From contig NZ_AP019373.1 of the NCBI RefSeq assembly GCF_004323595.1, forward strand, positions 2,046,001 through 2,110,000: DNA of 64,000 nt, read 5' to 3'. The stretch comes from Sulfuricystis thermophila. GTDB lineage: Bacteria > Pseudomonadota > Gammaproteobacteria > Burkholderiales > Rhodocyclaceae. Both the position numbers and the translations under genes were made by a program. A model generated the notes under the pieces. The model was not told where the DNA came from. It saw only the letters and a program-made list of their open reading frames with translations, and ran no database searches. This document shows, piece after piece, positions 1 to 64,000 of this stretch. Position 1 is the stretch's first letter. Each line of letters begins with the position of its first letter.

Positions 1-841
1 CCGCCGGCACCTCGACCTCGCGCAAGGCGTAATCGAGGCCATAGAGCTCGCGGTAGTAATCCATGGCGCTCGTGCCGCTGGTCATGTCCTCTTCGGCCTT
101 GCCCGGCAGCACGTAACGGCCGGCGAGCACGAAATAGACGATGCCGGAAGCGAGCAGCGCCAGCCCGATCGGCGTGACGGTGAACAATGGCCAGGTCTGC
201 ATCTGCTGATCCGGCGGCAACGCCTTGTTCGAGGCAAGGATCAGGTCATTGAGAAGAATCAACGGGGACGAGCCGACCATCGTGATGGTGCCGCCGAGGA
301 TCGCGCAAAAACCCATCGGCATCAACAAGCGCGACATCGGCAACCCCGTGCGCGCCGAGATGCGCGCGACCACCGGCAGGAAGAGCGCCGCCGCACCGAC
401 GTTCTGCATGAAGCTGGAAATGAAGCCGACCGTGCCGGAAATGGCCGGAATGATGCGCGCTTCGGTACGACCGGCGACGCGCAGGATGAAGCCGGCCACC
501 TGACCCATCAGGCCGGTCTTGTCGAGCCCTGCGCCGATGATCATCACCGCGATGATCGACACCACCGCGTTGCCGGAAAAGCCGCGGAACAGCTCCGCCC
601 CCGGCACCAGCGGACGGGCAAGCCCGAGCCAATCGTGAAAGTGGCTCACCAGGCCGAGGATCACCATCACCGTCACGGCGGCGACATCGACACCGACCAC
701 CTCGAACGCGAACAGATAGACGGTCAGCATCAGGATGCCGAACGCGACGGCGATTTCACGCGACGGCACGACGTTGGCGACGACGAGCCAGACGAGGAAA
801 AACAGCACTGCGGCAATGATGGACTTGAGATTTTTCTTCAT
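1..841 (-). CDS. SLC13-family anion permease (3' end outside window)
   Basis: Inner-membrane carrier of the SLC13/DASS (CitT/SAC1-like) type, likely moving sulfate or dicarboxylates with Na+ or H+. About 280 N-terminal residues are visible and the reading frame runs open off the left edge, so the C-terminal part, where TrkA-C domains often sit, is missing. The ATG at 839-841 is followed by a short basic start (MKKNLKS) and a series of hydrophobic helices. The family's paired Gly/Thr-rich re-entrant motifs are visible as SSFMQNVGAAALFLP and GGTITMVGSSP. Substrate cannot be read from sequence; the neighbouring SulP and TauE-type carriers make an inorganic sulfur anion plausible. The 48 bp separating it from the upstream sulP gene are largely filled by a short interspersed repeat. 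Confidence 0.8.
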   Translation of the reverse strand, partial: MKKNLKSIIAAVLFFLVWLVVANVVPSREIAVAFGILMLTVYLFAFEVVGVDVAAVTVMVILGLVSHFHDWLGLARPLVPGAELFRGFSGNAVVSIIAVMIIGAGLDKTGLMGQVAGFILRVAGRTEARIIPAISGTVGFISSFMQNVGAAALFLPVVARISARTGLPMSRLLMPMGFCAILGGTITMVGSSPLILLNDLILASNKALPPDQQMQTWPLFTVTPIGLALLASGIVYFVLAGRYVLPGKAEEDMTSGTSAMDYYRELYGLDYALREVEVPA

Positions 842-860
842 GGGATCACACTCGAAGTGG

Positions 861-885
861 AAAATCGGCGCTGGCAGGACGGCAC
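861..885 (+). repeat. Short interspersed repeat, copy 1 (intergenic)
   Basis: 25-bp unit matching the window-wide consensus (A-rich start, core TCGGCGCTGGC, end GGACGGCAC) with one core change (GGCAGGAC for GGCGGGAC). It sits between the stop of the SulP gene at 890 and the start of the SLC13 gene at 841. Confidence 0.75.
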
Positions 886-889
886 CGGT

Positions 890-3025
890 TCACGAGGCAG
901 GGCGCAACAGCGTGCCGGCGGTCTCGATGCCGGCTGCGGCGGCGCGGCGGTAGGCTTCCTCGATCGCGGCATCGGCAGTGCCGAAGACGTTTTCGGCGCC
1001 GATCGCGTCCATCAGCCCGGTGGCTTGCATCACATCGCGCACCTGCTTCTTGAGGCCGCCGAAGAGCAGCGTCACGCCATTGGCGCGCAGGCGTTCGACG
1101 AGATGGTGGATCACCTCTTCGCCCGAGGCATCGAGCTCGTTGATCGCATCGCCGACGACGATCAGGTATTTCATCCGTGGATGCTCGGCCACCGCTTCGA
1201 GCACCGCATCCTCGAACCAGGCGACGTTGGCGAAATAGAGCCGTCCGTCGAAGCGCACCGCGACCACCGTTTTCGATTCCGGCAGACCGGCTACCCGGAT
1301 GTCGCGCAGCGTGCCGTCGGGATGGCGACCGAGAACGGCGACGCGCGGCGTCATCGTGCGGTAGAGGAACAGGCCGATGGCCAGACCGGCGCCGATCAGG
1401 ATGCCCTTGTCGAGATGTGGCGCCACGGCAAGGGTGGCGACGAAGGTGACGATCGCCGCGATGCCGTCGTGCCGACTCGCCTGCCAGGCGTGTTTGATCG
1501 CCGCGAAATTGACGAGCCCCACCACGGCCATGATGATCACCGCCGCCAGGGTCGCCTGCGGCAAGTGATAAAGCAATGGCGTCAGGAACAGCAGCGTGAG
1601 CAGCACGAACAGCGCGGTAAACACCGAGGACATGCCGGTCGCGGCGCCGGCGTTGAGATTGACCGCCGAACGCGAAAACGAGCCGGACACCGGAAAGGCC
1701 TGCGTCAGGCTGCCGACGATGTTGGAGAGCCCCTGACCGACCAGCTCCTGGTTCGGATCGAGCCGCTGTTTGGTCTTCGCCGCCATCGCCTTGGCGATCG
1801 AGATCGCTTCCATGAAGCCGACCAGCGAGATGACGATCGCCGTCGTGAGCAGCGTGCCGAGCATTTCCCAATTCATCTTCGGCAGCGCAAACGACGGCAA
1901 GCCCTCGGGAATCTTGCCGACCACCTGGCCGCCGCCGGAGAGTTTCACCTCGCCCTTCTCGCCATGCACGCCGCGCACGATGCGCCAGCGCAGACCATCG
2001 CCCGTCTCGCCCGGCGGCACCTGGCCATGCGGATGAAAGCGCACCGTGCCATCGGCAGCCATGCCGCGCTCGAAAACGAAGGTGCGCAGCGCACGGCTGC
2101 GCCGGCGGTTTTCCTCCTCGCGGTCCTTGATCTGCAGACGCAACAGTTCGATCTCGTAATTGAGCTCGACGCGTTGCGCCGCCGTCTCATGCGCCGCCTT
2201 GTCGAGCGCCTTCAACGCCGCTGATTTATCGAGCAGCCGGGCATTGAGTTCATGGGTGCGCGTCTCGGCCTGCCGGTACTCTTCGAGCAGCAACCGCACC
2301 CGCTCGTCAGCAATCGCCTCGACGGACACGGCGGCCGTCTTCTCGAAGCCGATCCACCAAGAAAGCGAGGTCGCCAGCACCACGGCGATCAAGACGCCCG
2401 GCCATTTCGGCGCGAAATGGCGAAAGCCCCAGATGACCGCCAATGACCCCAGACCCATCGCCAGCGTCGGCCAGTGGGTGTCGCCGACGAGCTGCAGCAC
2501 GCCCCAGATGTCGGCCAGGAAGGATTCCGAGCGGCCCATCGGCACGCCAAAGAGTTTGTTCAACTGCGACAGGCCGATGATGATCGCCGCGGCGTTGGTG
2601 AAGCCGACGATCACCGGGTGCGAGAGGAAATTCACCACCACGCCGAGCTTGAAGACGCCCAGGACGAGCTGCACCAGACCCACCAACAGCGCGAGCATCA
2701 CCGCCAAGGCGATGAACTGCTCCGACCCTGGCGCGGCAAAAGGAGCGAGCGAGGAGGCGGTGAGCAGGGAGACTACCGCGACGGGGCCCGTGGCGAGCTG
2801 GTTCGAGGAACCCCACAGCGCCGCTACCGCGACTGGCAGGAAGGCCGCATACAGACCGTAATAGGCTGGCAGGCCCGCCAGTTGCGCGTAGGCCATCGAC
2901 TGCGGCACCAGCACGAGGGCGACCGTCAGGCCGGCAATGAAATCGGCGCGCAGCGTTGGGCCGCCATAGGGCAGCCAGCGCAGGAAAGGCAGGAAGCGTT
3001 GCAGGCGAGGATGGGCACTCAGCAT
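890..3025 (-). CDS. SulP-family sulfate/bicarbonate permease with coiled-coil insertion and STAS domain
   Basis: Inner-membrane SulP/SLC26 anion transporter, 711 residues against a usual 550-600. Residues 1-230 give the first half of the membrane domain, including the conserved LVLVPQSMAYAQLAGLP stretch. Residues about 236-366 are an insertion: a highly charged helix (240-312, rich in E, R, K, L) predicted as coiled coil, then a Gly-rich segment. The family motif GKIPEGLPSF resumes at 370 and the second membrane half follows. A STAS domain occupies about 565-700 (DASGEEVI). Substrate may be sulfate or bicarbonate; the nearby CBB genes make bicarbonate possible, but this is inference. The promoter region to the right carries a direct-repeat operator shared with the second sulP gene. 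Confidence 0.88.
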   Translation of the reverse strand: MLSAHPRLQRFLPFLRWLPYGGPTLRADFIAGLTVALVLVPQSMAYAQLAGLPAYYGLYAAFLPVAVAALWGSSNQLATGPVAVVSLLTASSLAPFAAPGSEQFIALAVMLALLVGLVQLVLGVFKLGVVVNFLSHPVIVGFTNAAAIIIGLSQLNKLFGVPMGRSESFLADIWGVLQLVGDTHWPTLAMGLGSLAVIWGFRHFAPKWPGVLIAVVLATSLSWWIGFEKTAAVSVEAIADERVRLLLEEYRQAETRTHELNARLLDKSAALKALDKAAHETAAQRVELNYEIELLRLQIKDREEENRRRSRALRTFVFERGMAADGTVRFHPHGQVPPGETGDGLRWRIVRGVHGEKGEVKLSGGGQVVGKIPEGLPSFALPKMNWEMLGTLLTTAIVISLVGFMEAISIAKAMAAKTKQRLDPNQELVGQGLSNIVGSLTQAFPVSGSFSRSAVNLNAGAATGMSSVFTALFVLLTLLFLTPLLYHLPQATLAAVIIMAVVGLVNFAAIKHAWQASRHDGIAAIVTFVATLAVAPHLDKGILIGAGLAIGLFLYRTMTPRVAVLGRHPDGTLRDIRVAGLPESKTVVAVRFDGRLYFANVAWFEDAVLEAVAEHPRMKYLIVVGDAINELDASGEEVIHHLVERLRANGVTLLFGGLKKQVRDVMQATGLMDAIGAENVFGTADAAIEEAYRRAAAAGIETAGTLLRPAS

Positions 3026-3036
3026 GTCACGAATCT

Positions 3037-3068
3037 CTTCACGCTTGCTTCACGAAGCCAGTGATATT
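3037..3068 (+). promoter_or_regulatory. Predicted response-regulator operator and promoter (direct repeats CTTCACG-N4-CTTCACG, -10 GATATT)
   Basis: Perfect 7-bp direct repeats CTTCACG at 3037-3043 and 3048-3054, one helical turn apart (11 bp), followed 8 bp later by a -10-like GATATT at 3063-3068. The same arrangement (CTTGACG-N4-CTTCACG-N9-GATAAT) lies at 7384-7416. Spacing of this kind is typical of OmpR/PmrA-class operators, and an OmpR-class regulator is encoded between the two sites. It would drive the 88-residue gene and TauE-UspA gene to the right, and could also influence sulP to the left. Confidence 0.5.
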
Positions 3069-3153
3069 ACTCATGCCAGCCGACGTGAGGTTTCGAGGCT
3101 GTTTATCCGGCGATCAGCAGCACCGATCGCCATTTTCATAGCGAGGTCTTGCC

Positions 3154-3420
3154 ATGATTCACGACAGGCGCCTATGGGCGAAGACGATTTTCTGGGGCGC
3201 CCTCACTGCCTTCCTCTACGCCTTGCTGTTCATCGAATCCGAACGCGTGATCGAACTCTCGCGCACGGCCCGCGAACACCCTTGGCATGTCCTGGTGCCC
3301 ATCGCCATCGCTTTTGCCATTTCCTTCACACATGGTGCCTTCACCGGCCTGTTTTGGGAGGTCATGGGGCTGAAAGCGGCGTCCAAGGCGAAAACGCCGC
3401 AAACGGCTGGGCAGGAGTGA
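3154..3420 (+). CDS. Small membrane protein, two predicted transmembrane helices
   Basis: 88 residues, not recognised as a named family. Two hydrophobic segments (about 9-27 and 47-68) with the N-terminus basic and a charged, Ala/Lys-rich tail. The start ATG at 3154 has a GAGG-type ribosome site just upstream. The stop is 3 bp before the TauE-UspA gene, so the two are very likely co-transcribed, and the small protein may be a partner subunit or stabiliser of that permease. The function is inferred only from position. Confidence 0.65.
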   Translation: MIHDRRLWAKTIFWGALTAFLYALLFIESERVIELSRTAREHPWHVLVPIAIAFAISFTHGAFTGLFWEVMGLKAASKAKTPQTAGQE

Positions 3421-3423
3421 ATC

Positions 3424-5355
3424 ATGGAACAACTCCAGTTCATCGAGCTCAATGCCGCGACGGTCTTCCTGCTCGTCCTGATCGGCTTCATCGGCGGCAT
3501 GGTCTCTGGCTTCATCGGCTCCGGCGGGGCCTTCGTGCTGACGCCGGCGATGATGTCGCTGGGCGCGCCGACGATGGTGGCGGTGGCCTCGAACATCTGC
3601 CACAAGTTCCCCAAGGCGCTGGTCGGCGCGGTCAAGCGCCACAAATATGGCCAAGTCGACGTCAAGCTCGGCGTGCTCCTTGGCGTTTTCGCCGAGTCCG
3701 GCATGCTTTATGGCAAGCACGTAATGACCTCGATCAAGCAGAGCTTCGGCTCCGCCGGTACCGATCTCTATGTCTCGGTCGTCTTCATCGTCGTGCTGGC
3801 GATCGTCGGCGCCTATGTGCTGCGCGACTACCGGCGGCTCAAGCGGCTCGATCAGGAGGGCATCTTGCCTGCAAGCGAAGAGACGTCCAAGCTTGCCCGC
3901 TGGGTGCAAGCGATCCGCGTCCCCGGCACGATGGTTTATTTTCCGAGCGCCAAGGCCGAACTCTCCTTGCTTTTCGTCATTCCGATCGGCTTTTTCACCG
4001 GCATGCTCGCCGCGACGATCGCCGTCGGCGGATTCATCGGCGTGCCGGCGATGATCTATCTGCTCGGTGTGCCGGCGCTGATGGCCTCGGCCACCGAGCT
4101 CGTCGTCGCCTTCGTGATGGGCCTGGGCGGCACGATCTTCTACGGTCTCGAAGGCGCGGTCGACGTGCGCCTGTCGATGCTGATCCTGCTCGGCTCGCTA
4201 TTCGGCATCCAGCTCGGCGCGATCGGCACCACCTACGTCAAGGATTACCAGGTCAAGCGGGTGATGGCGGTGATCATGCTCACCGTGCTGTTTTCACGCT
4301 TTTTTTACCTGCCCGGCTATCTTTCCGAACTCGCCCTGATCGAGAAGCTTTCCCATGAGACGGTCGGGACGCTGAAAACGCTGGGCGACTCGGTGCTCGC
4401 CGTGGCCTTGATTCTCGGCGCGGTGACCGTGCTCACCTCGCTCACCCGCGGCATTGCCGAACACCGCAAACTCGAGATGCAGCGCGAGCTCGAAACCAGC
4501 CTTGCCCGTCTCGCCCCCACGGCCGCAGCGATCGAACCGGCCGCCCCCCTCGGTCGCATCCTCGTCGCCAGCGATGATTCAGAGTACAGCCGTGGCGCGC
4601 TGACGACGGCCGACGCGCTGGCCCAGACACTGAATGCCGAGTTGCTGGTGGTGGCGGTGGCGGTGGTCAATCCGGAATATGCCACGGCGGTGCCCGAGCT
4701 GCGCGCCACCGCCCTCGAAAAAGCGACGAGAGCGGCAGAGAGAGGACTGGAACAGACGCACAGCAGCAAACGCGGCAAGCTCATCGTCGAGGCCGATGAT
4801 CCTTACCGCGGCATCGTCGAGGCTGCCGAGGAGGCACGCGCCGACCTGATCGCGATCGGCCGCCGTGGCAAGCGGGGGCTGGCGCGCGACCTGATCGGGG
4901 ACGCCACCGCCAAGGTGATCGGCCATGCCAGCGCGCCGGTGCTGGTTTGTCCGCGCGGCGCGCGTTTCGCCGACGGCCCGCTGCTCGCCGCCACCGACGG
5001 CTCACGCCATGGCGATGCGGCGGCCTGGTTTGCCGGCAAGCTGGCCGAACGGCTCGGCCGCGAGCTGATCGTCGTTTCCGCCGTGCTGCCCGACCAAACC
5101 GATGCGCGCCGACGCGAGGCGGTCGCCGCCGTCGAGCGCGTCGAGACGGCATTCCAGGGCACGCTGCCGAAGGTGAGAGGGATCGTCGCCAGCGGTCGCG
5201 CGCATGAAGCGATCCTCGAGGCGATGCGGCAGCACGAAGCGGCGCTCGTCGTCATCGGCAGCCATGGACGCACCGGCATCGAGCGCCTGCTCATGGGCTC
5301 GGTGGCCGAACGGGTGATCGGCTTCGCCGACCGGCCGGTGCTAGTCGTACGGTGA
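3424..5355 (+). CDS. TauE/SafE (TSUP) permease fused to two UspA domains
   Basis: 643 residues. About 1-345 is a TSUP-family membrane domain (Gly-rich GGMVSGFIGSGGAF in the first helix and a matching second half near 190-240), the family of sulfite/sulfonate/thiosulfate-related anion carriers. Two cytoplasmic universal stress protein domains follow, about 377-510 and 518-643. The second has the complete ATP-binding pattern G-2x-G-9x-G-S (GSHGRTG...MGS). In the first the final S/T is replaced by D (GRRGKRG...IGD), so only the second may bind ATP in the usual way. Co-transcribed with the small membrane protein upstream. Architecture is clear; substrate is unknown. Confidence 0.88.
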   Translation: MEQLQFIELNAATVFLLVLIGFIGGMVSGFIGSGGAFVLTPAMMSLGAPTMVAVASNICHKFPKALVGAVKRHKYGQVDVKLGVLLGVFAESGMLYGKHVMTSIKQSFGSAGTDLYVSVVFIVVLAIVGAYVLRDYRRLKRLDQEGILPASEETSKLARWVQAIRVPGTMVYFPSAKAELSLLFVIPIGFFTGMLAATIAVGGFIGVPAMIYLLGVPALMASATELVVAFVMGLGGTIFYGLEGAVDVRLSMLILLGSLFGIQLGAIGTTYVKDYQVKRVMAVIMLTVLFSRFFYLPGYLSELALIEKLSHETVGTLKTLGDSVLAVALILGAVTVLTSLTRGIAEHRKLEMQRELETSLARLAPTAAAIEPAAPLGRILVASDDSEYSRGALTTADALAQTLNAELLVVAVAVVNPEYATAVPELRATALEKATRAAERGLEQTHSSKRGKLIVEADDPYRGIVEAAEEARADLIAIGRRGKRGLARDLIGDATAKVIGHASAPVLVCPRGARFADGPLLAATDGSRHGDAAAWFAGKLAERLGRELIVVSAVLPDQTDARRREAVAAVERVETAFQGTLPKVRGIVASGRAHEAILEAMRQHEAALVVIGSHGRTGIERLLMGSVAERVIGFADRPVLVVR

Positions 5356-5360
5356 AGTGA

Positions 5361-5385
5361 GTGCCGTCTCGCCAGCGCCGAGTTT
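5361..5385 (-). repeat. Short interspersed repeat, copy 2 (intergenic)
   Basis: Minus-strand copy (GTGCCGTCTCGCCAGCGCC continuing GAGTTT on the plus strand) in the 61-bp gap between the TauE-UspA stop and the response-regulator start, so it occupies much of that leader. Confidence 0.75.
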
Positions 5386-5416
5386 CGACACGGCGGTCTT
5401 GGGCAATAATGCCGGC

Positions 5417-6130
5417 ATGCCGAAACCGCCGTTGAAACTGTTGATCGTCGAAGACGACGCCGATCTTGCCGCCAACCTCGCGGATCACTTCACCGCCCAG
5501 GGCCATTTCGTCGATATCGCCGCCGACGGCAAGGCCGGCTTGCACCTCGCGGCAACGGAGAACTTCGACGCGATCCTGCTCGACCTGATGCTGCCGGGCA
5601 TCGATGGCATCGAGCTGATGCGCCGACTGCGCGAAGAGATCGGCCGCACCACGCCGATTTTGGTGATCTCGGCGCGCGACACGGTGGCCGAGCGCGTCGC
5701 GGGACTTGCCGCCGGCGCCGACGATTACCTGGTCAAACCTTTCGCGCTCGCCGAAGCCGAGGCGCGCGTGCTGGCGCTGGTGCGCCGCGCCCGCCAGACG
5801 GTGGCCAAGACGCGCATCCGTTGCGCCGATCTGGTCTATGACAGCGCCAGCCTGCGCGCCGCCTACCGGGGCCGTCCGCTCGATCTGGCGCCGATTCCCT
5901 TGCGCATCCTGGAAATGCTGATGCGCGCCAGTCCCCGTGTGGTGCGCCGTGGCGAACTCGAACGCGCGCTGTGGGGCAATGCGCCGACCCCCTCCGATGC
6001 GTTGCGCAGCCATCTCTATGCCCTGCGCAGCACGCTTGCGGCGGCCGGCGCGCCGGATGCGACGATCGAGACCGTGCGCGGTGTCGGTTGGCGACTGGCC
6101 GCCTCTCCCGCCGATGCCGCGACGGATTAG
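5417..6130 (+). CDS. OmpR-family response regulator (QseB/PmrA-like)
   Basis: 237 residues. N-terminal receiver domain with the acidic pair in LLIVEDDADL, phosphoacceptor Asp in LLDLMLPGIDG, conserved Ser in VISARD and Lys in YLVKPF. The C-terminal half is a winged-helix trans_reg_C domain (RSHLYALRSTL recognition region, ETVRGVGWRL end). The ATG at 5417 is chosen because the longer reading frame begins inside the interspersed repeat and lacks receiver homology. The next gene, the sensor kinase, overlaps its end by 17 bp. Likely targets are the two direct-repeat promoters at 3037 and 7384, which flank the gene pair. Confidence 0.88.
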   Translation: MPKPPLKLLIVEDDADLAANLADHFTAQGHFVDIAADGKAGLHLAATENFDAILLDLMLPGIDGIELMRRLREEIGRTTPILVISARDTVAERVAGLAAGADDYLVKPFALAEAEARVLALVRRARQTVAKTRIRCADLVYDSASLRAAYRGRPLDLAPIPLRILEMLMRASPRVVRRGELERALWGNAPTPSDALRSHLYALRSTLAAAGAPDATIETVRGVGWRLAASPADAATD

Positions 6131-7388
6131 TTTCCGCGCGCGGCTGGCGCTCTCCTTCGCCGCCTTCGGCGCCTTTGTCGCGGTCGTGCTCTCGCTGGCG
6201 ATCGCCTATGGCGCCCACGACGTCGCCCGTCGCCTGATGGATCAGACCCTGGGCGCCGAAATCGAGGACTACATCGCGCGGCGCGCCCGCAATCCCGCCT
6301 CCCTGCCGCCGGCGGCCGTCGGCCTGCGGGGCTTCGTCGCGCCCGTCGACCAGAGCGACGCAACACAGCCGCCCGCCGTGCGTGCCTTGCCACCGGGACG
6401 CCACGAGATCGTCATCGACGGCATCCCCTATCGTGTCGCCGTCGAGCTCCGTGACGGCTGGCGTTATGTGATCCTGTTCGATGAGACACGGCAGAAACGG
6501 CGCGAGGCGCGCTTTGTGATCTGGCTCGTCGGCGGCGCCATTGCCGTGATCGTGCTGGTGTTCCTCGGCGCCTGGTGGCTCGCTGGCCGCACGCTGGCGC
6601 CGCTCTCCCTGTTGGCGAGCGAGATCGCGCAGGCCGATGTCGATCGTCCACCGCGCCTTCCCCACGCGACGCTCCCCGCCGACGAGCTCTCTGCCTTGGC
6701 CGAAGCCTTCGAGCGCTACCAGACGCGTCTTTCCCGTTTCATCGAACGCGAACGGGCGTTCACCGCCGACGCGAGTCACGAGCTGCGCACGCCGCTCGCC
6801 GTGATCCAGGGCGCCGCCGAATTGCTCGCCGACGATGCAACGCTCGGCCCCGTGCAACGCGAACGCGCTGGGCGCATCGTGCGCGCCAGCCAGCGGCTTG
6901 CCGAGCTCGTCGACGCCTTGCTGTTGCTGGCCAGGGAAGAGACGGCCGCGGGCGAGTGCGATGCGGCGCTCGTCGCACGCGAAACGTTCGAACGGCTCAC
7001 GCCGCAGTGCCAGAAACGTTCTCTCAAGACACGAATCAAAACGCCACAGACACTTTTGCTGCCGCTCGCGGCGCCGCTGTTTGCGATCCTGGTCGGCAAC
7101 CTGCTCCGCAATGCCTGCGAACATGCCCGCAGCCGGGTCGACCTCACGGTGAGTGAAACGGCACTGACGGTCAGCGACGACGGCCCCGGCATGAGCGAGG
7201 ATGAGCTTGCCCGCGCGCCAGAACGCTACTGGCGCGGCCCGGAAAGTCGCGGCGCAGGTATCGGTCTGGCGCTGGTGGCGCGCATTTGTGAGATCGCCGG
7301 ATTCGTGCTGCGACTGGCCAATGCTCCAGAAGGGGGCTTTATCGTCGAAGTGAAATTTTCGTTGTCAAGCCGCGCAACGGTTTCTTGA
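6114..7388 (+). CDS. Two-component sensor histidine kinase
   Basis: 424 residues. One transmembrane helix near the N-terminus (about 10-32), a short periplasmic sensor region, a second helix (WLVGGAIAVIVLVFLGAWWL), a HAMP-like linker, then HisKA with the phosphorylated His in ASHELRTPLAV. The HATPase domain shows the N box (GNLLRNACEHA), G1 (SDDGPGMSEDE) and G2 (GAGIGLALV). The start overlaps the regulator's end, indicating translational coupling; the two form a matched pair. Signal unknown; the flanking anion carriers suggest a sulfur or carbon anion or a related stress. The stop codon lies inside the direct-repeat operator of the next gene. Confidence 0.88.
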   Translation: MPRRISFRARLALSFAAFGAFVAVVLSLAIAYGAHDVARRLMDQTLGAEIEDYIARRARNPASLPPAAVGLRGFVAPVDQSDATQPPAVRALPPGRHEIVIDGIPYRVAVELRDGWRYVILFDETRQKRREARFVIWLVGGAIAVIVLVFLGAWWLAGRTLAPLSLLASEIAQADVDRPPRLPHATLPADELSALAEAFERYQTRLSRFIERERAFTADASHELRTPLAVIQGAAELLADDATLGPVQRERAGRIVRASQRLAELVDALLLLAREETAAGECDAALVARETFERLTPQCQKRSLKTRIKTPQTLLLPLAAPLFAILVGNLLRNACEHARSRVDLTVSETALTVSDDGPGMSEDELARAPERYWRGPESRGAGIGLALVARICEIAGFVLRLANAPEGGFIVEVKFSLSSRATVS

Positions 7389-7416
7389 CGGAGGCTTCAC
7401 GAAATACGGCGATAAT
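7384..7416 (+). promoter_or_regulatory. Predicted response-regulator operator and promoter of the second sulP gene
   Basis: Direct repeats CTTGACG (7384-7390) and CTTCACG (7395-7401) separated by 4 bp, then GATAAT at 7411-7416. This matches the arrangement at 3037-3068 in repeat sequence, period and distance to the -10. It starts within the stop region of the sensor kinase, 40-70 bp before the sulP-UspA start. Confidence 0.5.
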
Positions 7417-7455
7417 TCGTGACTTCCTCCTTCAGTGATTGCGAATTTTCTGCCG

Positions 7456-10044
7456 ATGACCACTGCCTCTTTGCGCCTTGCCCGCATCCTCCCTTTCCTC
7501 CGCTGGTGGCCGCAGGTCACGAAGCAGACGCTCCGCGACGATCTGATCGCCGGGCTCACCGGCGCGCTGATCGTGCTGCCGCAAGGCGTCGCCTTCGCGA
7601 TCATCGCCGGCCTGCCGCCGCAATATGGCCTCTATGCCGCAATGATGCCCGCCGTCATCGGCGCACTGTTCGGCTCCTCGTGGCATCTCGTCTCGGGGCC
7701 GACCACCGCGATCTCGATCGCCGTGTTCGCTGCGCTCTCGCATACTGCCGAGCCCGGCTCGCCGCAATACATCCAGCTGGTGCTGACGCTGACTTTCCTC
7801 GTCGGCGTGTTCCAGCTGATCCTCGGTCTCGCGCGTCTGGGCGCATTGGTCAATTTCATCTCGCACACCGTGGTGATCGGCTTCACCGCCGGCGCGGCGA
7901 TCCTGATCGCCGCGAGCCAAGTGAAGAACTTCTTCGGCATCCCGATCCCGCGCGGCACGCCGTTTTACGAAATCCTCCATCAGCTCTACCTGCAGTTCTT
8001 CGCCATCAACCCGTGGGTGCTCTCGGTGAGCCTCATCACCCTGGCGACCGGCATCCTGACCAAGAAATACTTCAAGAAGATTCCCTACATGATCGCGGCG
8101 ATGATCGTCGGCTCGCTCTTCGCCGAGGCGCTCAACCTCTGGCAGGGGCAGGAAGTCACCGGCATCAGGACGGTCGGCGCACTGCCGGCGGGCCTGCCGC
8201 CGCTGTCGATGCCCGACTTCTCGCTCCCGGCGCTGAAGGCGACGTTCGGGCCGGCGTTGGTGATCACGATGCTGGCGCTCACCGAAGCGGTGTCGATCGC
8301 CCGCGCCATCGCCGTGCGCTCCGAGCAGCGCATCGACGGCAACCAGGAGTTCATCGGCCAGGGACTCTCCAACATCGTCGGCAGCTTTTTCTCGGCCTAC
8401 GCTTCGTCCGGTTCCTTCAACCGTTCCGGCGTCAATTACGAGGCGGGCGCCAAGACCCCGCTTGCCTCGGTGTTCGCTTCCCTCTCGTTGGTGTTGATCC
8501 TGCTGGCCGTGGCGCCCCTGGCGGCCTATCTGCCCACCGCGGCGATGGCCGGCATCCTGTTCCTCGTCGCCTGGGGACTGATCGACTTCCATCACATCAC
8601 ACACATCTGGCATACCAGCAAGGCGGAGTCCGCGATTCTCGCCACGACGCTCGTCGGCACGCTGGTGAATCTCGAAGCCGGCATCTTCCTCGGCGTCTTC
8701 CTGTCGCTCCTGATGTTCCTCTACCGCACCTCGAAGCCGGAAATGGTGCCGGTCGTGCCGGCGCCCGAGGAAGGGGCCTATCACTTCATACGCGCCAAGG
8801 GGCGCCCCGAGTGCCCGCAATTGCGCATCCTGCGCGTCACCGGCTCGCTCTATTTCGGCGCGGCGAGCCACGTGCAGTCTGTGCTGCAACAGATCGACGA
8901 GGACAATCCGCTGCAAAAATCCGTGCTGCTCACCTGCTCCGGGCTGTCCTACATCGACATCGCCGGCGCGGAAGTGCTGGCGCAGGAAGCGCGCCGCCGC
9001 CGGCGGCTGGGCGGCGGTCTCTACTTTTACCGCCTCAACCAGACCAACATGGCGCTCCTGCGCCAGGGCGGCTATGTCCATCAAATCGGCGAAGGGGCTT
9101 TCTTCCCGGTGATGACCAATGTCACCGGCGCGCTCTACTGGACGCTCGACCCGAACGTTTGCCGCACCTGCCGGACGCGCATTTTCAAGGAATGCAACAG
9201 CGGCATCCTGCCCGACGGCTTCCGCCGCCAGCGCCTGCTGCTCGCCACCGACGGCAGCGAATTCAGCCATGCGCCGGAAGAGATCGCCATCCAGCTCGCC
9301 AAGAGCTTCGGTGTCACGCTCGACGTGATGACGATGGTCGAATCCGTCGCCGACGACGAGATCGCCCGTGTGCGTCTGGCGCAGGCCGAGCGCAAGGCCA
9401 ATCTCGCCGGCGTGGCCTGCGAGCCCCAGGTGCGCTACGGCAAAGAGCCGGTGGCCGAAGTGATCCATGCCGCGCGGGCCTCTGACGCCAACATCCTCGT
9501 CATCGGCCGGCGGCCACCGCGCGGCGACATCAAGGAGCGCCTGGTCGGCGACATCGCCCAGCAGATCCTGATCCAGTCGCCCTGTCACGTGCTGATCGCC
9601 AACTGGCGCGCGCAGCCGATCAGCCGCCGCATCCTCGTCGCCAGCGACGGTTCATTGATTTCCGCCACCGCTGCCGAAGTCGCTACACAAATCGCCAAGG
9701 CCATGAACCTCCCGGTCACCGTGCTCACCGCCGCGAGCAGCGATGCCGAGCGCGCCCGCGCCGAGGAGGATCTCGCCGAGAAGATCGGCCTGATGAAGAT
9801 CGAGGGGGTCGGTGCCGAGCCGTGCATCGTCGCCAAACCGCCCGCCGAGGCGATCATCGAAACGGCCGAGGCGATCGGCGCCGATCTCGTCGTGATCGGC
9901 AACGATCAGAGAAAGGGGCTGGCCCGCACGCTCGCCGGCCAGACCACCGATCGCGTCGTCGGCGGACTTGGCTGCGCGGTACTGGTCGTCAAGCGTCCGC
10001 CGGAACCCGAGGCGCTCATCGAGGCGGTGAAGAAACAAGCCTAA
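7456..10044 (+). CDS. SulP-family permease fused to STAS and two UspA domains
   Basis: 862 residues from the ATG at 7456 (a GTG at 7435 would add 7). Membrane SulP domain about 20-430, with the motifs ALIVLPQGVAFAIIAGLPP and GLSNIVGSFFSAYASSGSFNRSGVN. STAS domain about 460-570 (SYIDIAGAEVL), then a Cys cluster CRTCRTRIFKEC that could bind metal, and two UspA domains (about 605-715 and 722-850). The first UspA ends IGRRPPRGDIKERLVGD and the second IGNDQRKGLARTLAG, so neither has the exact G-2x-G-9x-G-S/T ATP pattern. Likely sulfate or bicarbonate transport tied to stress or nucleotide sensing; the substrate is inference. Preceded by the operator at 7384. Confidence 0.87.
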   Translation: MTTASLRLARILPFLRWWPQVTKQTLRDDLIAGLTGALIVLPQGVAFAIIAGLPPQYGLYAAMMPAVIGALFGSSWHLVSGPTTAISIAVFAALSHTAEPGSPQYIQLVLTLTFLVGVFQLILGLARLGALVNFISHTVVIGFTAGAAILIAASQVKNFFGIPIPRGTPFYEILHQLYLQFFAINPWVLSVSLITLATGILTKKYFKKIPYMIAAMIVGSLFAEALNLWQGQEVTGIRTVGALPAGLPPLSMPDFSLPALKATFGPALVITMLALTEAVSIARAIAVRSEQRIDGNQEFIGQGLSNIVGSFFSAYASSGSFNRSGVNYEAGAKTPLASVFASLSLVLILLAVAPLAAYLPTAAMAGILFLVAWGLIDFHHITHIWHTSKAESAILATTLVGTLVNLEAGIFLGVFLSLLMFLYRTSKPEMVPVVPAPEEGAYHFIRAKGRPECPQLRILRVTGSLYFGAASHVQSVLQQIDEDNPLQKSVLLTCSGLSYIDIAGAEVLAQEARRRRRLGGGLYFYRLNQTNMALLRQGGYVHQIGEGAFFPVMTNVTGALYWTLDPNVCRTCRTRIFKECNSGILPDGFRRQRLLLATDGSEFSHAPEEIAIQLAKSFGVTLDVMTMVESVADDEIARVRLAQAERKANLAGVACEPQVRYGKEPVAEVIHAARASDANILVIGRRPPRGDIKERLVGDIAQQILIQSPCHVLIANWRAQPISRRILVASDGSLISATAAEVATQIAKAMNLPVTVLTAASSDAERARAEEDLAEKIGLMKIEGVGAEPCIVAKPPAEAIIETAEAIGADLVVIGNDQRKGLARTLAGQTTDRVVGGLGCAVLVVKRPPEPEALIEAVKKQA

Positions 10045-10060
10045 CGATCGGCACGGATGC

Positions 10061-10143
10061 AAAAGTCGGCGCTGGCGGGAAAACGAGAGCGTCCCGCCGG
10101 GCGCCGCCTCGCTTCGAATAGTCGGCGCTGGCGGGACGGCACC
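10061..10143 (+). repeat. Composite interspersed repeat (unit, inverted unit, unit)
   Basis: About 80 bp: a forward unit at 10061-10080, a 10-bp spacer, an inverted unit variant at 10091-10106 (GTCCCGCCGGGCGCCG), a 14-bp spacer and a second complete forward unit at 10121-10143. The first unit and the inverted unit can form a strong hairpin. The same order and near-identical spacing recur inside trpC at 58257-58334. Here it fills most of the gap between two convergent genes, where the hairpin could act as a terminator. Confidence 0.8.
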
Positions 10144-10162
10144 CCCGCCGATCGCTAACGGA

Positions 10163-10612
10163 TCACTCCTTGACGAAGGGCTTTTCCGTCGCCGACGCTT
10201 CGCTATCCTCGCGGTAGGGAAAGCGCACATGGCCGTAGCGGATCAGGAGCACGCCGAGCGCGATGAGGAACATCGCCGTGGCGACGGCCAGCATGCGCCA
10301 TTCGGTCATCTCCTTGATGTCGAGGATCAGATAGCGCGCCAGCGCGACGATGGCGATATACATCGGAAAGCGCACCGGCAGCTGGCCGGACTTGAAATAC
10401 TGGCCGATCATCGCCAGCACTTCGAGGTAAAGGAACATCAGCAACAGATCGGCCAACTGCACACGGCTTGCCGCGACCATCACCATCACTTCGTGGTACA
10501 TCGCCACCGCAGTGGCGATGCCGATCACCATCAGGCCGAGATATTCGACCAGATCGAGACCGCGGCTGAAAACCCGGCGCAGGCGGTCGAAGGTGTGAGA
10601 ACGGATATCCAT
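10163..10612 (-). CDS. PsiE-like (phosphate-starvation-inducible E) membrane protein
   Basis: 149 residues from the ATG at 10610-10612 (a TTG five codons upstream is the alternative). Four hydrophobic helices with the PsiE-family core around LLMFLYLEVLAMIGQYF and the conserved PVRFPMYIAIVALARYLI. The C-terminal tail is charged and cytoplasmic. The biochemical role of the family is unknown; in enterics it is induced by phosphate starvation. Single gene, convergent with the sulP-UspA gene, with the composite repeat between them. Confidence 0.75.
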   Translation of the reverse strand: MDIRSHTFDRLRRVFSRGLDLVEYLGLMVIGIATAVAMYHEVMVMVAASRVQLADLLLMFLYLEVLAMIGQYFKSGQLPVRFPMYIAIVALARYLILDIKEMTEWRMLAVATAMFLIALGVLLIRYGHVRFPYREDSEASATEKPFVKE

Positions 10613-10720
10613 TTGGCGAGCAGGCAAGCAATCAAATGAGATCAGTTTAGCGCGGATGACGCCGCTGCCAGCACGGATCGACCGTCGCTGCGCCCGATCA
10701 ACGGATGCGCACAGCGGGCT

Positions 10721-11083
10721 TCATGAGCGCAGACGGCCTTCCAGTTCGCTGCCAATCACGGCAAGCATACGGTCGCGATAACGGCTGGCGCCGAAATGGT
10801 ATTGCAGCACCGTGCAGGCGACCGGCGCGCAAAGGTCGCAGCGCCCCGCAGCGAGAAAACGCCGCCAGGCGATGATCGGCGCATCACCGAGCGTCGGGTC
10901 GATGCAGACCCACAGACGCTCCTCGAGCACCACCTGGAAAGGCTCGAGCCCCGGCAGATCGAAGCGCCATTGCGCGATGCGCGGCTTACGAAGTCTCAAG
11001 CGCCGCCAGGCATTCCAGGTCACGGCCGGAATGCGATGCGGGTACTCGTCGAGCACCGGAAAATCCGCCAGCCGCGCATACAT
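10721..11083 (-). CDS. Conserved protein of unknown function at the end of the CBB operon
   Basis: 120 residues, no family recognised. Soluble, rich in Arg and Trp (RIPAVTWNAWRRLRLRKPR), with three Cys in a CDLCAPVAC cluster near residues 86-94 that could bind a metal or form a disulfide. The ATG at 11081-11083 lies 4 bp after the stop of the aldolase fusion gene, so it appears to be the last cistron of the cbb operon. Position suggests a role in CO2 fixation or sugar-phosphate metabolism, but nothing in the sequence identifies it. Confidence 0.6.
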   Translation of the reverse strand: MYARLADFPVLDEYPHRIPAVTWNAWRRLRLRKPRIAQWRFDLPGLEPFQVVLEERLWVCIDPTLGDAPIIAWRRFLAAGRCDLCAPVACTVLQYHFGASRYRDRMLAVIGSELEGRLRS

Positions 11084-11087
11084 TGCC

Positions 11088-12260
11088 CTACTCCCGCATG
11101 TAATCGCCCTTGATGCGATCGGCGGCATGCGGCCGGAACACGCGGTTTGCATAATCGAGATGGCGCTCATCCTGCATGTAGGCGCCTTCTGCCGCGGCAC
11201 TGGCGAGGCGGATCAGCCAGGCGCGTCGATAACGGACGTCTTCATGGATCGCGCGGCCGATCGCCACCTCGCGCACCCCGGGCACCGAGCCGAGGAGGGC
11301 GCAGCCTTCGGCCTCGAAGTCCATTGCACGCGCCATGGCTTCCTCCGACCAGTTGAAGAGGATCACATGCTCGACATCGCGCCACGGCCGGCACTCGGTG
11401 AGCAACGCTTGGGCGCGTCCGGCCGCGCCGAATACGGTTGCGGTGCGCATGACTTCGTCGGCCACCGCCCGGCGAGCCGCATCGATGGCCGCGGTGTAGC
11501 TGGAATTGACGGCCGCCAGGGCATTGGCCGCTGCGGCGGCGGCGAGATCGGACAGTGCCGTGAAATAGTTGATTTTCGCTACGCCGCGCGCGATCAGGGC
11601 CTGGAACTGCTCGTCGGACAACCCGGTGCCGCCGTGAATGACGAGCGGCACGGCAACCGCTGCCGCGACCGCTGCGAGTCGGTCGAGGTCGAGACGTGGC
11701 TCGCCGCGGAAGCGTCCATGCACGGTACCGACGGAAACGGCCAGGAAATCGACCCCGCTGGCATCGACATAGCGGGCCGCCTCCTCGGGAGAAGTCATGC
11801 GCATTGCGCCGGGATGGCGCTCGGCATCTTCACCTTCGACACCCGGCACATAGCCGAGCTCGCCTTCGACAGGCACGCCGACGCCATGCGCCATCTCGGC
11901 CACGTCGCGCGTGGTCGCCAGGTTGTCCTCGAAAGCAAGATGTGAGGCATCCACCATCACGCCATTGCAGCCGTGTCGGATCGCGGCGACGGCGCTGGCC
12001 ATGCCGCTGCCGTGATCGAGAAACAAGGCCACCGGCACGGTGCTCCGCTTGGCCTGCGCTTCCGCCGCCGCGACGAGGGATGCAAAGTCGTAGTGTGCGA
12101 AATGCGATTCGGCGAAACTCAAGATCACCGGCGCCTGGGCAGCCTCGGCACCGGCGAGGATCGCGGCGACGAAATTACTATCGACCGCGTCATAGGCGCC
12201 CACCGCATAGCCGTTGGCACGTGCGTGGCGCAGCATGTCCTTCAGATCGACGAGCGGCAT
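11088..12260 (-). CDS. Class II aldolase-like protein with C-terminal Dabb domain
   Basis: 390 residues. Residues 1-285 match the class II (zinc) fructose/tagatose-bisphosphate aldolase barrel: catalytic Asp82 and zinc ligand His83 (LFLDHGSG), the Glu-rich VEGELGYV, His181 (VSVGTVHGRF) and His209 (VIHGGTGLS). Residues about 295-388 form a second domain resembling the Dabb stress-responsive alpha/beta barrel (DVEHVILFNWSEEAM, then DERHLDYANRVFRPHAAD). Normal aldolases of this class end near residue 285-350 without it. It overlaps cbbY upstream by 19 bp and is part of the cbb operon; the housekeeping aldolase is encoded separately at 59155. The true substrate could be fructose/sedoheptulose bisphosphate or another ketose. 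Confidence 0.8.
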   Translation of the reverse strand: MPLVDLKDMLRHARANGYAVGAYDAVDSNFVAAILAGAEAAQAPVILSFAESHFAHYDFASLVAAAEAQAKRSTVPVALFLDHGSGMASAVAAIRHGCNGVMVDASHLAFEDNLATTRDVAEMAHGVGVPVEGELGYVPGVEGEDAERHPGAMRMTSPEEAARYVDASGVDFLAVSVGTVHGRFRGEPRLDLDRLAAVAAAVAVPLVIHGGTGLSDEQFQALIARGVAKINYFTALSDLAAAAAANALAAVNSSYTAAIDAARRAVADEVMRTATVFGAAGRAQALLTECRPWRDVEHVILFNWSEEAMARAMDFEAEGCALLGSVPGVREVAIGRAIHEDVRYRRAWLIRLASAAAEGAYMQDERHLDYANRVFRPHAADRIKGDYMRE

Positions 12261-12967
12261 CTTCCCTCCTCGTGAAAGCAGCGCAGCCGTGCCAGATCGA
12301 CGTCGGCGAGATCGGGCAGCACGGCCACGGCACCGGTGAAATCATCTCGGCGCGTCCAGGCGCTTTCGGTGACCAGCACCGGTATGCCAGCTGCCCGCGC
12401 CGCACGCACGCCGTTGCGCGAATCCTCGATGGCCAGGCAGTCCGCGCCCGTGAGCTGCAGCTCATTGAGCACCCAGTGGTAGATGTCGGGCGCCGGCTTT
12501 TTCGCCGCCGCCTGTTCGCCGGCGCCGATGACCTCGAAGCAGTCCAGCGGCAGATCGCCGAGCGTGGTGGCCAGCAGCACATCGACATTGGCACGCGAGG
12601 TGGTGGTGGCAATCGCCACGCGCACGTCATTTTCGGCCAGCTCACGGATCAAGCGCACCACGCCGGGCCGCGCCGGCACCTCGCCCATCTCGACGCGCCG
12701 CTCATAGATGCGCGTCTTGCGCTGGTGCAGCCGGGCGATGAACTCCGCGCTGTCCGCCTGCATCATGCGCCGTGGATCGACGCAGCGGCAGTAGTGCGTC
12801 AGCCGCTCCTTGCCACCGGCCACCGCCAGCAGTTCGACATAGAGCTCGACATCCCAGTGCCAGGGCAGGCCGAACTCCTGGAAGGCGGCATTGAAGGCCT
12901 GGCGGTGCGCCTCTTCGGTGTCGGCGAGCGTTCCATCGACGTCGAAGATCACTGCTGCGAGCGTCAT
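12242..12967 (-). CDS. cbbY: CbbY-like HAD phosphatase (xylulose-1,5-bisphosphate phosphatase)
   Basis: 241 residues, HAD superfamily. Motif I FDVDGTLADTEE (nucleophile and acid/base Asp), motif II Thr in VAIATTTSRAN, Lys in AAAKKPAPDIY and motif IV IEDSRNGVRAA. CbbY proteins hydrolyse xylulose-1,5-bisphosphate, a misfire product that inhibits RuBisCO; the location directly after cbbO supports that role. The start ATG overlaps the cbbO stop by 4 bp (ATGA). The 3' end overlaps the aldolase start. A generic sugar-phosphate phosphatase activity cannot be excluded. Confidence 0.88.
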   Translation of the reverse strand: MTLAAVIFDVDGTLADTEEAHRQAFNAAFQEFGLPWHWDVELYVELLAVAGGKERLTHYCRCVDPRRMMQADSAEFIARLHQRKTRIYERRVEMGEVPARPGVVRLIRELAENDVRVAIATTTSRANVDVLLATTLGDLPLDCFEVIGAGEQAAAKKPAPDIYHWVLNELQLTGADCLAIEDSRNGVRAARAAGIPVLVTESAWTRRDDFTGAVAVLPDLADVDLARLRCFHEEGRCRSSI

Positions 12968-15276
12968 TTCGTCAATCCCGCATAAAGCTGCGGCAGACGT
13001 TCGGGCAGGCGCTCGACGTGGTCGAGGATCAGGAAGTTTCTCTGGCCGAAGATGCGCGCCACATACTGGTCGGCACGCGGATCGAGCGTGAGACAAAACG
13101 GCACCACGCCGATGCGCCCGACATCCTCGACCGCCTTCTTGGCGTCGTAGCGCAGGTATTGCGGATCGCGCACGTCGATGTCGGCCGGCTCGCCGTCGGT
13201 GACGACGATCAGCAGTTTCTTGGCCGCACGCACCTGCGCGAGGTGATAGCCGGCATGACGGATCGCGGCGCCCATGCGCGTCGAAAAGCGCCCTTCCATA
13301 CCGGCAAGACGGGCCTTCGGAATCTCGTTCCAGGGCTGCTCGAAGTCTTTGTAGCGCTGGTAGAAGACGTTGTGGCGGCCATCGGAATAGAAGCCATGCA
13401 CCGCGAAGGCATCCCCCACCTTGTGGATCGCTTCGCCCAACAACACCGTCGCGGCGCGCGTCAGTTCCAGTACCGTATAGTCCTGGCCCGCCACCTTGTC
13501 GTTGGTCGATTCGGACAGATCGAGCAGCACTAGGACGGCGATGTCGCGCGTCTTCCTCACCGAGCGCATCATCACCCTGGGGTCGGGTTGCTGCCCCATG
13601 CGGATGTCGATCAAGGAGCGGATCGCGGCATTGATGTCGATCTCGTCCCCCTCTTCGAGTTTACGGATGCGCTGCACCCCTTGCGGCTGCAGTGCGTCGA
13701 GCAAATGTTTCAGGCGCTGCGTCACCTTGCGGTGCTCAGCGAGGATCGCGTCGACCACGGCGAGATCGCCGAACTTGGGGCGCTTTTCCAGCACGGTGGC
13801 CCAGGCTGGCCGCGCCAGCTGGATGTGATAGTCGAATTCGTCGTAATGGCGCGGTTCGGCCACTGGCTCCTTGCCTTCCTTGGCGTTGAACGAAATGCCG
13901 TCGTCGTCGAACAGTTCGGCAGCGCACACCCAGATTTCCTGTGCATCATCCCCTGCCGTCTCGACTTCGACCTCATTGACCATCTCCATCACGCTGACAT
14001 ACTTACGCACCTGCTGTTGTGGCATGAAGCCCGCTGCAATCGCCTGCTCATAGCTATATTCCTCGTATTCCCAGAGGTAGCGGTTATCGTCGCGGTAGGG
14101 TGCTTCCTGCACGTCGTGATAAGGCGAGAAGGGCAAGCGGCGTTTCATGAGTTCTTCGGCGAGTTCAAGACCCAACTCGATGGACACGCCGTTCGAGGCG
14201 AGATCCGCATTGGCGAAGCCCTCGCGCGCCCAGACCACGAGTGGATCGGCATCCTCATAGCCGGGATCGAGCAGCGCGCGGGCGATGCGGTTGAGATAGG
14301 CCCCGACCGACTCGCCTTTTGCTTGGGCGATATGAAACTGCGCCCAGAAGTCCTTGAGACGCGGAAAGCGACGGATCGCCAGCGTCTCGACGCGGGCGTC
14401 TTCGAAGAGCCCGACACAGGCCTGCTGCAACACCGACAGCCGATCGGCGTCGATGCGTGCCGTCGTCGCCACGACATGGGCGGCGCAATGCGCGGCGGCG
14501 GCGCGATACAGATCCAGCCCAGCAATACCGTTCCAGTCGTCATAGGCATCGGGCAGATGCAGAAAATAATCGGCGATGAAGGGCTTGAAGCCCTCGCGGC
14601 TTTCGAAGTCGCCAGCCGTCGGGCGCATGAAGAAATCGCGGCCCCACAGCGCGCGCAGATACATTCCGATGCGGCGGTGAATGTCGACGAACAGCGTGCC
14701 TTTGCGTTCTTTTTGCAGCATCGCCTTCGCCTCTTCGGATTCGAGGCTGAAGTAGCGCACCTGCTCGTCGAAGTTGCTGCGGTGCGCCTGCGCGCCCCAC
14801 AGCGCCCAGCGGCGCAGGCCACCGAGCGTCAAGACCCCCAAGAGCTGGTCGAGATGTTCGAGCATCGGCCGCAGACCGCGCGCCGCCTGGCCGAGCAGGA
14901 CGTTGAGGAGTTGCAGGTAGCCACGGAACAGCTCGGCATCACCGAGACGCTTGGCCGCGATCGGCGCGGTGGCGATCACCAATTCGATCACCGCGCCCGA
15001 GGTGCGCGAAGCGAATTGCAGGCAGGCTTGTGCGAAATCGGGGATGACATCTTCGCCAACCTCGCGGGCGACGCCCGGCACCTCCTCGATCCATGCGGCG
15101 ACGATGTCGCCACCGCGTCCCATGCGGTGGAGTGCGGCCGCGCTCTTGAGCCAATTGTCGAGGCCTCGCGGGCTCAGGATGCGCGCCGCCTCGTGCCATT
15201 CCGCCTCCAAAAGCTGCCGATGATTCTCCGGCAGCTCGTCGATCAATTCGCCATAGTCTTTGAGGTTCACGCTCAT
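12964..15276 (-). CDS. cbbO: CbbO, VWA-domain subunit of the RuBisCO activase
   Basis: 770 residues. Large alpha-helical N-terminal region and a von Willebrand A domain at about 560-770 with the MIDAS start DLSES, a second acidic/Thr element and VVTDGEP. CbbO binds RuBisCO through its VWA metal site and works with the CbbQ AAA+ ring to remove inhibitory sugar phosphates from closed active sites. The start ATG (15274-15276) is chosen because homology begins at MSVNLKDYGELIDEL; the longer frame has no support. It lies 16 bp after cbbQ, in the same operon. Confidence 0.93.
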   Translation of the reverse strand: MSVNLKDYGELIDELPENHRQLLEAEWHEAARILSPRGLDNWLKSAAALHRMGRGGDIVAAWIEEVPGVAREVGEDVIPDFAQACLQFASRTSGAVIELVIATAPIAAKRLGDAELFRGYLQLLNVLLGQAARGLRPMLEHLDQLLGVLTLGGLRRWALWGAQAHRSNFDEQVRYFSLESEEAKAMLQKERKGTLFVDIHRRIGMYLRALWGRDFFMRPTAGDFESREGFKPFIADYFLHLPDAYDDWNGIAGLDLYRAAAAHCAAHVVATTARIDADRLSVLQQACVGLFEDARVETLAIRRFPRLKDFWAQFHIAQAKGESVGAYLNRIARALLDPGYEDADPLVVWAREGFANADLASNGVSIELGLELAEELMKRRLPFSPYHDVQEAPYRDDNRYLWEYEEYSYEQAIAAGFMPQQQVRKYVSVMEMVNEVEVETAGDDAQEIWVCAAELFDDDGISFNAKEGKEPVAEPRHYDEFDYHIQLARPAWATVLEKRPKFGDLAVVDAILAEHRKVTQRLKHLLDALQPQGVQRIRKLEEGDEIDINAAIRSLIDIRMGQQPDPRVMMRSVRKTRDIAVLVLLDLSESTNDKVAGQDYTVLELTRAATVLLGEAIHKVGDAFAVHGFYSDGRHNVFYQRYKDFEQPWNEIPKARLAGMEGRFSTRMGAAIRHAGYHLAQVRAAKKLLIVVTDGEPADIDVRDPQYLRYDAKKAVEDVGRIGVVPFCLTLDPRADQYVARIFGQRNFLILDHVERLPERLPQLYAGLTK

Positions 15277-15292
15277 GGCGCCCTCGCGGCGG

Positions 15293-16096
15293 TCAGAAGA
15301 ATGTCGAAACGGCGGCGTCGAGCGCGTCGCGCATATCGGGGTCGTCGGTGATCGGCCGCACCAGCGCGACACGGCAGGCGGCAACGGGGCTCACGCCGCG
15401 CGCGATCAGCTCGCCGGCATGGATCAGCATGCGCGTCGAAATGCCCTCGTCGAGACCATGCCCCTTGAGGTTCCTCGCCCGCTCGGCGATCGAGACGAGC
15501 TTGTCGGCAATGGATGCTTCGATCTTCGCCTCATGAGCGACGATCTCCACCTCCACGCCGTGTTCGGGGTAATTGAAGTCCAGCGCGCCAAAGCGCTGCT
15601 TGGTCGATTGCTTCAAGTCCTTCATCAGGCTCTGGTAACCCGGGTTGTAAGAGATCACCAGATGGAAGTCGGGGTGTGCGCGCAGGAGTTCGCCCTTCTT
15701 TTCCAGCGGCAGCACGCGGCGGTTGTCGGTGAGCGGATGAATCACCACGGTGGTGTCCTGGCGTGCCTCGACGACCTCGTCGAGATAGCAGATCGCACCG
15801 TAGCGCGCGGCGATGGCGAGCGGCCCATCCTGCCAGCGCGTTCCCGATGCATCGAGCAGGAAGCGGCCAACGAGGTCGGAGGCGGTCATGTCTTCATTGC
15901 AAGCGACCGTCACCAGGGGTTTCCTCAGCCGCCAGGCCATGTGCTCGACGAAGCGCGTCTTGCCACAGCCGGTCGGGCCTTTGAGCATCATCGGCATCTT
16001 CGCCGCATAGGCGGCTTCGAAGAGCTCGACCTCGTCGGCGACGGGTCGATAGTAGGGCTGTTCGGTGATTCGGTATTGCTCGATCAGTTCGCTCAT
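15293..16096 (-). CDS. cbbQ: CbbQ, MoxR-type AAA+ RuBisCO activase
   Basis: 267 residues, normal for the family. Walker A GPTGCGKT at 40-47, Walker B AICYLDEV near 100, sensor region [12 protein letters not shown] and an Arg finger region further on. It forms hexamers that use ATP to remodel RuBisCO with CbbO. The start at 16094-16096 ([16 protein letters not shown]) is the family start. It is separated from cbbS by an intrinsic terminator, so it should be expressed at a fraction of the RuBisCO level. Confidence 0.94.
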
Positions 16097-16112
16097 GATG
16101 CGCTCCAGGGTG

Positions 16113-16153
16113 AAAAAAAGCCCCGCCGCCGGAGAATGTTCGGCCGACGGGGC
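16113..16153 (-). terminator. Intrinsic terminator/attenuator between cbbS and cbbQ
   Basis: Read on the minus strand: a GC-rich hairpin at 16120-16153 (outer stem GCCCCG/CGGGGC, partly paired inner stem, loop around AACATTCT) followed directly by seven U at 16119-16113. This is a classical factor-independent terminator placed inside the operon, which would lower cbbQO transcription relative to cbbLS. Confidence 0.8.
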
Positions 16154-16178
16154 AAGCACTTACGGAACCGTGGCCGGC

Positions 16179-16535
16179 TTACACCATCTTGCCGCGATAC
16201 ACCACCATGTTGGCGCCCTGACTCTGCTTGAAGTTGTCATAGCCGATCAAGCGCACATGGTTGTTCGGATTGGCCTTGTGGCAGGCTTCCAGCTCGGCGA
16301 GGATGCGATCGACGTCGGTCTCGCCGAACATCGGCAGCTTCCACATGTACCAGTAGTGGCCCCAGGCGTTTTCCGGCTCGGTATGTTCGATCGCCGGGTT
16401 CCAGCCATTCTTGACGATCCATTCGATCTGTTTCCTGATTTGTCCGGCATCCATCGGCGGCAGGTAGGAGAAGGTGCCCATCTTGCGGCTCGCCGGATCG
16501 GAGAGGCGGGATTGGTAGTCTTGTACGTCGCTCAT
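16179..16535 (-). CDS. cbbS: RuBisCO small subunit, form I
   Basis: 118 residues, typical of form IA. Recognisable small-subunit features: the N-terminal [17 protein letters not shown], the [14 protein letters not shown] block, and [20 protein letters not shown] near the end. It assembles with CbbL as L8S8. Spaced 36 bp from cbbL with its own ribosome site. The short form without the long loop insertion fits the CbbQ/CbbO-associated (IAq) class. Confidence 0.96.
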
Positions 16536-16571
16536 TGCAATATCCTTTCTGTGAATGGTCGGTTCGCAGGC

Positions 16572-17993
16572 TTAGCGATGCTGGACGTCGAGCTTGTCGA
16601 CCACGTCGAACTCGAACTTGATTTCCTTCCAGGTTTCCATCGCCACCTTCAGTTCGGGGCAAGACTTCGCCGCGTTGGTGAGGATGTCCTTGCCTTCCTT
16701 CTCGAGCTGACGGCCTTCGTTTCTCGCCTGCACGCAGGCTTCCAGCGCCACGCGGTTGGCGCAGGCGCCGGCAGCGTTGCCCCAGGGGTGCCCCAGCGTG
16801 CCGCCGCCGAACTGCAGCACCGAGTCGTTGCCGAAGATCGACACCAGCGCCGGCATGTGCCAGACGTGGATGCCACCGGAAGCGACCGGCATGACCCCCG
16901 GCATCGGGCCCCAGTCCTGGTCGAAGAAGATGCCCTTGGAGCGATCGGCCTTGATGTAACGGTCACGCATGATGTTGATCCAGCCGATGGTCGCCTCACG
17001 ATCGCCTTCGAGTTTGCCGACGACGGTGCCGGAGTGCAGGTGGTCACCCCCCATCAGACGCAGCAGCTTGGTCAGCACGCGGAAGTTGATGCCGTGATGC
17101 GGATTGCGGTCGATCACGGCGTGCATCGCGCGGTGCACATGCAGCAGCATGCCATTGTCACGGCACCACTTGGACAGCGAGGTGTGGGCCGCCCAGCCGA
17201 CGGTCAAATAGTCGGACATGATGATCTTCGAGCCGATTTCCTTGGCGAACTCGGCGCGCTTGTAGATTTCCTCCATCGTCGGCGCGGTGACGTTGAGGTA
17301 ATGCCCTTTGCGCTCGCCGGTTTCCTTTTCGGCCTTTTCGATCGCTTCCTGGCAGAACAGGAAACGGTCGCGCCAGCGCATGAAGGGTTGCGAGTTGACG
17401 TTCTCGTCGTCTTTGGTGAAATCGAGGCCGCCGCGCAAGCACTCATAGACGGCACGGCCATAATTCTTGGCCGACAGCCCCAGCTTCGGCTTGATCGTGC
17501 AGCCCAACAGCGGCCGGCCATACTTGTCGAGCTTGTCGCGCTCGACCTGGATGCCATGGGGAGGCCCGGGACAGGTGGTGACGAACCACAACGGGAAGCG
17601 CACGTCCTCCAGTCGCAGCGAGCGCACCGCCTTGAAACCGAACACGTTGCCGACCAGCGAGGTGAACACATTCACCACCGAGCCTTCCTCGAACAGATCC
17701 ATCGGATAGGCGATGAAGGCGTAGAACGCTTCATCTGAACCTGGCACGTCTTCGATCGCATAAGCGCGGCCCTTGTAATATTCGAGGTCGGTGAGCAGAT
17801 CGGTCCACACGGTGGTCCAGGTCGCCGTCGAGGATTCCGCGGCCACTGCCGCGGCGGCTTCTTCGCGCGGCACCCCAGGCTGGGGCACCACCTTGAACAC
17901 GGCGAGGATGTCGGAATCCTTCACCTGGTAATCCGGCTGCCAGTACATCGTGCGGTACTCTTTGACGCCGGCGTCGTATTTCTTTGCGGCCAT
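16572..17993 (-). CDS. cbbL: RuBisCO large subunit, form IA
   Basis: 473 residues, complete. Catalytic elements: TIKPK with the active Lys168, the carbamylated Lys194 with Asp196 and Glu197 ([10 protein letters not shown]), the His pair region [11 protein letters not shown], and loop 6 [10 protein letters not shown]. Fixes CO2 on ribulose-1,5-bisphosphate. Sequence and linkage to cbbQ and cbbO mark it as form IA of the non-carboxysomal (IAq) type; no carboxysome genes are seen in the window. First gene of the operon, divergent from cbbR, and so presumably activated by CbbR. Confidence 0.97.
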
Positions 17994-18080
17994 GCCTGTC
18001 TCCTATCTAAGGTTGTTTTCGTAAACCCCGAGAACATTCGGGATGGCCTGCAGTATGGCGAGCGCAATGAATAAATGAAA

Positions 18081-18108
18081 CTGAATAGTTTTTAGAGTTA
18101 GAATTCAG
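18081..18108. promoter_or_regulatory. Candidate CbbR operator in the cbbL-cbbR intergenic region
   Basis: The 134-bp gap between divergent cbbL and cbbR ends in an AT-rich stretch (18067-18120) unlike its GC-rich surroundings. Within it is a perfect dyad CTGAAT (18081-18086) / ATTCAG (18103-18108) separated by 16 bp, close to the cbbR start. LysR-type regulators usually bind such dyads to control the divergent gene and themselves. The exact CbbR contact bases are inferred. Confidence 0.45.
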
Positions 18109-18127
18109 AAAAATCTATTCAAGAAAG

Positions 18128-19015
18128 ATGCGCTTCAGCCTCCGCCAGCTCACCATCTTCGAGGCCGTCGCCCGCCACCTGTCCTACACGCGCGCGGCGG
18201 AAGAACTGCATTTGACGCAACCTGCGGTGTTCGCCCAGGTGAAACAGCTCGAAGATGTCGTCGGCCTTTCCCTCTTCGAGCGGATCGGCAAGCAGCTCTT
18301 TCTCACCGACGCGGGCCGCGAGGTGCTCGCCACCAGCCGCGAGACCGTCGCCGCCATCGAACGGCTCGAGATGCGGCTGGCCGACATGCAGGGTCTCAAG
18401 CGCGGCAAACTGCGGCTGGCCATCGTCACCACGGCGAAGTACCTGATTCCGCGCCTTCTCGGCGAGTTCTGCACGCGGCATCCGGGTATCGAGGCATCGC
18501 TCACCGTCACCAACCGCGAAAAACTGCTCGCGCGGCTCACTGAGAATCTCGACGATCTGGTCGTGCTCGGCGCGCCCCCCGAACACCTCGATGTCGTCGC
18601 CACGCCGATCGCCGACAACCCGCTGGTGGTGGTTGCCCGCAACGATCATCCGCTCGCCGGCAAAAAGCGCATCCCGCCTGAACGTTTGGTGGCAGAAGCC
18701 TTTGTGATGCGCGAACCGGGTTCTGGCACACGGCTCGCCGCCGAGCGCTTTTTCGCCGAACGGGGACTCGCGCTCAAAGTTCGTATGGAGCTGGGCAGCA
18801 ACGAAGCGATCAAGCAGGCGATCGTCGGCGGCCTGGGCATCTCGGTGCTTTCTTTGCATACCCTCAGCCTCGAGGGCGAGGATGGGTTGTTGCAGCCACT
18901 CGATATCAAAGGCTTCCCGCTGCAGCGCAAGTGGTACGTCGCCTATCCGCGCGGCAAGCATCTGTCGGCGGTCGCCAAAGCTTTCCTCGATCACCTGATG
19001 GCGGCAAATGGGTAG
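18128..19015 (+). CDS. cbbR: CbbR, LysR-type regulator of the cbb operon
   Basis: 295 residues. N-terminal winged helix-turn-helix (QLTIFEAVARHLSYTRAAEELHLTQPAVF region) at 5-62, then a two-lobe LysR effector domain starting near GKLRLAIVTTAKYLIPRLL. CbbR proteins activate cbb transcription in response to RuBP, phosphoenolpyruvate or NADPH. It is divergent from cbbL, the standard arrangement. The ATG at 18128 has a purine-rich AAGAAAG just upstream. Confidence 0.92.
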   Translation: MRFSLRQLTIFEAVARHLSYTRAAEELHLTQPAVFAQVKQLEDVVGLSLFERIGKQLFLTDAGREVLATSRETVAAIERLEMRLADMQGLKRGKLRLAIVTTAKYLIPRLLGEFCTRHPGIEASLTVTNREKLLARLTENLDDLVVLGAPPEHLDVVATPIADNPLVVVARNDHPLAGKKRIPPERLVAEAFVMREPGSGTRLAAERFFAERGLALKVRMELGSNEAIKQAIVGGLGISVLSLHTLSLEGEDGLLQPLDIKGFPLQRKWYVAYPRGKHLSAVAKAFLDHLMAANG

Positions 19016-19024
19016 ACTGCATGG

Positions 19025-19042
19025 GTTCGCCAGCGCCGACTT
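19025..19042 (-). repeat. Short interspersed repeat, copy 4 (degenerate)
   Basis: Minus-strand copy retaining the core CGCCAGCGCCGACTT but diverged at its outer end. It fills the region between the cbbR stop and the adenosyltransferase ATG at 19049, where a ribosome binding site would be expected. Confidence 0.6.
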
Positions 19043-19048
19043 GCAAAA

Positions 19049-19600
19049 ATGGGCTACCGACTTTCCAAAATCTACACGCGCACCGGTGATGCCGGCACCA
19101 CGGGTCTCGGCGACGGTTCACGTGTCAACAAGGATGCGCCGCGCATCTCGGCGCTGGGCGACGTCGACGAACTGAATGCCGTCATCGGCCTGCTGCTCTG
19201 CGAGGAGCTGCCGATCGAGGTGCGCACGCTGCTCATCGGTGTGCAGCATGATCTCTTCGATCTCGGCGGCGAGCTCTCCGTGCCCGGCGGCGCCTTTCTC
19301 AAGGACACACAGCCGGCGCGGCTGGAAGACGCGATCGACCGCTTCAATGCGGAACTCGCGCCCCTCAAGGAATTCATTCTGCCGGGCGGCACACGCGCCG
19401 CGGCACTGACCCACCTCGCACGCACCGTCTGCCGCCGCGCCGAGCGCGCGGTGGTCACGCTCGCCCAGCACGAAACGGTGAGCGAGGCCGCGCGCCAGTA
19501 TCTGAACCGCCTCTCCGATCTCCTTTTCGTGCTCGCCCGCTGGCTCAACCGCCATGCCGGACATGGCGATGTGTTGTGGCAGAAGGGGCTCAACGCCTGA
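19049..19600 (+). CDS. PduO-type cob(I)alamin adenosyltransferase
   Basis: 183 residues. Adenosylates cob(I)alamin to make coenzyme B12. Family signature at the N-terminus (KIYTRTGDAGTTGLGDGSRV, ATP-binding), DVDELNAVIGLL, and the C-terminal RTVCRRAERAVV with the conserved Arg/Glu. Full length. No convincing Shine-Dalgarno sequence precedes the ATG; the 25 bp upstream are taken up by an interspersed repeat. It follows cbbR by 33 bp and may be read through from it. Confidence 0.93.
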   Translation: MGYRLSKIYTRTGDAGTTGLGDGSRVNKDAPRISALGDVDELNAVIGLLLCEELPIEVRTLLIGVQHDLFDLGGELSVPGGAFLKDTQPARLEDAIDRFNAELAPLKEFILPGGTRAAALTHLARTVCRRAERAVVTLAQHETVSEAARQYLNRLSDLLFVLARWLNRHAGHGDVLWQKGLNA

Positions 19601-19630
19601 AAGACCGTATCCCTACGCGCCGACCCACCA

Positions 19631-20191
19631 TTACCAGATACGCTGGCGCTGATTGTTCAGGCATTTCATCAGCTCACTGGAAACCGCACGCAAACGCTGG
19701 TTGAGGAGCATCATCAGCTCCATCAGCAGCTTGATCCCCACCTTGGGCTCATCCTCGATCAGCCGCTTCAGTGCAGCGCGGTCGAGCGCAGCAAACAACG
19801 TTGGCGCAAGCGTCACGCAGCTTGCAAAACGAGGGGCTCCATCGATCAGCGACATCTCGCCCAGCGTCTGCCCAGGCCCATCGATCGCCAGACGCTGCGG
19901 CAGGCCCTGACGGTCGCGCTTGAGAATCTCGACGCTTCCCTCGATCAAGAGCAGCATGTAGTCACCGGGCTCGTCTTCGCGCAAAATTTCGACGCCAATG
20001 TCTGCACGATAGCATTGCATGTGCCGCGCCAGGCTTTCGATCTCTTCCCGGGTGAAATCCTCGAATAACCGGATGTGCTCGATGACCGCCATGATACGGT
20101 CGACATGAGCAACCCCGTTACCGAGAGCTTGCAACGCCCCGAAAGTATTGGCGGGTGCCAGCGTATTCATGACATCGTCAGTCCGATCCAT
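19631..20191 (-). CDS. Cyclic-nucleotide-binding domain protein
   Basis: 186 residues made essentially of one cNMP-binding beta-barrel (about 38-160): LFEDFTREEIESLARHM, the GDYMLLLIEGSVEIL core and the phosphate cassette GQTLGEMSLIDGAPRFASC, which keeps the Gly-Glu and Arg. There is no helix-turn-helix, so it is not a Crp-type repressor/activator; it may regulate a partner protein. Start 4 bp after the stop of the UbiA-like gene, so it is probably the last gene of that operon. Confidence 0.8.
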   Translation of the reverse strand: MDRTDDVMNTLAPANTFGALQALGNGVAHVDRIMAVIEHIRLFEDFTREEIESLARHMQCYRADIGVEILREDEPGDYMLLLIEGSVEILKRDRQGLPQRLAIDGPGQTLGEMSLIDGAPRFASCVTLAPTLFAALDRAALKRLIEDEPKVGIKLLMELMMLLNQRLRAVSSELMKCLNNQRQRIW

Positions 20192-20195
20192 GACG

Positions 20196-21068
20196 TCATT
20201 CTAGCAGCCAGATTACCAGGATCAACCATAGCGCCGTCACCAAGAGCAAATGTGGGTCGCGCAGCAGTTCGCGCACCGGATCACCGCCGCCGCCGCGGCG
20301 ATGCAGACGATAGAGATAGCGCAGCAGGCCGTAGAGCACGCAGGGCACCGTGACGATCAGCCAGCGCGTGCCGTGCAGCGCGATGGTTTCCTCGCTGACC
20401 GTGTACAGGCTGTAGGTGATCACCGTCGCGCCGGCCGTCAGCGTGATGAACTGGTCGAGCAAGGGCAGCGAATACTGTTCGAGCACGCGCCGGTGAGGCT
20501 GCTCGCTCGTGCTCGGCACCTCGATCTCGGCACGACGTTTGGCGAAGCCGAGGAACAGCGTCAGCATCAGGCCGGTGAGCACCAGCCAGTGCGACGGAAC
20601 GATGCCGATCCCCACCGTGCCGGCAAAGATGCGCAGCATGAAGCCGGCGGCGATGATGAAGACGTCGAGGATCACCACATGCTTGAGGCCGAGGCTGTAG
20701 GCGACGTTCATCAGCACATACAAAACGAAGACCCACGGCGCCTTCGATGCCGGCAGGCCGAACAGCCCTGAGATGAGTCCCAGGCCGACGACCAGACAGA
20801 CGGCGGCAAGCGCGAGCGCCATGCCGATGCCCACCCGGCCGCTGGCGATCGGCCGCAGGCACTTTTGCGGATGCCGCCGGTCGGCCTCGCGGTCGAGGAT
20901 GTCGTTCATCACATACACCGCGGACGAAATCAGGCAGAAGGCGACGAAGGCGGTGAGCGCCTGCATGCGCATCTCCGCATTCGACCAGGCATGGCCGAAC
21001 AGCAGGCCGATCAACACGAAGCCGTTTTTCAGCCACTGGTGCGGGCGGAGCAGCTGGATCAGCGGCAT
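20196..21068 (-). CDS. UbiA-family prenyl-phosphate transferase (DPPR synthase-like)
   Basis: 290 residues, about eight transmembrane helices. The UbiA metal/diphosphate motif is present as NDILDREADRRHPQKCLRP. The N-terminal LLRPHQWLKNGFVLIGLLF and the HPxKxxRPIASG form resemble decaprenyl-phosphate phosphoribosyltransferase (the DprE pathway) more than quinone-forming UbiA or heme O synthase. Its start overlaps the ArnT-like gene by 10 bp; together they suggest attachment or transfer of a sugar carried on a lipid phosphate. The exact donor and acceptor are unknown. Confidence 0.8.
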   Translation of the reverse strand: MPLIQLLRPHQWLKNGFVLIGLLFGHAWSNAEMRMQALTAFVAFCLISSAVYVMNDILDREADRRHPQKCLRPIASGRVGIGMALALAAVCLVVGLGLISGLFGLPASKAPWVFVLYVLMNVAYSLGLKHVVILDVFIIAAGFMLRIFAGTVGIGIVPSHWLVLTGLMLTLFLGFAKRRAEIEVPSTSEQPHRRVLEQYSLPLLDQFITLTAGATVITYSLYTVSEETIALHGTRWLIVTVPCVLYGLLRYLYRLHRRGGGGDPVRELLRDPHLLLVTALWLILVIWLLE

Positions 21069-22594
21069 GACCTATCCGGGAAATAACGGTCGCAGAAGTA
21101 GCAGCCGGTGAGCGGCAGCCACGCCGGCACCGCATAATACTGGCGGCGGATCGCATCCAGCACCGTGTCGCGGTAGCTGGCATAGTCGAAGCCCTCGCCG
21201 CGCACCACCCAGAAGCGCGCGCCGCGGTATTCGAAGTCGTCGATCGAAACGCGGCGGAACCAGCCGTCGTATTCGCCCGGATTGGGTGCGGTCTTGCGCA
21301 GCACGGTGATGTCGCGGCCATCCAGCTCACGCCAGTCGGTGAGGATGTCGTCATGGCGCGCATGTCCCGACCCGGGGCCGAGCACCGGCACGTGACGGCG
21401 CTGCTGGTAGCCGAGGATCGCCGCATTCGAATAGCCGTCCGAGGCGAGCAGGGTTGCGCCGATGTGCGCCCGTTCGACCAGCTGTCGCCCATCGAAGGTC
21501 AGCACCATGCTCGGATAGACATTCAGCGAACGCCAGGTTTCCAGCGGCAGGCTGGCCAGCACCGCTAACAGCACGACATGCAATGCGGCGAAGCCGGCGC
21601 AAAACCGCACGAGCTTTTCCAGCGCGCCAGACGCGCCGTGGCGCACCACCAGCAGCAGCGCGAATGGCACGAAAGACAGGGCCCAGTGCAGACCAATGGT
21701 CTTGAAGAACGACAGCAGGGCGAACAGCATCAGCGGCACCGCGGCGAGCAAGCTCAAGCTGCGCTCGGTCGCAGATTCGGCGCTGGTGACACGGCACTCG
21801 GACACCTTCCGCCACAATATCCAGACGGCCAAGGGCGTCAGCACATAGAGCAGCGTCACGAGATACAGCAGCGGTGTCCGCAAATTGAAGCCGGTATTCG
21901 CCCCGCTGTGACGATTGACGAAGTTGAACAGATAGTTCGTCCAGCAGTGCCCGCTGTTCCACCAGGCCATCAGCCCCAGCGCCGGAATGCAGCAGGCATA
22001 GACGATGGCGAGCCCACGCCATGCCGACGCTCTCTGCCGGCGCAACGCATCGACCAGATAACTGAAACCGAGCAGCGCGGCGAAGTATTTGGACAGCACG
22101 GCACCGGCGAGCAGCAGCCCGGCGAGCAGGTACCAGCGCCAGACGCCGGCCTCGCCAGCCTCCTCGCCGCGCACCGCGCGCAACCAGGCGAGCCCGGAAA
22201 GCACCGCGCAATAGACCAGCGCGGTATCGGTGGTGACCAGCACGTTCCAGACGAAGGGTGGCGCGAGCAGGATCAACGACGCCACTGCATCGCGCTGCCC
22301 AGCCGCCTGCGGAAAGAGGCGGGGCCAGGCCAGGCGTACCGCAAGAGCGAGCAGCAGCGGCTGGACGATCTGCGGCAGGCGCAGCCACCCTGCCGCATCG
22401 CTCACCGTCAGCAGTGCGGCGAGCCACCAGCCGATCATCGGCGGGTGATCGTAGAACCCCCAATCGGGCTGCCGTCCCCACCAATAGAAATACGCCTCGT
22501 CGCCGGTCATCGGCAAGGCTGCGGCCAGCCAGAATCGGAAAATGAGCGTCAGCCCGGCGGCGGCGAGGAAAAAGCGGCCGGACGTGATGGGCAT
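21059..22594 (-). CDS. ArnT/PMT-like membrane glycosyltransferase
   Basis: 511 residues from the ATG at 22592-22594, polytopic. N-terminal acidic catalytic motif in LPMTGDEAYFYWWGRQPDWGF followed by YDHPPMIGW, as in ArnT/GT83 and related GT39 enzymes, which move a sugar from a polyprenyl phosphate to lipid or protein in the periplasm. About 11 hydrophobic helices precede a soluble C-terminal domain. A degenerate interspersed repeat lies in frame near residue 267. Co-transcribed with the UbiA-like gene, which may make its lipid-linked donor. Confidence 0.82.
   Translation of the reverse strand: MPITSGRFFLAAAGLTLIFRFWLAAALPMTGDEAYFYWWGRQPDWGFYDHPPMIGWWLAALLTVSDAAGWLRLPQIVQPLLLALAVRLAWPRLFPQAAGQRDAVASLILLAPPFVWNVLVTTDTALVYCAVLSGLAWLRAVRGEEAGEAGVWRWYLLAGLLLAGAVLSKYFAALLGFSYLVDALRRQRASAWRGLAIVYACCIPALGLMAWWNSGHCWTNYLFNFVNRHSGANTGFNLRTPLLYLVTLLYVLTPLAVWILWRKVSECRVTSAESATERSLSLLAAVPLMLFALLSFFKTIGLHWALSFVPFALLLVVRHGASGALEKLVRFCAGFAALHVVLLAVLASLPLETWRSLNVYPSMVLTFDGRQLVERAHIGATLLASDGYSNAAILGYQQRRHVPVLGPGSGHARHDDILTDWRELDGRDITVLRKTAPNPGEYDGWFRRVSIDDFEYRGARFWVVRGEGFDYASYRDTVLDAIRRQYYAVPAWLPLTGCYFCDRYFPDRSCR
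21773..21797 (+). repeat. Short interspersed repeat, copy 5 (inside the glycosyltransferase gene)
   Basis: Degenerate copy with the core ATTCGGCGCTGGTGACACGG. In the gene's frame it encodes CRVTSAES; this is the one coding copy not in the preferred reading frame. It falls in a loop after a hydrophobic helix. Confidence 0.55.
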
Positions 22595-22601
22595 CGGTCG
22601 C

Positions 22602-23717
<1,116 letters not shown>

Positions 23718-25163
23718 TCATCCGGCCGTGCCGCCCACCGTCATGCCGTCGATCCTCACGGTCGGCTGGCCGACGCCGACCGGCACGCTCTGGCCTTCCT
23801 TGCCGCAGGTACCGACGCCGGGATCGAGCGCGAGATCGTTGCCGATCATCGACACGCGGGTGAGCACGTCGGGGCCATTGCCGATCAGCGTCGCGCCCTT
23901 GACCGGCCGGGTGATCTTGCCGTTCTCGATCAGGTAGGCCTCGGCGGCGGAGAAGACGAACTTGCCGCTGGTGATATCGACCTGGCCGCCGCCGAAGTTC
24001 GCCGCGTAAAGCCCTTTCTTCACCGAAGCGATGATTTCCTGTGGATCCTTGTCGCCGGCGGCCATCGTCGTGTTGGTCATGCGCGGAATCGGCAGATGGG
24101 CGAAGGATTCGCGCCGGCCGTTGCCGGTGGGCGCCACACCCATCAGGCGCGCATTGAGCGTGTCCTGCAGATAGCCGACGAGGATGCCGTCCTCGATCAG
24201 CACCGTGCGCTGCGTCGGGTTGCCCTCGTCGTCGATCGAGAGCGAGCCGCGCCGGTCGGGAATCGTGCCATCGTCGACGACGGTGACGCCCTTCGCCGCG
24301 ACGCGTTGGCCGATCCGCCCGGAGAACGCGGAGCTGCCCTTGCGGTTGAAGTCACCCTCCAGGCCGTGGCCGATCGCCTCGTGCAGCAGGATGCCCGGCC
24401 AGCCGGGGCCGAGCACCACGGTCATCTCGCCGGCGGGCGCAGGTGCTGCGGCGAGATTGACGCGCGCCTGATGCACGGCCTTTTCCGCGTAGTCCTGCAA
24501 CACCGCGTCGGTGAAATAGGCATAGTCGAAACGCCCGCCGCCGCCGGCGCTGCCCTGCTCGCGCCGGCCGTTTTCTTCCAGGATCACGGTGAGCGAGACG
24601 CGCACCAGCGGCCGCACGTCGGCCGCCATCTGTCCGTCGGAACGCACCACCAGGATCGTCTCCCAACTGCCGGCGATGTGCGCCATCACCTGGGTGACGC
24701 GTGGGTCGAGCGCCCGCGCGAAGCTTTCGAGCCGCTCCAGCAGGCGCACCTTCTCGGCATCCGGCAGCGAGGCGAGCGGATCGGCGGGCGCATACAGTGG
24801 CGCGACCGGCTGGCGGCGCAACAGCGGCAGCGTGCCATTGCCGCCGGCCGCAGCGATCGCGCGGGTGGCGCGCGATGCATCGAGCAACGCGGGCAGGCTG
24901 ATGTCGTCGGAATAGGCGAAAGCGGTTTTCTCGCCGCTCACCGCCCGCACCCCGACGCCCTGCTCGATGTTGAAGCTGCCGGACTTGACGATGCCTTCCT
25001 CGAGACTCCAGGCCTCCGAGCGGGAGAACTGGAAGTAGAGATCGGCATAGTCGATGCGGTGGCCGAACAGTTCGCCGAATACCCGGGAAAGCTGGCCAGC
25101 ATCCAGGTCGTAGGGCGTCAGGAGATGGCGTTCGGCGGTGGCGAAATGGCTCATGGTATCCAT
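23718..25163 (-). CDS. tldD: TldD metalloprotease subunit
   Basis: 481 residues from the ATG at 25161-25163, the usual TldD length. It carries the [11 protein letters not shown] zinc-protease motif and Gly-rich C-terminal [10 protein letters not shown] region. TldD pairs with PmbA/TldE to degrade unfolded peptides and mature modified peptides; the partner is not in the window. It lies downstream of the nit gene, with an interspersed repeat in the 74-bp gap. Confidence 0.93.
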
Positions 25164-25193
25164 GGGGTTGGGTCGAATGCAGGATGTGGCGCC

Positions 25194-25218
25194 GTGCCGT
25201 GTCGCCAGCGCCGAGTTT
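25194..25218 (-). repeat. Short interspersed repeat, copy 6 (intergenic)
   Basis: Minus-strand unit (GTGCCGTGTCGCCAGCGCC then GAGTTT) in the gap between the nit stop (25238) and tldD start (25163), in the tldD leader. Confidence 0.75.
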
Positions 25219-25237
25219 GGGGAATATGGGGGCAAAT

Positions 25238-26047
25238 TTACAATCTTCTATGGCGCAGCGCCGGCAGACTCGCTCTCACTTCGGCGATGCGCGCCGGGTC
25301 GAGTTCCGCGACGACGACGCCCTCGCCTTTGTCGAGCCGCGCGAGCACCGCGCCCCACGGCTCGATGATCATGCTGTTGCCGTGCGTGACACGCCCGGTC
25401 GGATGGCGCCCGCCTTGCGCCGACGCGAGCACATAGCACTGGTTCTCGACGGCGCGGGCGCGCAGCAGCAGTTCCCAGTGCGCCTGGCCGGTGGTCTCGG
25501 TAAACGCCGCCGGCAGCACGATCAGGTCGAGCGCGCCCATCGCGCGGAACAGCTCGGGAAAACGCAGGTCGTAGCAGATGGCCAGCCCGATGCGCAGCCC
25601 CAGCGCCTCGACCACCACGGGAGTTGGCGGACCGGCTTCGATGGTTTGCGCCTCGTCATAGGACTCCGCGCCCTTCTGGAAGCCGAACAGGTGGATCTTG
25701 TCGTAGCGCGCGACGCGCCTGCCGGCCGGATCGAAGACCAGGCAACTGTTCCTGAGTTTCGCCGGATCTTCCGCCGTCAGCGGAATCGAGCCGCCGACGA
25801 GCCAGAGGCCATGCCGCGCCGCCGTCTCGGCGAGAAAGTCCTGGATCGGCCCGCTTCCCTCGGTCTCGCGCACCGCGAGGCGGTCGGCATCGGTGCCGCC
25901 GATGATCGGGAAGTATTCGGGCAAGGCGACGAGTTGCGCGCCGCGTGCGGCCGCCTCGGCGATCAAGCGCGCCGCGGTGGCGAGATTCGCCGCGACCTCG
26001 GGTGTCGAGATCATCTGGATCGCGGCTAAGGTGCAGGTTGCGCTCAT
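25238..26047 (-). CDS. Nit-type carbon-nitrogen hydrolase (probable deaminated-glutathione amidase)
   Basis: 269 residues, nitrilase superfamily. The Glu-Lys-Cys triad is visible in [15 protein letters not shown] and [10 protein letters not shown]. The sequence around the Cys and the overall length match the Nit1/YbeM branch, which hydrolyses deaminated glutathione, rather than true nitrilases. The start overlaps the yhdP stop by 4 bp, giving the common yhdP-nit-tldD arrangement. Confidence 0.9.
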
Positions 26048-29000
26048 TGTGTCGAACCGGGGGTGATCGGGTTGGTATCGGGGGCTTTACGAGTCAGCTT
26101 CTCGACCTGCGGATCGCTCCACGGGCCGCTGACGGCATATTCGTAGGCGAAGATCTGGTCGAGCGGATCCTTGAGCACCTTCTGCGCTGCCCACGCGACG
26201 GCGCCGGCCACCGGGTGGGCGAGCATCGCGCCGACCGCGAGCGACTCGCCGATCGCCGGCTGGACGCGCACCTTGAGCTGCTGCGTCTCAGTGAGCAGAT
26301 CGGCCGAACCTTCGATCAGCACCTTGGCGGCCGGCCCCTGGATGCGTAATTCTTCGGTCGTCATCACCCCTTTGCCGATCCTGGCCTCGCCGACGATGCT
26401 GTCGAACGCGAAGCCCTCGCTGAAGATGTCGCGGAAATCGAGCGTGATGCGGCGCGGCAGCGATTGCAGCGACAGCACGCCGAGCAGGCGGCCGACACCG
26501 GGTTCGAGCTTCTTGAACTGGCCCTTGCCGAAATCGATCTTGACGTTTCCCGCGAGGCTCGGCAGATCGAAAGCCAAGGGGCTGGCCGCCCAGCGTAGCT
26601 CGCCTTCGACCATCCCTTCGCCGCGCCTCACCGCATCGGGCAACCTGAGTCGTTCGAGCAGCTTTTCCGCATTGCCGACCTCCAGTTTGAAGACGAGGGC
26701 CGTCTCCGCCGCGGCGCGGCCCGGCCGCCAGCGTCCGTCGCCCGAGAGCTTCGCCGCCTCGTTCTTCAGCTCGAATTTTCCCTGCCATGTTCCGGCGCGA
26801 TTTTCCGCCTTGAGCCGCAGTTCGCCGAATGCCTTTTCGCCGACGCGGAAACTGTCGATCGCGAGGTCGAGCGCCGGCAATTCGCGTGTCGTGTCGCCGC
26901 CGCTCTCGCTCGCCGTCTCCGCCGCCTCCTCGATCGCGGGGAGGTGCAGACGGCTGAAATGGCCGCTGATACGGCCCGCCCCGGCCATCTCCCAGATGAG
27001 ATCGCCCTGCACTTCACGGCTCGACAACATCAGCCGCCAGCGCCCGTCACTGCGCGAGCCGGAAAGGCGCGCTTCGTGGAAGTCGCGGCGCAGCGCGCGC
27101 AGCACCGGACTGCGCACCTCGATGGCCGTCACCGCCAAAGCACCGTCGCTGCCGTTTTCCGTCCCGTCCTTGACCAGTACGCGCCACGCATCGGCATCGA
27201 TCCTCGCCAGATCCGCTGCCAGCGCCAGCCCCTGCGCCGGCAGCGGTGAAGCCTGCGCGACGGCTTTCTCGCCGATACTCAAGCGGCCGCGCCAGGGCGC
27301 ATTCGTGCGTTGCAACACCAGGCGGGCGATGCGTCCCAGCGTCGCGGACCACTGCCCCCGTTGCGGATCGAGGCGCCCCTCGACGAGAAGCGGCAAAGCT
27401 TCGAGCGCCGGCTTGTTGAGCGGCTCGGGCAGACTGGAGGCAAGCCCACGCAGATCCGATTCGAGACGCAGCTCGGCGGCGGGCTTTTTCACCGTCAGCA
27501 CGCCACGCCAGGGTGTCTCACCCGACAGATGGTCGAGCGCCGGCCAGCCGTAATGGCGCCGCAAGGCGTTCGCTGCGAGACTGCCGCTGGCGGCGATGCG
27601 CACCGCACCGCCCGGCTGCGTGGCGATCTCGATGGTCACCGGCTGGTCGAGGAAACGCGCGCGCAGATTCTTCGCCTGCAAGCGCTCGCCGGTGAAGGCA
27701 ATTTCCCCTTGCGCCTCGGTGAACGCCGGCAAACCCTCGAGTACCTCGAGCCGGTTGCCGGCAAAGCGGTAGCGCCCCTCGATCCGGGTATCGGCGACGT
27801 GGCGCAGCGGCATCACGAACTTCAGCTCGAGCGCACCGGCACCGCGCGCCGCCATGCCTTGAGTGAAATGATCGATGCGTTCGCCGACCGGGCTGGCCTC
27901 GATGAAAGCGAAGAAACGTTGGGTGTCGCCCTGCGCGCGCCCGGTCACGATGAGCTGTTCTTCAGGCGCTTCGAGGTCGGGAATCTCCGCGCGCACCTCA
28001 TGCAGCGCCACCCCCATGATCGCCGCCCGCTGGCCGCGGATCACCATGCGTTCGTTCTCGAACAGCAGATCGCCATCGATACCGTCGATCGCCGGCCAGC
28101 CGGGCGCATAGTCGAGGCCGACGCCGCGGAAGCTGCCCTTCACCTGGAAGATGCCGCCCTTGCCGCCCCGAAACGGAAACTGCGCCAACGGTCCCTTCAG
28201 GCGCAACGTCGTGCTGTCGGCGCGACCGCCGCGGATGCTGGTCTTGAGCCATTCGCGGGCATCCTTGCTCACCGCACGCGGCAGATAGCGCCACACCGCG
28301 TCGCCGGCGGCATCGGTGAGTTTCGCCGACAGGTCGATCTCGCCGGGACCCTCGCCGGTGTAGCGATAGTTGCCGACCGCTTCGCCTTTGGCGTCGGCAT
28401 TGGCAAAGCTGGCGCGCTGGATGAGAAATTCCGTGGTCCCGCCTTTTGTGCGCCAGCCGATTTCGGCTTCGAGCCGGCCGAGCGCCAGGGTCGGCTCGGG
28501 GAACACCGCCGGCAGGTCGAGCCGTGCTTCGCTGCCGGCGAGCGTCAGCCGGCCGGATTGGTGGTCGCCATCGACATGGCCGGAAATGCCGCCGAATCCG
28601 GGCAGAGTCTTCCATGGGGCGAGGGAGAGATCGCTGAAATCGCCACGGACGCGCCAGCCGCGCAGCGCATCCGACGTGCCTTGCCAGACCAGGTTCAGAT
28701 TGGAGATCGCACCATGTGGGACAAGCTCGGCAAGACGCTGGCGAAAGTCGTCCGGCAGAGGCAGGTAGCCCATCAGCGCAGACAGTTGATCGAGTTCGAG
28801 TCGGTTGGCGATGAATTCACCGCCCGGGCTGTGCGCGACGGTCTTGAGTCGCAGGCTCGCATCGGTGTCGGGCAAGGTGATGCCGTCATCGAGTGTCAGG
28901 GTAAAGCGTCTCAGCTCGAAGGCCATGCCCTCCCGGAGGCGACGCCCCGCCAGACGGCCGGTAATCCGCGACGTGGCGAGCACCGGCAGCTCCGGTTGCA

Positions 29001-29868
29001 GGCGCACGCGCAGATCGGCAAGCCGCACATCGACGGTGATGCCGCTCGGCTGGGCATCGGCAAGATCGAGCCAGAGGCGCACATCGCCCCTGCCCTGCGT
29101 CATTTCCAGCGGCAGCGTGACCCAAGGCACGGCCGCGGCGATGTCGAGCGCCTTGGCATCCAGATACAGTTGCCCGGCCCAGCCAGAGAGATCGCTCAGG
29201 CTGCGGCCGGAGAGATTGCCGCGCAGATCGATTTTCGCCGCAATGCCGCCGGAGGGCTCGGCAACCAGACCGAAGTCATGATGATGGCCAAGGTTGCGCA
29301 GCACGAAGTCGAGGCGGGACAGTTCGAGTGGCGGTGCAGCGCGCAACTCGTCGCGCCAGACGACGCGGGCCTCGCGCACGACGATGCGATACTGTTCGAG
29401 CAGCCAGTCGGTAAAACGGCTATCGCCTTCGGCGCGCACCGGCAGGCCGGCGACGAAGAGATTGCCGGCGGCGTCGCGCCGGATTTCGAGCACCGGCGCA
29501 AAAATTTCGAGGCGATGCAGGCGCGGTTCGAGAAACAGCAGCGAGGTCCAGCCGATCTCGGCCTCGACGCGTTCGAGCATCAGTGCCTCGCGCCCCGTGG
29601 GGTCATGGACGCGCAACTGGCCGACGACGAGATGCGGATGCAGCCCCGGCCAGTCGGCGGAAAGTTCCCCGATCTCGACCGGCAGGCCGATGGCGGCGGA
29701 GAGCTGCTGCTCGATCGCCGGACGCCAGCGGTCGATCTCGGGCATCAGCCAGTAGCGTCCGACCAGGATCAGCGTCGCCGCCGCAAAGTACAGCAGCAAT
29801 AGCAAGCGTCCGCCCCAGCGCAGCAGGGAGCGGAGGTAGCCAGTGGCAGGAAAAGAGGCAGCAGGCAA
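26044..29868 (-). CDS. yhdP: YhdP-family AsmA-like envelope protein
   Basis: About 1274 residues. One N-terminal transmembrane helix (LLLLLYFAAATLILVGRYWL) then a very long periplasmic beta-rich region typical of the DUF3971/AsmA-C YhdP family, ending in a low-complexity tail. YhdP, TamB and YdbH carry phospholipids to the outer membrane. No ATG lies near the N-terminus: candidate starts are TTG at 29868 (used here) or TTG at 29913, the latter overlapping the divergent glnE start. Length and position beside glnE and nit support the call. Confidence 0.85.
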   Translation of the reverse strand: MPAASFPATGYLRSLLRWGGRLLLLLYFAAATLILVGRYWLMPEIDRWRPAIEQQLSAAIGLPVEIGELSADWPGLHPHLVVGQLRVHDPTGREALMLERVEAEIGWTSLLFLEPRLHRLEIFAPVLEIRRDAAGNLFVAGLPVRAEGDSRFTDWLLEQYRIVVREARVVWRDELRAAPPLELSRLDFVLRNLGHHHDFGLVAEPSGGIAAKIDLRGNLSGRSLSDLSGWAGQLYLDAKALDIAAAVPWVTLPLEMTQGRGDVRLWLDLADAQPSGITVDVRLADLRVRLQPELPVLATSRITGRLAGRRLREGMAFELRRFTLTLDDGITLPDTDASLRLKTVAHSPGGEFIANRLELDQLSALMGYLPLPDDFRQRLAELVPHGAISNLNLVWQGTSDALRGWRVRGDFSDLSLAPWKTLPGFGGISGHVDGDHQSGRLTLAGSEARLDLPAVFPEPTLALGRLEAEIGWRTKGGTTEFLIQRASFANADAKGEAVGNYRYTGEGPGEIDLSAKLTDAAGDAVWRYLPRAVSKDAREWLKTSIRGGRADSTTLRLKGPLAQFPFRGGKGGIFQVKGSFRGVGLDYAPGWPAIDGIDGDLLFENERMVIRGQRAAIMGVALHEVRAEIPDLEAPEEQLIVTGRAQGDTQRFFAFIEASPVGERIDHFTQGMAARGAGALELKFVMPLRHVADTRIEGRYRFAGNRLEVLEGLPAFTEAQGEIAFTGERLQAKNLRARFLDQPVTIEIATQPGGAVRIAASGSLAANALRRHYGWPALDHLSGETPWRGVLTVKKPAAELRLESDLRGLASSLPEPLNKPALEALPLLVEGRLDPQRGQWSATLGRIARLVLQRTNAPWRGRLSIGEKAVAQASPLPAQGLALAADLARIDADAWRVLVKDGTENGSDGALAVTAIEVRSPVLRALRRDFHEARLSGSRSDGRWRLMLSSREVQGDLIWEMAGAGRISGHFSRLHLPAIEEAAETASESGGDTTRELPALDLAIDSFRVGEKAFGELRLKAENRAGTWQGKFELKNEAAKLSGDGRWRPGRAAAETALVFKLEVGNAEKLLERLRLPDAVRRGEGMVEGELRWAASPLAFDLPSLAGNVKIDFGKGQFKKLEPGVGRLLGVLSLQSLPRRITLDFRDIFSEGFAFDSIVGEARIGKGVMTTEELRIQGPAAKVLIEGSADLLTETQQLKVRVQPAIGESLAVGAMLAHPVAGAVAWAAQKVLKDPLDQIFAYEYAVSGPWSDPQVEKLTRKAPDTNPITPGSTQ

Positions 29869-29904
29869 GGCGTCGGGGCGGTCTAAAATGGCGTCGCAGC
29901 CGGA

Positions 29905-32577
29905 ATGACGCAAATTCTACCTTTCATGACCGCCTCCCTCTCCCCGACCGACTACTCGCGCTACCTCGCCCGGCTGATGGAGGCGCGCCCCGAACTGCGC
30001 GACGAACTGTGCGCGGAAGCCCCCTTGACCGCCCCCTTGGTCCAGGCCTGGCTGGATGAAAAGCCGCTCGACGAGGAGAGCCTCAAACCCGCGCTGCGGC
30101 GCATGAAGCAACGCGCGATGACGCGCATCATGAGCCGCGATCTTTCCGGTCGCGCCGATCTCGCCGAAGTCGTCGAGAGCATGACCGTGATCGCCGAGGC
30201 GGCTATCGCTGCGGCGATCAAAGTCACCGAGGCGACGCTGATCGCGCGCTATGGCGAACCCAGGAATGCCGCGGGCGAACGTCAGCAGCTGATCGTCATC
30301 GGCATGGGCAAACTCGGCGGCCGCGAGCTCAACGTCTCTTCCGACATCGACCTGATCTTCGTCTATCCCGAAGACGGCGAAACCGATGGCGCGCGGCCGA
30401 TCTCGAACTTCGAATTCTTCACCCGCCTGGGCCGGGCGCTGATCAACGCGCTCGCCGACATCACCGCGGATGGCCAGGTGTTCCGCGTCGACATGCGGCT
30501 GCGGCCCAATGGCGATTCCGGCCCGCTGGTCAGTTCCTTCGAGATGCTGGAGAACTATTTCTACACCCAGGGCCGCGAATGGGAACGCTATGCCTGGATC
30601 AAGGCGCGACCGCTCACCGGCACGCGCTGGGACGAGCTGGAAGCGATTCGCCAGCCCTTCGTGTTCCGCAAGTATCTCGATTTCGGCACCATCGAGGCGA
30701 TGCGCGAGCTGCATGCGCAGATCCGCCGCGAAGTGGCAAAGAAGGACATGGCGACGAACATCAAGCTCGGGCCGGGCGGCATCCGCGAGATCGAGTTCAT
30801 CGCCCAGGTGTTCCAGCTGATCCGCGGCGGCCGCGATGCCGCCTTGCGGGTCAAGCCGACGCTGGAGGTATTGAAGCGACTGGTCGACCGCGGCCAGCTC
30901 GAACTCGATGCGGCCGTCGAGCTGGCCACCGCGTATCGCTTCCTGCGTCGTCTCGAACACCGCCTGCAATATCTCGACGATGCGCAGACGCACCGGCTGC
31001 CCGAAAATGCCGACGACCAGCAGCGCATCGCGCAGGCGATGGGTTTCGCCGCTTACCCGGCGCTGCTCGCCGAGCTCGACGACCACCGCCAGAACGTGGC
31101 GCGCCATTTCGCCGCCATCTTCGCCGCCCCCGGCGAACCCACTCACGCGTTCGACACGGTCTGGCACCAGGCCGACGGCTTCGGAGCGATACTGACGAAA
31201 CTCGGCTTTCGCGACCCGGCACCGCTGTGCGCGCGACTGGCCGCGATTCGCGGCGGCACGCGTTACCAGCAGATGGGGGAACAGGCACGAAGCCGTTTCG
31301 ACGCGCTGGTGCCGCGGGTGATCGAAGCCGCCGCGGCGATGCCCAATCCGGATGAGACGCTGACGCGCATGCTCGATCTGATCGAAGCGATCGGTCGGCG
31401 CGCCGCCTATCTGGCGCTGCTGCTGGAATACCCGCAGGCGCTCGAACAGGTGGCGAAAATCGTCAGCGCCTCCTCCTGGGCGGCGGAGTATCTGCTCAAT
31501 CACCCGATCCTGCTCGACGAATTGCTCGATGCGCGCGCCTTGCAGATGGCGCCCGACTGGCCGGCTTTCCGCCAGCAGATCATCGAGCAGACCGATGCGC
31601 TGGAACCGGATACCGAAGCGCAGATGGATGCGCTGCGCGAAGCGCACCATGCCCAGGTGTTTCGCCTGCTCGCCCAGGACATCGCCGGTCTGCTCACCGT
31701 CGAGCGGCTCTCCGACCATCTCTCGGAGCTCGCCGACATCATGGTCGATCGCGCTCTTGCGCTTGCCTGGCGCAAGCTGTTGAAGAAACACCGCGACGCG
31801 CCGGCATTCGCGGTGATCGGCTACGGCAAGCTCGGCGGCAAGGAGCTCGGCTATGCCTCCGACCTCGATCTCGTCTATCTCTACGACGACCCCGCTCCCG
31901 ATGCCGCCGGCATCTACGCCAAGCTGGCCACGCGGCTGACCTCGTGGCTGTCGACGCGCACCGCCGCCGGCATCCTGTTCGAGACTGACCTGCGACTGCG
32001 GCCGAACGGCGAAGCGGGTCTCGTTGCCAGCTCGCTGGAAGCGTTCCGTAAATACCAGCTCGATGCCGCCTGGGTCTGGGAACACCAAGCGTTGACGCGC
32101 GCCCGCTTCGTCGCTGGCGATGCCTCGATCGGCGCCGCTTTCGAAGCCATCCGCCGTGAAATCCTCTGCCAGCGGCGTGATCCGGGGCAGCTCAAGGCCG
32201 AAGTGCTGGCGATGCGCGCGAAGATGCGCGAAAACCTCGGCACGCGGGGCACCTCCGAACTATTCGATCTCAAGCACGATTTCGGTGGTCTCGTCGATGT
32301 CGAGTTCATCGTCCAGTATCTGATCCTCGCCCACGCCTCTCACCATCCGGAACTCACCGGCAATCTCGGCAACATCGCCTTGCTCAAGATCGCCGCGGAA
32401 TGCGGCCTGATCCCGGCGGAGTTCGCCGAGGCCGCCCGCGAGGCCTATCGCGAATACCGTCGCCTGCAACATTTGCGCCGCCTGAACAACCTCGATTCCC
32501 GCGTCGAGGCCGCGCCGCTCGCCGCCCACATCGCCGCGGTGCGCGCGCTCTGGAAACACGTCTTTGGAGAATCATGA
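29905..32577 (+). CDS. glnE: Bifunctional glutamine synthetase adenylyltransferase/deadenylase
   Basis: 890 residues. Two nucleotidyltransferase domains, each with a Gly-rich and Asp pair motif: [20 protein letters not shown] (deadenylation half, near 135-155) and [20 protein letters not shown] (adenylylation half, near 635-655), each followed by a GlnD-UR-type linker. Controls glutamine synthetase according to the PII state. The ATG at 29905 is used; 29926 is an alternative. Divergent from yhdP with almost no gap, so the two promoters must overlap the coding ends. Confidence 0.95.
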
Positions 32578-32578
32578 G

Positions 32579-33829
32579 ATGCCCGTCAACTACCTCACCC
32601 CTTCGCCCGATCAACTGTTTCCCGTCGCCGGCGTGCGGCTCGGCACGGCGGAAGCCGGCATCCGCAAGGCCAAGCGCCGCGATCTGACGCTGATCACCCT
32701 CGCGCCCGGCAGCCGTGTCGCCGGCGTATTCACGCAGAACCGTTTCTGTGCCGCGCCGGTGCAAGTTTGTCGCGAGCATCTGAAGCAGGCAGGCATCCGC
32801 GCGTTGGTGATCAACACCGGCATCGCCAACGCCGGCACCGGCGAGGCGGGACTCGCCGCCGCCCGACAGTCCTGCGCCGCGGTGGCGAAATTGCTGGACT
32901 TGCGCGCCGAACAAGTTTTGCCCTTTTCCACCGGCGTGATCCTCGAACCCTTGCCGGTCGAGCGCCTGAAAGCGGGCCTGCCCGCCGCGCTCGCCGCCCT
33001 GAAAGCGGATGGCTGGTATGAGGCCGCGCATGCGATCATGACCACCGACACCGTCGCCAAGGCCGCCAGCCGCAAAGTCGGCGCTGGCAGCACGGCAGCC
33101 GTGATCACCGGCATCGCCAAGGGCGCCGGCATGATCCGGCCGAACATGGCGACGATGCTCGGCTTCATGGCCACCGACGCAGCGATTGCGCAGCCGATGC
33201 TGGAACGCCTCGTCAAGGAGGCGGCCGACGAATCCTTCAACTGCATCACCGTCGATGGCGACACCTCGACCAACGACTCCTTCGTGCTGATCGCCACGGG
33301 ACAAGGCGCGGCGAAATTTGAAAGCGTCGACGCGCCGGGCTGGGCCGAATTCAAGCAGGCGGTGATCGACGTCGCACGCGAGCTCGCGCAGGCGATCGTG
33401 CGCGACGGCGAAGGCGCATCGAAATACATCGAAATCAGCGTCGCCGGCGGCCGCTCGCTGGCCGAATGCAAGGCGGTCGGTTATGCGATCGCCCATTCGC
33501 CGCTGGTGAAGACCGCCTTCTTCGCCTCCGACCCGAACCTCGGCCGCATCCTCGCCGCGATCGGCTATGCCTGGAACAATGATCCGGCGCTCGGCGATCT
33601 CGACGACACGAAAGTGAGGGTTTGGCTGGCGAGCGGCGGCGAGGAAGTGCTCGTCGCCGAAAACGGCGGCCGCGCGGCGAGCTACCGTGAGGAAGACGGC
33701 GCGCGCGTCATGAAGGCCGCCGAGATCCGCGTGCGCATCGATCTGGGCCGCGGCAGCCAGACAGCCAAAGTCTGGACCTGCGATCTCAGTTATGACTACG
33801 TCAAGATCAATGCCGACTATCGCAGCTGA
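32579..33829 (+). CDS. argJ: ArgJ, bifunctional ornithine acetyltransferase/N-acetylglutamate synthase
   Basis: 416 residues. Recycles the acetyl group in arginine biosynthesis. The self-cleavage site is intact: the nucleophile Thr in [17 protein letters not shown]. Substrate-binding TSTNDSFVL and the C-terminal [15 protein letters not shown] are normal. Start ATG follows GGAG and sits 2 bp after the glnE stop. Residues 166-173 (KVGAGSTA) are encoded by an interspersed repeat unit just before the TGIAKGAGM motif; length there matches other ArgJ proteins as far as I can recall, so the repeat appears to have replaced rather than lengthened the segment. Confidence 0.95.
33074..33097 (+). repeat. 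Short interspersed repeat, copy 7 (in frame in argJ)
   Basis: AAAGTCGGCGCTGGCAGCAC then GGCA, two or three bases from consensus, encoding KVGAGSTA in the argJ frame. Confidence 0.65.
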
Positions 33830-33838
33830 TCCATCGGC

Positions 33839-34333
33839 TCATTCATAGCGCAGCACGTTCTCCGCCGGCTCGTCCTCACCCAGCCGTTCGATCAGCGCTT
33901 CGATTTCGGCATCGAGCACCTGCTCGTCTTCGGCTTCCAGCATTCCGGCGCCGACGAGCCGCGCCACCAGCCCTTCCTGCATCGCCCTGCGCACCTCGCC
34001 GAGCGTCGGCACGACATCCTCATCCGTCTCGTCCAGCAGGGTTTCGATGACCGTCGACAGCGCCTCGCTGGCCTTGACGTTGACCAACTCGGTGGCCAGC
34101 GCATCCTCGCCATATTCGTCGATCAGCGCCTCGATTTCGGCGCTGAGCATTTCTTCGTCGCCGAAGCCGTGCACCCGCTCGGCCGAGGCTTCGCCGGCAA
34201 GCGTATGCCGCAAACGATCACGCACCGCGCCCAGCGTCACCGGCGCCGCATAATCGGGATCATTCGCGATCGCTTCGATCACCATTGAGAGTTCTTTGCT
34301 TACCCGTTCATCGGGTTCGACGACTGTTTGCAT
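33839..34333 (-). CDS. Acidic protein of unknown function built from two tandem repeats
   Basis: 164 residues, no family recognised. Two copies of a roughly 65-residue unit: residues about 14-85 and 86-160 share LS.VIE, PTLG.VR, and AEIEALI with a following GED. Very acidic (many D and E), no Cys, no membrane segment. The start at 34331-34333 is supported by a strong AGGGAGG 8 bp upstream. It is divergent from another acidic orphan (34484) and convergent with argJ. The repeats look helical; a role as a small regulatory or metal/cation-binding protein is only a guess. Confidence 0.6.
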   Translation of the reverse strand: MQTVVEPDERVSKELSMVIEAIANDPDYAAPVTLGAVRDRLRHTLAGEASAERVHGFGDEEMLSAEIEALIDEYGEDALATELVNVKASEALSTVIETLLDETDEDVVPTLGEVRRAMQEGLVARLVGAGMLEAEDEQVLDAEIEALIERLGEDEPAENVLRYE

Positions 34334-34440
34334 GATCGGCCTCCCTGAAGGGTCGGTGCGACATTTCTTTTTTTGTTTAGACCATGCAACCCATACAGTC
34401 AATGCGCACGCAGCACCACGATGGTGTTATCTTTGCTCGA

Positions 34441-34473
34441 CAGAGACTGACTGAAACCAACAGACACTGACTG
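34441..34473 (+). repeat. Tandem direct repeat in the leader of the 92-residue gene
   Basis: CAGAGACTGACTG (34441-34453) and CAGACACTGACTG (34461-34473), 12 of 13 identical with a 20-bp period (about two helical turns), ending at the GGAGG ribosome site. A small CACCA/TGGTG hairpin lies just upstream at 34414-34426. Possible protein-binding or translational control site. Confidence 0.5.
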
Positions 34474-34483
34474 GAGGATCCAC

Positions 34484-34762
34484 ATGGCAACCGTTCGTAA
34501 TACCGCCGCGACCAGCGAGGAGGCGCAGGTCATCGAGCGCCCCGATGGGTTTTACTGGCTGGACCCCGACAGCGGCATGGAAATCGGGCCTTTTGCGACA
34601 CGGGCGGAAGCCGTCGCCGACATGGAATCCGCCGGCGACGAAGAACTCGATGTCAGTGAATCGATTGCCCAAGCCGAGGACGAAATCGGCATCAATGACT
34701 GGATCGATCCCGACACCGGCCTGCCCGCCGAAGAGTTCGCGCCGCATCTCGAAGATCATTGA
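34484..34762 (+). CDS. Small acidic protein of unknown function
   Basis: 92 residues. The first half carries a motif seen in several small uncharacterised bacterial proteins: RPDGFYWLDPDSGMEIGPFA followed by TRAEAVADM. The second half is strongly acidic (EDEIGINDWIDPDTG). No membrane segment or signal. Start ATG follows GGAGG at a good distance. It is just upstream of pcm, possibly co-transcribed. Confidence 0.65.
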   Translation: MATVRNTAATSEEAQVIERPDGFYWLDPDSGMEIGPFATRAEAVADMESAGDEELDVSESIAQAEDEIGINDWIDPDTGLPAEEFAPHLEDH

Positions 34763-34800
34763 GCAGCGCTGACAGCCGAACCACCCCCCAGAGAAGCAGG

Positions 34801-35532
34801 ATGCGCGACATGAGCCGCGCCGACGAAGAACGCTTGGCGAGCGAAAATGATGCCGCTGAGGAAGACGACGCACTGCGCGCCGAGCGCGAGGCGATGTTGC
34901 GCGACATCGCCGACGAAGTCGCCTGGACACGGCAGGAGATCGGCAAGGAGGCGCTCGATGCGCGGGTGATGGCGGCGCTCGCCCGGGTGCCGCGCGAGCT
35001 GTTCGTGCCGGCAACGGAACGCCATTTCGCGTTCGCCGACGGCCCGTTGCCGATCGGCCACGGCCAGACCATCTCGCAACCGTTCATCGTCGCGCTGATG
35101 ACCGACCTGCTCGCTCCGCAGCCCGACGACACGATCCTGGAAATCGGCACCGGTTCGGGTTACCAGACCGCCGTGCTGGCGGAACTGGCGCACGCCGTGT
35201 ATAGCGTCGAGATCATCGCCGCACTGGCAGATGCGGCGCGTGCGCGGCTGGCACGTCTCGGCTATGAAAATGTTTTCATCCGTCATGGCGACGGGCATCA
35301 GGGCTGGGCAGAACACGCCCCCTTCGATGGCATCATCGTCACCGCGGCGGCGCCGCGGATCCCGCCCGCGCTGCTCGAACAGCTCAAACCCGGCGGCAGA
35401 CTGGTGATCCCGGTCGGATCGCCCGGCGAGATCCAGCAGCTCAAGCTGGTGCGCAAAGATCCTGATGGCACACTCAGCGAGCGCAACGTGCTGCGTGTCG
35501 CCTTCGTGCCGATGACGAACCATCCGCGTTAG
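34801..35532 (+). CDS. pcm: Protein-L-isoaspartate O-methyltransferase
   Basis: 243 residues. SAM-dependent repair of isoaspartyl residues in aged proteins. Motif I ILEIGTGSGYQTAVLAEL, post-I VYSVEII, and the PCMT signature PLPIGHGQTISQPFIVALM with PFDGIIVTAAAPRIP. An extra charged N-terminal helix of about 40 residues precedes the domain. The ATG at 34801 is used; a second ATG 9 bp downstream is possible. Its stop overlaps the next gene's GTG start by 1 bp. Confidence 0.92.
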   Translation: MRDMSRADEERLASENDAAEEDDALRAEREAMLRDIADEVAWTRQEIGKEALDARVMAALARVPRELFVPATERHFAFADGPLPIGHGQTISQPFIVALMTDLLAPQPDDTILEIGTGSGYQTAVLAELAHAVYSVEIIAALADAARARLARLGYENVFIRHGDGHQGWAEHAPFDGIIVTAAAPRIPPALLEQLKPGGRLVIPVGSPGEIQQLKLVRKDPDGTLSERNVLRVAFVPMTNHPR

Positions 35533-36215
35533 TGACGGTCTCTCCCGCACCTCAATTGCTCTGGCTCGCGCTGGGCTGGCTGGCCTATGGCGTCCTGCAT
35601 TCGCTGCTCGCCGCGCTCGCCGTCAAGACCTGGGTGACGCGGCGCTGGCCAGCGTTCGCGCCGTATTACCGGCTGACTTACAACCTGCTCGCGCTGCTTT
35701 TGGTCCTGCCGCTCGTCTGGGCGACCTTCGCGCTTCCCGGCGAACCCTTGTGGCGCTGGAGCGGCCCCGGCGCCTGGCTCGCCAACGGGCTCGCCGCGGC
35801 GGCTCTCGTCGCCGCGTGGTTTTCGACCGGGGCTTACGACCTGGGCGAGTTCCTCGGCCTGAAGCCCCTCAAGGAAAAGCGCGCCGATGCCGCCGAGCAC
35901 GATGCCTTCCGCATTTCGCCGCTGCACCGTTTCGTGCGTCACCCGTGGTATAGCCTCGGTCTCGTGCTGATCTGGACGCGCGAGATGAATGCGCCGCTCC
36001 TCGTCTCGGCGCTCGCCGTCACGCTCTATCTCGTCATCGGTTCGCGGCTCGAAGAGAAGAAGCTCGAGGCGCACTACGGCGCGGCTTACCGGGAATATCG
36101 GCGGCGCGTGCCGGGACTGATGCCACTGCCCTGGAAATGGCTCAAGACCGAGGAAGCGAAGGCTCTGATGGAACGCTCAATGCAGGGTTCTCGGCATCGC
36201 CAGCACGAACTCTGA
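35532..36215 (+). CDS. Membrane methyltransferase of the isoprenylcysteine methyltransferase/PEMT-like family
   Basis: 227 residues, five or six transmembrane helices. The C-terminal ICMT-type SAM motif is present: HRFVRHPWYSLGLVLIW, then YLVIGSRLEEKKLEAHYG and YREYRRRVPGLMP. The substrate (lipid, small thiol or nitrogen compound) is unknown. GTG start overlaps the pcm stop (TAGTG). The last 39 bp overlap convergently with apaG. Confidence 0.78.
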   Translation: MTVSPAPQLLWLALGWLAYGVLHSLLAALAVKTWVTRRWPAFAPYYRLTYNLLALLLVLPLVWATFALPGEPLWRWSGPGAWLANGLAAAALVAAWFSTGAYDLGEFLGLKPLKEKRADAAEHDAFRISPLHRFVRHPWYSLGLVLIWTREMNAPLLVSALAVTLYLVIGSRLEEKKLEAHYGAAYREYRRRVPGLMPLPWKWLKTEEAKALMERSMQGSRHRQHEL

Positions 36216-36560
36216 GATCGGCGCCTCGAAGCGCGTGCCGTCTTCGGCGACCATCTGATAACTGCCGCGCATCGTCCCCACCGGCGTCGTCAGCGGGCAA
36301 CTGCTCGTGTATTCGAAGGATTCGCCGGGCCGCAGGAAGGGCTGGTTGCCAACCACGCCGAGTCCCCGCACTTCCTCGACCTTGCCTTCGGCATCGGTGA
36401 TGATCCAGTGCCGCGAGATCAACTGTGCGGCCTGCGTGCCGACGTTGACGATGTGGATGCGGTAAGCGAAGAAATAGCGGTCGGCCTCGGGATCCGACTG
36501 CTCGGGCAGGTATTGTGTTTCGACCATGACTTCGATTTCGTATTTTTTGGACTCTGCCAT
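36177..36560 (-). CDS. apaG: ApaG protein
   Basis: 127 residues, the usual length. Immunoglobulin-like fold protein with conserved [43 protein letters not shown] and [10 protein letters not shown]. Physiological role is poorly known; related sequences occur in polymerase-interacting and F-box proteins. Divergent from rpe and overlapping the preceding methyltransferase gene tail to tail. Confidence 0.94.
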
Positions 36561-36652
36561 CGACTTATACCTGCCATCAGAAATTGTTAGCCGCCCTGAT
36601 GGACGGCACCGCTAGAATCGTTCGCATTCTAATCCGCCCTGGAGAATCGATC

Positions 36653-37348
36653 ATGTCCAAGCCTCCCTACCGCATTGCTCCCTCGATCCTTTCGGCCAAC
36701 TTCGCTCGCTTGGGCGAGGAAGTCGATGACGTGCTCGCCTCGGGTGCCGACATCGTGCACTTCGACGTGATGGACAACCACTACGTGCCGAATCTCACCA
36801 TCGGCCCGCTGGTCTGCGAGGCGCTGCGCAAGCATGGTGTCACCGCACCGATCGACGTCCATTTGATGGTCAAACCCGTCGACCGCATCATCCCCGATTT
36901 CGCCAAGGCCGGCGCCACCTACATCACCTTCCATCCGGAAGCCTCCGAGCACATCGACCGCACCATCGGCCTGATCCGCGATTCGGGCTGCAAGCCGGGC
37001 CTGGTGTTCAATCCGGCCACCCCGCTGGATGTCCTCGAATGGACGCTCGAGAAACTCGACATAGTGCTGTTGATGTCGGTCAACCCCGGCTTCGGCGGGC
37101 AGAAGTTCATCCCCTACGTGCTCGAAAAGGCGCGCCGCGTGCGCAAGATGATCGACGAGCGCGGCCTTGAGACCGAGCTGGAGATCGACGGCGGTGTCGG
37201 GCCGGCGAATATCGCCGAGGTCGCACGTGCCGGCGTCGATACCTTCGTCGCCGGTTCCGCCGTGTTCGGCAAACGCAACGAAGCTGACCCACATCGTTAC
37301 GACACGATCATCAAAGAGATGCGCGCAGCGCTGGCGACCGTGAAATGA
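36653..37348 (+). CDS. rpe: Ribulose-phosphate 3-epimerase
   Basis: 231 residues. Interconverts ribulose 5-phosphate and xylulose 5-phosphate in the Calvin cycle and pentose phosphate pathway. Signatures [37 protein letters not shown] and [16 protein letters not shown], with metal and catalytic His/Asp residues present. ATG follows GGAGA. The gph start overlaps its stop by 4 bp. Confidence 0.96.
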
Positions 37349-38022
37349 CGGCAGCCGGTATCCGGGCCGTTCTGATCGACCTCGACGGCACGCTGCTCGA
37401 CACCGTGCTGGACCTGCATGCCGCCGCCTGCGGCATGCTGGCCGATCTCGGCCGGCCGCCAATCGCCGTCGAGGATATTCGCGCCTATGTCGGGCGTGGC
37501 ATCCCCAACCTCGTCAAGCGCGTGCTCGCCGGCAATCTGGAAGCGGCGGACGATCCGTCCCCGCCGCCGGCGGATGCGCTGGCGAGCTTCAAGAAACACT
37601 ACGCGCACTTCAACGGCCGCGCCGCCAAACCCTTTCCCGGCGTCATGGAAGGGCTGGCCGCCTTCAAGGCGATGCATCTGCCCATGGGCGTGATCACCAA
37701 CAAGGCGAAGGATTTCACGCTGCCGTTGCTCGAACGCACGGGTCTTGCCCCGTATTTCGACGTCACCGTCGCCGGTGACATGCTGCCCAAGCCGAAGCCC
37801 GATCCGATGCCGCTCGTCTGGGCCTGCGGACGTCTCGCCGTCTCGCCGGCCGATACGCTGATGGTCGGCGATTCGGTGCATGATTTCCATGCCGGCCGCG
37901 CCGCCGGCTGCAAGGTGTTTCTCGTCCCTTACGGCTACAACGAAGGACAGGATGTGCGGGGACTTTCGGCCGATGCTATAGTCGAAAGTCTCATCGATGC
38001 CGCACGACGCCTGTCCCCATGA
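37345..38022 (+). CDS. gph: Phosphoglycolate phosphatase
   Basis: 225 residues, HAD superfamily. Motif [13 protein letters not shown], motif II Thr/Asn in [11 protein letters not shown], Lys in [10 protein letters not shown] and motif [18 protein letters not shown]. Removes 2-phosphoglycolate, the product of RuBisCO oxygenation, so it serves the autotrophic lifestyle. Translationally coupled at both ends (ATGA overlaps with rpe and trpE), the standard betaproteobacterial rpe-gph-trpE order. Confidence 0.94.
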
Positions 38023-39506
38023 ACGAAGCCGATTTCGACCGTCTGGCCCAAAAGGGCTACAACCGCATCCCCGTCACCCTCGAGACCTTCGCCGATCTCG
38101 ACACCCCGCTGTCGATCTATCTCAAGCTCGCCGATGGCCCGCACTCGTATCTGCTCGAATCGGTGCAGGGCGGCGAGCGCTTCGGCCGCTACTCGTTCAT
38201 CGGGCTCACCACGCCGACGCGCATCGCCGTGACCGGCTCGACGATTCTGCTGCTCACCGGCAACCGCGTCGCCGAACGCCGCGAGCACACCAACCCGATG
38301 TCCTACCTCTCGGAATTCATGGCGCGCTTCAAGGTGCCGGACATTCCCGGCCTGCCGCGCTTCACGGGCGGACTGGTCGGCTATTTCGGCTACGACACGG
38401 TGCGCTACATCGAACCGAAGCTCGCCGATACGCAAAAGCCCGATCCGCTTGGCGTACCGGACATCCTGCTCTTGCTCTCCGAGGAAATCGCCATCGTCGA
38501 CAACCTCTCGGGCAAGCTGACCCTCGTCGTCTATGCCGAGCCGGGCTTTCCCGGCGCCTGGCGCCAGGCCCAGGCGCGCCTCAAAGAATTGCTCGGCCGC
38601 CTGCGCGCGCCGGTCAAGCTGCCCGAGGATACCCGTGCCGTACCGCCAGCGCCGAGTTTCGAATTCGCCGAACAGGACTTCAAGACCGCCGTGCGGCGTG
38701 CCAAGCAATACATCGTCGATGGCGACATCATGCAGGTGGTGCTCTCGCAGCGCATGAGCCGCCCCTATGCGGCGAGTCCCCTGGCGCTCTACCGCGCCTT
38801 GCGCACGCTCAACCCCTCGCCCTACATGTTCTTCTTCGACTTCGGCGATTTCCAGGTCGTCGGTGCCTCGCCGGAAATCCTCGTGCGCCTCGAAACGGAA
38901 GACGGCAAACGCAAAATCACGGTGCGGCCGATCGCCGGCACCCGCAAGCGTGGCGCGAATGCCATCGAGGACGCGCGGCTCGCTGCCGAGCTCTTGGCCG
39001 ATCCAAAGGAGCGCGCCGAACATCTGCAACTATTAGACCTCGGCAGGAACGACGTCGGCCGCGTCGCCAAGATCGGCACGGTCAAAGTCACCGACCAATA
39101 CACCATCGAACGCTACTCGCACGTGATGCACATCGTCTCCAACGTCGAAGGCGAGTTGAAGGACGACGAAGGGCCCGTCTCGGTGCTCAAAGCCACCTTC
39201 CCGGCCGGCACCGTCTCCGGCGCGCCGAAGGTGCGCGCTATGGAGATCATCGACGAGCTGGAACCCACCAAGCGCAGCATCTATGCCGGTGCGGTCGGCT
39301 ATCTGGGCTTCAATGGCGACATGGATCTGGCCATCGCCATCCGCACCGCGGTCGTCAAGGACGGCCGCATCTTCGTGCAGGCCGGCGCCGGCATCGTCGC
39401 CGATTCCGATCCGGAGGCCGAATGGCAGGAAACACTCAACAAGGCAAGAGCGCAACTGAAAGCCGCCGACATGGCCGAATGCGGACTCGATACCCGTTTC
39501 GACTGA
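38019..39506 (+). CDS. trpE: Anthranilate synthase component I
   Basis: 495 residues. Chorismate to anthranilate with TrpG. N-terminal Trp-feedback region with LLESVQGGERFGRYSFIG, and C-terminal chorismate domain with GDIMQVVLSQRM, RPIAGTRKRG, DLGRNDVGRV and FPAGTVSGAPKVRAMEII. Residues about 206-214 (RAVPPAPSF) between the two halves come from an interspersed repeat. Its partner genes trpGDC, normally next, are 16.5 kb away. Confidence 0.95.
   Translation: MNEADFDRLAQKGYNRIPVTLETFADLDTPLSIYLKLADGPHSYLLESVQGGERFGRYSFIGLTTPTRIAVTGSTILLLTGNRVAERREHTNPMSYLSEFMARFKVPDIPGLPRFTGGLVGYFGYDTVRYIEPKLADTQKPDPLGVPDILLLLSEEIAIVDNLSGKLTLVVYAEPGFPGAWRQAQARLKELLGRLRAPVKLPEDTRAVPPAPSFEFAEQDFKTAVRRAKQYIVDGDIMQVVLSQRMSRPYAASPLALYRALRTLNPSPYMFFFDFGDFQVVGASPEILVRLETEDGKRKITVRPIAGTRKRGANAIEDARLAAELLADPKERAEHLQLLDLGRNDVGRVAKIGTVKVTDQYTIERYSHVMHIVSNVEGELKDDEGPVSVLKATFPAGTVSGAPKVRAMEIIDELEPTKRSIYAGAVGYLGFNGDMDLAIAIRTAVVKDGRIFVQAGAGIVADSDPEAEWQETLNKARAQLKAADMAECGLDTRFD
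38635..38659 (-). repeat. Short interspersed repeat, copy 8 (in frame in trpE)
   Basis: Minus-strand unit in a plus-strand gene: GTGCCGTACCGCCAGCGCC then GAGTTT. Encodes AVPPAPSF in the linker between the two TrpE subdomains. Confidence 0.75.
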
Positions 39507-40294
39507 TCTCGATCTGGCTGCTTCTGTGGACCAGCGCCGTCTGGGGCCAGGCAGCGTTCATCACCGTCGCTTCGACCACCTCGACCGAACAATCGGGCCT
39601 GTTCGGCCATCTGCTGCCGGCCTTCGAGAAGACGAGCGGCATCCACGTGCGTGTCGTCGCCCTCGGCACTGGGCAGGCACTCGATCTGGCGCGGCGCGGC
39701 GATGCCGACGTGGTATTCGTGCATGACCCGGCCGCCGAGGAAAGATTCGTTGCCGAAGGTCACGGCGTGAAGCGGCACCCGGTGATGTACAACGATTTCG
39801 TCCTCATCGGACCGAAGCGCGATCCGGCCGGCGCTGCCGGCCAGGACATCCTCGTCGCCTTGCGCCGCATCGCCGCGGCACGCGCCCCATTCGTCTCGCG
39901 CGGCGACAAGAGCGGCACCCACGCCGCCGAACTGCGTTACTGGGCGCTGGCGGGCATCGATCTCGCGCAAATCAAAGGCCCGTGGTACCGCGACACCGGC
40001 GCCGGCATGGGCGCAGCGCTCAACATCGCCAGCGCGCTCGATGCCTACGTGCTCGCCGATCGCGGTACTTGGCTCAACTTCAGAAACCGCGGCAAGCTGG
40101 CAATCCTCGTCGCGGGCGATGCGCGCATGTTCAACCAGTACGGCGTCATCCTCGTCGATCCGGCCCGGCATCCGCAGGTCAAGCAACGCGAAGGGCAGGC
40201 TTTCATCGACTGGCTGATCTCGCCAGATGGCCAGCGCACGATCGCCGACTACCGGATCGGCGGTGAGCAAGTGTTCTTTCCGAACGCCAAATGA
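39479..40294 (+). CDS. tupA: Tungstate-type ABC transporter substrate-binding protein
   Basis: 271 residues with an N-terminal signal peptide (hydrophobic LISIWLLLWTSAVWG, cleavage near QA). Mature protein matches the TupA/COG2998 family: ASTTSTEQSGLFGHLLPAFE, a GTGQALDLARRGDADVVFVH motif and SRGDKSGTH. These proteins bind tungstate (or molybdate) in the periplasm. The ATG at 39479 overlaps the trpE end by 28 bp. The permease start overlaps its stop (ATGA). Confidence 0.85.
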   Translation: MRTRYPFRLISIWLLLWTSAVWGQAAFITVASTTSTEQSGLFGHLLPAFEKTSGIHVRVVALGTGQALDLARRGDADVVFVHDPAAEERFVAEGHGVKRHPVMYNDFVLIGPKRDPAGAAGQDILVALRRIAAARAPFVSRGDKSGTHAAELRYWALAGIDLAQIKGPWYRDTGAGMGAALNIASALDAYVLADRGTWLNFRNRGKLAILVAGDARMFNQYGVILVDPARHPQVKQREGQAFIDWLISPDGQRTIADYRIGGEQVFFPNAK

Positions 40295-40995
40295 ACACGC
40301 TCTCGGACAGCTTCGCGCTCGCCGCTGCGCTGATCGCCGGTGGTGATGCCCGCCTCTTCGCGATCGTCGCCCTGAGTCTGGCAGTGAGCCTCACCGCCAC
40401 GCTGCTCGCCTGCCTCGTCGGCATGCCGTTCGGCGCACTGCTGGCGGTCGGCCGTTTTCCCGGCCGACGCGGCCTGATCGTGCTGACCAACGGCCTGATG
40501 GGACTGCCGCCGGTGGTCGTCGGTCTGCTGGTCTATCTGCTGCTCTCGCGCGCCGGGCCGCTGGGCAGCTTCGGGCTGTTGTTCACGCCGCCGGCGATGA
40601 TCATCGCCCAGACCGTGCTGATCGCGCCGATCGTCGCCGCGCTGACGCGCCAGGTGATCGAGGACGAATGGCGCGAATATCGCGAACAATTGCGCAGCCT
40701 CGGCGCCAGCCGCCTGCGCGCCGGCCTGACGCTGTTGTGGAACGCGCGCTTCTCGCTCACCACCGCCGCCTTGGCCGGCTTCGGCCGCGCCATCGCCGAA
40801 GTCGGTGCGGTGATGATCGTCGGCGGCAACATCGAAGGGGTGACGCGCGTGATGACCACCACCATCGCCCTCGAAACGAGCAAGGGCGATCTGCCGCACG
40901 CGCTGGCACTCGGCTTCATCCTCGTCGCGCTCGCCTTGGCGCTCAACACCGTTGCCTACGGCTTCAGACAGTGGGCGGAGCGACGCTGGGGATGA
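40291..40995 (+). CDS. tupB: Tungstate-type ABC transporter permease
   Basis: 234 residues, about five transmembrane helices, with the ABC permease EAA loop near LRSLGASRLRAGLTLLWNAR and FGRAIAEVGAVMIVGGNIEG. Closest in layout to TupB/WtpB/ModB-type permeases of oxyanion importers. Coupled to tupA and to the truncated ATPase gene by overlaps. Confidence 0.87.
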   Translation: MNTLSDSFALAAALIAGGDARLFAIVALSLAVSLTATLLACLVGMPFGALLAVGRFPGRRGLIVLTNGLMGLPPVVVGLLVYLLLSRAGPLGSFGLLFTPPAMIIAQTVLIAPIVAALTRQVIEDEWREYREQLRSLGASRLRAGLTLLWNARFSLTTAALAGFGRAIAEVGAVMIVGGNIEGVTRVMTTTIALETSKGDLPHALALGFILVALALALNTVAYGFRQWAERRWG

Positions 40996-41369
40996 ACGGC
41001 GCGACGCTTCCCTGGCTCGTGCTCGAAGGGCTCACGCTCGTCGAACACGGCATCACGCTGGTTGCCGACATCGATGCGAAACTCGGCGCTGGCAGGACGG
41101 CAATCCTCGGCCCCAACGGCGCCGGCAAGAGCACTCTGCTGCGCCTGATGCATGGGCTATTGCGCCCCAGCGCCGGGCGCGTGATCTGGTCGCGGCCGCT
41201 GACGCAGGGCATGGTGTTCCAGCGTCCGGTGATGCTGCGCAGCCGCGTCGCTGAAGAGGTGATCTATCTGGAAAGCGGCCGCCTCGTCGAACAGACCCCC
41301 GCCGCGGAATTCTTCCGCCAGCCGCGCACAGCGGCAGCGCAAGCGTTCATCGCCGCGGAAATCGGCTGA
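40992..41369 (+). CDS. tupC: Tungstate-type ABC ATPase with large internal deletion (probably non-functional)
   Basis: Only 125 residues where 220-250 are expected. It keeps Walker A (GPNGAGKST), the Q-loop (GMVFQRPVMLRSRVAEE) and the normal C-terminal tail (VIYLESGRLVEQTPAAEFF), but the region between is gone: no LSGGQ signature, no Walker B, no D-loop or H-loop. The frame is kept, so the deletion is a multiple of 3, roughly 100-110 codons, joining at SRVAEE/VIYLES near 41254. Without those motifs ATP hydrolysis should be lost, and the transporter would need another ATPase. Residues 30-37 are encoded by an interspersed repeat beside Walker A. Confidence 0.8.
   Translation: MNGATLPWLVLEGLTLVEHGITLVADIDAKLGAGRTAILGPNGAGKSTLLRLMHGLLRPSAGRVIWSRPLTQGMVFQRPVMLRSRVAEEVIYLESGRLVEQTPAAEFFRQPRTAAAQAFIAAEIG
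41079..41102 (+). repeat. Short interspersed repeat, copy 9 (in frame in tupC)
   Basis: AAACTCGGCGCTGGCAGGAC then GGCA, about 22 of 24 matches to consensus, encoding KLGAGRTA directly before the Walker A motif. Confidence 0.65.
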
Positions 41370-41381
41370 TTCCCACCTCCT

Positions 41382-42635
41382 TCAGGCCTGGCGCGTGACG
41401 CGTGCCACTTCCTCCAGCGTGGTGAGCCCGGCGCGCGCCAGCTGCAAAGCGGCCTCGCGCAGGTCGTGCATGCCCTGCCGGCGCGCCTCGGCTCTAATCG
41501 TGGCCAGTGGCGCACGCTCGATGATCAGCGTGCGCATGGCTTCTTCGAGCACGAGAATCTCGGCGATCGCCCGCCGGCCGAGATAACCTGTGGTGCGGCA
41601 GGCACCGCAGCCGCTGCCGCGCCGGTAGCCGCCGATCGCCGCCTCGGGCGGCAGGGCGAGCGCCGCGAGTTCAGCGGGCGTCGGCACGACCGGTTCGGCA
41701 CAATGCGGACAGACCGTGCGCAGCAGCCGCTGGACGACGATGCCGTTCAACGCCTCGCCCAACGCCGCCGCAGGAATGCCGAAGCGCGCTAAGCGACCGA
41801 GCGCATCGAAGACATGGTTGCCGCCCACCGCCGCCAGCACACGCCGGCCGTCCTGAGCCGCCTCGAGCGCCTGTCGGGCACTCGCCGCATCGCGCAACGG
41901 ATCGATCAAGAGCCAGTCGGGATCATGTTGCAGCGCGGCGCGCAGTGCGTCGGCCATGCCTTCGGCACGGGAGCCGTCGGGCGTGGTTTGCAGGACGCCC
42001 GGCATGGGATAGGCGACGGCGGCCTCGACGCTGACGATCTTTTCGCGGCCGTCGCAATGTTCGGCGAGCATCGCATACAGCGTGGTCGTCCGGCCGCTGC
42101 CCGACGGGCCGGCGACGAGCACCAGCCCGTAAGGCTGTGCCGCGAGCGCATGCAGGCGGGCGCGCTCGGCACTGGCGAAACCGAGCCGTTCGATGTCCAG
42201 CACCTCGCCGGCCGGCACCAGTCGCGGTCTGGCGAAGATGTGCAAGCTCGCATCCTCGCCATGCTGGCCGGTGAGGAGCGAGAGCCGCACAGGCACACGG
42301 CGTCCGTTCAAGCGCAATTCGCCGTGTCTTTCGCGCGCAGTGCCGTCGAGGCCGATCAGCGCTTTCAGCCGCGCGAGCGCCTGTGCCGCGATTTCGCGTC
42401 CAGCCAGCTCGCAGACGGTTTCGAGCACGCCGTCGACGCGCTGGCGCACGATCAGACCGAGCCCCGTCGTTTCGAAATGGACGTCGCTCGCGCCGAGGCG
42501 CAGCGCGGCATCGAGTTTTTCCTGCACCAGCGTCTTCAGCGCATCCTGGCTCTCACTGGGCGACACGCGCACAGGCATCTGCGTCACCTTGGCCAGCGGC
42601 GGGGTTGCAATGGAAGCGGGTAGTCGAGCGGTCAT
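41382..42635 (-). CDS. GspE/PilB-like protein with degenerate ATPase motifs
   Basis: 417 residues, clearly a paralogue of the GspE at 47968 across the whole C-terminal two thirds (DAALRLGASDVHFE, LYAMLAEH, CPHCAEPV with the CxxC zinc site, QGMHDLREAALQLARAG). Key catalytic motifs are altered: Walker A GPSGSGRTT has Arg182 for the invariant Lys; the Asp box EDPVEY reads EAAVAY; the Walker B GEIRD reads DPLRD, losing the Glu; the His box TGH reads DGR. It also lacks the N-terminal domain. Probably a pseudo-ATPase with a structural or regulatory role in the adjacent secretion machine. Start supported by GAGGAG upstream. Confidence 0.82.
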   Translation of the reverse strand: MTARLPASIATPPLAKVTQMPVRVSPSESQDALKTLVQEKLDAALRLGASDVHFETTGLGLIVRQRVDGVLETVCELAGREIAAQALARLKALIGLDGTARERHGELRLNGRRVPVRLSLLTGQHGEDASLHIFARPRLVPAGEVLDIERLGFASAERARLHALAAQPYGLVLVAGPSGSGRTTTLYAMLAEHCDGREKIVSVEAAVAYPMPGVLQTTPDGSRAEGMADALRAALQHDPDWLLIDPLRDAASARQALEAAQDGRRVLAAVGGNHVFDALGRLARFGIPAAALGEALNGIVVQRLLRTVCPHCAEPVVPTPAELAALALPPEAAIGGYRRGSGCGACRTTGYLGRRAIAEILVLEEAMRTLIIERAPLATIRAEARRQGMHDLREAALQLARAGLTTLEEVARVTRQA

Positions 42636-42758
42636 CGGATTCTCCTCTCGTAGGTGGATCGCGCCAGCAATGCCGGATTCACTGCGATCTTGCGCGTTCG
42701 TCTGGCCGATCGCCACTGTCGCCAAACCACGACGAAACGATTGTCGGCGATGCGGCTT

Positions 42759-43262
42759 TCAGTGCCGTGCCACTGCCACACTGGCCGTTGCGCCGGCGGG
42801 AACGGGCTGCAAGGCGAAGACCCATTCGTCGTGGCGCTGCGCCTGGGCGAATGCCTCCAGCCCGACCGGAAAGCCGCTCCTGCGCAGCGTTGGCGAGGTG
42901 CTCAAGCTATGGATGCCGAGGATGCGTCCGTCCGGCGCGCGCACCAGGCCCCAGCGCTTGCTGCCGGTGAGCGGATCGCGATAGAGGCGCCGCAAATGGC
43001 GTTTCGTGCCGGGATGGCGTGGATCGCGCAACAGCTCGGTCAGTTCCTGCGGCGCATCGGGTTGGCCGAGCGGTGTGGCCTCGGCATAGCTTTTCAGTGC
43101 GGCGCGGAACTCCTGACCGATGGCGATGAGCTCCGCTTCCTGCTCACGTAATTGCAGTTGCGCGCCGGTTTCCAGCACGCGCGTCGCGCCCACCGCGATC
43201 AGTGCGATGGTGATCAACAGCGCGACGTAGGTGAAACCCGCCTCGCGGCTACCATTGTGCAT
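42759..43262 (-). CDS. Pseudopilin-like protein (prepilin N-terminus)
   Basis: 167 residues from the ATG at 43260-43262. N-terminal type IV prepilin signature REAGFTYVALLITIALIAVG: cleavage expected between Gly and Phe, though the usual Glu at +5 is replaced by Ala or Leu, which would make it a minor, perhaps tip, subunit (GspK or GspI-like). The rest has conserved LYRDPLTGSKRWGLVRAPDGRI, resembling minor pilin-like proteins of MSHA/secretion loci. Overlaps the preceding pseudopilin gene by 14 bp. Confidence 0.72.
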   Translation of the reverse strand: MHNGSREAGFTYVALLITIALIAVGATRVLETGAQLQLREQEAELIAIGQEFRAALKSYAEATPLGQPDAPQELTELLRDPRHPGTKRHLRRLYRDPLTGSKRWGLVRAPDGRILGIHSLSTSPTLRRSGFPVGLEAFAQAQRHDEWVFALQPVPAGATASVAVARH

Positions 43263-43623
43263 AGGCACGCCCATTCCGGCCGACGCCGGGCGCGCGGCTC
43301 TTCAGATCGACGACGCCGCTGGCGCCCTCTTCGTCCTGGATGACGACGAGCCGCCAGGCGGTAGCGCTGTCCAGCAGGGGATCGACCGGCAGAGTGCGCA
43401 GATAGCGGCGCGCGACCAGCTCTTCGAGCGAGCTCGGATAACGCCCGCGGTCGGCATGGAAGCGGTCGATCGCGCTGCGCGTGATGCGCAGGTTTTCCGC
43501 AAGCACGGCCTCTTTCGCGCGATCGACGCTGTGCAGGTATTTCGGCGCCGCCAGCGACAGCAGCAGACCAAGGATCGCCAGCACGACGAGCAGCTCGATC
43601 AGCGTGAAACCGCGCCTGTTCAT
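43249..43623 (-). CDS. GspG/GspH-like pseudopilin
   Basis: 124 residues. Prepilin signature RRGFTLIELLVVLAILGLLL with Glu at +5, then an amphipathic helix and a YPSSLEELVARRYLRTLPVDPL segment typical of GspG-type major pseudopilins. Needs prepilin peptidase, which is not in this window. Tightly packed in the operon, 7 bp after the previous pseudopilin gene. Confidence 0.82.
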   Translation of the reverse strand: MNRRGFTLIELLVVLAILGLLLSLAAPKYLHSVDRAKEAVLAENLRITRSAIDRFHADRGRYPSSLEELVARRYLRTLPVDPLLDSATAWRLVVIQDEEGASGVVDLKSRAPGVGRNGRAYAQW

Positions 43624-43630
43624 GCCTGCC

Positions 43631-44104
43631 TCACCACTCGCGATAGGGCACGCCGTTGAGGCCAATCGCGGTCGAGCGGGAGAAAACATCGAAGACGTCC
43701 TCGCCCTCCTGCGGCGCATCGGGCTCGCTCGCATAGCTGCGCTTGCCCCAGGTCGCCACCGCTTCGACGCTTGGATCGGGGTACAACGGATCGCGGGGCA
43801 GGCGGCGCAGGAAATAGAGCTTGCGGCGGCGCACATCTTTCGCATCCTCGACGCCGGCGACCAGTGCTTCGAGATTCGGCGGATAGCCGCTCGCGCCCGC
43901 GGGCAGCACGATGCGCCCTTCGTCGGCGGCCCACTTGTAGGCATCGATCGCATCGCGGATCTCGCGCAGGGCGCGGCGCAGTTCCTGTTCCTTCTGGCGC
44001 TGCTGCGATACCTCGGCGAGCGGCAGTGCGATGCCGGCGAGCACGCCGAGGATCGCCAGCACGGCGACCAGCTCGATCAGCGTGAAGCCTCGGACGCGTT
44101 TCAT
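43631..44104 (-). CDS. GspG-like pseudopilin
   Basis: 157 residues. Prepilin signature MKRVRGFTLIELVAVLAILG with Glu at +5, long N-terminal helix with the charged QRQKEQELRRALREIRDAI, and a C-terminal domain with YPPNLEALVAG and LRRLPRDPLYPD. Second of three pseudopilins in this cluster plus GspG at 50716. The start overlaps the secretin stop by 4 bp (ATGA). Confidence 0.83.
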   Translation of the reverse strand: MKRVRGFTLIELVAVLAILGVLAGIALPLAEVSQQRQKEQELRRALREIRDAIDAYKWAADEGRIVLPAGASGYPPNLEALVAGVEDAKDVRRRKLYFLRRLPRDPLYPDPSVEAVATWGKRSYASEPDAPQEGEDVFDVFSRSTAIGLNGVPYREW

Positions 44105-45921
44105 CGGGGCGTCGTTTCACCGCCCGCCGGTGCCTGCTGCGCCGGCGCCGGCACGACTTCGGTATAGGCGGAGAGGTCGGCCGCCGGCGCACGCAGGTTG
44201 CCTTCCGGCCCGGAATCGAATTCGCTGCGTGCCAGCGTGGGACGCGTCATGCCCCGCACCAGCCGCGGCGTGATCGACAGCATCAGCTCGGTCTTCTGAC
44301 CGTCGTCGGTGCGGCCGCCGAACAGGCGGCCGAGGACGGGAATCTCGCCCAGGCCCGGCACCTTGTTCGCTGTGGCGCGCTCGGCATCGCTGATCAGGCC
44401 GGCGAGCACCTGATTCTCGCCATCACGCAGGCGCAGCACCGTCGAGGCATTGCGCGTGCCGATCTGGTAGGCGAGCGTGCCGGTCTTGGTCTTCACCTGG
44501 TCGACGATGTTGCTGACTTCCAGGTTGATGCGGATGGCAATCTCGTTGTCGAGATAGATGGTGGGCTGCACTTCGAGCTTCAGGCCGACATCGACATACT
44601 GCACCGATTCGGCGACGAAGCCGGTCGCGGTGGCGGTGGTGGTGATATTCGGCACCCGGTCGCCGATCATGATCTTGGCCGTCTCGCGATTGCGGGTGCG
44701 GATGCGCGGGTTGGCGAGCAGGTTGATGTCGGTGTCGCCCTGGCCGGCCGAGACGGTGAGCGGCGTGATCGCCGCGCCGAGCGTGCGCGAGCTGGCATTC
44801 TTGATGTCGGCGAGTGTCAACAGGCCGTTCGCCGCGCTGGCGAGCGGCGTCAGCGTCAGCAGGTCGGGCCAGCGGATGCCCAGATCGAGCAGGCGGCTAC
44901 GTTTCACTTCGAGGATCTCGACTTCGAGCATCACTTCCGGTTCGGGCAGGTCATGCACCGCGAGCAGCTTGCCGGCGAGACGGATGGTTTCGGGCGTATC
45001 GCGCATCACCAGCAGGTTCTGCTTTTCGTCGGCGACGACATCCTTGGCCTTGAGGATGGTACGCAGCGTCGCCAGCGCGATCTTCGGTTCGGTGTTGGCG
45101 AGGTAGAAGGTCTTGATCGTCAAGGGCTGATGCTCGCGCGCCTTGGCCGGTGTGTTCGGATAGACGAGGATGGTGCCGTCATCGAGGGTGCGCCGTTCGA
45201 GCTGATGCGCCAACAGCACCGCATTGAGAATCTCCTTCACCGTCGCGCGCCGCAAGTAGATCGTCGTCGGCGCATCGGGCCGCACATCCTTGTCGAATAC
45301 GAAGTTGATGCCGGAAGTGCGCGCCAGCACCTCGAAAACCTGTTTCAGCGAGGCTTCCTTGAATTCGATCGATACTGGACGGGCGAGCGCATCGCCGAGC
45401 TTCGGATCGCCCTCCGGCTGTGCCGTCGCCAGCGTCGCCTCGATGGTCTCGCGCAGCTTGAGTGCGGCGGCATCGTGCGGCGCTTCGACGAGGATCTCGC
45501 GCAGACGGGACAGCGCGGCTTCGGCATCGCCGCGCGCCCAGGCAGCCTCCGCTTCGGCCAGCCATTGCGTACGGCGCCGTTCCAGGCGGGCGGCTTCGGC
45601 AAGCTTGCGGGCGCGCTCGTTGGCTGGATCGAGCGCCAGCACCCGCGCGAGCAGCGCATCGGCCTCGGCGCGACGCCCGGCGCCGATCGCCTGCTCGGCC
45701 TCACGCAGCCAGTGCGCCGCGATACGCTCGCGCGTCGTCGCCACGGCCATGCGCGTCTCGGCCCGGTTTGGCTCCTCACGCAACGCGGCCTCGAAATGCG
45801 GCAACGCTTCTTCGAGCCGGCCCTGCTCGGCGAGGCGGCGACCTTCCTGCAAGGGCGCCGAGGTCGTCGCACAGCCGGTGAGCAAGGCAATGATGGCGAA
45901 TAATGCGGCGCGGCGGTTCAT
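44101..45921 (-). CDS. Secretin (GspD/PilQ-like) lipoprotein with N-terminal TPR-like region
   Basis: 606 residues. Lipoprotein signal ending in the lipobox LLTGC. About 25-160 is a TPR-like helical region (repeated A-x-x-L/A-A patterns) in place of the usual N0 start, then an STN/N-domain (SLKQVFEVLARTSGINFVF), N1-type KIALATLRTILKAKDVV, and the secretin barrel (AGQGDTDINLLANPRIRTRN, VGLKLEVQPTIYLDNE, VPGLGEIPVLGRLFGG). Forms the outer-membrane channel. The TPR-plus-secretin form resembles MSHA MshL/PilQ-type proteins more than classical GspD. Confidence 0.86.
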   Translation of the reverse strand: MNRRAALFAIIALLTGCATTSAPLQEGRRLAEQGRLEEALPHFEAALREEPNRAETRMAVATTRERIAAHWLREAEQAIGAGRRAEADALLARVLALDPANERARKLAEAARLERRRTQWLAEAEAAWARGDAEAALSRLREILVEAPHDAAALKLRETIEATLATAQPEGDPKLGDALARPVSIEFKEASLKQVFEVLARTSGINFVFDKDVRPDAPTTIYLRRATVKEILNAVLLAHQLERRTLDDGTILVYPNTPAKAREHQPLTIKTFYLANTEPKIALATLRTILKAKDVVADEKQNLLVMRDTPETIRLAGKLLAVHDLPEPEVMLEVEILEVKRSRLLDLGIRWPDLLTLTPLASAANGLLTLADIKNASSRTLGAAITPLTVSAGQGDTDINLLANPRIRTRNRETAKIMIGDRVPNITTTATATGFVAESVQYVDVGLKLEVQPTIYLDNEIAIRINLEVSNIVDQVKTKTGTLAYQIGTRNASTVLRLRDGENQVLAGLISDAERATANKVPGLGEIPVLGRLFGGRTDDGQKTELMLSITPRLVRGMTRPTLARSEFDSGPEGNLRAPAADLSAYTEVVPAPAQQAPAGGETTPR

Positions 45922-46391
45922 TCCTTGGCTTCTCCGATGTCGAGGGTTTGGCGCATCTGGCGCCTGAGATGCTGCAGGGTCATGAGCGGCGGCTGGATCG
46001 AGGCGATGCGGTAGGTTTCGTCGAGGGTATCGCCGACGCGCACGATACGGGTTTCCTCGCCGCGCGCCAGGAACACGCACCAGCCCTCCTGTTCGTCATA
46101 CTGCTTGCCGATCACGCGCCACGGCAGAGTGTGGGCAAGACTCGGCGCTGGCGAAGCGGCACGCGGCGGATCGGTCTGGGCGGTCGTTGGGTCGGCCGGC
46201 AGTCTTGCCGCAGGCGCAAACGGATTACCGATCGCCGCGGGCACGTTTTGACGTGGCGCAAGGGCACGGACATAGGGCAGACGTTCCGTAGCCACGGCTG
46301 GCGACGGCGGCGTGGATGCCTGCCCATAGGCCGCCAAGAGCGCCACCGCGACCAACACGAAAAGGAGCCAGGGCAGGCGCGACGATGTCAT
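45918..46391 (-). CDS. GspC/PilP-like inner-membrane protein
   Basis: 157 residues. N-terminal transmembrane anchor (WLLFVLVAVALLAAYG), a Pro/Ala-rich linker, then a small beta domain (LPWRVIGKQYDEQEGWCVFL, IVRVGDTLDETYRI) like the homology region of GspC/PilP, which contacts the secretin. Part of the linker, AASPAPSL at about 78-85, is encoded by an interspersed repeat. The start overlaps the PilO-like gene and the stop overlaps the secretin start. Confidence 0.7.
   Translation of the reverse strand: MTSSRLPWLLFVLVAVALLAAYGQASTPPSPAVATERLPYVRALAPRQNVPAAIGNPFAPAARLPADPTTAQTDPPRAASPAPSLAHTLPWRVIGKQYDEQEGWCVFLARGEETRIVRVGDTLDETYRIASIQPPLMTLQHLRRQMRQTLDIGEAKE
46137..46162 (+). repeat. Short interspersed repeat, copy 10 (in frame in the GspC/PilP-like gene)
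   Basis: Plus-strand unit in a minus-strand gene: GACTCGGCGCTGGCGAAGCG then GCAC. On the coding strand it encodes AASPAPSL, the same antisense frame used in trpE. Confidence 0.65.
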
Positions 46392-46894
46392 GAGCGCACC
46401 TCCTCAGCCGGCTGGAGATGGAATACCAAGCGCAGCTGGGCCTGGACGCCATTGCCGGAGGCATCCCGCTGCAAGCCGAGCTCCGCCACCGCCAGCGCCG
46501 GTTCGCGGGCCAGCGCCGCGGCAAGGAATTTCTGCAAATCGGCATAGTCGCCGTGCACTGGCATGGCCAGTGTCGCCCGATCGAAACCGCCGGCCTCGTC
46601 GCGTTCGCTGCCGAAGTCGATGCGGCCGGGCACGAGGCCGTGCTCAAGCGCCAGATCGATGACGGCGTGCTGGCGGGCTTCGAGTTCGCTGCGCGGGATC
46701 AGGATGGCGCGAAAGGCGAGGTAGTGCGTTTCGCTGCGGCGCCCGCCGTCGTCGCTGGCGGCCACGATCTCGGCCGTCGGCCGCTTCAGACCGCCCAAGG
46801 TCAGCGCCGGCAACCCGACCAGCGCCGTCAAGACCAGCAGCACCGGCCAGGGGTGCCGACGCCAGGCGAGGCCGAAGGCCAGACGCGGATTCAC
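46388..46894 (-). CDS. PilO/GspM-like inner-membrane assembly protein
   Basis: 168 residues from a GTG start (46892-46894) with a strong GGGAGGGGG upstream. One N-terminal transmembrane helix (PWPVLLVLTALVGLPAL), a helical stretch and a C-terminal ferredoxin-like domain (LAMPVHGDYADLQKFLAAAL), the layout of PilO/GspM. Position between PilN-like and PilP/GspC-like genes fits. Identification rests on layout, not on strong motifs. Confidence 0.62.
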   Translation of the reverse strand: MNPRLAFGLAWRRHPWPVLLVLTALVGLPALTLGGLKRPTAEIVAASDDGGRRSETHYLAFRAILIPRSELEARQHAVIDLALEHGLVPGRIDFGSERDEAGGFDRATLAMPVHGDYADLQKFLAAALAREPALAVAELGLQRDASGNGVQAQLRLVFHLQPAEEVRS

Positions 46895-47379
46895 GCCCCC
46901 TCCCGGATGCGCAGTTCGAGCGTGAATTGCACCGGCCAGGCGGCGCCAGCGACGCTCTCCACGCCGAGCAGGTCGGCGCCGGCGATCGGCGAGGCGCTGC
47001 GCAAGCGTTCCGGCAGCGCCTGGACGGCGGCCTGCGTGCGCGCCTCGCCGGTCAGCCGCAGGGTGGCGCGCGCGATATCGGCCTCGACACGCAATAGCAC
47101 GGCATCGTGTTGCGTACCAAAGTGGTCGGCCAACGCGGCCAGCACCTCGGGCCAAGGCAGATTGAGCTCACGGATCGCCCGATCGGCGGCCTGCGCCGCC
47201 TCGCTGCCCGGCATACCGAGCGGAGGGTTTGGCGCCATGTGGCTGGCCTCGACCGGACTGGTCAGCACCCAGGCCGACGCGCCGACGATCGCCAGCAGCA
47301 TGCCGACGCCCCCGGCGATCCAGCGCAGCCGCGCGGAGCTCGGCGGCCGCGGCGCGAAATCGATGACGAGCGGTTTCAT
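46891..47379 (-). CDS. PilN/GspL-C-like inner-membrane protein
   Basis: 162 residues. Short cytoplasmic N-terminus (MKPLVIDFAPRPP), one transmembrane helix (LRWIAGGVGMLLAIVGASAW) and a periplasmic ferredoxin-like domain. The N-terminal tail resembles the PilN segment that binds PilM. Start overlaps the upstream gene's stop by 4 bp and its stop overlaps the GTG of the PilO-like gene. Confidence 0.62.
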   Translation of the reverse strand: MKPLVIDFAPRPPSSARLRWIAGGVGMLLAIVGASAWVLTSPVEASHMAPNPPLGMPGSEAAQAADRAIRELNLPWPEVLAALADHFGTQHDAVLLRVEADIARATLRLTGEARTQAAVQALPERLRSASPIAGADLLGVESVAGAAWPVQFTLELRIREGA

Positions 47380-47987
47380 GCCGCCGCCACCTCCGCGAGC
47401 GGCCCGACGACCACCGGGCGTGGGCACGCGCCCGACAGCCCGGCCTGGCGGCAGTCGCGCCGCAACAGCGTGGCGAAATCGGCCTTACTGCGATCGAGCG
47501 GCGGATGGACCCGGACATTGCGCCAGAGGCCGTCGACGATCAAACCGATCGTCGTGCTGTCGGCCTCCGCGAGACAAAACGCCGCCGTCCGTTCCAGTCG
47601 GCGGCAATGCCGGTTGTAGGCACGCACGAACCGCGGCTGGATACGCCGTGGCCGCCAGCCGCGCTCGGCCGCCTGACGCGGCAGATCGACGGCCACCGTC
47701 GCCGGCAGGGCGCAGGCCAGCCAGGCGCGGCTGGCAGGATCGGGATCGTAACGGATCACCCAGCGGCCAGGGTCTTCGCCGAAGATCGCGGCAAAACATT
47801 CCGCGGCATAAAGATCGAGCTCGTGTGCGCTGGCCAGCCCAGCGGGGCAGTCGAGGATCCAGTAACGTGCCAGCGCATCGGAAACGCAGATGTCGAGCGC
47901 TGCACCGGCGCGCGGCGGAGCGTCGAGCGGCACTGCGCCGCGCCGCGGGACGAAGAGTTCGGCGGGTTCAGCTCTGAAGCGTGACAC
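47376..47987 (-). CDS. Cytoplasmic protein in the PilM/GspL position
   Basis: 203 residues, no clear family match. No membrane helix. Contains several conserved-looking segments (DICVSDALARYWILDC, AERGWRPRRIQPRFVRAYNRH, STTIGLIVDGLWRNVRVH) suggestive of part of an actin-like fold such as PilM/GspL but shorter. The gene sits exactly where pilM would be in a pilMNOPQ array. It overlaps gspE by 20 bp and the next gene by 4 bp. Function inferred from position only. Confidence 0.55.
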   Translation of the reverse strand: MSRFRAEPAELFVPRRGAVPLDAPPRAGAALDICVSDALARYWILDCPAGLASAHELDLYAAECFAAIFGEDPGRWVIRYDPDPASRAWLACALPATVAVDLPRQAAERGWRPRRIQPRFVRAYNRHCRRLERTAAFCLAEADSTTIGLIVDGLWRNVRVHPPLDRSKADFATLLRRDCRQAGLSGACPRPVVVGPLAEVAAA

Positions 47988-49539
47988 GCGCCACCTCTTC
48001 GAGAGTCGTCTGGCCAGTACGGGCCAGTTGCAGGGCGGCGTCGCGCAGGCTCAACATGCCCTGGCGGCGCGCTTCGGCCTTGATCTCGGCCAGCGGCGCC
48101 CGTTGGGCTATCAGGGCGCGCAGGCGATCGTCGAGTGCCAGGATCTCGGCGACCGCCCGACGGCCCCGATAGCCGGTGCCGCGACATTCGCCACAGCCCT
48201 TGCCCCGGCGCAGGCCGGCGAATTCGGCGCTGGCGGTCTCCGGGGGCAGGCGTAGTGTGGCGAGTGCGCGTGGAGAAGGCGCCACGGCTTCGGCGCAATG
48301 CGGGCAGACGGTGCGCAGCAGGCGCTGCGCCCAGACGCCATTGAGCGCCGAAGTCAGGGCATAGGGATCGATGCCCAGATGGGCGAAGCGGTTGAAGACG
48401 TCGAAGACGTTGTTGGCATGCACCGTCGAGAGCACCAAATGGCCGGTGAGCGCCGACTGCACGGCGATCTCGGCGGTCTCGGCGTCGCGGATCTCGCCGA
48501 TCATGATCTTGTCGGGGTCGTGGCGCAGGATCGAGCGCAGGCCACGGGCGAAAGTGAGCCCCTTCTTTTCGTTGACGGGAATCTGCAGCACGCCGGCCAG
48601 CTCGTATTCGACGGGGTCTTCGATGGTGACGATCTTGTCCTGGCCGGTGTGGATCTCCGATAGCACGCCATACAGGGTCGTCGTCTTGCCGCTGCCGGTC
48701 GGGCCGGTGACCAGCAGCATGCCGTAAGGCAGCGCCGCCAACGCACGGATCTGAGCCAGTTCGTCGGTCGCGAAGCCGAGCCGATCGAGACTGAGCGTTT
48801 CGCCATCGGCCACCAGCCGGCGCTTGTCGAGGATGCGCAGCACGGCATCCTCACCGTGGAGGCTCGGCATGATCGACAGCCGCAGATCGACGCGGCGACC
48901 GGCGAAGCGCACCGCGAAGCGGCCGTCCTGCGGGATGCGCCGTTCGGCGATGTCGAGCTCGGCGAGCACCTTGAGGCGTGAGATCGCCTGTTCGGCGGTG
49001 TCGCGGCCGGAGGCTTCGCCGATGCGTTCGAGCACGCCATCGATGCGGTAACGCACGACGAGGCCCTGCGGCGTCGCCTCGAGATGGACGTCGCTGGCAC
49101 CGAGCCGCAGCGCATCGTGCAGCGTCGAATTGATGAGGCGCACGACCGGGCTGTCGTCGCGCGGCAGCGCACTCACCGCGACTTCCTTTTCAGCGGGTGC
49201 CGTCCCGCCAGCGCCGACTTTCTGCGTGGCGATGTCCGCCAGCGCCGAGGCCGTTTCCATCTGCTTGTCGAACCAGGCGCTGAGATCGTCCGGAGCGACG
49301 AGATACCATTCGACCGGCCGGCCGGCGCGGGCCTCGAGCCAACGCTGCCGGTCGGCGTCGAGCGGGTCGTCGCACACCCCGATCAGCTGCCGGCCATCAC
49401 GCAACAACGCGCAGCGCCGCACGCGGGCCTCGGCGAGCGGCACGCGTCCGAACAGCGGCTGCAGCCGGTGCAGCTGAAACAGCGTCAGCACCGTGAAATC
49501 GGCGCCTGCCCAAACCCGGACATCGTCGGGCGCGTTCAT
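47968..49539 (-). CDS. gspE: GspE/PilB-type secretion ATPase
   Basis: 523 residues. N-terminal GspE domain about 15-90, a linker, then the full ATPase: Walker A GPTGSGKTTTLY, Asp box TIEDPVEYE, Walker B IMIGEIRDAETAE, His box LTGHLVLSTVHANN and a zinc site CPHCAEAV...GCGECRGTGY. All catalytic residues are intact, unlike its paralogue at 41382. Residues 107-114 (KVGAGGTA) of the linker come from an interspersed repeat. Drives pseudopilus assembly. Start overlaps the gspF stop by 4 bp. Confidence 0.92.
   Translation of the reverse strand: MNAPDDVRVWAGADFTVLTLFQLHRLQPLFGRVPLAEARVRRCALLRDGRQLIGVCDDPLDADRQRWLEARAGRPVEWYLVAPDDLSAWFDKQMETASALADIATQKVGAGGTAPAEKEVAVSALPRDDSPVVRLINSTLHDALRLGASDVHLEATPQGLVVRYRIDGVLERIGEASGRDTAEQAISRLKVLAELDIAERRIPQDGRFAVRFAGRRVDLRLSIMPSLHGEDAVLRILDKRRLVADGETLSLDRLGFATDELAQIRALAALPYGMLLVTGPTGSGKTTTLYGVLSEIHTGQDKIVTIEDPVEYELAGVLQIPVNEKKGLTFARGLRSILRHDPDKIMIGEIRDAETAEIAVQSALTGHLVLSTVHANNVFDVFNRFAHLGIDPYALTSALNGVWAQRLLRTVCPHCAEAVAPSPRALATLRLPPETASAEFAGLRRGKGCGECRGTGYRGRRAVAEILALDDRLRALIAQRAPLAEIKAEARRQGMLSLRDAALQLARTGQTTLEEVARVTLQS
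49197..49221 (-). repeat. Short interspersed repeat, copy 11 (in frame in gspE)
   Basis: Exact consensus on the minus strand (plus strand GTGCCGTCCCGCCAGCGCC then GACTTT), same orientation as the gene, encoding KVGAGGTA in the linker between the N-terminal and ATPase domains. Confidence 0.8.
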
Positions 49540-50714
49540 TGCAGGCTCCCGGCGAGATCGAAGATCGGCAGATAGAGCAACACGACGATCGTGCCGACGA
49601 CGAGGCCGATCGCCGCCATCAGCAACGGTTCGAAAGCGCGGGCGAAGGCGTCGATGCGGCGGGCGATCTCGCCATCGTGGAAGCGTGCCGCGCGACCGAG
49701 CATCTCGCCCAGCCGCCCGCTGCGCTCGCCGACGCGCAACAGCCGCAACGCGACGGGGGTGACGAGGCCGGCCGCCGCGAAGGCCTGCGAGACGCTCTCA
49801 CCGCGTTCGATCGCGGCCGCGGCGGCATGGTGACGCAACAGCATTTCCGGTGACAGCAGACCCTCGCTAAGCCGCATGGCCGGCAGGATCGGCAGGCCGC
49901 CATCGAGCAGCGTGCCGAGCGCGAGATACAGACGCGCCAGCTCGAGCAACACGAGTGTCGAGCCGATGCCGGGCAGACGGCGGGCGAAACGTTGTGCGCC
50001 ACCGCTGGCCCACCAGGCGCGGGCAGCGACGATTGAAGCGGCCAGTGCCGCGAGCGCAGCGATGGCGAGCAGCCGGCCATGATCGGCGGCGAAACCGCCC
50101 CAGGCCATCAGCTGCTGCGAGAGCCAGGGCAGATCGCGCCCGGTGCCTTGGTAGATGCCGGCAAAACGCGGCACGACGTGGCCGAGCAGAAAGGCCGTGA
50201 CGGCGCCGCCGACCACCAGCAGGATCGCCGGATAGATCAACGCGCTGACCAACCGCCCGCGGATGATGTCGAGCTGGCCGTGGTATTCGAGATAACGGGC
50301 CAGCGAGGTCGGCAGGCTGGATGTGCGTTCCGCCGCCCGCATCAGGCCGACGTAGAGCGCTGGGAAATGTTCGGGCTGCCGTTCGAGGGCGGCAGAAAAG
50401 CGCTGACCTTCCCGCAAGTCGCGCAGCAGCCGTTCGAGCACGCTCCGTGTCGCGCTGCGCGGCTCCTTGTCACAGAGCGCCTCGATGGCCTCGGTGAGCG
50501 TCAGGCCGGCTTCGAGCAGCGCGAGCAGTTCCTGGCTGAACAAGGCCAGCGGAAACGCACTGCGACGGTCTGGCAATACGCTTCGTGACGGGGCCACCGA
50601 CAATGGCCGCAGATCCTGGGCCAACACCTGCTCGCGCGCAGAGGCCGCATCCGCGGCATCGATCGCGAGGCTCACCACACCGTGAGCACCGATGGCACGC
50701 ACTGCGAAGCGCAT
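49536..50714 (-). CDS. gspF: GspF/PilC-type inner-membrane platform protein
   Basis: 392 residues, the usual length. Two T2SSF repeats (about 65-190 and 265-385), each with the FSQELLALLEAGLTL-like or ARLYLALGTLLDGGLPIL segment and followed by membrane helices (LVSALIYPAILLVVGGAVTAF; LLMAAIGLVVGTIVVLLYLPI). Start ATG at 50712-50714 is 1 bp after the gspG stop. Confidence 0.92.
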   Translation of the reverse strand: MRFAVRAIGAHGVVSLAIDAADAASAREQVLAQDLRPLSVAPSRSVLPDRRSAFPLALFSQELLALLEAGLTLTEAIEALCDKEPRSATRSVLERLLRDLREGQRFSAALERQPEHFPALYVGLMRAAERTSSLPTSLARYLEYHGQLDIIRGRLVSALIYPAILLVVGGAVTAFLLGHVVPRFAGIYQGTGRDLPWLSQQLMAWGGFAADHGRLLAIAALAALAASIVAARAWWASGGAQRFARRLPGIGSTLVLLELARLYLALGTLLDGGLPILPAMRLSEGLLSPEMLLRHHAAAAAIERGESVSQAFAAAGLVTPVALRLLRVGERSGRLGEMLGRAARFHDGEIARRIDAFARAFEPLLMAAIGLVVGTIVVLLYLPIFDLAGSLQ

Positions 50715-50715
50715 C

Positions 50716-51120
50716 TCAATACACGATGTCCGCGTTGTCGCCCGTGCCGCCGGGCGCACCGTCGCGGCCATAAGAAACGAGTTCGTAATCGCCCTTCCGG
50801 CCGGGCACCCGATAGACATAGGGCCGGCCCCAGGGATCCGCCGGAACGTCCTTTTGCAGATAAGGGCCGTTCCATTTCGCCTCGCCGGCCGGCCGCTCGC
50901 GCAGGGCCGCGAGGCCCTGCACCGCGGAAGGATAATGGCCGGTATCGAGACGGTAAGTATCGAGCGCCTTGGCCAGCGCCTCCATCTGGGCGCGGGCCAC
51001 GGTGATCTCGGACTTGCCGATCTGGGCGGCATAGCGCGGCCCCACGTAGGCGACGAGCAGACCGATGATCGCGACCACCACCAGCAGTTCGAGGAGCGTG
51101 AAGCCGCGCGTTTTCGTCAT
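50716..51120 (-). CDS. gspG: GspG major pseudopilin
   Basis: 134 residues. Prepilin signature KTRGFTLLELLVVVAIIGLL with Glu at +5, helix, and the GspG C-terminal pattern (LDTYRLDTGHYPSAVQGLAAL, WNGPYLQKDVPADPWGRPY, ELVSYGRDGAPGGTGDNADI) including the calcium-binding loop residues. This is the canonical type II secretion major pseudopilin. The ATG overlaps the flavoprotein stop by 4 bp, so the secretion genes are translationally linked to the redox genes. Confidence 0.94.
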   Translation of the reverse strand: MTKTRGFTLLELLVVVAIIGLLVAYVGPRYAAQIGKSEITVARAQMEALAKALDTYRLDTGHYPSAVQGLAALRERPAGEAKWNGPYLQKDVPADPWGRPYVYRVPGRKGDYELVSYGRDGAPGGTGDNADIVY

Positions 51121-52445
51121 GCGAAGGTGTCCCCCATCAGCGCGGTGAACCACTTGCCCATCTCGCTGAAGTTCTTCGTCGAACGCGCCGCGGCTTCGCC
51201 GGAGGAGGCCGGCACCGGCACCATCGTCGCCGTCGTTGCGTCGTAACGGAAGTTTGCCGTCAGCCAGGAAGCGGTCGTCGCGGTGATCGGCGAATAGCAG
51301 GCCGAGTTGGTGTGCGGCGATGGATCGAGCGGCTGACCGGAGAGCAGGCGCAGGATCGCGTCGGCGCAGACCTTGGCTTCCTGGTTGGCGATGTGGCCGG
51401 CCTTGGGCTGGGTCGTCGCGGAAGCGTCGCCGATGACATGGATGCCTGGCGCCGTCTTCGACTCATAGGACAGCACATCCACCGCCGTCCAGCGGCCATC
51501 CGCCGTGTTGGTCAGTCCGTTGGCCGAGATCACCTTGCTGGCGCGATGCGGCGGAATCAGGTTGAGCACGTTTCCGCGGATGTTGCCGATGTTGGTGTTG
51601 ACCGTCATCGTCGTCGCATCGACGCTGTTGATCGTCACCCCCGGCTGATATTCGATCACACCGGCATGGACGTTGTAGAAGGCGTCGGTGAAGGCATTGA
51701 CCTCGGCGGTGATGCCCGGGTTGGCATCGAGCACGATCACCTTCGAGCCGGGCCGGTTGGTCTTCAGCCAGTCGGCGACGATGCAGGCGCGCTCATAAGG
51801 CCCGGGCGGGCAGCGATAGGGCTTGGCCGGGATGCTCATTACGAAGACGCCGCCGTTGGGCATCGCCGTGATCATGTTGCGCAGCGCCGTGGTCTGCGGA
51901 CCGGCCTTCCAGGCGTGCGGCACCTTGGCCTGTGCCGCGGCGGTCTCGAGGCCGGGCAGGATGTCGAAATCGACGCCCGGCGCGATCACCAGCCGGTCAT
52001 AGGCATAGCTGGTGCCGCCGGCGAGGACGACCTTCTTGCCGACCGGATCGATGGTCAGCACCTCGCCCTTGACGACCTTCACCCCATAGCGGCTCGCCAG
52101 GTTGCCGTAGCCATATTGCAACGAGGTGATGGTACGGCTGCCGTTCAGCACCAGGTTGCTCATGATGTTCGAGGTATAAGCCGAGTCGCGCTCGATCAGC
52201 GTGACGCTCACCCCGCTGCCGCCCCACAAGCGCAGATATTTGGCCACCGTCGCACCGGCCATGCCGCCGCCGATGACGACGACCCGACCCTTGATGCCTG
52301 TATTGCTCGGCACCGCAGCCGCAGTCGTCGTGGTCGTCGTCGAAGTCCTCTTTTTGTCCGCATGGGCCAACACACTCCAGCCTGCCAAAGAAAAACCGAT
52401 TCCCGAGGCGCCGGCCCATTGGATGAATTTTCTGCGATCGATCAT
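51117..52445 (-). CDS. FCSD-type FAD flavoprotein (sulfide dehydrogenase flavin subunit-like)
   Basis: 442 residues. Twin-arginine-like signal (RRKFIQWAG, then a hydrophobic stretch to AHA near 29) and a poly-Thr linker. FAD-binding VVVIGGGMAGATVAKYL at about 55-71. Cys212 (PYRCPPGPYERAC) and a C-terminal Cys in NSACYSP match the redox disulfide of flavocytochrome c sulfide dehydrogenase; the last 100 residues fit the FCSD flavin-binding tail. Pairs with the cytochrome gene 13 bp upstream. Probably periplasmic sulfide or other thiol/polysulfide oxidation; substrate not proven. Start supported by GAGGAGG. Confidence 0.87.
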   Translation of the reverse strand: MIDRRKFIQWAGASGIGFSLAGWSVLAHADKKRTSTTTTTTAAAVPSNTGIKGRVVVIGGGMAGATVAKYLRLWGGSGVSVTLIERDSAYTSNIMSNLVLNGSRTITSLQYGYGNLASRYGVKVVKGEVLTIDPVGKKVVLAGGTSYAYDRLVIAPGVDFDILPGLETAAAQAKVPHAWKAGPQTTALRNMITAMPNGGVFVMSIPAKPYRCPPGPYERACIVADWLKTNRPGSKVIVLDANPGITAEVNAFTDAFYNVHAGVIEYQPGVTINSVDATTMTVNTNIGNIRGNVLNLIPPHRASKVISANGLTNTADGRWTAVDVLSYESKTAPGIHVIGDASATTQPKAGHIANQEAKVCADAILRLLSGQPLDPSPHTNSACYSPITATTASWLTANFRYDATTATMVPVPASSGEAAARSTKNFSEMGKWFTALMGDTFA

Positions 52446-52458
52446 GGTCCGTTCCTCC

Positions 52459-52761
52459 TCAGCGTAGGGTTGCCAGGTAATTGGCAAGCTGGTTGATTTC
52501 GGCATCGGTATAGCCGCGCGCATGCATGTCCATCATCTTCGGCGGCGATTTCTGCTGCATTTCCTTGAGCTCCTTGACGATTTCGCTCGCCGACTTGCCG
52601 GCGATCTTTTCCACGCCGCCGCTGCCGTTGGTGCCGTGGCACTGGAAGCAATTCGACGCGAGCAGTCGCCCCGCCGGCGGCGCGGCCGCGGTGGTCTGGG
52701 CGATAACGGGCATGGTCGCCAGGCTGCATGCCAAAACGCACAAGATGTTTCTTCGCTTCAT
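52459..52761 (-). CDS. Single-heme c-type cytochrome (FCSD cytochrome subunit-like)
   Basis: 100 residues with a Sec signal peptide (MKRRNILCVLACSLATMPVIA). One heme site C38-F-Q-C41-H42 followed by G; an axial Met is likely in KMMDMHARGY. Class I cytochrome c of about 80 mature residues. Electron acceptor for the flavoprotein encoded next. First gene of the long minus-strand operon; start supported by AAGGAG. Confidence 0.88.
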   Translation of the reverse strand: MKRRNILCVLACSLATMPVIAQTTAAAPPAGRLLASNCFQCHGTNGSGGVEKIAGKSASEIVKELKEMQQKSPPKMMDMHARGYTDAEINQLANYLATLR

Positions 52762-52862
52762 GGAAACTCCTTTTTCTCGATGTGACGAACGCCGCCTGCA
52801 TCCAGCGGCAGATGACGGCCCTCCTGGCAGCGAACCGCGGGGCGGATATTGCTGAATGCGGT

Positions 52863-52897
52863 AAAGTGTTTCCACTGTCGTCGACACCCGACACTTT
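52863..52897. promoter_or_regulatory. Dyad in the divergent promoter region between the cytochrome and sensor-kinase genes
   Basis: The 171-bp intergenic region holds a 7-bp perfect dyad AAAGTGT (52863-52869) / ACACTTT (52891-52897) with 21 bp between, inside which CGACAC/GACAC repeats. It could serve both divergent operons. No consensus sigma54 -24/-12 element was recognised. Confidence 0.35.
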
Positions 52898-52932
52898 TCC
52901 CGAGCCGGCCGATTCCTTACGATTGCGGCGCC

Positions 52933-54351
52933 ATGAACCTCTACCCGCGCTCCTTTCTGCGCCTGATCCTGACCGGCTGGCTGCTGACGGCCCTGCCGCT
53001 GCTGATCGCGATCGCCTTCGCCTCGGCCAGCCTGACGGGGTTGTCAGAGCGCAGCGCCGTCTCGATGCTCGAGACGGCCGAAGCCACGCGGCTCGCCTGG
53101 GAGCTCGACGAGGACATCCTCACGATGGAGCGCCTGCTGCGGCAATACGAGGCATTGCAAGACCCGTCGCTGATCGACGACTATCTGCTGGCACAAAAGG
53201 AATGGGGCTCGCATCTGGATGAACTCGTCCGTCTGCCGCTGCTCACATCGCTGAGCGACGAAGTACGCGCCATGCGCGCACTCGAAGCCGCCGCGCACCC
53301 CGCGCTGTTGGCCGACGCACATGACGTGCAACCGATGCTGAACACATTCGAGACCCTCAAAGGCCGTATCAGCGGCCTGGTCAAGGAAATCGACCGGCTC
53401 AGCGAAGCGGAACGCCAGACCTTCCGCAACGAAGCAGAACGGCTGCAACAGCAGCTGCTGATCGCCATCGTGTTGGCCCTGCTTGCCGCACTGTTGCTGT
53501 TCTGGGCCGGGCAGCGCACGGTCGCGCAGCTGTTCCGCGGCGTCGAGCGCGCCGTGATCGCTCTCGGCAACAATCTGCTGGAACGGCCGATCGAGCTCAA
53601 GGGCACGGACGATCTGCGCTGGATCGGCAAACGGCTCGACTGGTTGCGTCGGCGCATGCTCGCCTTGCAGGAAGAACGCACGCGCATCCTCCGGCATGTT
53701 TCGCATGAGCTGAAGACTCCGCTCGCCGCGCTACGCGAAGGCACGAGTCTGATCGCCGAAGGCGTGGCGGGAGAACTGTCGATTCAGCAGGAACAGATCG
53801 CCAGCATCATGCAGGGCAACGTCCTGCGGCTCCAGGCGCTGATCGACGGGTTGCTCAAGCTGCAACAGGCCGAGCACGTGCGCGACCGCATCGAGCCCGA
53901 AAACCTGCGGCTCGACGAACTGATCCAGCAGATTTTGGCGACCCACAAGCTCGCCGCACGCGACAAGCAGCTGCGCATCACCGGCCGGCTCGCCCCGCTG
54001 ACCGTCGTCGGCGGCCGCGAAGAGATCACGACGATCATCGACAACCTGCTGTCGAATGCCGTCAAGTTCTCGCCACCGCGCGGCACGATCCGCATCGAGC
54101 TGTCCCGCGCCCAGCAAAATGCGGTGCTCGACGTTTTCGACGAGGGCCCGGGCGTACCCGAGGAGGAGCGTAAAATGATTTTCGAACCGTTCTATCGCGG
54201 CCCGGCCGCGAAATCGGTTACCGGCGTCGGCCTCGGTCTGGCCATCGCGCGCGAATTCGTCGCCGCCCATCGCGGCACGCTCGAATATCTGCCCGACGAG
54301 GCGGCCACGCATTTCCGCGTCACCTTGCCCCTCACTATCGAAATGCCATGA
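52933..54351 (+). CDS. QseE/GlrK-like sensor histidine kinase
   Basis: 472 residues. Transmembrane helix near 10-36, a helical periplasmic domain of about 160 residues, second helix (LLIAIVLALLAALLLFWAG), HAMP-type linker, HisKA with His in HVSHELKTPLAAL, and HATPase boxes DNLLSNAVKFSPP, DEGPGVPEEE and GVGLGLAIAREF. The order kinase-lipoprotein-NtrC regulator is that of qseE-qseG-qseF (glrK-yfhG-glrR). Divergent from the cytochrome/secretion operon, which may be its target. Confidence 0.87.
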   Translation: MNLYPRSFLRLILTGWLLTALPLLIAIAFASASLTGLSERSAVSMLETAEATRLAWELDEDILTMERLLRQYEALQDPSLIDDYLLAQKEWGSHLDELVRLPLLTSLSDEVRAMRALEAAAHPALLADAHDVQPMLNTFETLKGRISGLVKEIDRLSEAERQTFRNEAERLQQQLLIAIVLALLAALLLFWAGQRTVAQLFRGVERAVIALGNNLLERPIELKGTDDLRWIGKRLDWLRRRMLALQEERTRILRHVSHELKTPLAALREGTSLIAEGVAGELSIQQEQIASIMQGNVLRLQALIDGLLKLQQAEHVRDRIEPENLRLDELIQQILATHKLAARDKQLRITGRLAPLTVVGGREEITTIIDNLLSNAVKFSPPRGTIRIELSRAQQNAVLDVFDEGPGVPEEERKMIFEPFYRGPAAKSVTGVGLGLAIAREFVAAHRGTLEYLPDEAATHFRVTLPLTIEMP

Positions 54352-54698
54352 ACCTGCCCCGCCTCCTTTTGCTGATGTCCCCGCTGCTGCTGGCCGGTTG
54401 TGCTCAGCTGACCGGGCAGGGTGCTGCCACGGCGGACGAAATGCAAATGCTGCGTGAGGAACTGCGCAAAGCGGAAGACGAAAAATTGCAGCTCGTCTAT
54501 CAGCTCACCGAGCTCCAACGCCGCTGCGAGGACGAGAAACAAAAATTGCTCGGCCAAGTGGCGGAGCGACAGCGCCTGCTACGCGAGGAACAACGCAAGG
54601 TCGAGGAGCTCGAAGCCAAAGTCGCCGCGCTCGAAAAGAAGGTAGAAGCGCTGCGTCGCATCGATCGCGAAACGCTGCAACGGGCGATCCGTCGATGA
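54348..54698 (+). CDS. QseG/YfhG-like outer-membrane lipoprotein
   Basis: 116 residues. Lipoprotein signal ending LLLAGC, then a nearly continuous coiled coil (about 30-110, repeated E/K/L/Q heptads). Position between the kinase and the regulator genes, with 4-bp overlaps on both sides, matches QseG, which links the kinase to the envelope. Much shorter than enteric QseG. Confidence 0.72.
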   Translation: MNLPRLLLLMSPLLLAGCAQLTGQGAATADEMQMLREELRKAEDEKLQLVYQLTELQRRCEDEKQKLLGQVAERQRLLREEQRKVEELEAKVAALEKKVEALRRIDRETLQRAIRR

Positions 54699-55981
54699 AC
54701 GGCAACACGGGCGCCCGCATCCTCGTCGTCGATGACGACCCCGATCTGCTGGCGCTGATCACGATGCGTCTTTCCTCGGCCGGCTATACGGTCGCCCAGG
54801 CGTCCTGCGGAGAAGAGGCCCTGGCGATCTTCCGCGCCGAACGGCCGCGTGTCGTCGTCACCGATCTGCGCATGGACGGCATGGATGGCCACGCGCTGTT
54901 CGAGCGCCTGCATGCCGAAGCACCGAGCGTGCCGGTGATCATCCTCACCGCCCACGGCACCATCCCCGATGCGGTGGCGGCCACCCAGCGCGGCGTGTTC
55001 AGTTTTCTCACCAAGCCTTTCGATGGCCGCGAGCTCCTGGCGCGTATCGCCGCGGCGATCACGCTCTCGCCGCCGATCGCGCCGGAACGCGACAATGCGG
55101 CATGGCGCCGCGAAATCATCTCCGCCGATCCGGTGATGGATGAGCTGCTGCGTGCCGCCCACCGTCTCGCCGACGACCCGCAGCCGCTCCTCATCAAGGG
55201 TCCGCCCGGCAGCGGCAAGGAGCTGCTGGCCCGCGCGATGCACCAATGCAGCCAACGTGCCGACCAGCCGTTCCGGGTGGTGCCCTGCTCCGGATTGACC
55301 GGCACGGATGCAGATGCCCTTCTCAACGCGGCACTCGATGAGGCAGGCACCCTGTTGCTCGACGAAATCGAGCGGCTGCCAGCAAACCTGCAAGCCCGCC
55401 TGCAGGCTCGCATCGCTGCAGCCGGCCTTTTCGAGGGCCGGCGCTGTGCCGCGCGCATCATCGCGACGGCGCACCCATCGCTGGAAACGGCTGTCCATGA
55501 AGGCCGTTTCCGCGCCGATCTCTACTACAGCCTGATGCGCAATACGCTGACCCTGCCCGGTCTGGCGGCACGGCGCGGTGACATTCCGCTGCTCATCGCC
55601 CATTTCACCGCGCAAGCGAGAGACAAGACCGCGCAGGCCTTTTCCCCCGAGGCCATGACCCTGCTGTGCGAGGCGCCGTGGCCAGGCAATGTGCGCCAGC
55701 TGCGCAGCATCGTCGAACAGGCGCTGGCCTTGGCAGTCACGCCGCTCGTTCCGGCCTCGCTGGTGCGGCGTCTGCTGACCGAGGAGAATGCACGGGAAAT
55801 GGCCGCTTTCGACGACGCGCGCAAGGCATTCGAATACGACTATCTGGTGCAGCTGCTGAAAACCACTTGCGGCAATGTCGCCCAGGCGGCCCGCATCGCC
55901 CGGCGCAATCGCACGGAGTTTTACAAGCTGCTGGCCCGTCACGATCTCGATCCGGCACGCTTCAAGCAAGGCGCGAAATGA
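54695..55981 (+). CDS. NtrC-family response regulator lacking the GAFTGA loop
   Basis: 428 residues. Receiver with phosphoacceptor Asp57 (VTDLRMDG) and Lys in FLTKPF. AAA+ domain with Walker A GPPGSGKE (169-176) and Walker B TLLLDEIE (219-226), and a Fis-type helix-turn-helix near 395-415 (GNVAQAARIARRNRTEFYKLL). Between Walker A and B only about 43 residues remain and the sigma54-contacting GAFTGA sequence is absent; family members usually have about 65-70 there. It should not be able to remodel sigma54 holoenzyme and may act as a sigma70-type regulator or be impaired. Confidence 0.87.
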   Translation: MNGNTGARILVVDDDPDLLALITMRLSSAGYTVAQASCGEEALAIFRAERPRVVVTDLRMDGMDGHALFERLHAEAPSVPVIILTAHGTIPDAVAATQRGVFSFLTKPFDGRELLARIAAAITLSPPIAPERDNAAWRREIISADPVMDELLRAAHRLADDPQPLLIKGPPGSGKELLARAMHQCSQRADQPFRVVPCSGLTGTDADALLNAALDEAGTLLLDEIERLPANLQARLQARIAAAGLFEGRRCAARIIATAHPSLETAVHEGRFRADLYYSLMRNTLTLPGLAARRGDIPLLIAHFTAQARDKTAQAFSPEAMTLLCEAPWPGNVRQLRSIVEQALALAVTPLVPASLVRRLLTEENAREMAAFDDARKAFEYDYLVQLLKTTCGNVAQAARIARRNRTEFYKLLARHDLDPARFKQGAK

Positions 55982-56059
55982 ACCCGGGGTGCCACGGTGC
56001 CCGCTTCTGAGGGAAAATGGCGATTTCGCATCATGACCCGACCGGAAAGCGGACATCCC

Positions 56060-56626
56060 ATGCTCTTGATGATCGACAACTACGACTCCTTCACCTACAA
56101 CCTCGTGCAGTATTTCGGCGAACTCGGGCAGGAGGTGCGCGTGTTTCGCAACGACGCGATCACCGTGAAGGAAATCGCGGCGATGAACCCCGATTATCTG
56201 GTCATCTCCCCCGGCCCCTGCTCGCCGAAGGAAGCGGGGATTTCGGTCGAAGCGATCAGGACGTTCGCCGGCAAGCTGCCGATCCTCGGCGTCTGTCTCG
56301 GACATCAAAGCATCGGCTACGCCTTCGGCGGCGAGATCATCCACGCCAAGCAACTGATGCACGGCAAGATCTCGGCGGTGCATCACGCCAATGTCGGTAT
56401 CTTCAGCGGCTTGCCCAATCCGTTCCATGCCACGCGCTATCACTCGCTGGCGATCCGCCGCGACACGCTGCCGGCCTGTCTCGAGGTCACCGCCTGGACC
56501 GACGATGGCGAGATCATGGGCATCCGTCACAAGGAATTCGCCCTTCAGGGCGTGCAGTTCCATCCCGAATCCATCATGACCGAGCATGGTCATGCCCTGC
56601 TCAAGAACTTCCTCGAGGGGAAATGA
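56060..56626 (+). CDS. trpG: Anthranilate synthase component II (glutamine amidotransferase)
   Basis: 188 residues. Class I glutaminase with the nucleophile Cys in [16 protein letters not shown] and the His-Glu pair in [12 protein letters not shown]-terminus [18 protein letters not shown]. Supplies ammonia to TrpE and may also serve PabB. The start at 56060 is the family start. Followed 1 bp later by trpD. Confidence 0.95.
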
Positions 56627-56627
56627 C

Positions 56628-57659
56628 ATGATCACACCTCAGCAAGCGCTCCAGCGCACCATCGAACATCGCGAGATCTTTCACGACGAGATGCTGCACC
56701 TGATGCGGCAGATCATGAAGGGCGAGGTCTCGCCGGTGATGATCGCCGCGATCCTCACCGGCTTGCGCGTGAAAAAGGAAACCATCGGCGAGATCACCGC
56801 CGCGGCGAAGGTGATGCGCGAGCTCGCCACCCGGGTCGAGGTGCCGCACAACCCGCATTTCGTCGACATCGTCGGCACCGGCGGCGACAGCTCGCATACC
56901 TTCAATATCTCCACCGCCGCCGCCTTCGTTGCGGCCGCGGCGGGTGCCACGGTCGCCAAGCACGGCAACCGTAGCGTGTCGTCGAAATCCGGCGCCGCCG
57001 ATGTGTTGGAAGCCTTGGGCGCGAAGATCGATCTTCAGGCGCCGCAGGTGGCCGAATGCATCAAAACGACCGGCATGGGTTTCATGTACGCGCCCAACCA
57101 CCATCCGGCGATGAAGAACGTCGCGCCGGTGCGGCGTGAGATGGGCGTGCGCACCATCTTCAACATCCTCGGGCCGCTCACCAACCCGGCCGGCGCGCCC
57201 AATTCACTGCTCGGCGTCTTCCATCCAGACCTGGTGGGTATCTGCGTGCGCGTGATGCAGGAGCTCGGCGCGCAGCACGTATTGGTCGTCCATGGCAAGG
57301 ACGGCATGGACGAAATCTCGCTCGGCGCCGCGACGATGGTCGGCGAATTGAAGGACGGCGAGATTCGCGAATACGAAATCCATCCCGAAGATTTCGGGCT
57401 GGCGATGATCGCCACGCGCAACCTGCGCGTGGCCGATGCCGCGGAATCGAAAGGAAGGCTCCTGGGCGTGCTGCACAATCAGCCGGGTCCGGCTTTGGAA
57501 ATCGTTTGCTTGAACGCCGGCGCGGCGCTTTATGCCGCCAACCTCGTCCCCGACATCGCCTCGGGCATCGCACGCGCACGAGAGACCATCGAAAGCGGCC
57601 GTGCCTTGGCGAAGCTCGAAGAATTCGTCGCCTGCACCCGCCAGCTCGCCGGTTGTTAG
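56628..57659 (+). CDS. trpD: Anthranilate phosphoribosyltransferase
   Basis: 343 residues. Second step of the tryptophan branch. Signatures [17 protein letters not shown] (PRPP binding), [21 protein letters not shown], and [19 protein letters not shown]. Complete. Followed by 27 bp and then the hicBA pair rather than trpC. Confidence 0.96.
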
Positions 57660-57686
57660 AATCGACCCATCCTTCAGATTGTCGCC

Positions 57687-57932
57687 ATGCAATATTCCAT
57701 ACTCATCGAAGCCGTCACCGATCCGGACTTTCCGCCAGGGTATTACTACGCGCATATTCCGGCCCTCGACCTGACCACCCACGGCCTGGGCATCGATGGG
57801 GCCAAGGCGGCCGCGCGCGAGTTGCTCACGGCGTGGGTCGAAGAAAGAAAGGCTCGCGGCGAGCCGATTCCTCGCGAGATGGATTCGTATTTCGCGCACG
57901 TCGAACTCGACGATGCCCTGGTCGGCACGTGA
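57687..57932 (+). CDS. hicB: HicB-family antitoxin
   Basis: 81 residues. HicB/UPF0150 N-terminal fold: [20 protein letters not shown] with the [19 protein letters not shown] pattern and the following helix [16 protein letters not shown]. Short form without a C-terminal DNA-binding domain. Neutralises HicA. The toxin gene overlaps its last 20 bp. It lies inside the trp operon between trpD and trpC. Confidence 0.8.
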
Positions 57933-58119
57933 AATCCTGCGCCGCCTGTTGCGCGCCGGTTTCGTCGAGGTGCGGCAGACTGGCTCGCACAAGATTTTGC
58001 GTCATCCGGATGGCCGAATGACTTACATTGCAATGCATCCGGGTGACGTGCCAACTGGCACCTTTCGCAGCATACTCAAGCAGGCCGGCCTCAGTCCTGA
58101 GGAATTCAACCGTTTATGA
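57913..58119 (+). CDS. hicA: HicA-family mRNA interferase toxin
   Basis: 68 residues. Double-stranded RNA-binding-like HicA fold: [23 protein letters not shown] with the catalytic His26 (GSHKI), a basic RHPDGR loop, IAMHPGD and [16 protein letters not shown]. Cleaves mRNA when free of HicB. Its stop codon overlaps the trpC start (ATGA), so toxin translation and trpC translation are coupled. The antitoxin-first order is one of two known hic arrangements. Confidence 0.82.
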
Positions 58120-58961
58120 GCGATATCCTGAACAAGATCCTCGCCGCCAAACGCGCGGAAGTCACCGCCGCGCAAGCCGCCAAGCCACTCGCAGCGGTCC
58201 GCGCCGAGGCCGAGGGTCAGCCGGCTCCGCGCGACTTCGTTGGCGCGATCCGCGCAAAAATCGGCGCTGGCGGGAATGAGGACGTCCCGCCGGGCGCCGA
58301 CTCAACTCGCAAAGTCGGCGCTGGCGGGACGGCAGTGATCGCCGAAATCAAAAAGGCCAGCCCCTCGAAAGGCGTGATCCGGCCGGATTTCCGTCCTGCC
58401 GAGATTGCTGCGGATTATGAGCGCCATGGCGCCGCCTGTCTGTCGGTGCTCACCGACCGGCAATTCTTCCAGGGCGCGCCCGAATATCTGCAGCAAGCCC
58501 GCGCCGCCTGCTCTCTACCGGTGCTGAGAAAGGACTTCATCATCGACCCGTATCAGGTCTATGAAGCCCGTGCGATGGGGGCGGATGCGATCCTCTTGAT
58601 CGTCGCCGCACTCGAAGACAGCCAGATGCGCGAACTCGAAGACCTCGCGCTCTCGCTTGGTATGGCCGTCTTGGTCGAAAGTCATGACGCGGGCGAAGTC
58701 GACCGCGCGCTCAAGCTCAGGACGCCACTCGTCGGCATCAACAACCGCAACCTGCGCAGCTTCGAGGTGAGCCTCGATACCACACTCGCGCAGCTTCCCC
58801 GCATCCCGTCAGACCGCATCGTCGTCACCGAATCCGGCATCCTGCAGCCCAGCGATGTCGCGCTGATGAAGGCGCATGGGGTGCATGCCTTCCTGGTCGG
58901 CGAAGCCTTCATGCGCGCGCCCTCGCCCGGCGCTGAACTCGCGCGGCTGTTCCAGATGTAA
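58116..58961 (+). CDS. trpC: Indole-3-glycerol phosphate synthase with repeat-encoded insertion
   Basis: 281 residues; usual length is about 260-268. Catalytic Lys and Glu motifs are intact: [40 protein letters not shown] and VTESGI. Residues about 48-73, between the N-terminal helix and the first barrel strand, are encoded by the composite interspersed repeat and account for the extra length (KIGAGG, then a Pro/Asp-rich stretch, then KVGAGGTA). The insertion leaves the barrel in frame and probably forms a surface loop near the active-site entrance. Followed by an intrinsic terminator. Confidence 0.94.
58257..58334 (+). repeat. Composite interspersed repeat inside trpC
   Basis: 78 bp: forward unit at 58257-58275, 8-bp spacer, inverted unit GTCCCGCCGGGCGCCG near 58284-58299, 14-bp spacer and an exact forward unit at 58314-58334. 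Same structure as 10061-10143, but read through in frame as protein. Confidence 0.85.
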
Positions 58962-58983
58962 AAGGGCCGCTTGCGCGGCCCTT
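58962..58983 (+). terminator. Intrinsic terminator after trpC
   Basis: 9-bp perfect stem AAGGGCCGC / GCGGCCCTT with a TTGC loop, starting at the trpC stop codon and followed by a T-rich CTTGTTG. Ends the trp operon. Confidence 0.75.
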
Positions 58984-59012
58984 GTTGTCCACTCTGACTG
59001 GGAAAGCTCAGA

Positions 59013-59152
59013 GCTCGTGAAAAAATTCGTCGCGAGCGCAGCCAGGTTGGGGGAGGCCGGAGCGCAGCCACCGGAGTGTATATGGCAATACACGAGGATG
59101 GCGAGCACCGCCCGACCCCAAGATGGCAAGCGCAGCAGAATTTTTCACGAGC
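59013..59152. mobile_element. 140-bp palindromic MITE-like element
   Basis: Ends are inverted repeats of about 16 bp: GCTCGTGAAAAAATTC on the left, GAATTTTTCACGAGC on the right. The interior continues as an imperfect palindrome (GGTTGGGG against CCCCAAG; GTGTAT against ATACAC at the centre). No coding capacity. Its right end touches the fba stop codon at 59155. It could be a non-autonomous insertion or a structured RNA/terminator; no flanking target duplication was obvious. Confidence 0.55.
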
Positions 59153-59154
59153 GC

Positions 59155-60219
59155 TTATTTGATGACAGCGGTCAGCTCACCCTTCTTATACCGCTCGGCC
59201 ATCTTCTCGAGCGGGATCGCCTTGATCTTGCTCGCCATGCCGGCGCAACCAAACGCCTCGTAACGCGCCTTGCAGATTTCCTTCATCGCCTTTCTGGCTT
59301 CGGCGAGATATTTGCGCGGGTCGAAGTTCTTGCGGTCGGTATTCAGGTAACGGCGGATCGCGCCGGTGGAGGCCATGCGGAGATCCGTGTCGATGTTCAC
59401 CTTGCGCACGCCGTTCTTGATACCCTCGACGATTTCCTCGACCGGCACGCCGTAGGTCGCGCCCATTTCGCCGCCATTCTCGTTGATGATCTTGAGCCAG
59501 TCCTGCGGTACGCTCGACGAGCCGTGCATCACCAGGTGGGTGTTGGGCAGCTTGGCGTGGATTTCCTTGATGCGGTCGATCCTGAGCACCGCGCCCGTGG
59601 GCGGACGGGTGAATTTGTAGGCACCGTGCGAGGTGCCGATCGCGATCGCCAGCGCATCGACGCCGGTGAGTTTGACGAACTCGGCGGCTTCGTTCGGGTC
59701 GGTGAGCAATTGATCGTGCGAGAGCTTGCCCTCGGCGCCGTGGCCGTCTTCCTTCTCGCCCTGACCGGTTTCCAGCGAGCCCAGGCAACCCAGCTCACCC
59801 TCGACGGAAACGCCGATGGCATGCGACATCTCGACCACCTTGCGGGTGACCTCGACGTTGTATTGGAAGGTGGAAGGGGTCTTCGCGTCCTCCATCAGCG
59901 AGCCGTCCATCATCACGCTGGAGAAGCCGGAACGGATCGCCTGGATGCAGATCGCTGGGCTCGCGCCGTGGTCCTGGTGCATGACGATCGGGATGTCGGG
60001 ATGGGTTTCGATCGCGGCTTCGATGAGCTTGCGCAGGTAAGCTTCGCCGGCATATTTGCGAGCGCCGGCCGAACCCTGCATGATGACCGGGCTGTTGGTT
60101 TCCTCGGCGGCCTCCATGATGGCCTGGATCTGTTCGAGGTTGTTGACGTTGAACGCGGGCAGGCCATAGCCGTGTTCGGCAGCATGGTCCAGTAGTTGGC
60201 GCATCGATACGAGTGGCAT
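59155..60219 (-). CDS. fba: Fructose-bisphosphate aldolase, class II
   Basis: 354 residues. Zinc aldolase of the CbbA/FbaA Calvin-type group: HQDHGASP with zinc His and catalytic Asp, [23 protein letters not shown] and [10 protein letters not shown], with NIDTDLRMA for phosphate binding. Cleaves and forms fructose-1,6- and sedoheptulose-1,7-bisphosphate. Last gene of gap-pgk-pyk-fba. Stop codon abuts the 140-bp palindrome. Confidence 0.96.
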
Positions 60220-60257
60220 GGAAGTCTCCTCTTCGCTTGGGTTGATGTACGGTTGAA

Positions 60258-61694
60258 CTAGGCGGGACGGTGTTCGCCGACCCGGATGATTTTCAGGGTA
60301 TTCGTGCCACCGGGCTGGCCGATCGGTTCGCCACAGGTGATGACGATCAGGTCGCCGACCTCGACGGCGCCGGCACGGATCAGCTCTTCCTCCGCCTCGA
60401 ACAGTTGTTCGTCGCGATCATGCCCCTGGTAACGGGTCATCAGGGGATACACGCCGCGATAGACAGCGACTTTGTAACGCGTGCGGATGTCGTTCGTCAA
60501 GGCATAGATCGGTACATTGCAGTTGAGCCGGGAGATCCACAGCGCAGTGGAGCCGGTCTGCGTCAGCGCAGCGATCGCCTTGACCTTCAGGTGGTGGGCG
60601 GTGAACAGGGCTGCCATCGCGATCGACTGATCGATGCGGGTGAACACCAGATCGAGGAAATGACGATCGAGCGCGGCCGGGTCCATCGACTTCTCCGCTT
60701 CATAGCAGATGCGCGCCATCGCCTGCACGGTCTCGACCGGATATGCGCCTGCGGCGGTCTCGCCCGAGAGCATCACCGCATCGGTGCCGTCGAGCACCGC
60801 ATTGGCGACATCCGACACTTCGGCGCGCGTCGGCACCGGTGAGTGGATCATCGATTCCATCATCTGCGTGGCGGTGATGGCAAACTTGTTCATTGCCCGC
60901 GCCTGACGGATGATCTTCTTCTGCAGTGCCGGCACGGCGGCATCGCCGACTTCGACGGCCAGATCGCCGCGTGCCACCATCACGCCGTCACAGGCGTGGA
61001 GGATGTCGTCGAGATTGTCGATCGCCTCGCGACGCTCGATTTTGGCGATCACCAATGCCTGGGAGCCCGCCTTGCCGAGCAGCTTGCGCGCCAGCCGCAG
61101 ATCGGCCCCGCTCTTGGGGAACGAGACGGCGACGTAATCGACCTGCAAGCCCGCGGCGCTCTGGATGTCTTCCATGTCCTTGGGCGTCAGCGCCGGCGCC
61201 GACAGTCCGCCGCCCTGCTTGTTGATGCCCTTGTTGTTCGACAACTCGCCGCCCTGACGCACCACGCAGTGGATCTCCGCCTCCTGCACCGAGAGGACCT
61301 CCATGACGATGCGACCGTCGTCGAGCAGCAGGATGTCGCCCGGCACGACATCGTCGACCAGTTCAGGGTAATCGAGGCCGACGCGCTCAGAGTCGCCCAG
61401 CGTGCATTCCGCATCGAGAATGAAGTGCTGGCCGGGCTTGAGCACGATCTTGCTGCCGGCGAACTTGCCGATGCGGATCTTCGGCCCTTGCAGGTCGGCC
61501 ATCACCGCGATGGTGCGGCCTTGTCTGCGCGTCGCTTCATGCAATCGTTCGAGTCTCAGACGATGATCGTCGAGGCTGCCGTGCGAAAAGTTGAGGCGTA
61601 CGATGTCGATACCGGCAGCAACCAGCCTGTCGATCGTCTCGGCATCGGTCGAGGCCGGGCCGAGTGTCGCGACGATTTTGGTGGCACGTTGCAT
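60258..61694 (-). CDS. pyk: Pyruvate kinase
   Basis: 478 residues. N-terminus [13 protein letters not shown]; catalytic [29 protein letters not shown] and the ATQMMESM loop with [12 protein letters not shown]. Full-length with the C-terminal allosteric domain ([20 protein letters not shown]). The start at 61692-61694 is the family start. Between pgk and fba on the same strand. Confidence 0.96.
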
Positions 61695-61741
61695 GGAAGG
61701 GATGACGGGCCGCACGCTGGCGGCCCATTCTGCGGTGGGTT

Positions 61742-62926
61742 TCAGCCTTGGGCGCGCTTTTCGAGGATCTCGACGGCCGGCAACACCTTGCCCTCGAGAT
61801 ATTCGAGGAAGGCGCCGCCGGCGGTGGAGATGTAGGACACCTTGTCGTAAATCCCATACTTCTGGATCGCGGCGATGGTGTCGCCGCCGCCGGCGAGCGT
61901 AAAGGCCTTGGTCGCGGCGATCGCCTCGGCGAGCTTCTTCGTGCCGTTGCCGAACTGATCGAACTCGAATACGCCGACCGGACCATTCCACACCACGGTG
62001 CCCGCCTGCATGATGATGTCGGCCAGCTGCTGGGCGCTCTTCGGGCCGATGTCGAAGATCATGTCGTCATCCGCCACTTCATCGGCGTTCTTCAGCACCG
62101 CCGGCTCGTTGGCATCGAAGTTCTTGCCGACGACGACATCGACGGCGATCGGAATCGAGGCGCCGCGCTTGGCCATCTTTTCCATCAGGCTCTTGGCGGT
62201 GGGAATCAAATCCGTCTCGCACAATGACTTGCCGACGTTCTTGCCAGTCGCGGCCAGGAAGGTGTTGGCGATACCGCCGCCGACGACGAGCTGGTCGACC
62301 TTTTCCGACAGCGCTTCGAGGACCGTCAGCTTGGTGGAGACCTTCGAGCCACCGACGATCGCCACCATCGGCCGCGCCGGGTTGGCCAGCGCCTTGTCGA
62401 GCGCTTCGAGTTCCTGGGCGACGAGGATGCCGGCGCAGGCCACCGGCGCGAACTGGGCGATGCCGTAGGTCGAGGCCTCGGCACGATGCGCGGTGCCGAA
62501 GGCATCCATGACGAAGATGTCGCACAGGGCGGCGTATTTCTTCGCCGTCTCCTCGGCGTTCTTCTTCTCGCCTTTGTTAACACGGCAGTTTTCCAGCAGC
62601 ACGACTTCACCGGGTGCGACCTCGAAGCCGCCATCGACCCAGTTCTGGATCAGGCGCACCGGCTTGCCGAGCTTGGCAGACATCACCTCGGCTACAGGCG
62701 CGAGCGAATCTTCCGGCTTGAATTCGCCTTCGGTCGGCCGCCCCAGATGCGAGGTCACCATCACCCGGGCGCCCGCCTTCAGCGCGAATTCGATGGTCGG
62801 CAGCGAGGCGGTGATGCGCGCGTCGGAAGTGACCTTGCCGTCCTTGACGGGCACGTTCAGATCGGCGCGGATGAAGACGCGCTTGTTCTTGAGATCGAGG
62901 TCGGTCATGCGGATGAATTTGGCCAT
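61742..62926 (-). CDS. pgk: Phosphoglycerate kinase
   Basis: 394 residues. N-terminus with [53 protein letters not shown] and the C-terminal GGGDTIAAI nucleotide loop. ATP-dependent step of both glycolysis and the Calvin cycle. Start supported by GGGAG upstream; 85 bp downstream of gap. Confidence 0.97.
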
Positions 62927-63011
62927 TGTTGTCTCCCAAGTCCTATTTTCGAAATCAACCACTGAAGCATTGCGCCGTGATGACGGCGCAACGCTTGGAT
63001 GGCGGATCTCC

Positions 63012-64000
<989 letters not shown>

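Follow-up and report, generated by a model that had tools for sequence, protein, structure and literature searches.

The complete 2.74-Mb genome of Sulfuricystis thermophila (G000) contains 502 copies of a 25-bp word which, judging from its sequence, is probably a DNA uptake sequence, that is, a self-recognition tag for natural transformation like DUS or USS. Copies were counted with at most 3 mismatches of 21 and are divided almost evenly between the two strands (252 and 250), while the reversed pattern, used as a control, gave none. This whole-genome scan bears out the frequency far beyond chance that an earlier note had claimed from the window, the 64-kb stretch of DNA that was analysed. 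The consensus of the word is AAASTCGGCGCTGG followed by four variable bases and ACGGCAC. Its edges are sharp at 25 bp, the 4-bp middle is free, the flanks are random, and both conservation and variation are position-specific. The 25-mer itself is non-palindromic.

The spread of the word was analysed in a 479-kb sample made of the window, twenty 20-kb stretches and the stretch L033. Ninety-six copies with at most 4 mismatches were found in this sample and used to build a 25-position matrix (maximum score 42.2), and 98 copies in the same sample score at least 20. According to a simple gene caller, which misplaced a few copies, 69 of the 98 lie in predicted genes, 23 are intergenic and 6 fall at an edge, the noncoding share being 9.5%. 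The dense, two-stranded and often genic family described in the earlier note is thereby confirmed. The word is enriched between genes; within genes it occupies permissive positions, where the copies give rise to few, mild peptides. Its spacing, calculated without the half copies of composites, is more even than random (CV 0.64), with none of 77 gaps shorter than 500 bp when about 7 were expected. No strand preference was observed with respect to local GC skew (48 versus 50 copies), and strand-biased segregation or a Chi-like motif was rejected on this ground. The stretch L066 contains no copy, which is compatible with exclusion of the word from foreign DNA; this is a weak indication, however, being a single stretch of twenty, and L063, with housekeeping genes, contains only one copy. 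A search of plasmids returned 20 records in which every match was weak (E 0.1 or worse), and a literature search for the core sequence of the word returned nothing.

All twelve loci of the window for which the earlier note reported the unit hold it, whole or in part, and eleven full copies reach a matrix score of at least 20. At 19025..19050 (-), with approximate ends, the motif is reduced to its first half; this half copy was read from the sequence and missed by the matrix at a score of 14. The units placed at 10061 and 58257 turned out to be the starts of composites, in which a half copy is joined to a hairpin arm, with the full copies following at 10118 and 58311. Between genes, full motifs are found at 861..885 (+), beside a SulP gene (NCBIfam; 890-3025, -; score 39.1), and probably at 5361..5385 (-), where a gene identified by eye as a response regulator follows closely (score 40.3). 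The gene caller put the 5361 copy inside a minus-strand gene, which is likely spurious. The copy at 25194..25218 (-; score 38.7) lies just upstream of the TldD-matching part of the tldD frame (23718-25235, -) and is probably intergenic, since the TldD match starts only at residue 35 of the frame. Two diverged motifs were detected, one at 21773..21797 (+; score 30.8), antisense within a predicted gene (21059-22693, -), and one at 46138..46162 (+; score 29.1), upstream of the gene at 44101-46080 (-). Inside genes, the motif is read as KVGAGSTA in argJ (NCBIfam; 33074..33098, +; score 36.7), as RAVPPAPS in trpE (NCBIfam), where it is antisense (38635..38659, -; score 37.7), and as KLGAGRTA in an ABC-transporter ATPase gene named by eye, ahead of its Walker A (41079..41103, +; frame 40668-41369, +; score 36.5). 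A perfect motif (49197..49221, -; score 42.2) is located in a GspE/PilB-type ATPase gene (47968-49539, -), the NCBIfam match of which is below cut-off. The first composite, made of a half motif, a spacer and an inverted motif arm, is intergenic (10059..10117, +; unit spacing 56 bp) and is closed by a full motif at 10118..10142 (+; score 38.6). The second, with the same three parts, is a 54-bp unit in frame in trpC (NCBIfam; 58257..58310, +; spacing 54), closed by and read together with a full motif at 58311..58335 (+; score 39.5).

Among relatives, at least 250 copies of the word were counted in 55 of 395 sampled genomes of the family, spread over seven genera. Its spelling differs between species and genera, as judged from 3 to 26 copies sampled per genome. 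The ending is ACGGCAC in G000 and ACGGCG in g2, g62, g70 and g88; ACGGTG was found in 6 of 8 copies from G005, GGCGGC in 7 of 7 from G017 and TCGACGCTGG in 3 of 3 from G086. These dialects are also seen at a single aligned place, since in trpE the word of G017 ends in GGCGGCG and a weak copy in G005 ends in ACGGTG. One species, G006, has a word count at background although it is nested in the rich clade of a one-gene (IleS) tree, the deep branches of which are unreliable because several sequences of other families are placed within this one. G277 and G194 retain few copies. A k-mer search of 116 kb of G006 revealed no other dialect.

Orthologous sites were compared pairwise for presence of the word, in 421 comparisons at 42 sites; a given orthologous position enters more than once, through different genomes. 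The word is shared in 301 comparisons, 176 of which are free of indels, and it is absent (13) or weak (42) in 55 further indel-free comparisons. All 13 absent, indel-free cases involve G006 and fall either at argJ or at trpE, and the linkers of trpC and murA differ in length by many bases between relatives; the evidence for change in place is therefore narrower than the totals. At argJ, both G006 and G010 lack the word at a length equal to that of word-bearing relatives, and the same holds for G006 at trpE. Gain or loss of the word in place, without insertion, is seen at few positions, namely these two, to which the 42 indel-free comparisons with a weak word add.

These comparisons bear on the proposal that 25-bp units are inserted as miniature mobile repeats of a REP/BIME- or RPE-like kind. 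The high copy number, the two composite loci of the window and the 37 of 421 comparisons in which an absent or weak word goes with a larger length difference would suit such a repeat, and hundreds of short interspersed copies recall REP/BIME. However, 33 of the 35 absent cases with a larger length difference are at trpC or at the argJ linker of G014, and the equal lengths at argJ and trpE do not support a 25-bp unit having been inserted there. Moreover, the word is non-palindromic and mostly genic, its variation is position-specific, and dialects differ at shared sites. The search for a RAYT/TnpA-REP transposase suggested in the earlier note gave no Y1_Tnp match in G000, G002, G004 or G007 (5 of 19 genomes of the genus do match), so that a REP/BIME with its RAYT is rejected for G000. 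Equal occupancy of corresponding sites in distant orthologues, which the earlier note took to speak against its reading, was found in part: within the genus many sites are common to relatives, as would be expected if a recognition word is being maintained rather than a mobile unit spread. Together, the equal-length motif-less sites, the dialects and the lack of a RAYT make a REP- or RPE-type unit very improbable for the 25-mer, and its insertion as a mobile unit is largely contradicted. The word might instead be bound by a protein of chromosome organisation or segregation for which some 500 sites at even distances are required, with the dialects reflecting co-evolution with that protein. Even spacing, dialects and loss in one species would equally suit such a trans-acting intracellular DNA-binding protein, but the word has no orientation relative to replication as judged from local skew, its copies are retained at the cost of protein sequence in argJ, trpE and murA, and we know of no chromosome-organising protein with a 25-bp site of over 30 bits in hundreds of copies. 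We regard this explanation as unlikely.

For the uptake sequence that we prefer, the sequences show dialects, high copy number balanced over both strands, position-specific conservation, even spacing, mild peptides in genes, change in place at a few sites and loss in one species, and from these we infer a receptor, uptake and drive as follows. A receptor at the cell surface, for which a minor pilin of type IV is the likeliest candidate, would bind the bipartite word (an A-tract plus TCGGCGCTGG, four free bases and ACGGCAC) on outside DNA, and the tagged fragments would be drawn into the cell and recombine at homologous loci. Tagged alleles would be taken up more often, hence point mutations that create or improve a word would be driven up wherever protein or spacer tolerates them, and the words of each species would track the preference of its own receptor, giving rise to dialects. 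ComEC was found in 57 of 58 genomes tested and is intact in the motif-less G006, so loss of ComEC fails to explain the loss of the word in this species and was dismissed. The pilin family ComP_DUS (PF16732) has a match in 53 of 61 genomes, irrespective of whether they carry the word; PF16732 thus failed as a discriminating marker and its matches, which were minor pilins where looked at, single out no specific receptor. When the charge of minor pilins was compared by eye at 19 loci, genomes bearing the motif could not be told apart from the others, and a PDB search with the first 62 residues of a pilin retrieved generic pilins only.

The receptor of the DUS of Neisseriaceae is ComP. PMC3630211 describes the DUS as an over-represented word at permissive genic and intergenic sites, with about 900 to 5900 copies, a conserved CTG core and dialects that follow phylogeny. 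The word presented here is likewise over-represented, tolerated in permissive gene regions and between genes, and split into species dialects; unlike DUS, which measure 10-12 bp, it is 25 bp long and bipartite, and its copies (about 500) are fewer (PMC3630211). CTG is absent at the matching place in the word, which does not belong to the DUS by sequence. Its reverse complement shares TGCCGTC with the AT-DUS, which may be chance. The USS of Pasteurellaceae are abundant and evenly spread, and have an A-rich side and an extended consensus longer than the core. The word is similarly abundant, even and A-rich on one side, but its sequence is different, as is the bacterial family. With about one copy per 5 kb it is also less dense than any uptake sequence known to us, and it exceeds all of these in length. 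A 2025 paper names Neisseriaceae and Pasteurellaceae as the only families known to have such uptake motifs and treats the USS receptor as predicted only (PMC12616744). Knowledge from two families limits inference on why uptake words evolve. Literature queries on uptake sequences in Rhodocyclaceae, Rhodocyclales or Betaproteobacteria returned nothing, a query combining uptake sequence with Burkholderiales returned only meningococcal mutants, and a further one returned only Pasteurellaceae. A third case would add a word that is longer and made of two parts, is abundant in seven genera and sparse in others, and was lost recently in G006. How uptake codes arise, change dialect and decay could then be compared across the tree, and the code would predict which environmental species are transformable, and by what tag.

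The composites form a second layer. In four related species (G000, G002, G004 and G007), a 54-bp palindromic unit in 1 to 3 copies is set in the words; it consists of a half motif, a spacer and an inverted arm, forms head-to-tail arrays and carries word copies. Eighteen of the 27 composite loci examined in G000 fall in predicted genes, e.g. murA, ribD, trpC and metH, and genic copies are in frame. MurA has a composite insert of 108 bp relative to G004, and TrpC is 54 bp longer than in G001 and G015, which carry the plain motif there. Comparison of filled and empty alleles of these two genes shows that the RPE-like unit, itself built from the word, has copies placed in existing words. The likeness to Rickettsia palindromic elements proposed in the earlier note fails for the 25-mer and holds for the composite (two of the twelve loci), which is palindromic and in frame within conserved enzymes. 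The resemblance is one of features; unlike RPE, the composite sits in one target, the uptake-like word, is arrayed in tandem and carries the word. Ordinary local tandem duplication around the word, with no spreading element, would account for the head-to-tail arrays and for the private variants shared by the murA copies of G002, but the spacer and inverted arm are nearly identical at the 27 loci of G000 and the arm has 68 matches in this genome. These data indicate that the unit was copied between loci, and high numbers are confined to the four species, making local duplication distinctly improbable. As a guess, copying may have occurred by recombination between incoming and resident words, followed by tandem expansion. 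If the element spreads through the tag, selfish DNA and new protein segments in enzymes such as MurA would both have arrived by an unusual route. By a narrow balance, we favour the broader reading of a third self-DNA recognition code (25 bp, two-part, in several dialects and seven genera, outside Neisseriaceae and Pasteurellaceae) together with a palindromic, protein-inserted element that targets it, a parasite of the mating signal. The hairpin z-score is -3.8 for the composite copy in trpC and -1.1 for the intergenic copy.

The earlier note had placed a repeat unit at twelve loci of the window, and the unit was found at all twelve, whole or in part. As a list of word copies it requires amendment: the window holds eleven full copies of the 25-bp word, only half a copy is present at 19025, and composite elements start at 10061 and 58257, ending in the full word copies at 10118 and 58311. 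In the complete host genome (G000), 252 forward and 250 reverse matches were counted when at most 3 of 21 positions were allowed to mismatch, and none with the reversed pattern.

The consensus, AAA-S-TCGGCGCTGG-YRRV-ACGGCA-C, was derived from 96 copies (up to 4 mismatches) in 479 kb of the genome, made up of the window, twenty spaced 20-kb stretches and a further stretch, L033. Both boxes are almost invariant and conservation is looser at positions 11-14; it stops sharply at either end of the word, beyond which the sequence is random. A matrix scan of this sample (score 20 or more), whose predicted coding share is 90.5%, gave 98 copies: 40 genic in the same direction, 29 genic antisense, 23 intergenic and 6 at gene edges, as placed by a simple gene caller that put a few copies (e.g. 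5361, 25194 and 41079) wrongly. The frames of the coding copies mostly give few peptide types, including the KSALAGRQ type, and the two remaining frames are used by 4 of 69. With half copies inside composites left out and gaps cut by stretch ends, none of 77 neighbouring pairs was less than 500 bp apart vs about 7 expected. No strand bias relative to local GC skew was observed (48 to 50). One of the twenty 20-kb stretches, L066 (G000:C1:1870001-1890000), is the sole one with zero copies; judged by eye from translations it resembles an island of copper and heavy-metal resistance genes, which would fit an absence of the word from foreign DNA. The window also carries a RuBisCO large-subunit gene (16572-17993, NCBIfam) and, by eye, a CbbQ-like gene nearby, which suggests that the host is an autotroph.

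The core pattern showed 18 of the 19 genomes in the genus, the host included, to be rich, as were 2 of 18 from other genera of the family. A dialect-tolerant pattern gave 250 or more matches in 55 of 395 family genomes. Tallied by eye by genus, these are g1 (18/19), g2 (21/22, the exception G277 having 97 matches), g88 (9/9), g70 (4/4) and the one-genome genera g9, g62 and g69 (1/1 each). Intermediate counts were found in g11 (up to 82), g47 (up to 92), g90 (up to 64), g15 (37), g80 (34) and g17 (up to 31); the remaining genomes have at most about 24, and reversed controls go as high as 20. Three near-background g19 genomes (G036, G394 and G402) hold a few perfect dialect-pattern copies, either relics or recent imports. 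Exact copies of a 25-base form occur in 28 IMG/VR viral contigs (L218-L245), with four copies in L224; these contigs may be phage that infect such hosts, or DNA of the hosts themselves.

Spellings are coherent within the genomes sampled (3 to 26 copies each, chosen by pattern with up to 3 mismatches): ACGGTG in 6/8 copies of G005, GGCGGC in 7/7 of G017, TCGACGCTGG in 3/3 of G086, TCGGYGCTGG...ACGGCG in G026, and ACGGCG in g2, g62, g70 and g88. At the trpE site, aligned in 18 genomes, most have the word; that of G017 ends in its own dialect, the G005 copy is weak with its own ending, and the G004 core is broken.

An IleS tree of 48 genomes places 13 of the 15 rich rows together, in a group whose support (86/87) is not strong, with the two g88 rows elsewhere. 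At least three changes are required to account for the rich label, on a single-gene tree whose deep branches are unsafe, some other-family rows being nested inside the family. The group also contains G006, which has 9 dialect-tolerant matches and 0 core matches and is the partner of G000 (99/97), its branch being long; the word was therefore most likely lost there. It is absent from G006 trpE at a length equal to relatives, and from argJ of G006 and G010 at equal length. Over 42 sites, 421 pairwise comparisons, counted from each genome in turn, gave the word as shared in 301 (176 indel-free), weak in 59 (42 indel-free) and absent in 61. Thirteen absences are indel-free, and G006 is the partner in every one, at either argJ or trpE. 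Small indels accompany another 13. A length difference of about 25 nt marks 12, confined to trpC and the G014 argJ linker, where 21 of the 23 absences with other length differences also lie. The murA linker is 36 bp in word-less G006 and in word-bearing G004, G014 and G015 (18 to 66 bp in other relatives), and the trpC linker 21 bp in G006, G001 and G015 (up to 54 in others). We read this as a word probably gained and decayed by substitution, on few positions.

The word's properties agree with much of the neisserial DUS description in PMC3630211, and we therefore take it, by analogy, as a probable DNA uptake tag with a presumed receptor and presumed uptake; such a tag would be maintained through biased uptake and recombination. 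ComEC was found in 57 of 58 genomes (missing from 83%-complete G018), and minor-pilin genes adjoin an ispH-like gene, identified by eye, in G000, G001, G002, G006 and G019. G006 (L038, L101, L073-L080) retains ComEC and minor-pilin genes; a simple uptake-tag story is at odds with its ComEC and with the failure to find a pilin that discriminates. The main rival is that the word is the site of a chromosome protein. If the word is an uptake tag, G006 would offer a natural test case for the death of such codes. According to a 2025 paper (PMC12616744), no families other than Neisseriaceae and Pasteurellaceae are known to have motifs of this kind; neither the core sequence nor an uptake word for the taxon names tried was found in the literature searched, most subscription papers and all preprints lying outside its scope.

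The composite consists of a half word, an ATGARRA-like spacer, an inverted arm CGTCCCGCCGGGCGCCG, a short spacer and a full-length word, with a unit length of 54 bp (56 at one intergenic locus). Arm matches (up to 3 mismatches) number 68 in G000, 61 in G002, 25 in G004 and 14 in G007; other genomes have 0 to 19, with background-like counts in G005 (19, control 13), G017 (12, control 9) and G018 (10, control 4). Among 27 G000 loci, of which the window and spaced sample supplied 6 and peptide hits 21, 26 begin with the half word and end with the full word, with 1 to 3 units; 18 lie inside predicted genes and 9 outside. Nine of ten gene loci submitted matched Pfam (MltA, RibD, NnrS, AMP ligase, an enolase-type enzyme, Tex, a CobB/CobQ-type protein, an EPSP-synthase-family protein and a methionine-synthase part) and one had no match. 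MurA, RibD, TrpC, ArgJ and TrpE were above the NCBIfam cut-off, and MetH below it because the sequence is only a part. MurA has a plain word and 36 bp in G004 vs 144 bp in G000 and G002, and TrpC 21 bp in G001 and G015 vs 75 bp in G000 and G002, so the unit was inserted into words, each time as a multiple of 54 bp. Arm and full word form a long computed hairpin (z -3.8 for trpC, -4.4 for the consensus), which is not exceptional in an intergenic copy (z -1.1). In the murA array of G002 (L267), a private variant, GCTGCC, is common to all three word copies, a sign of local homogenisation.
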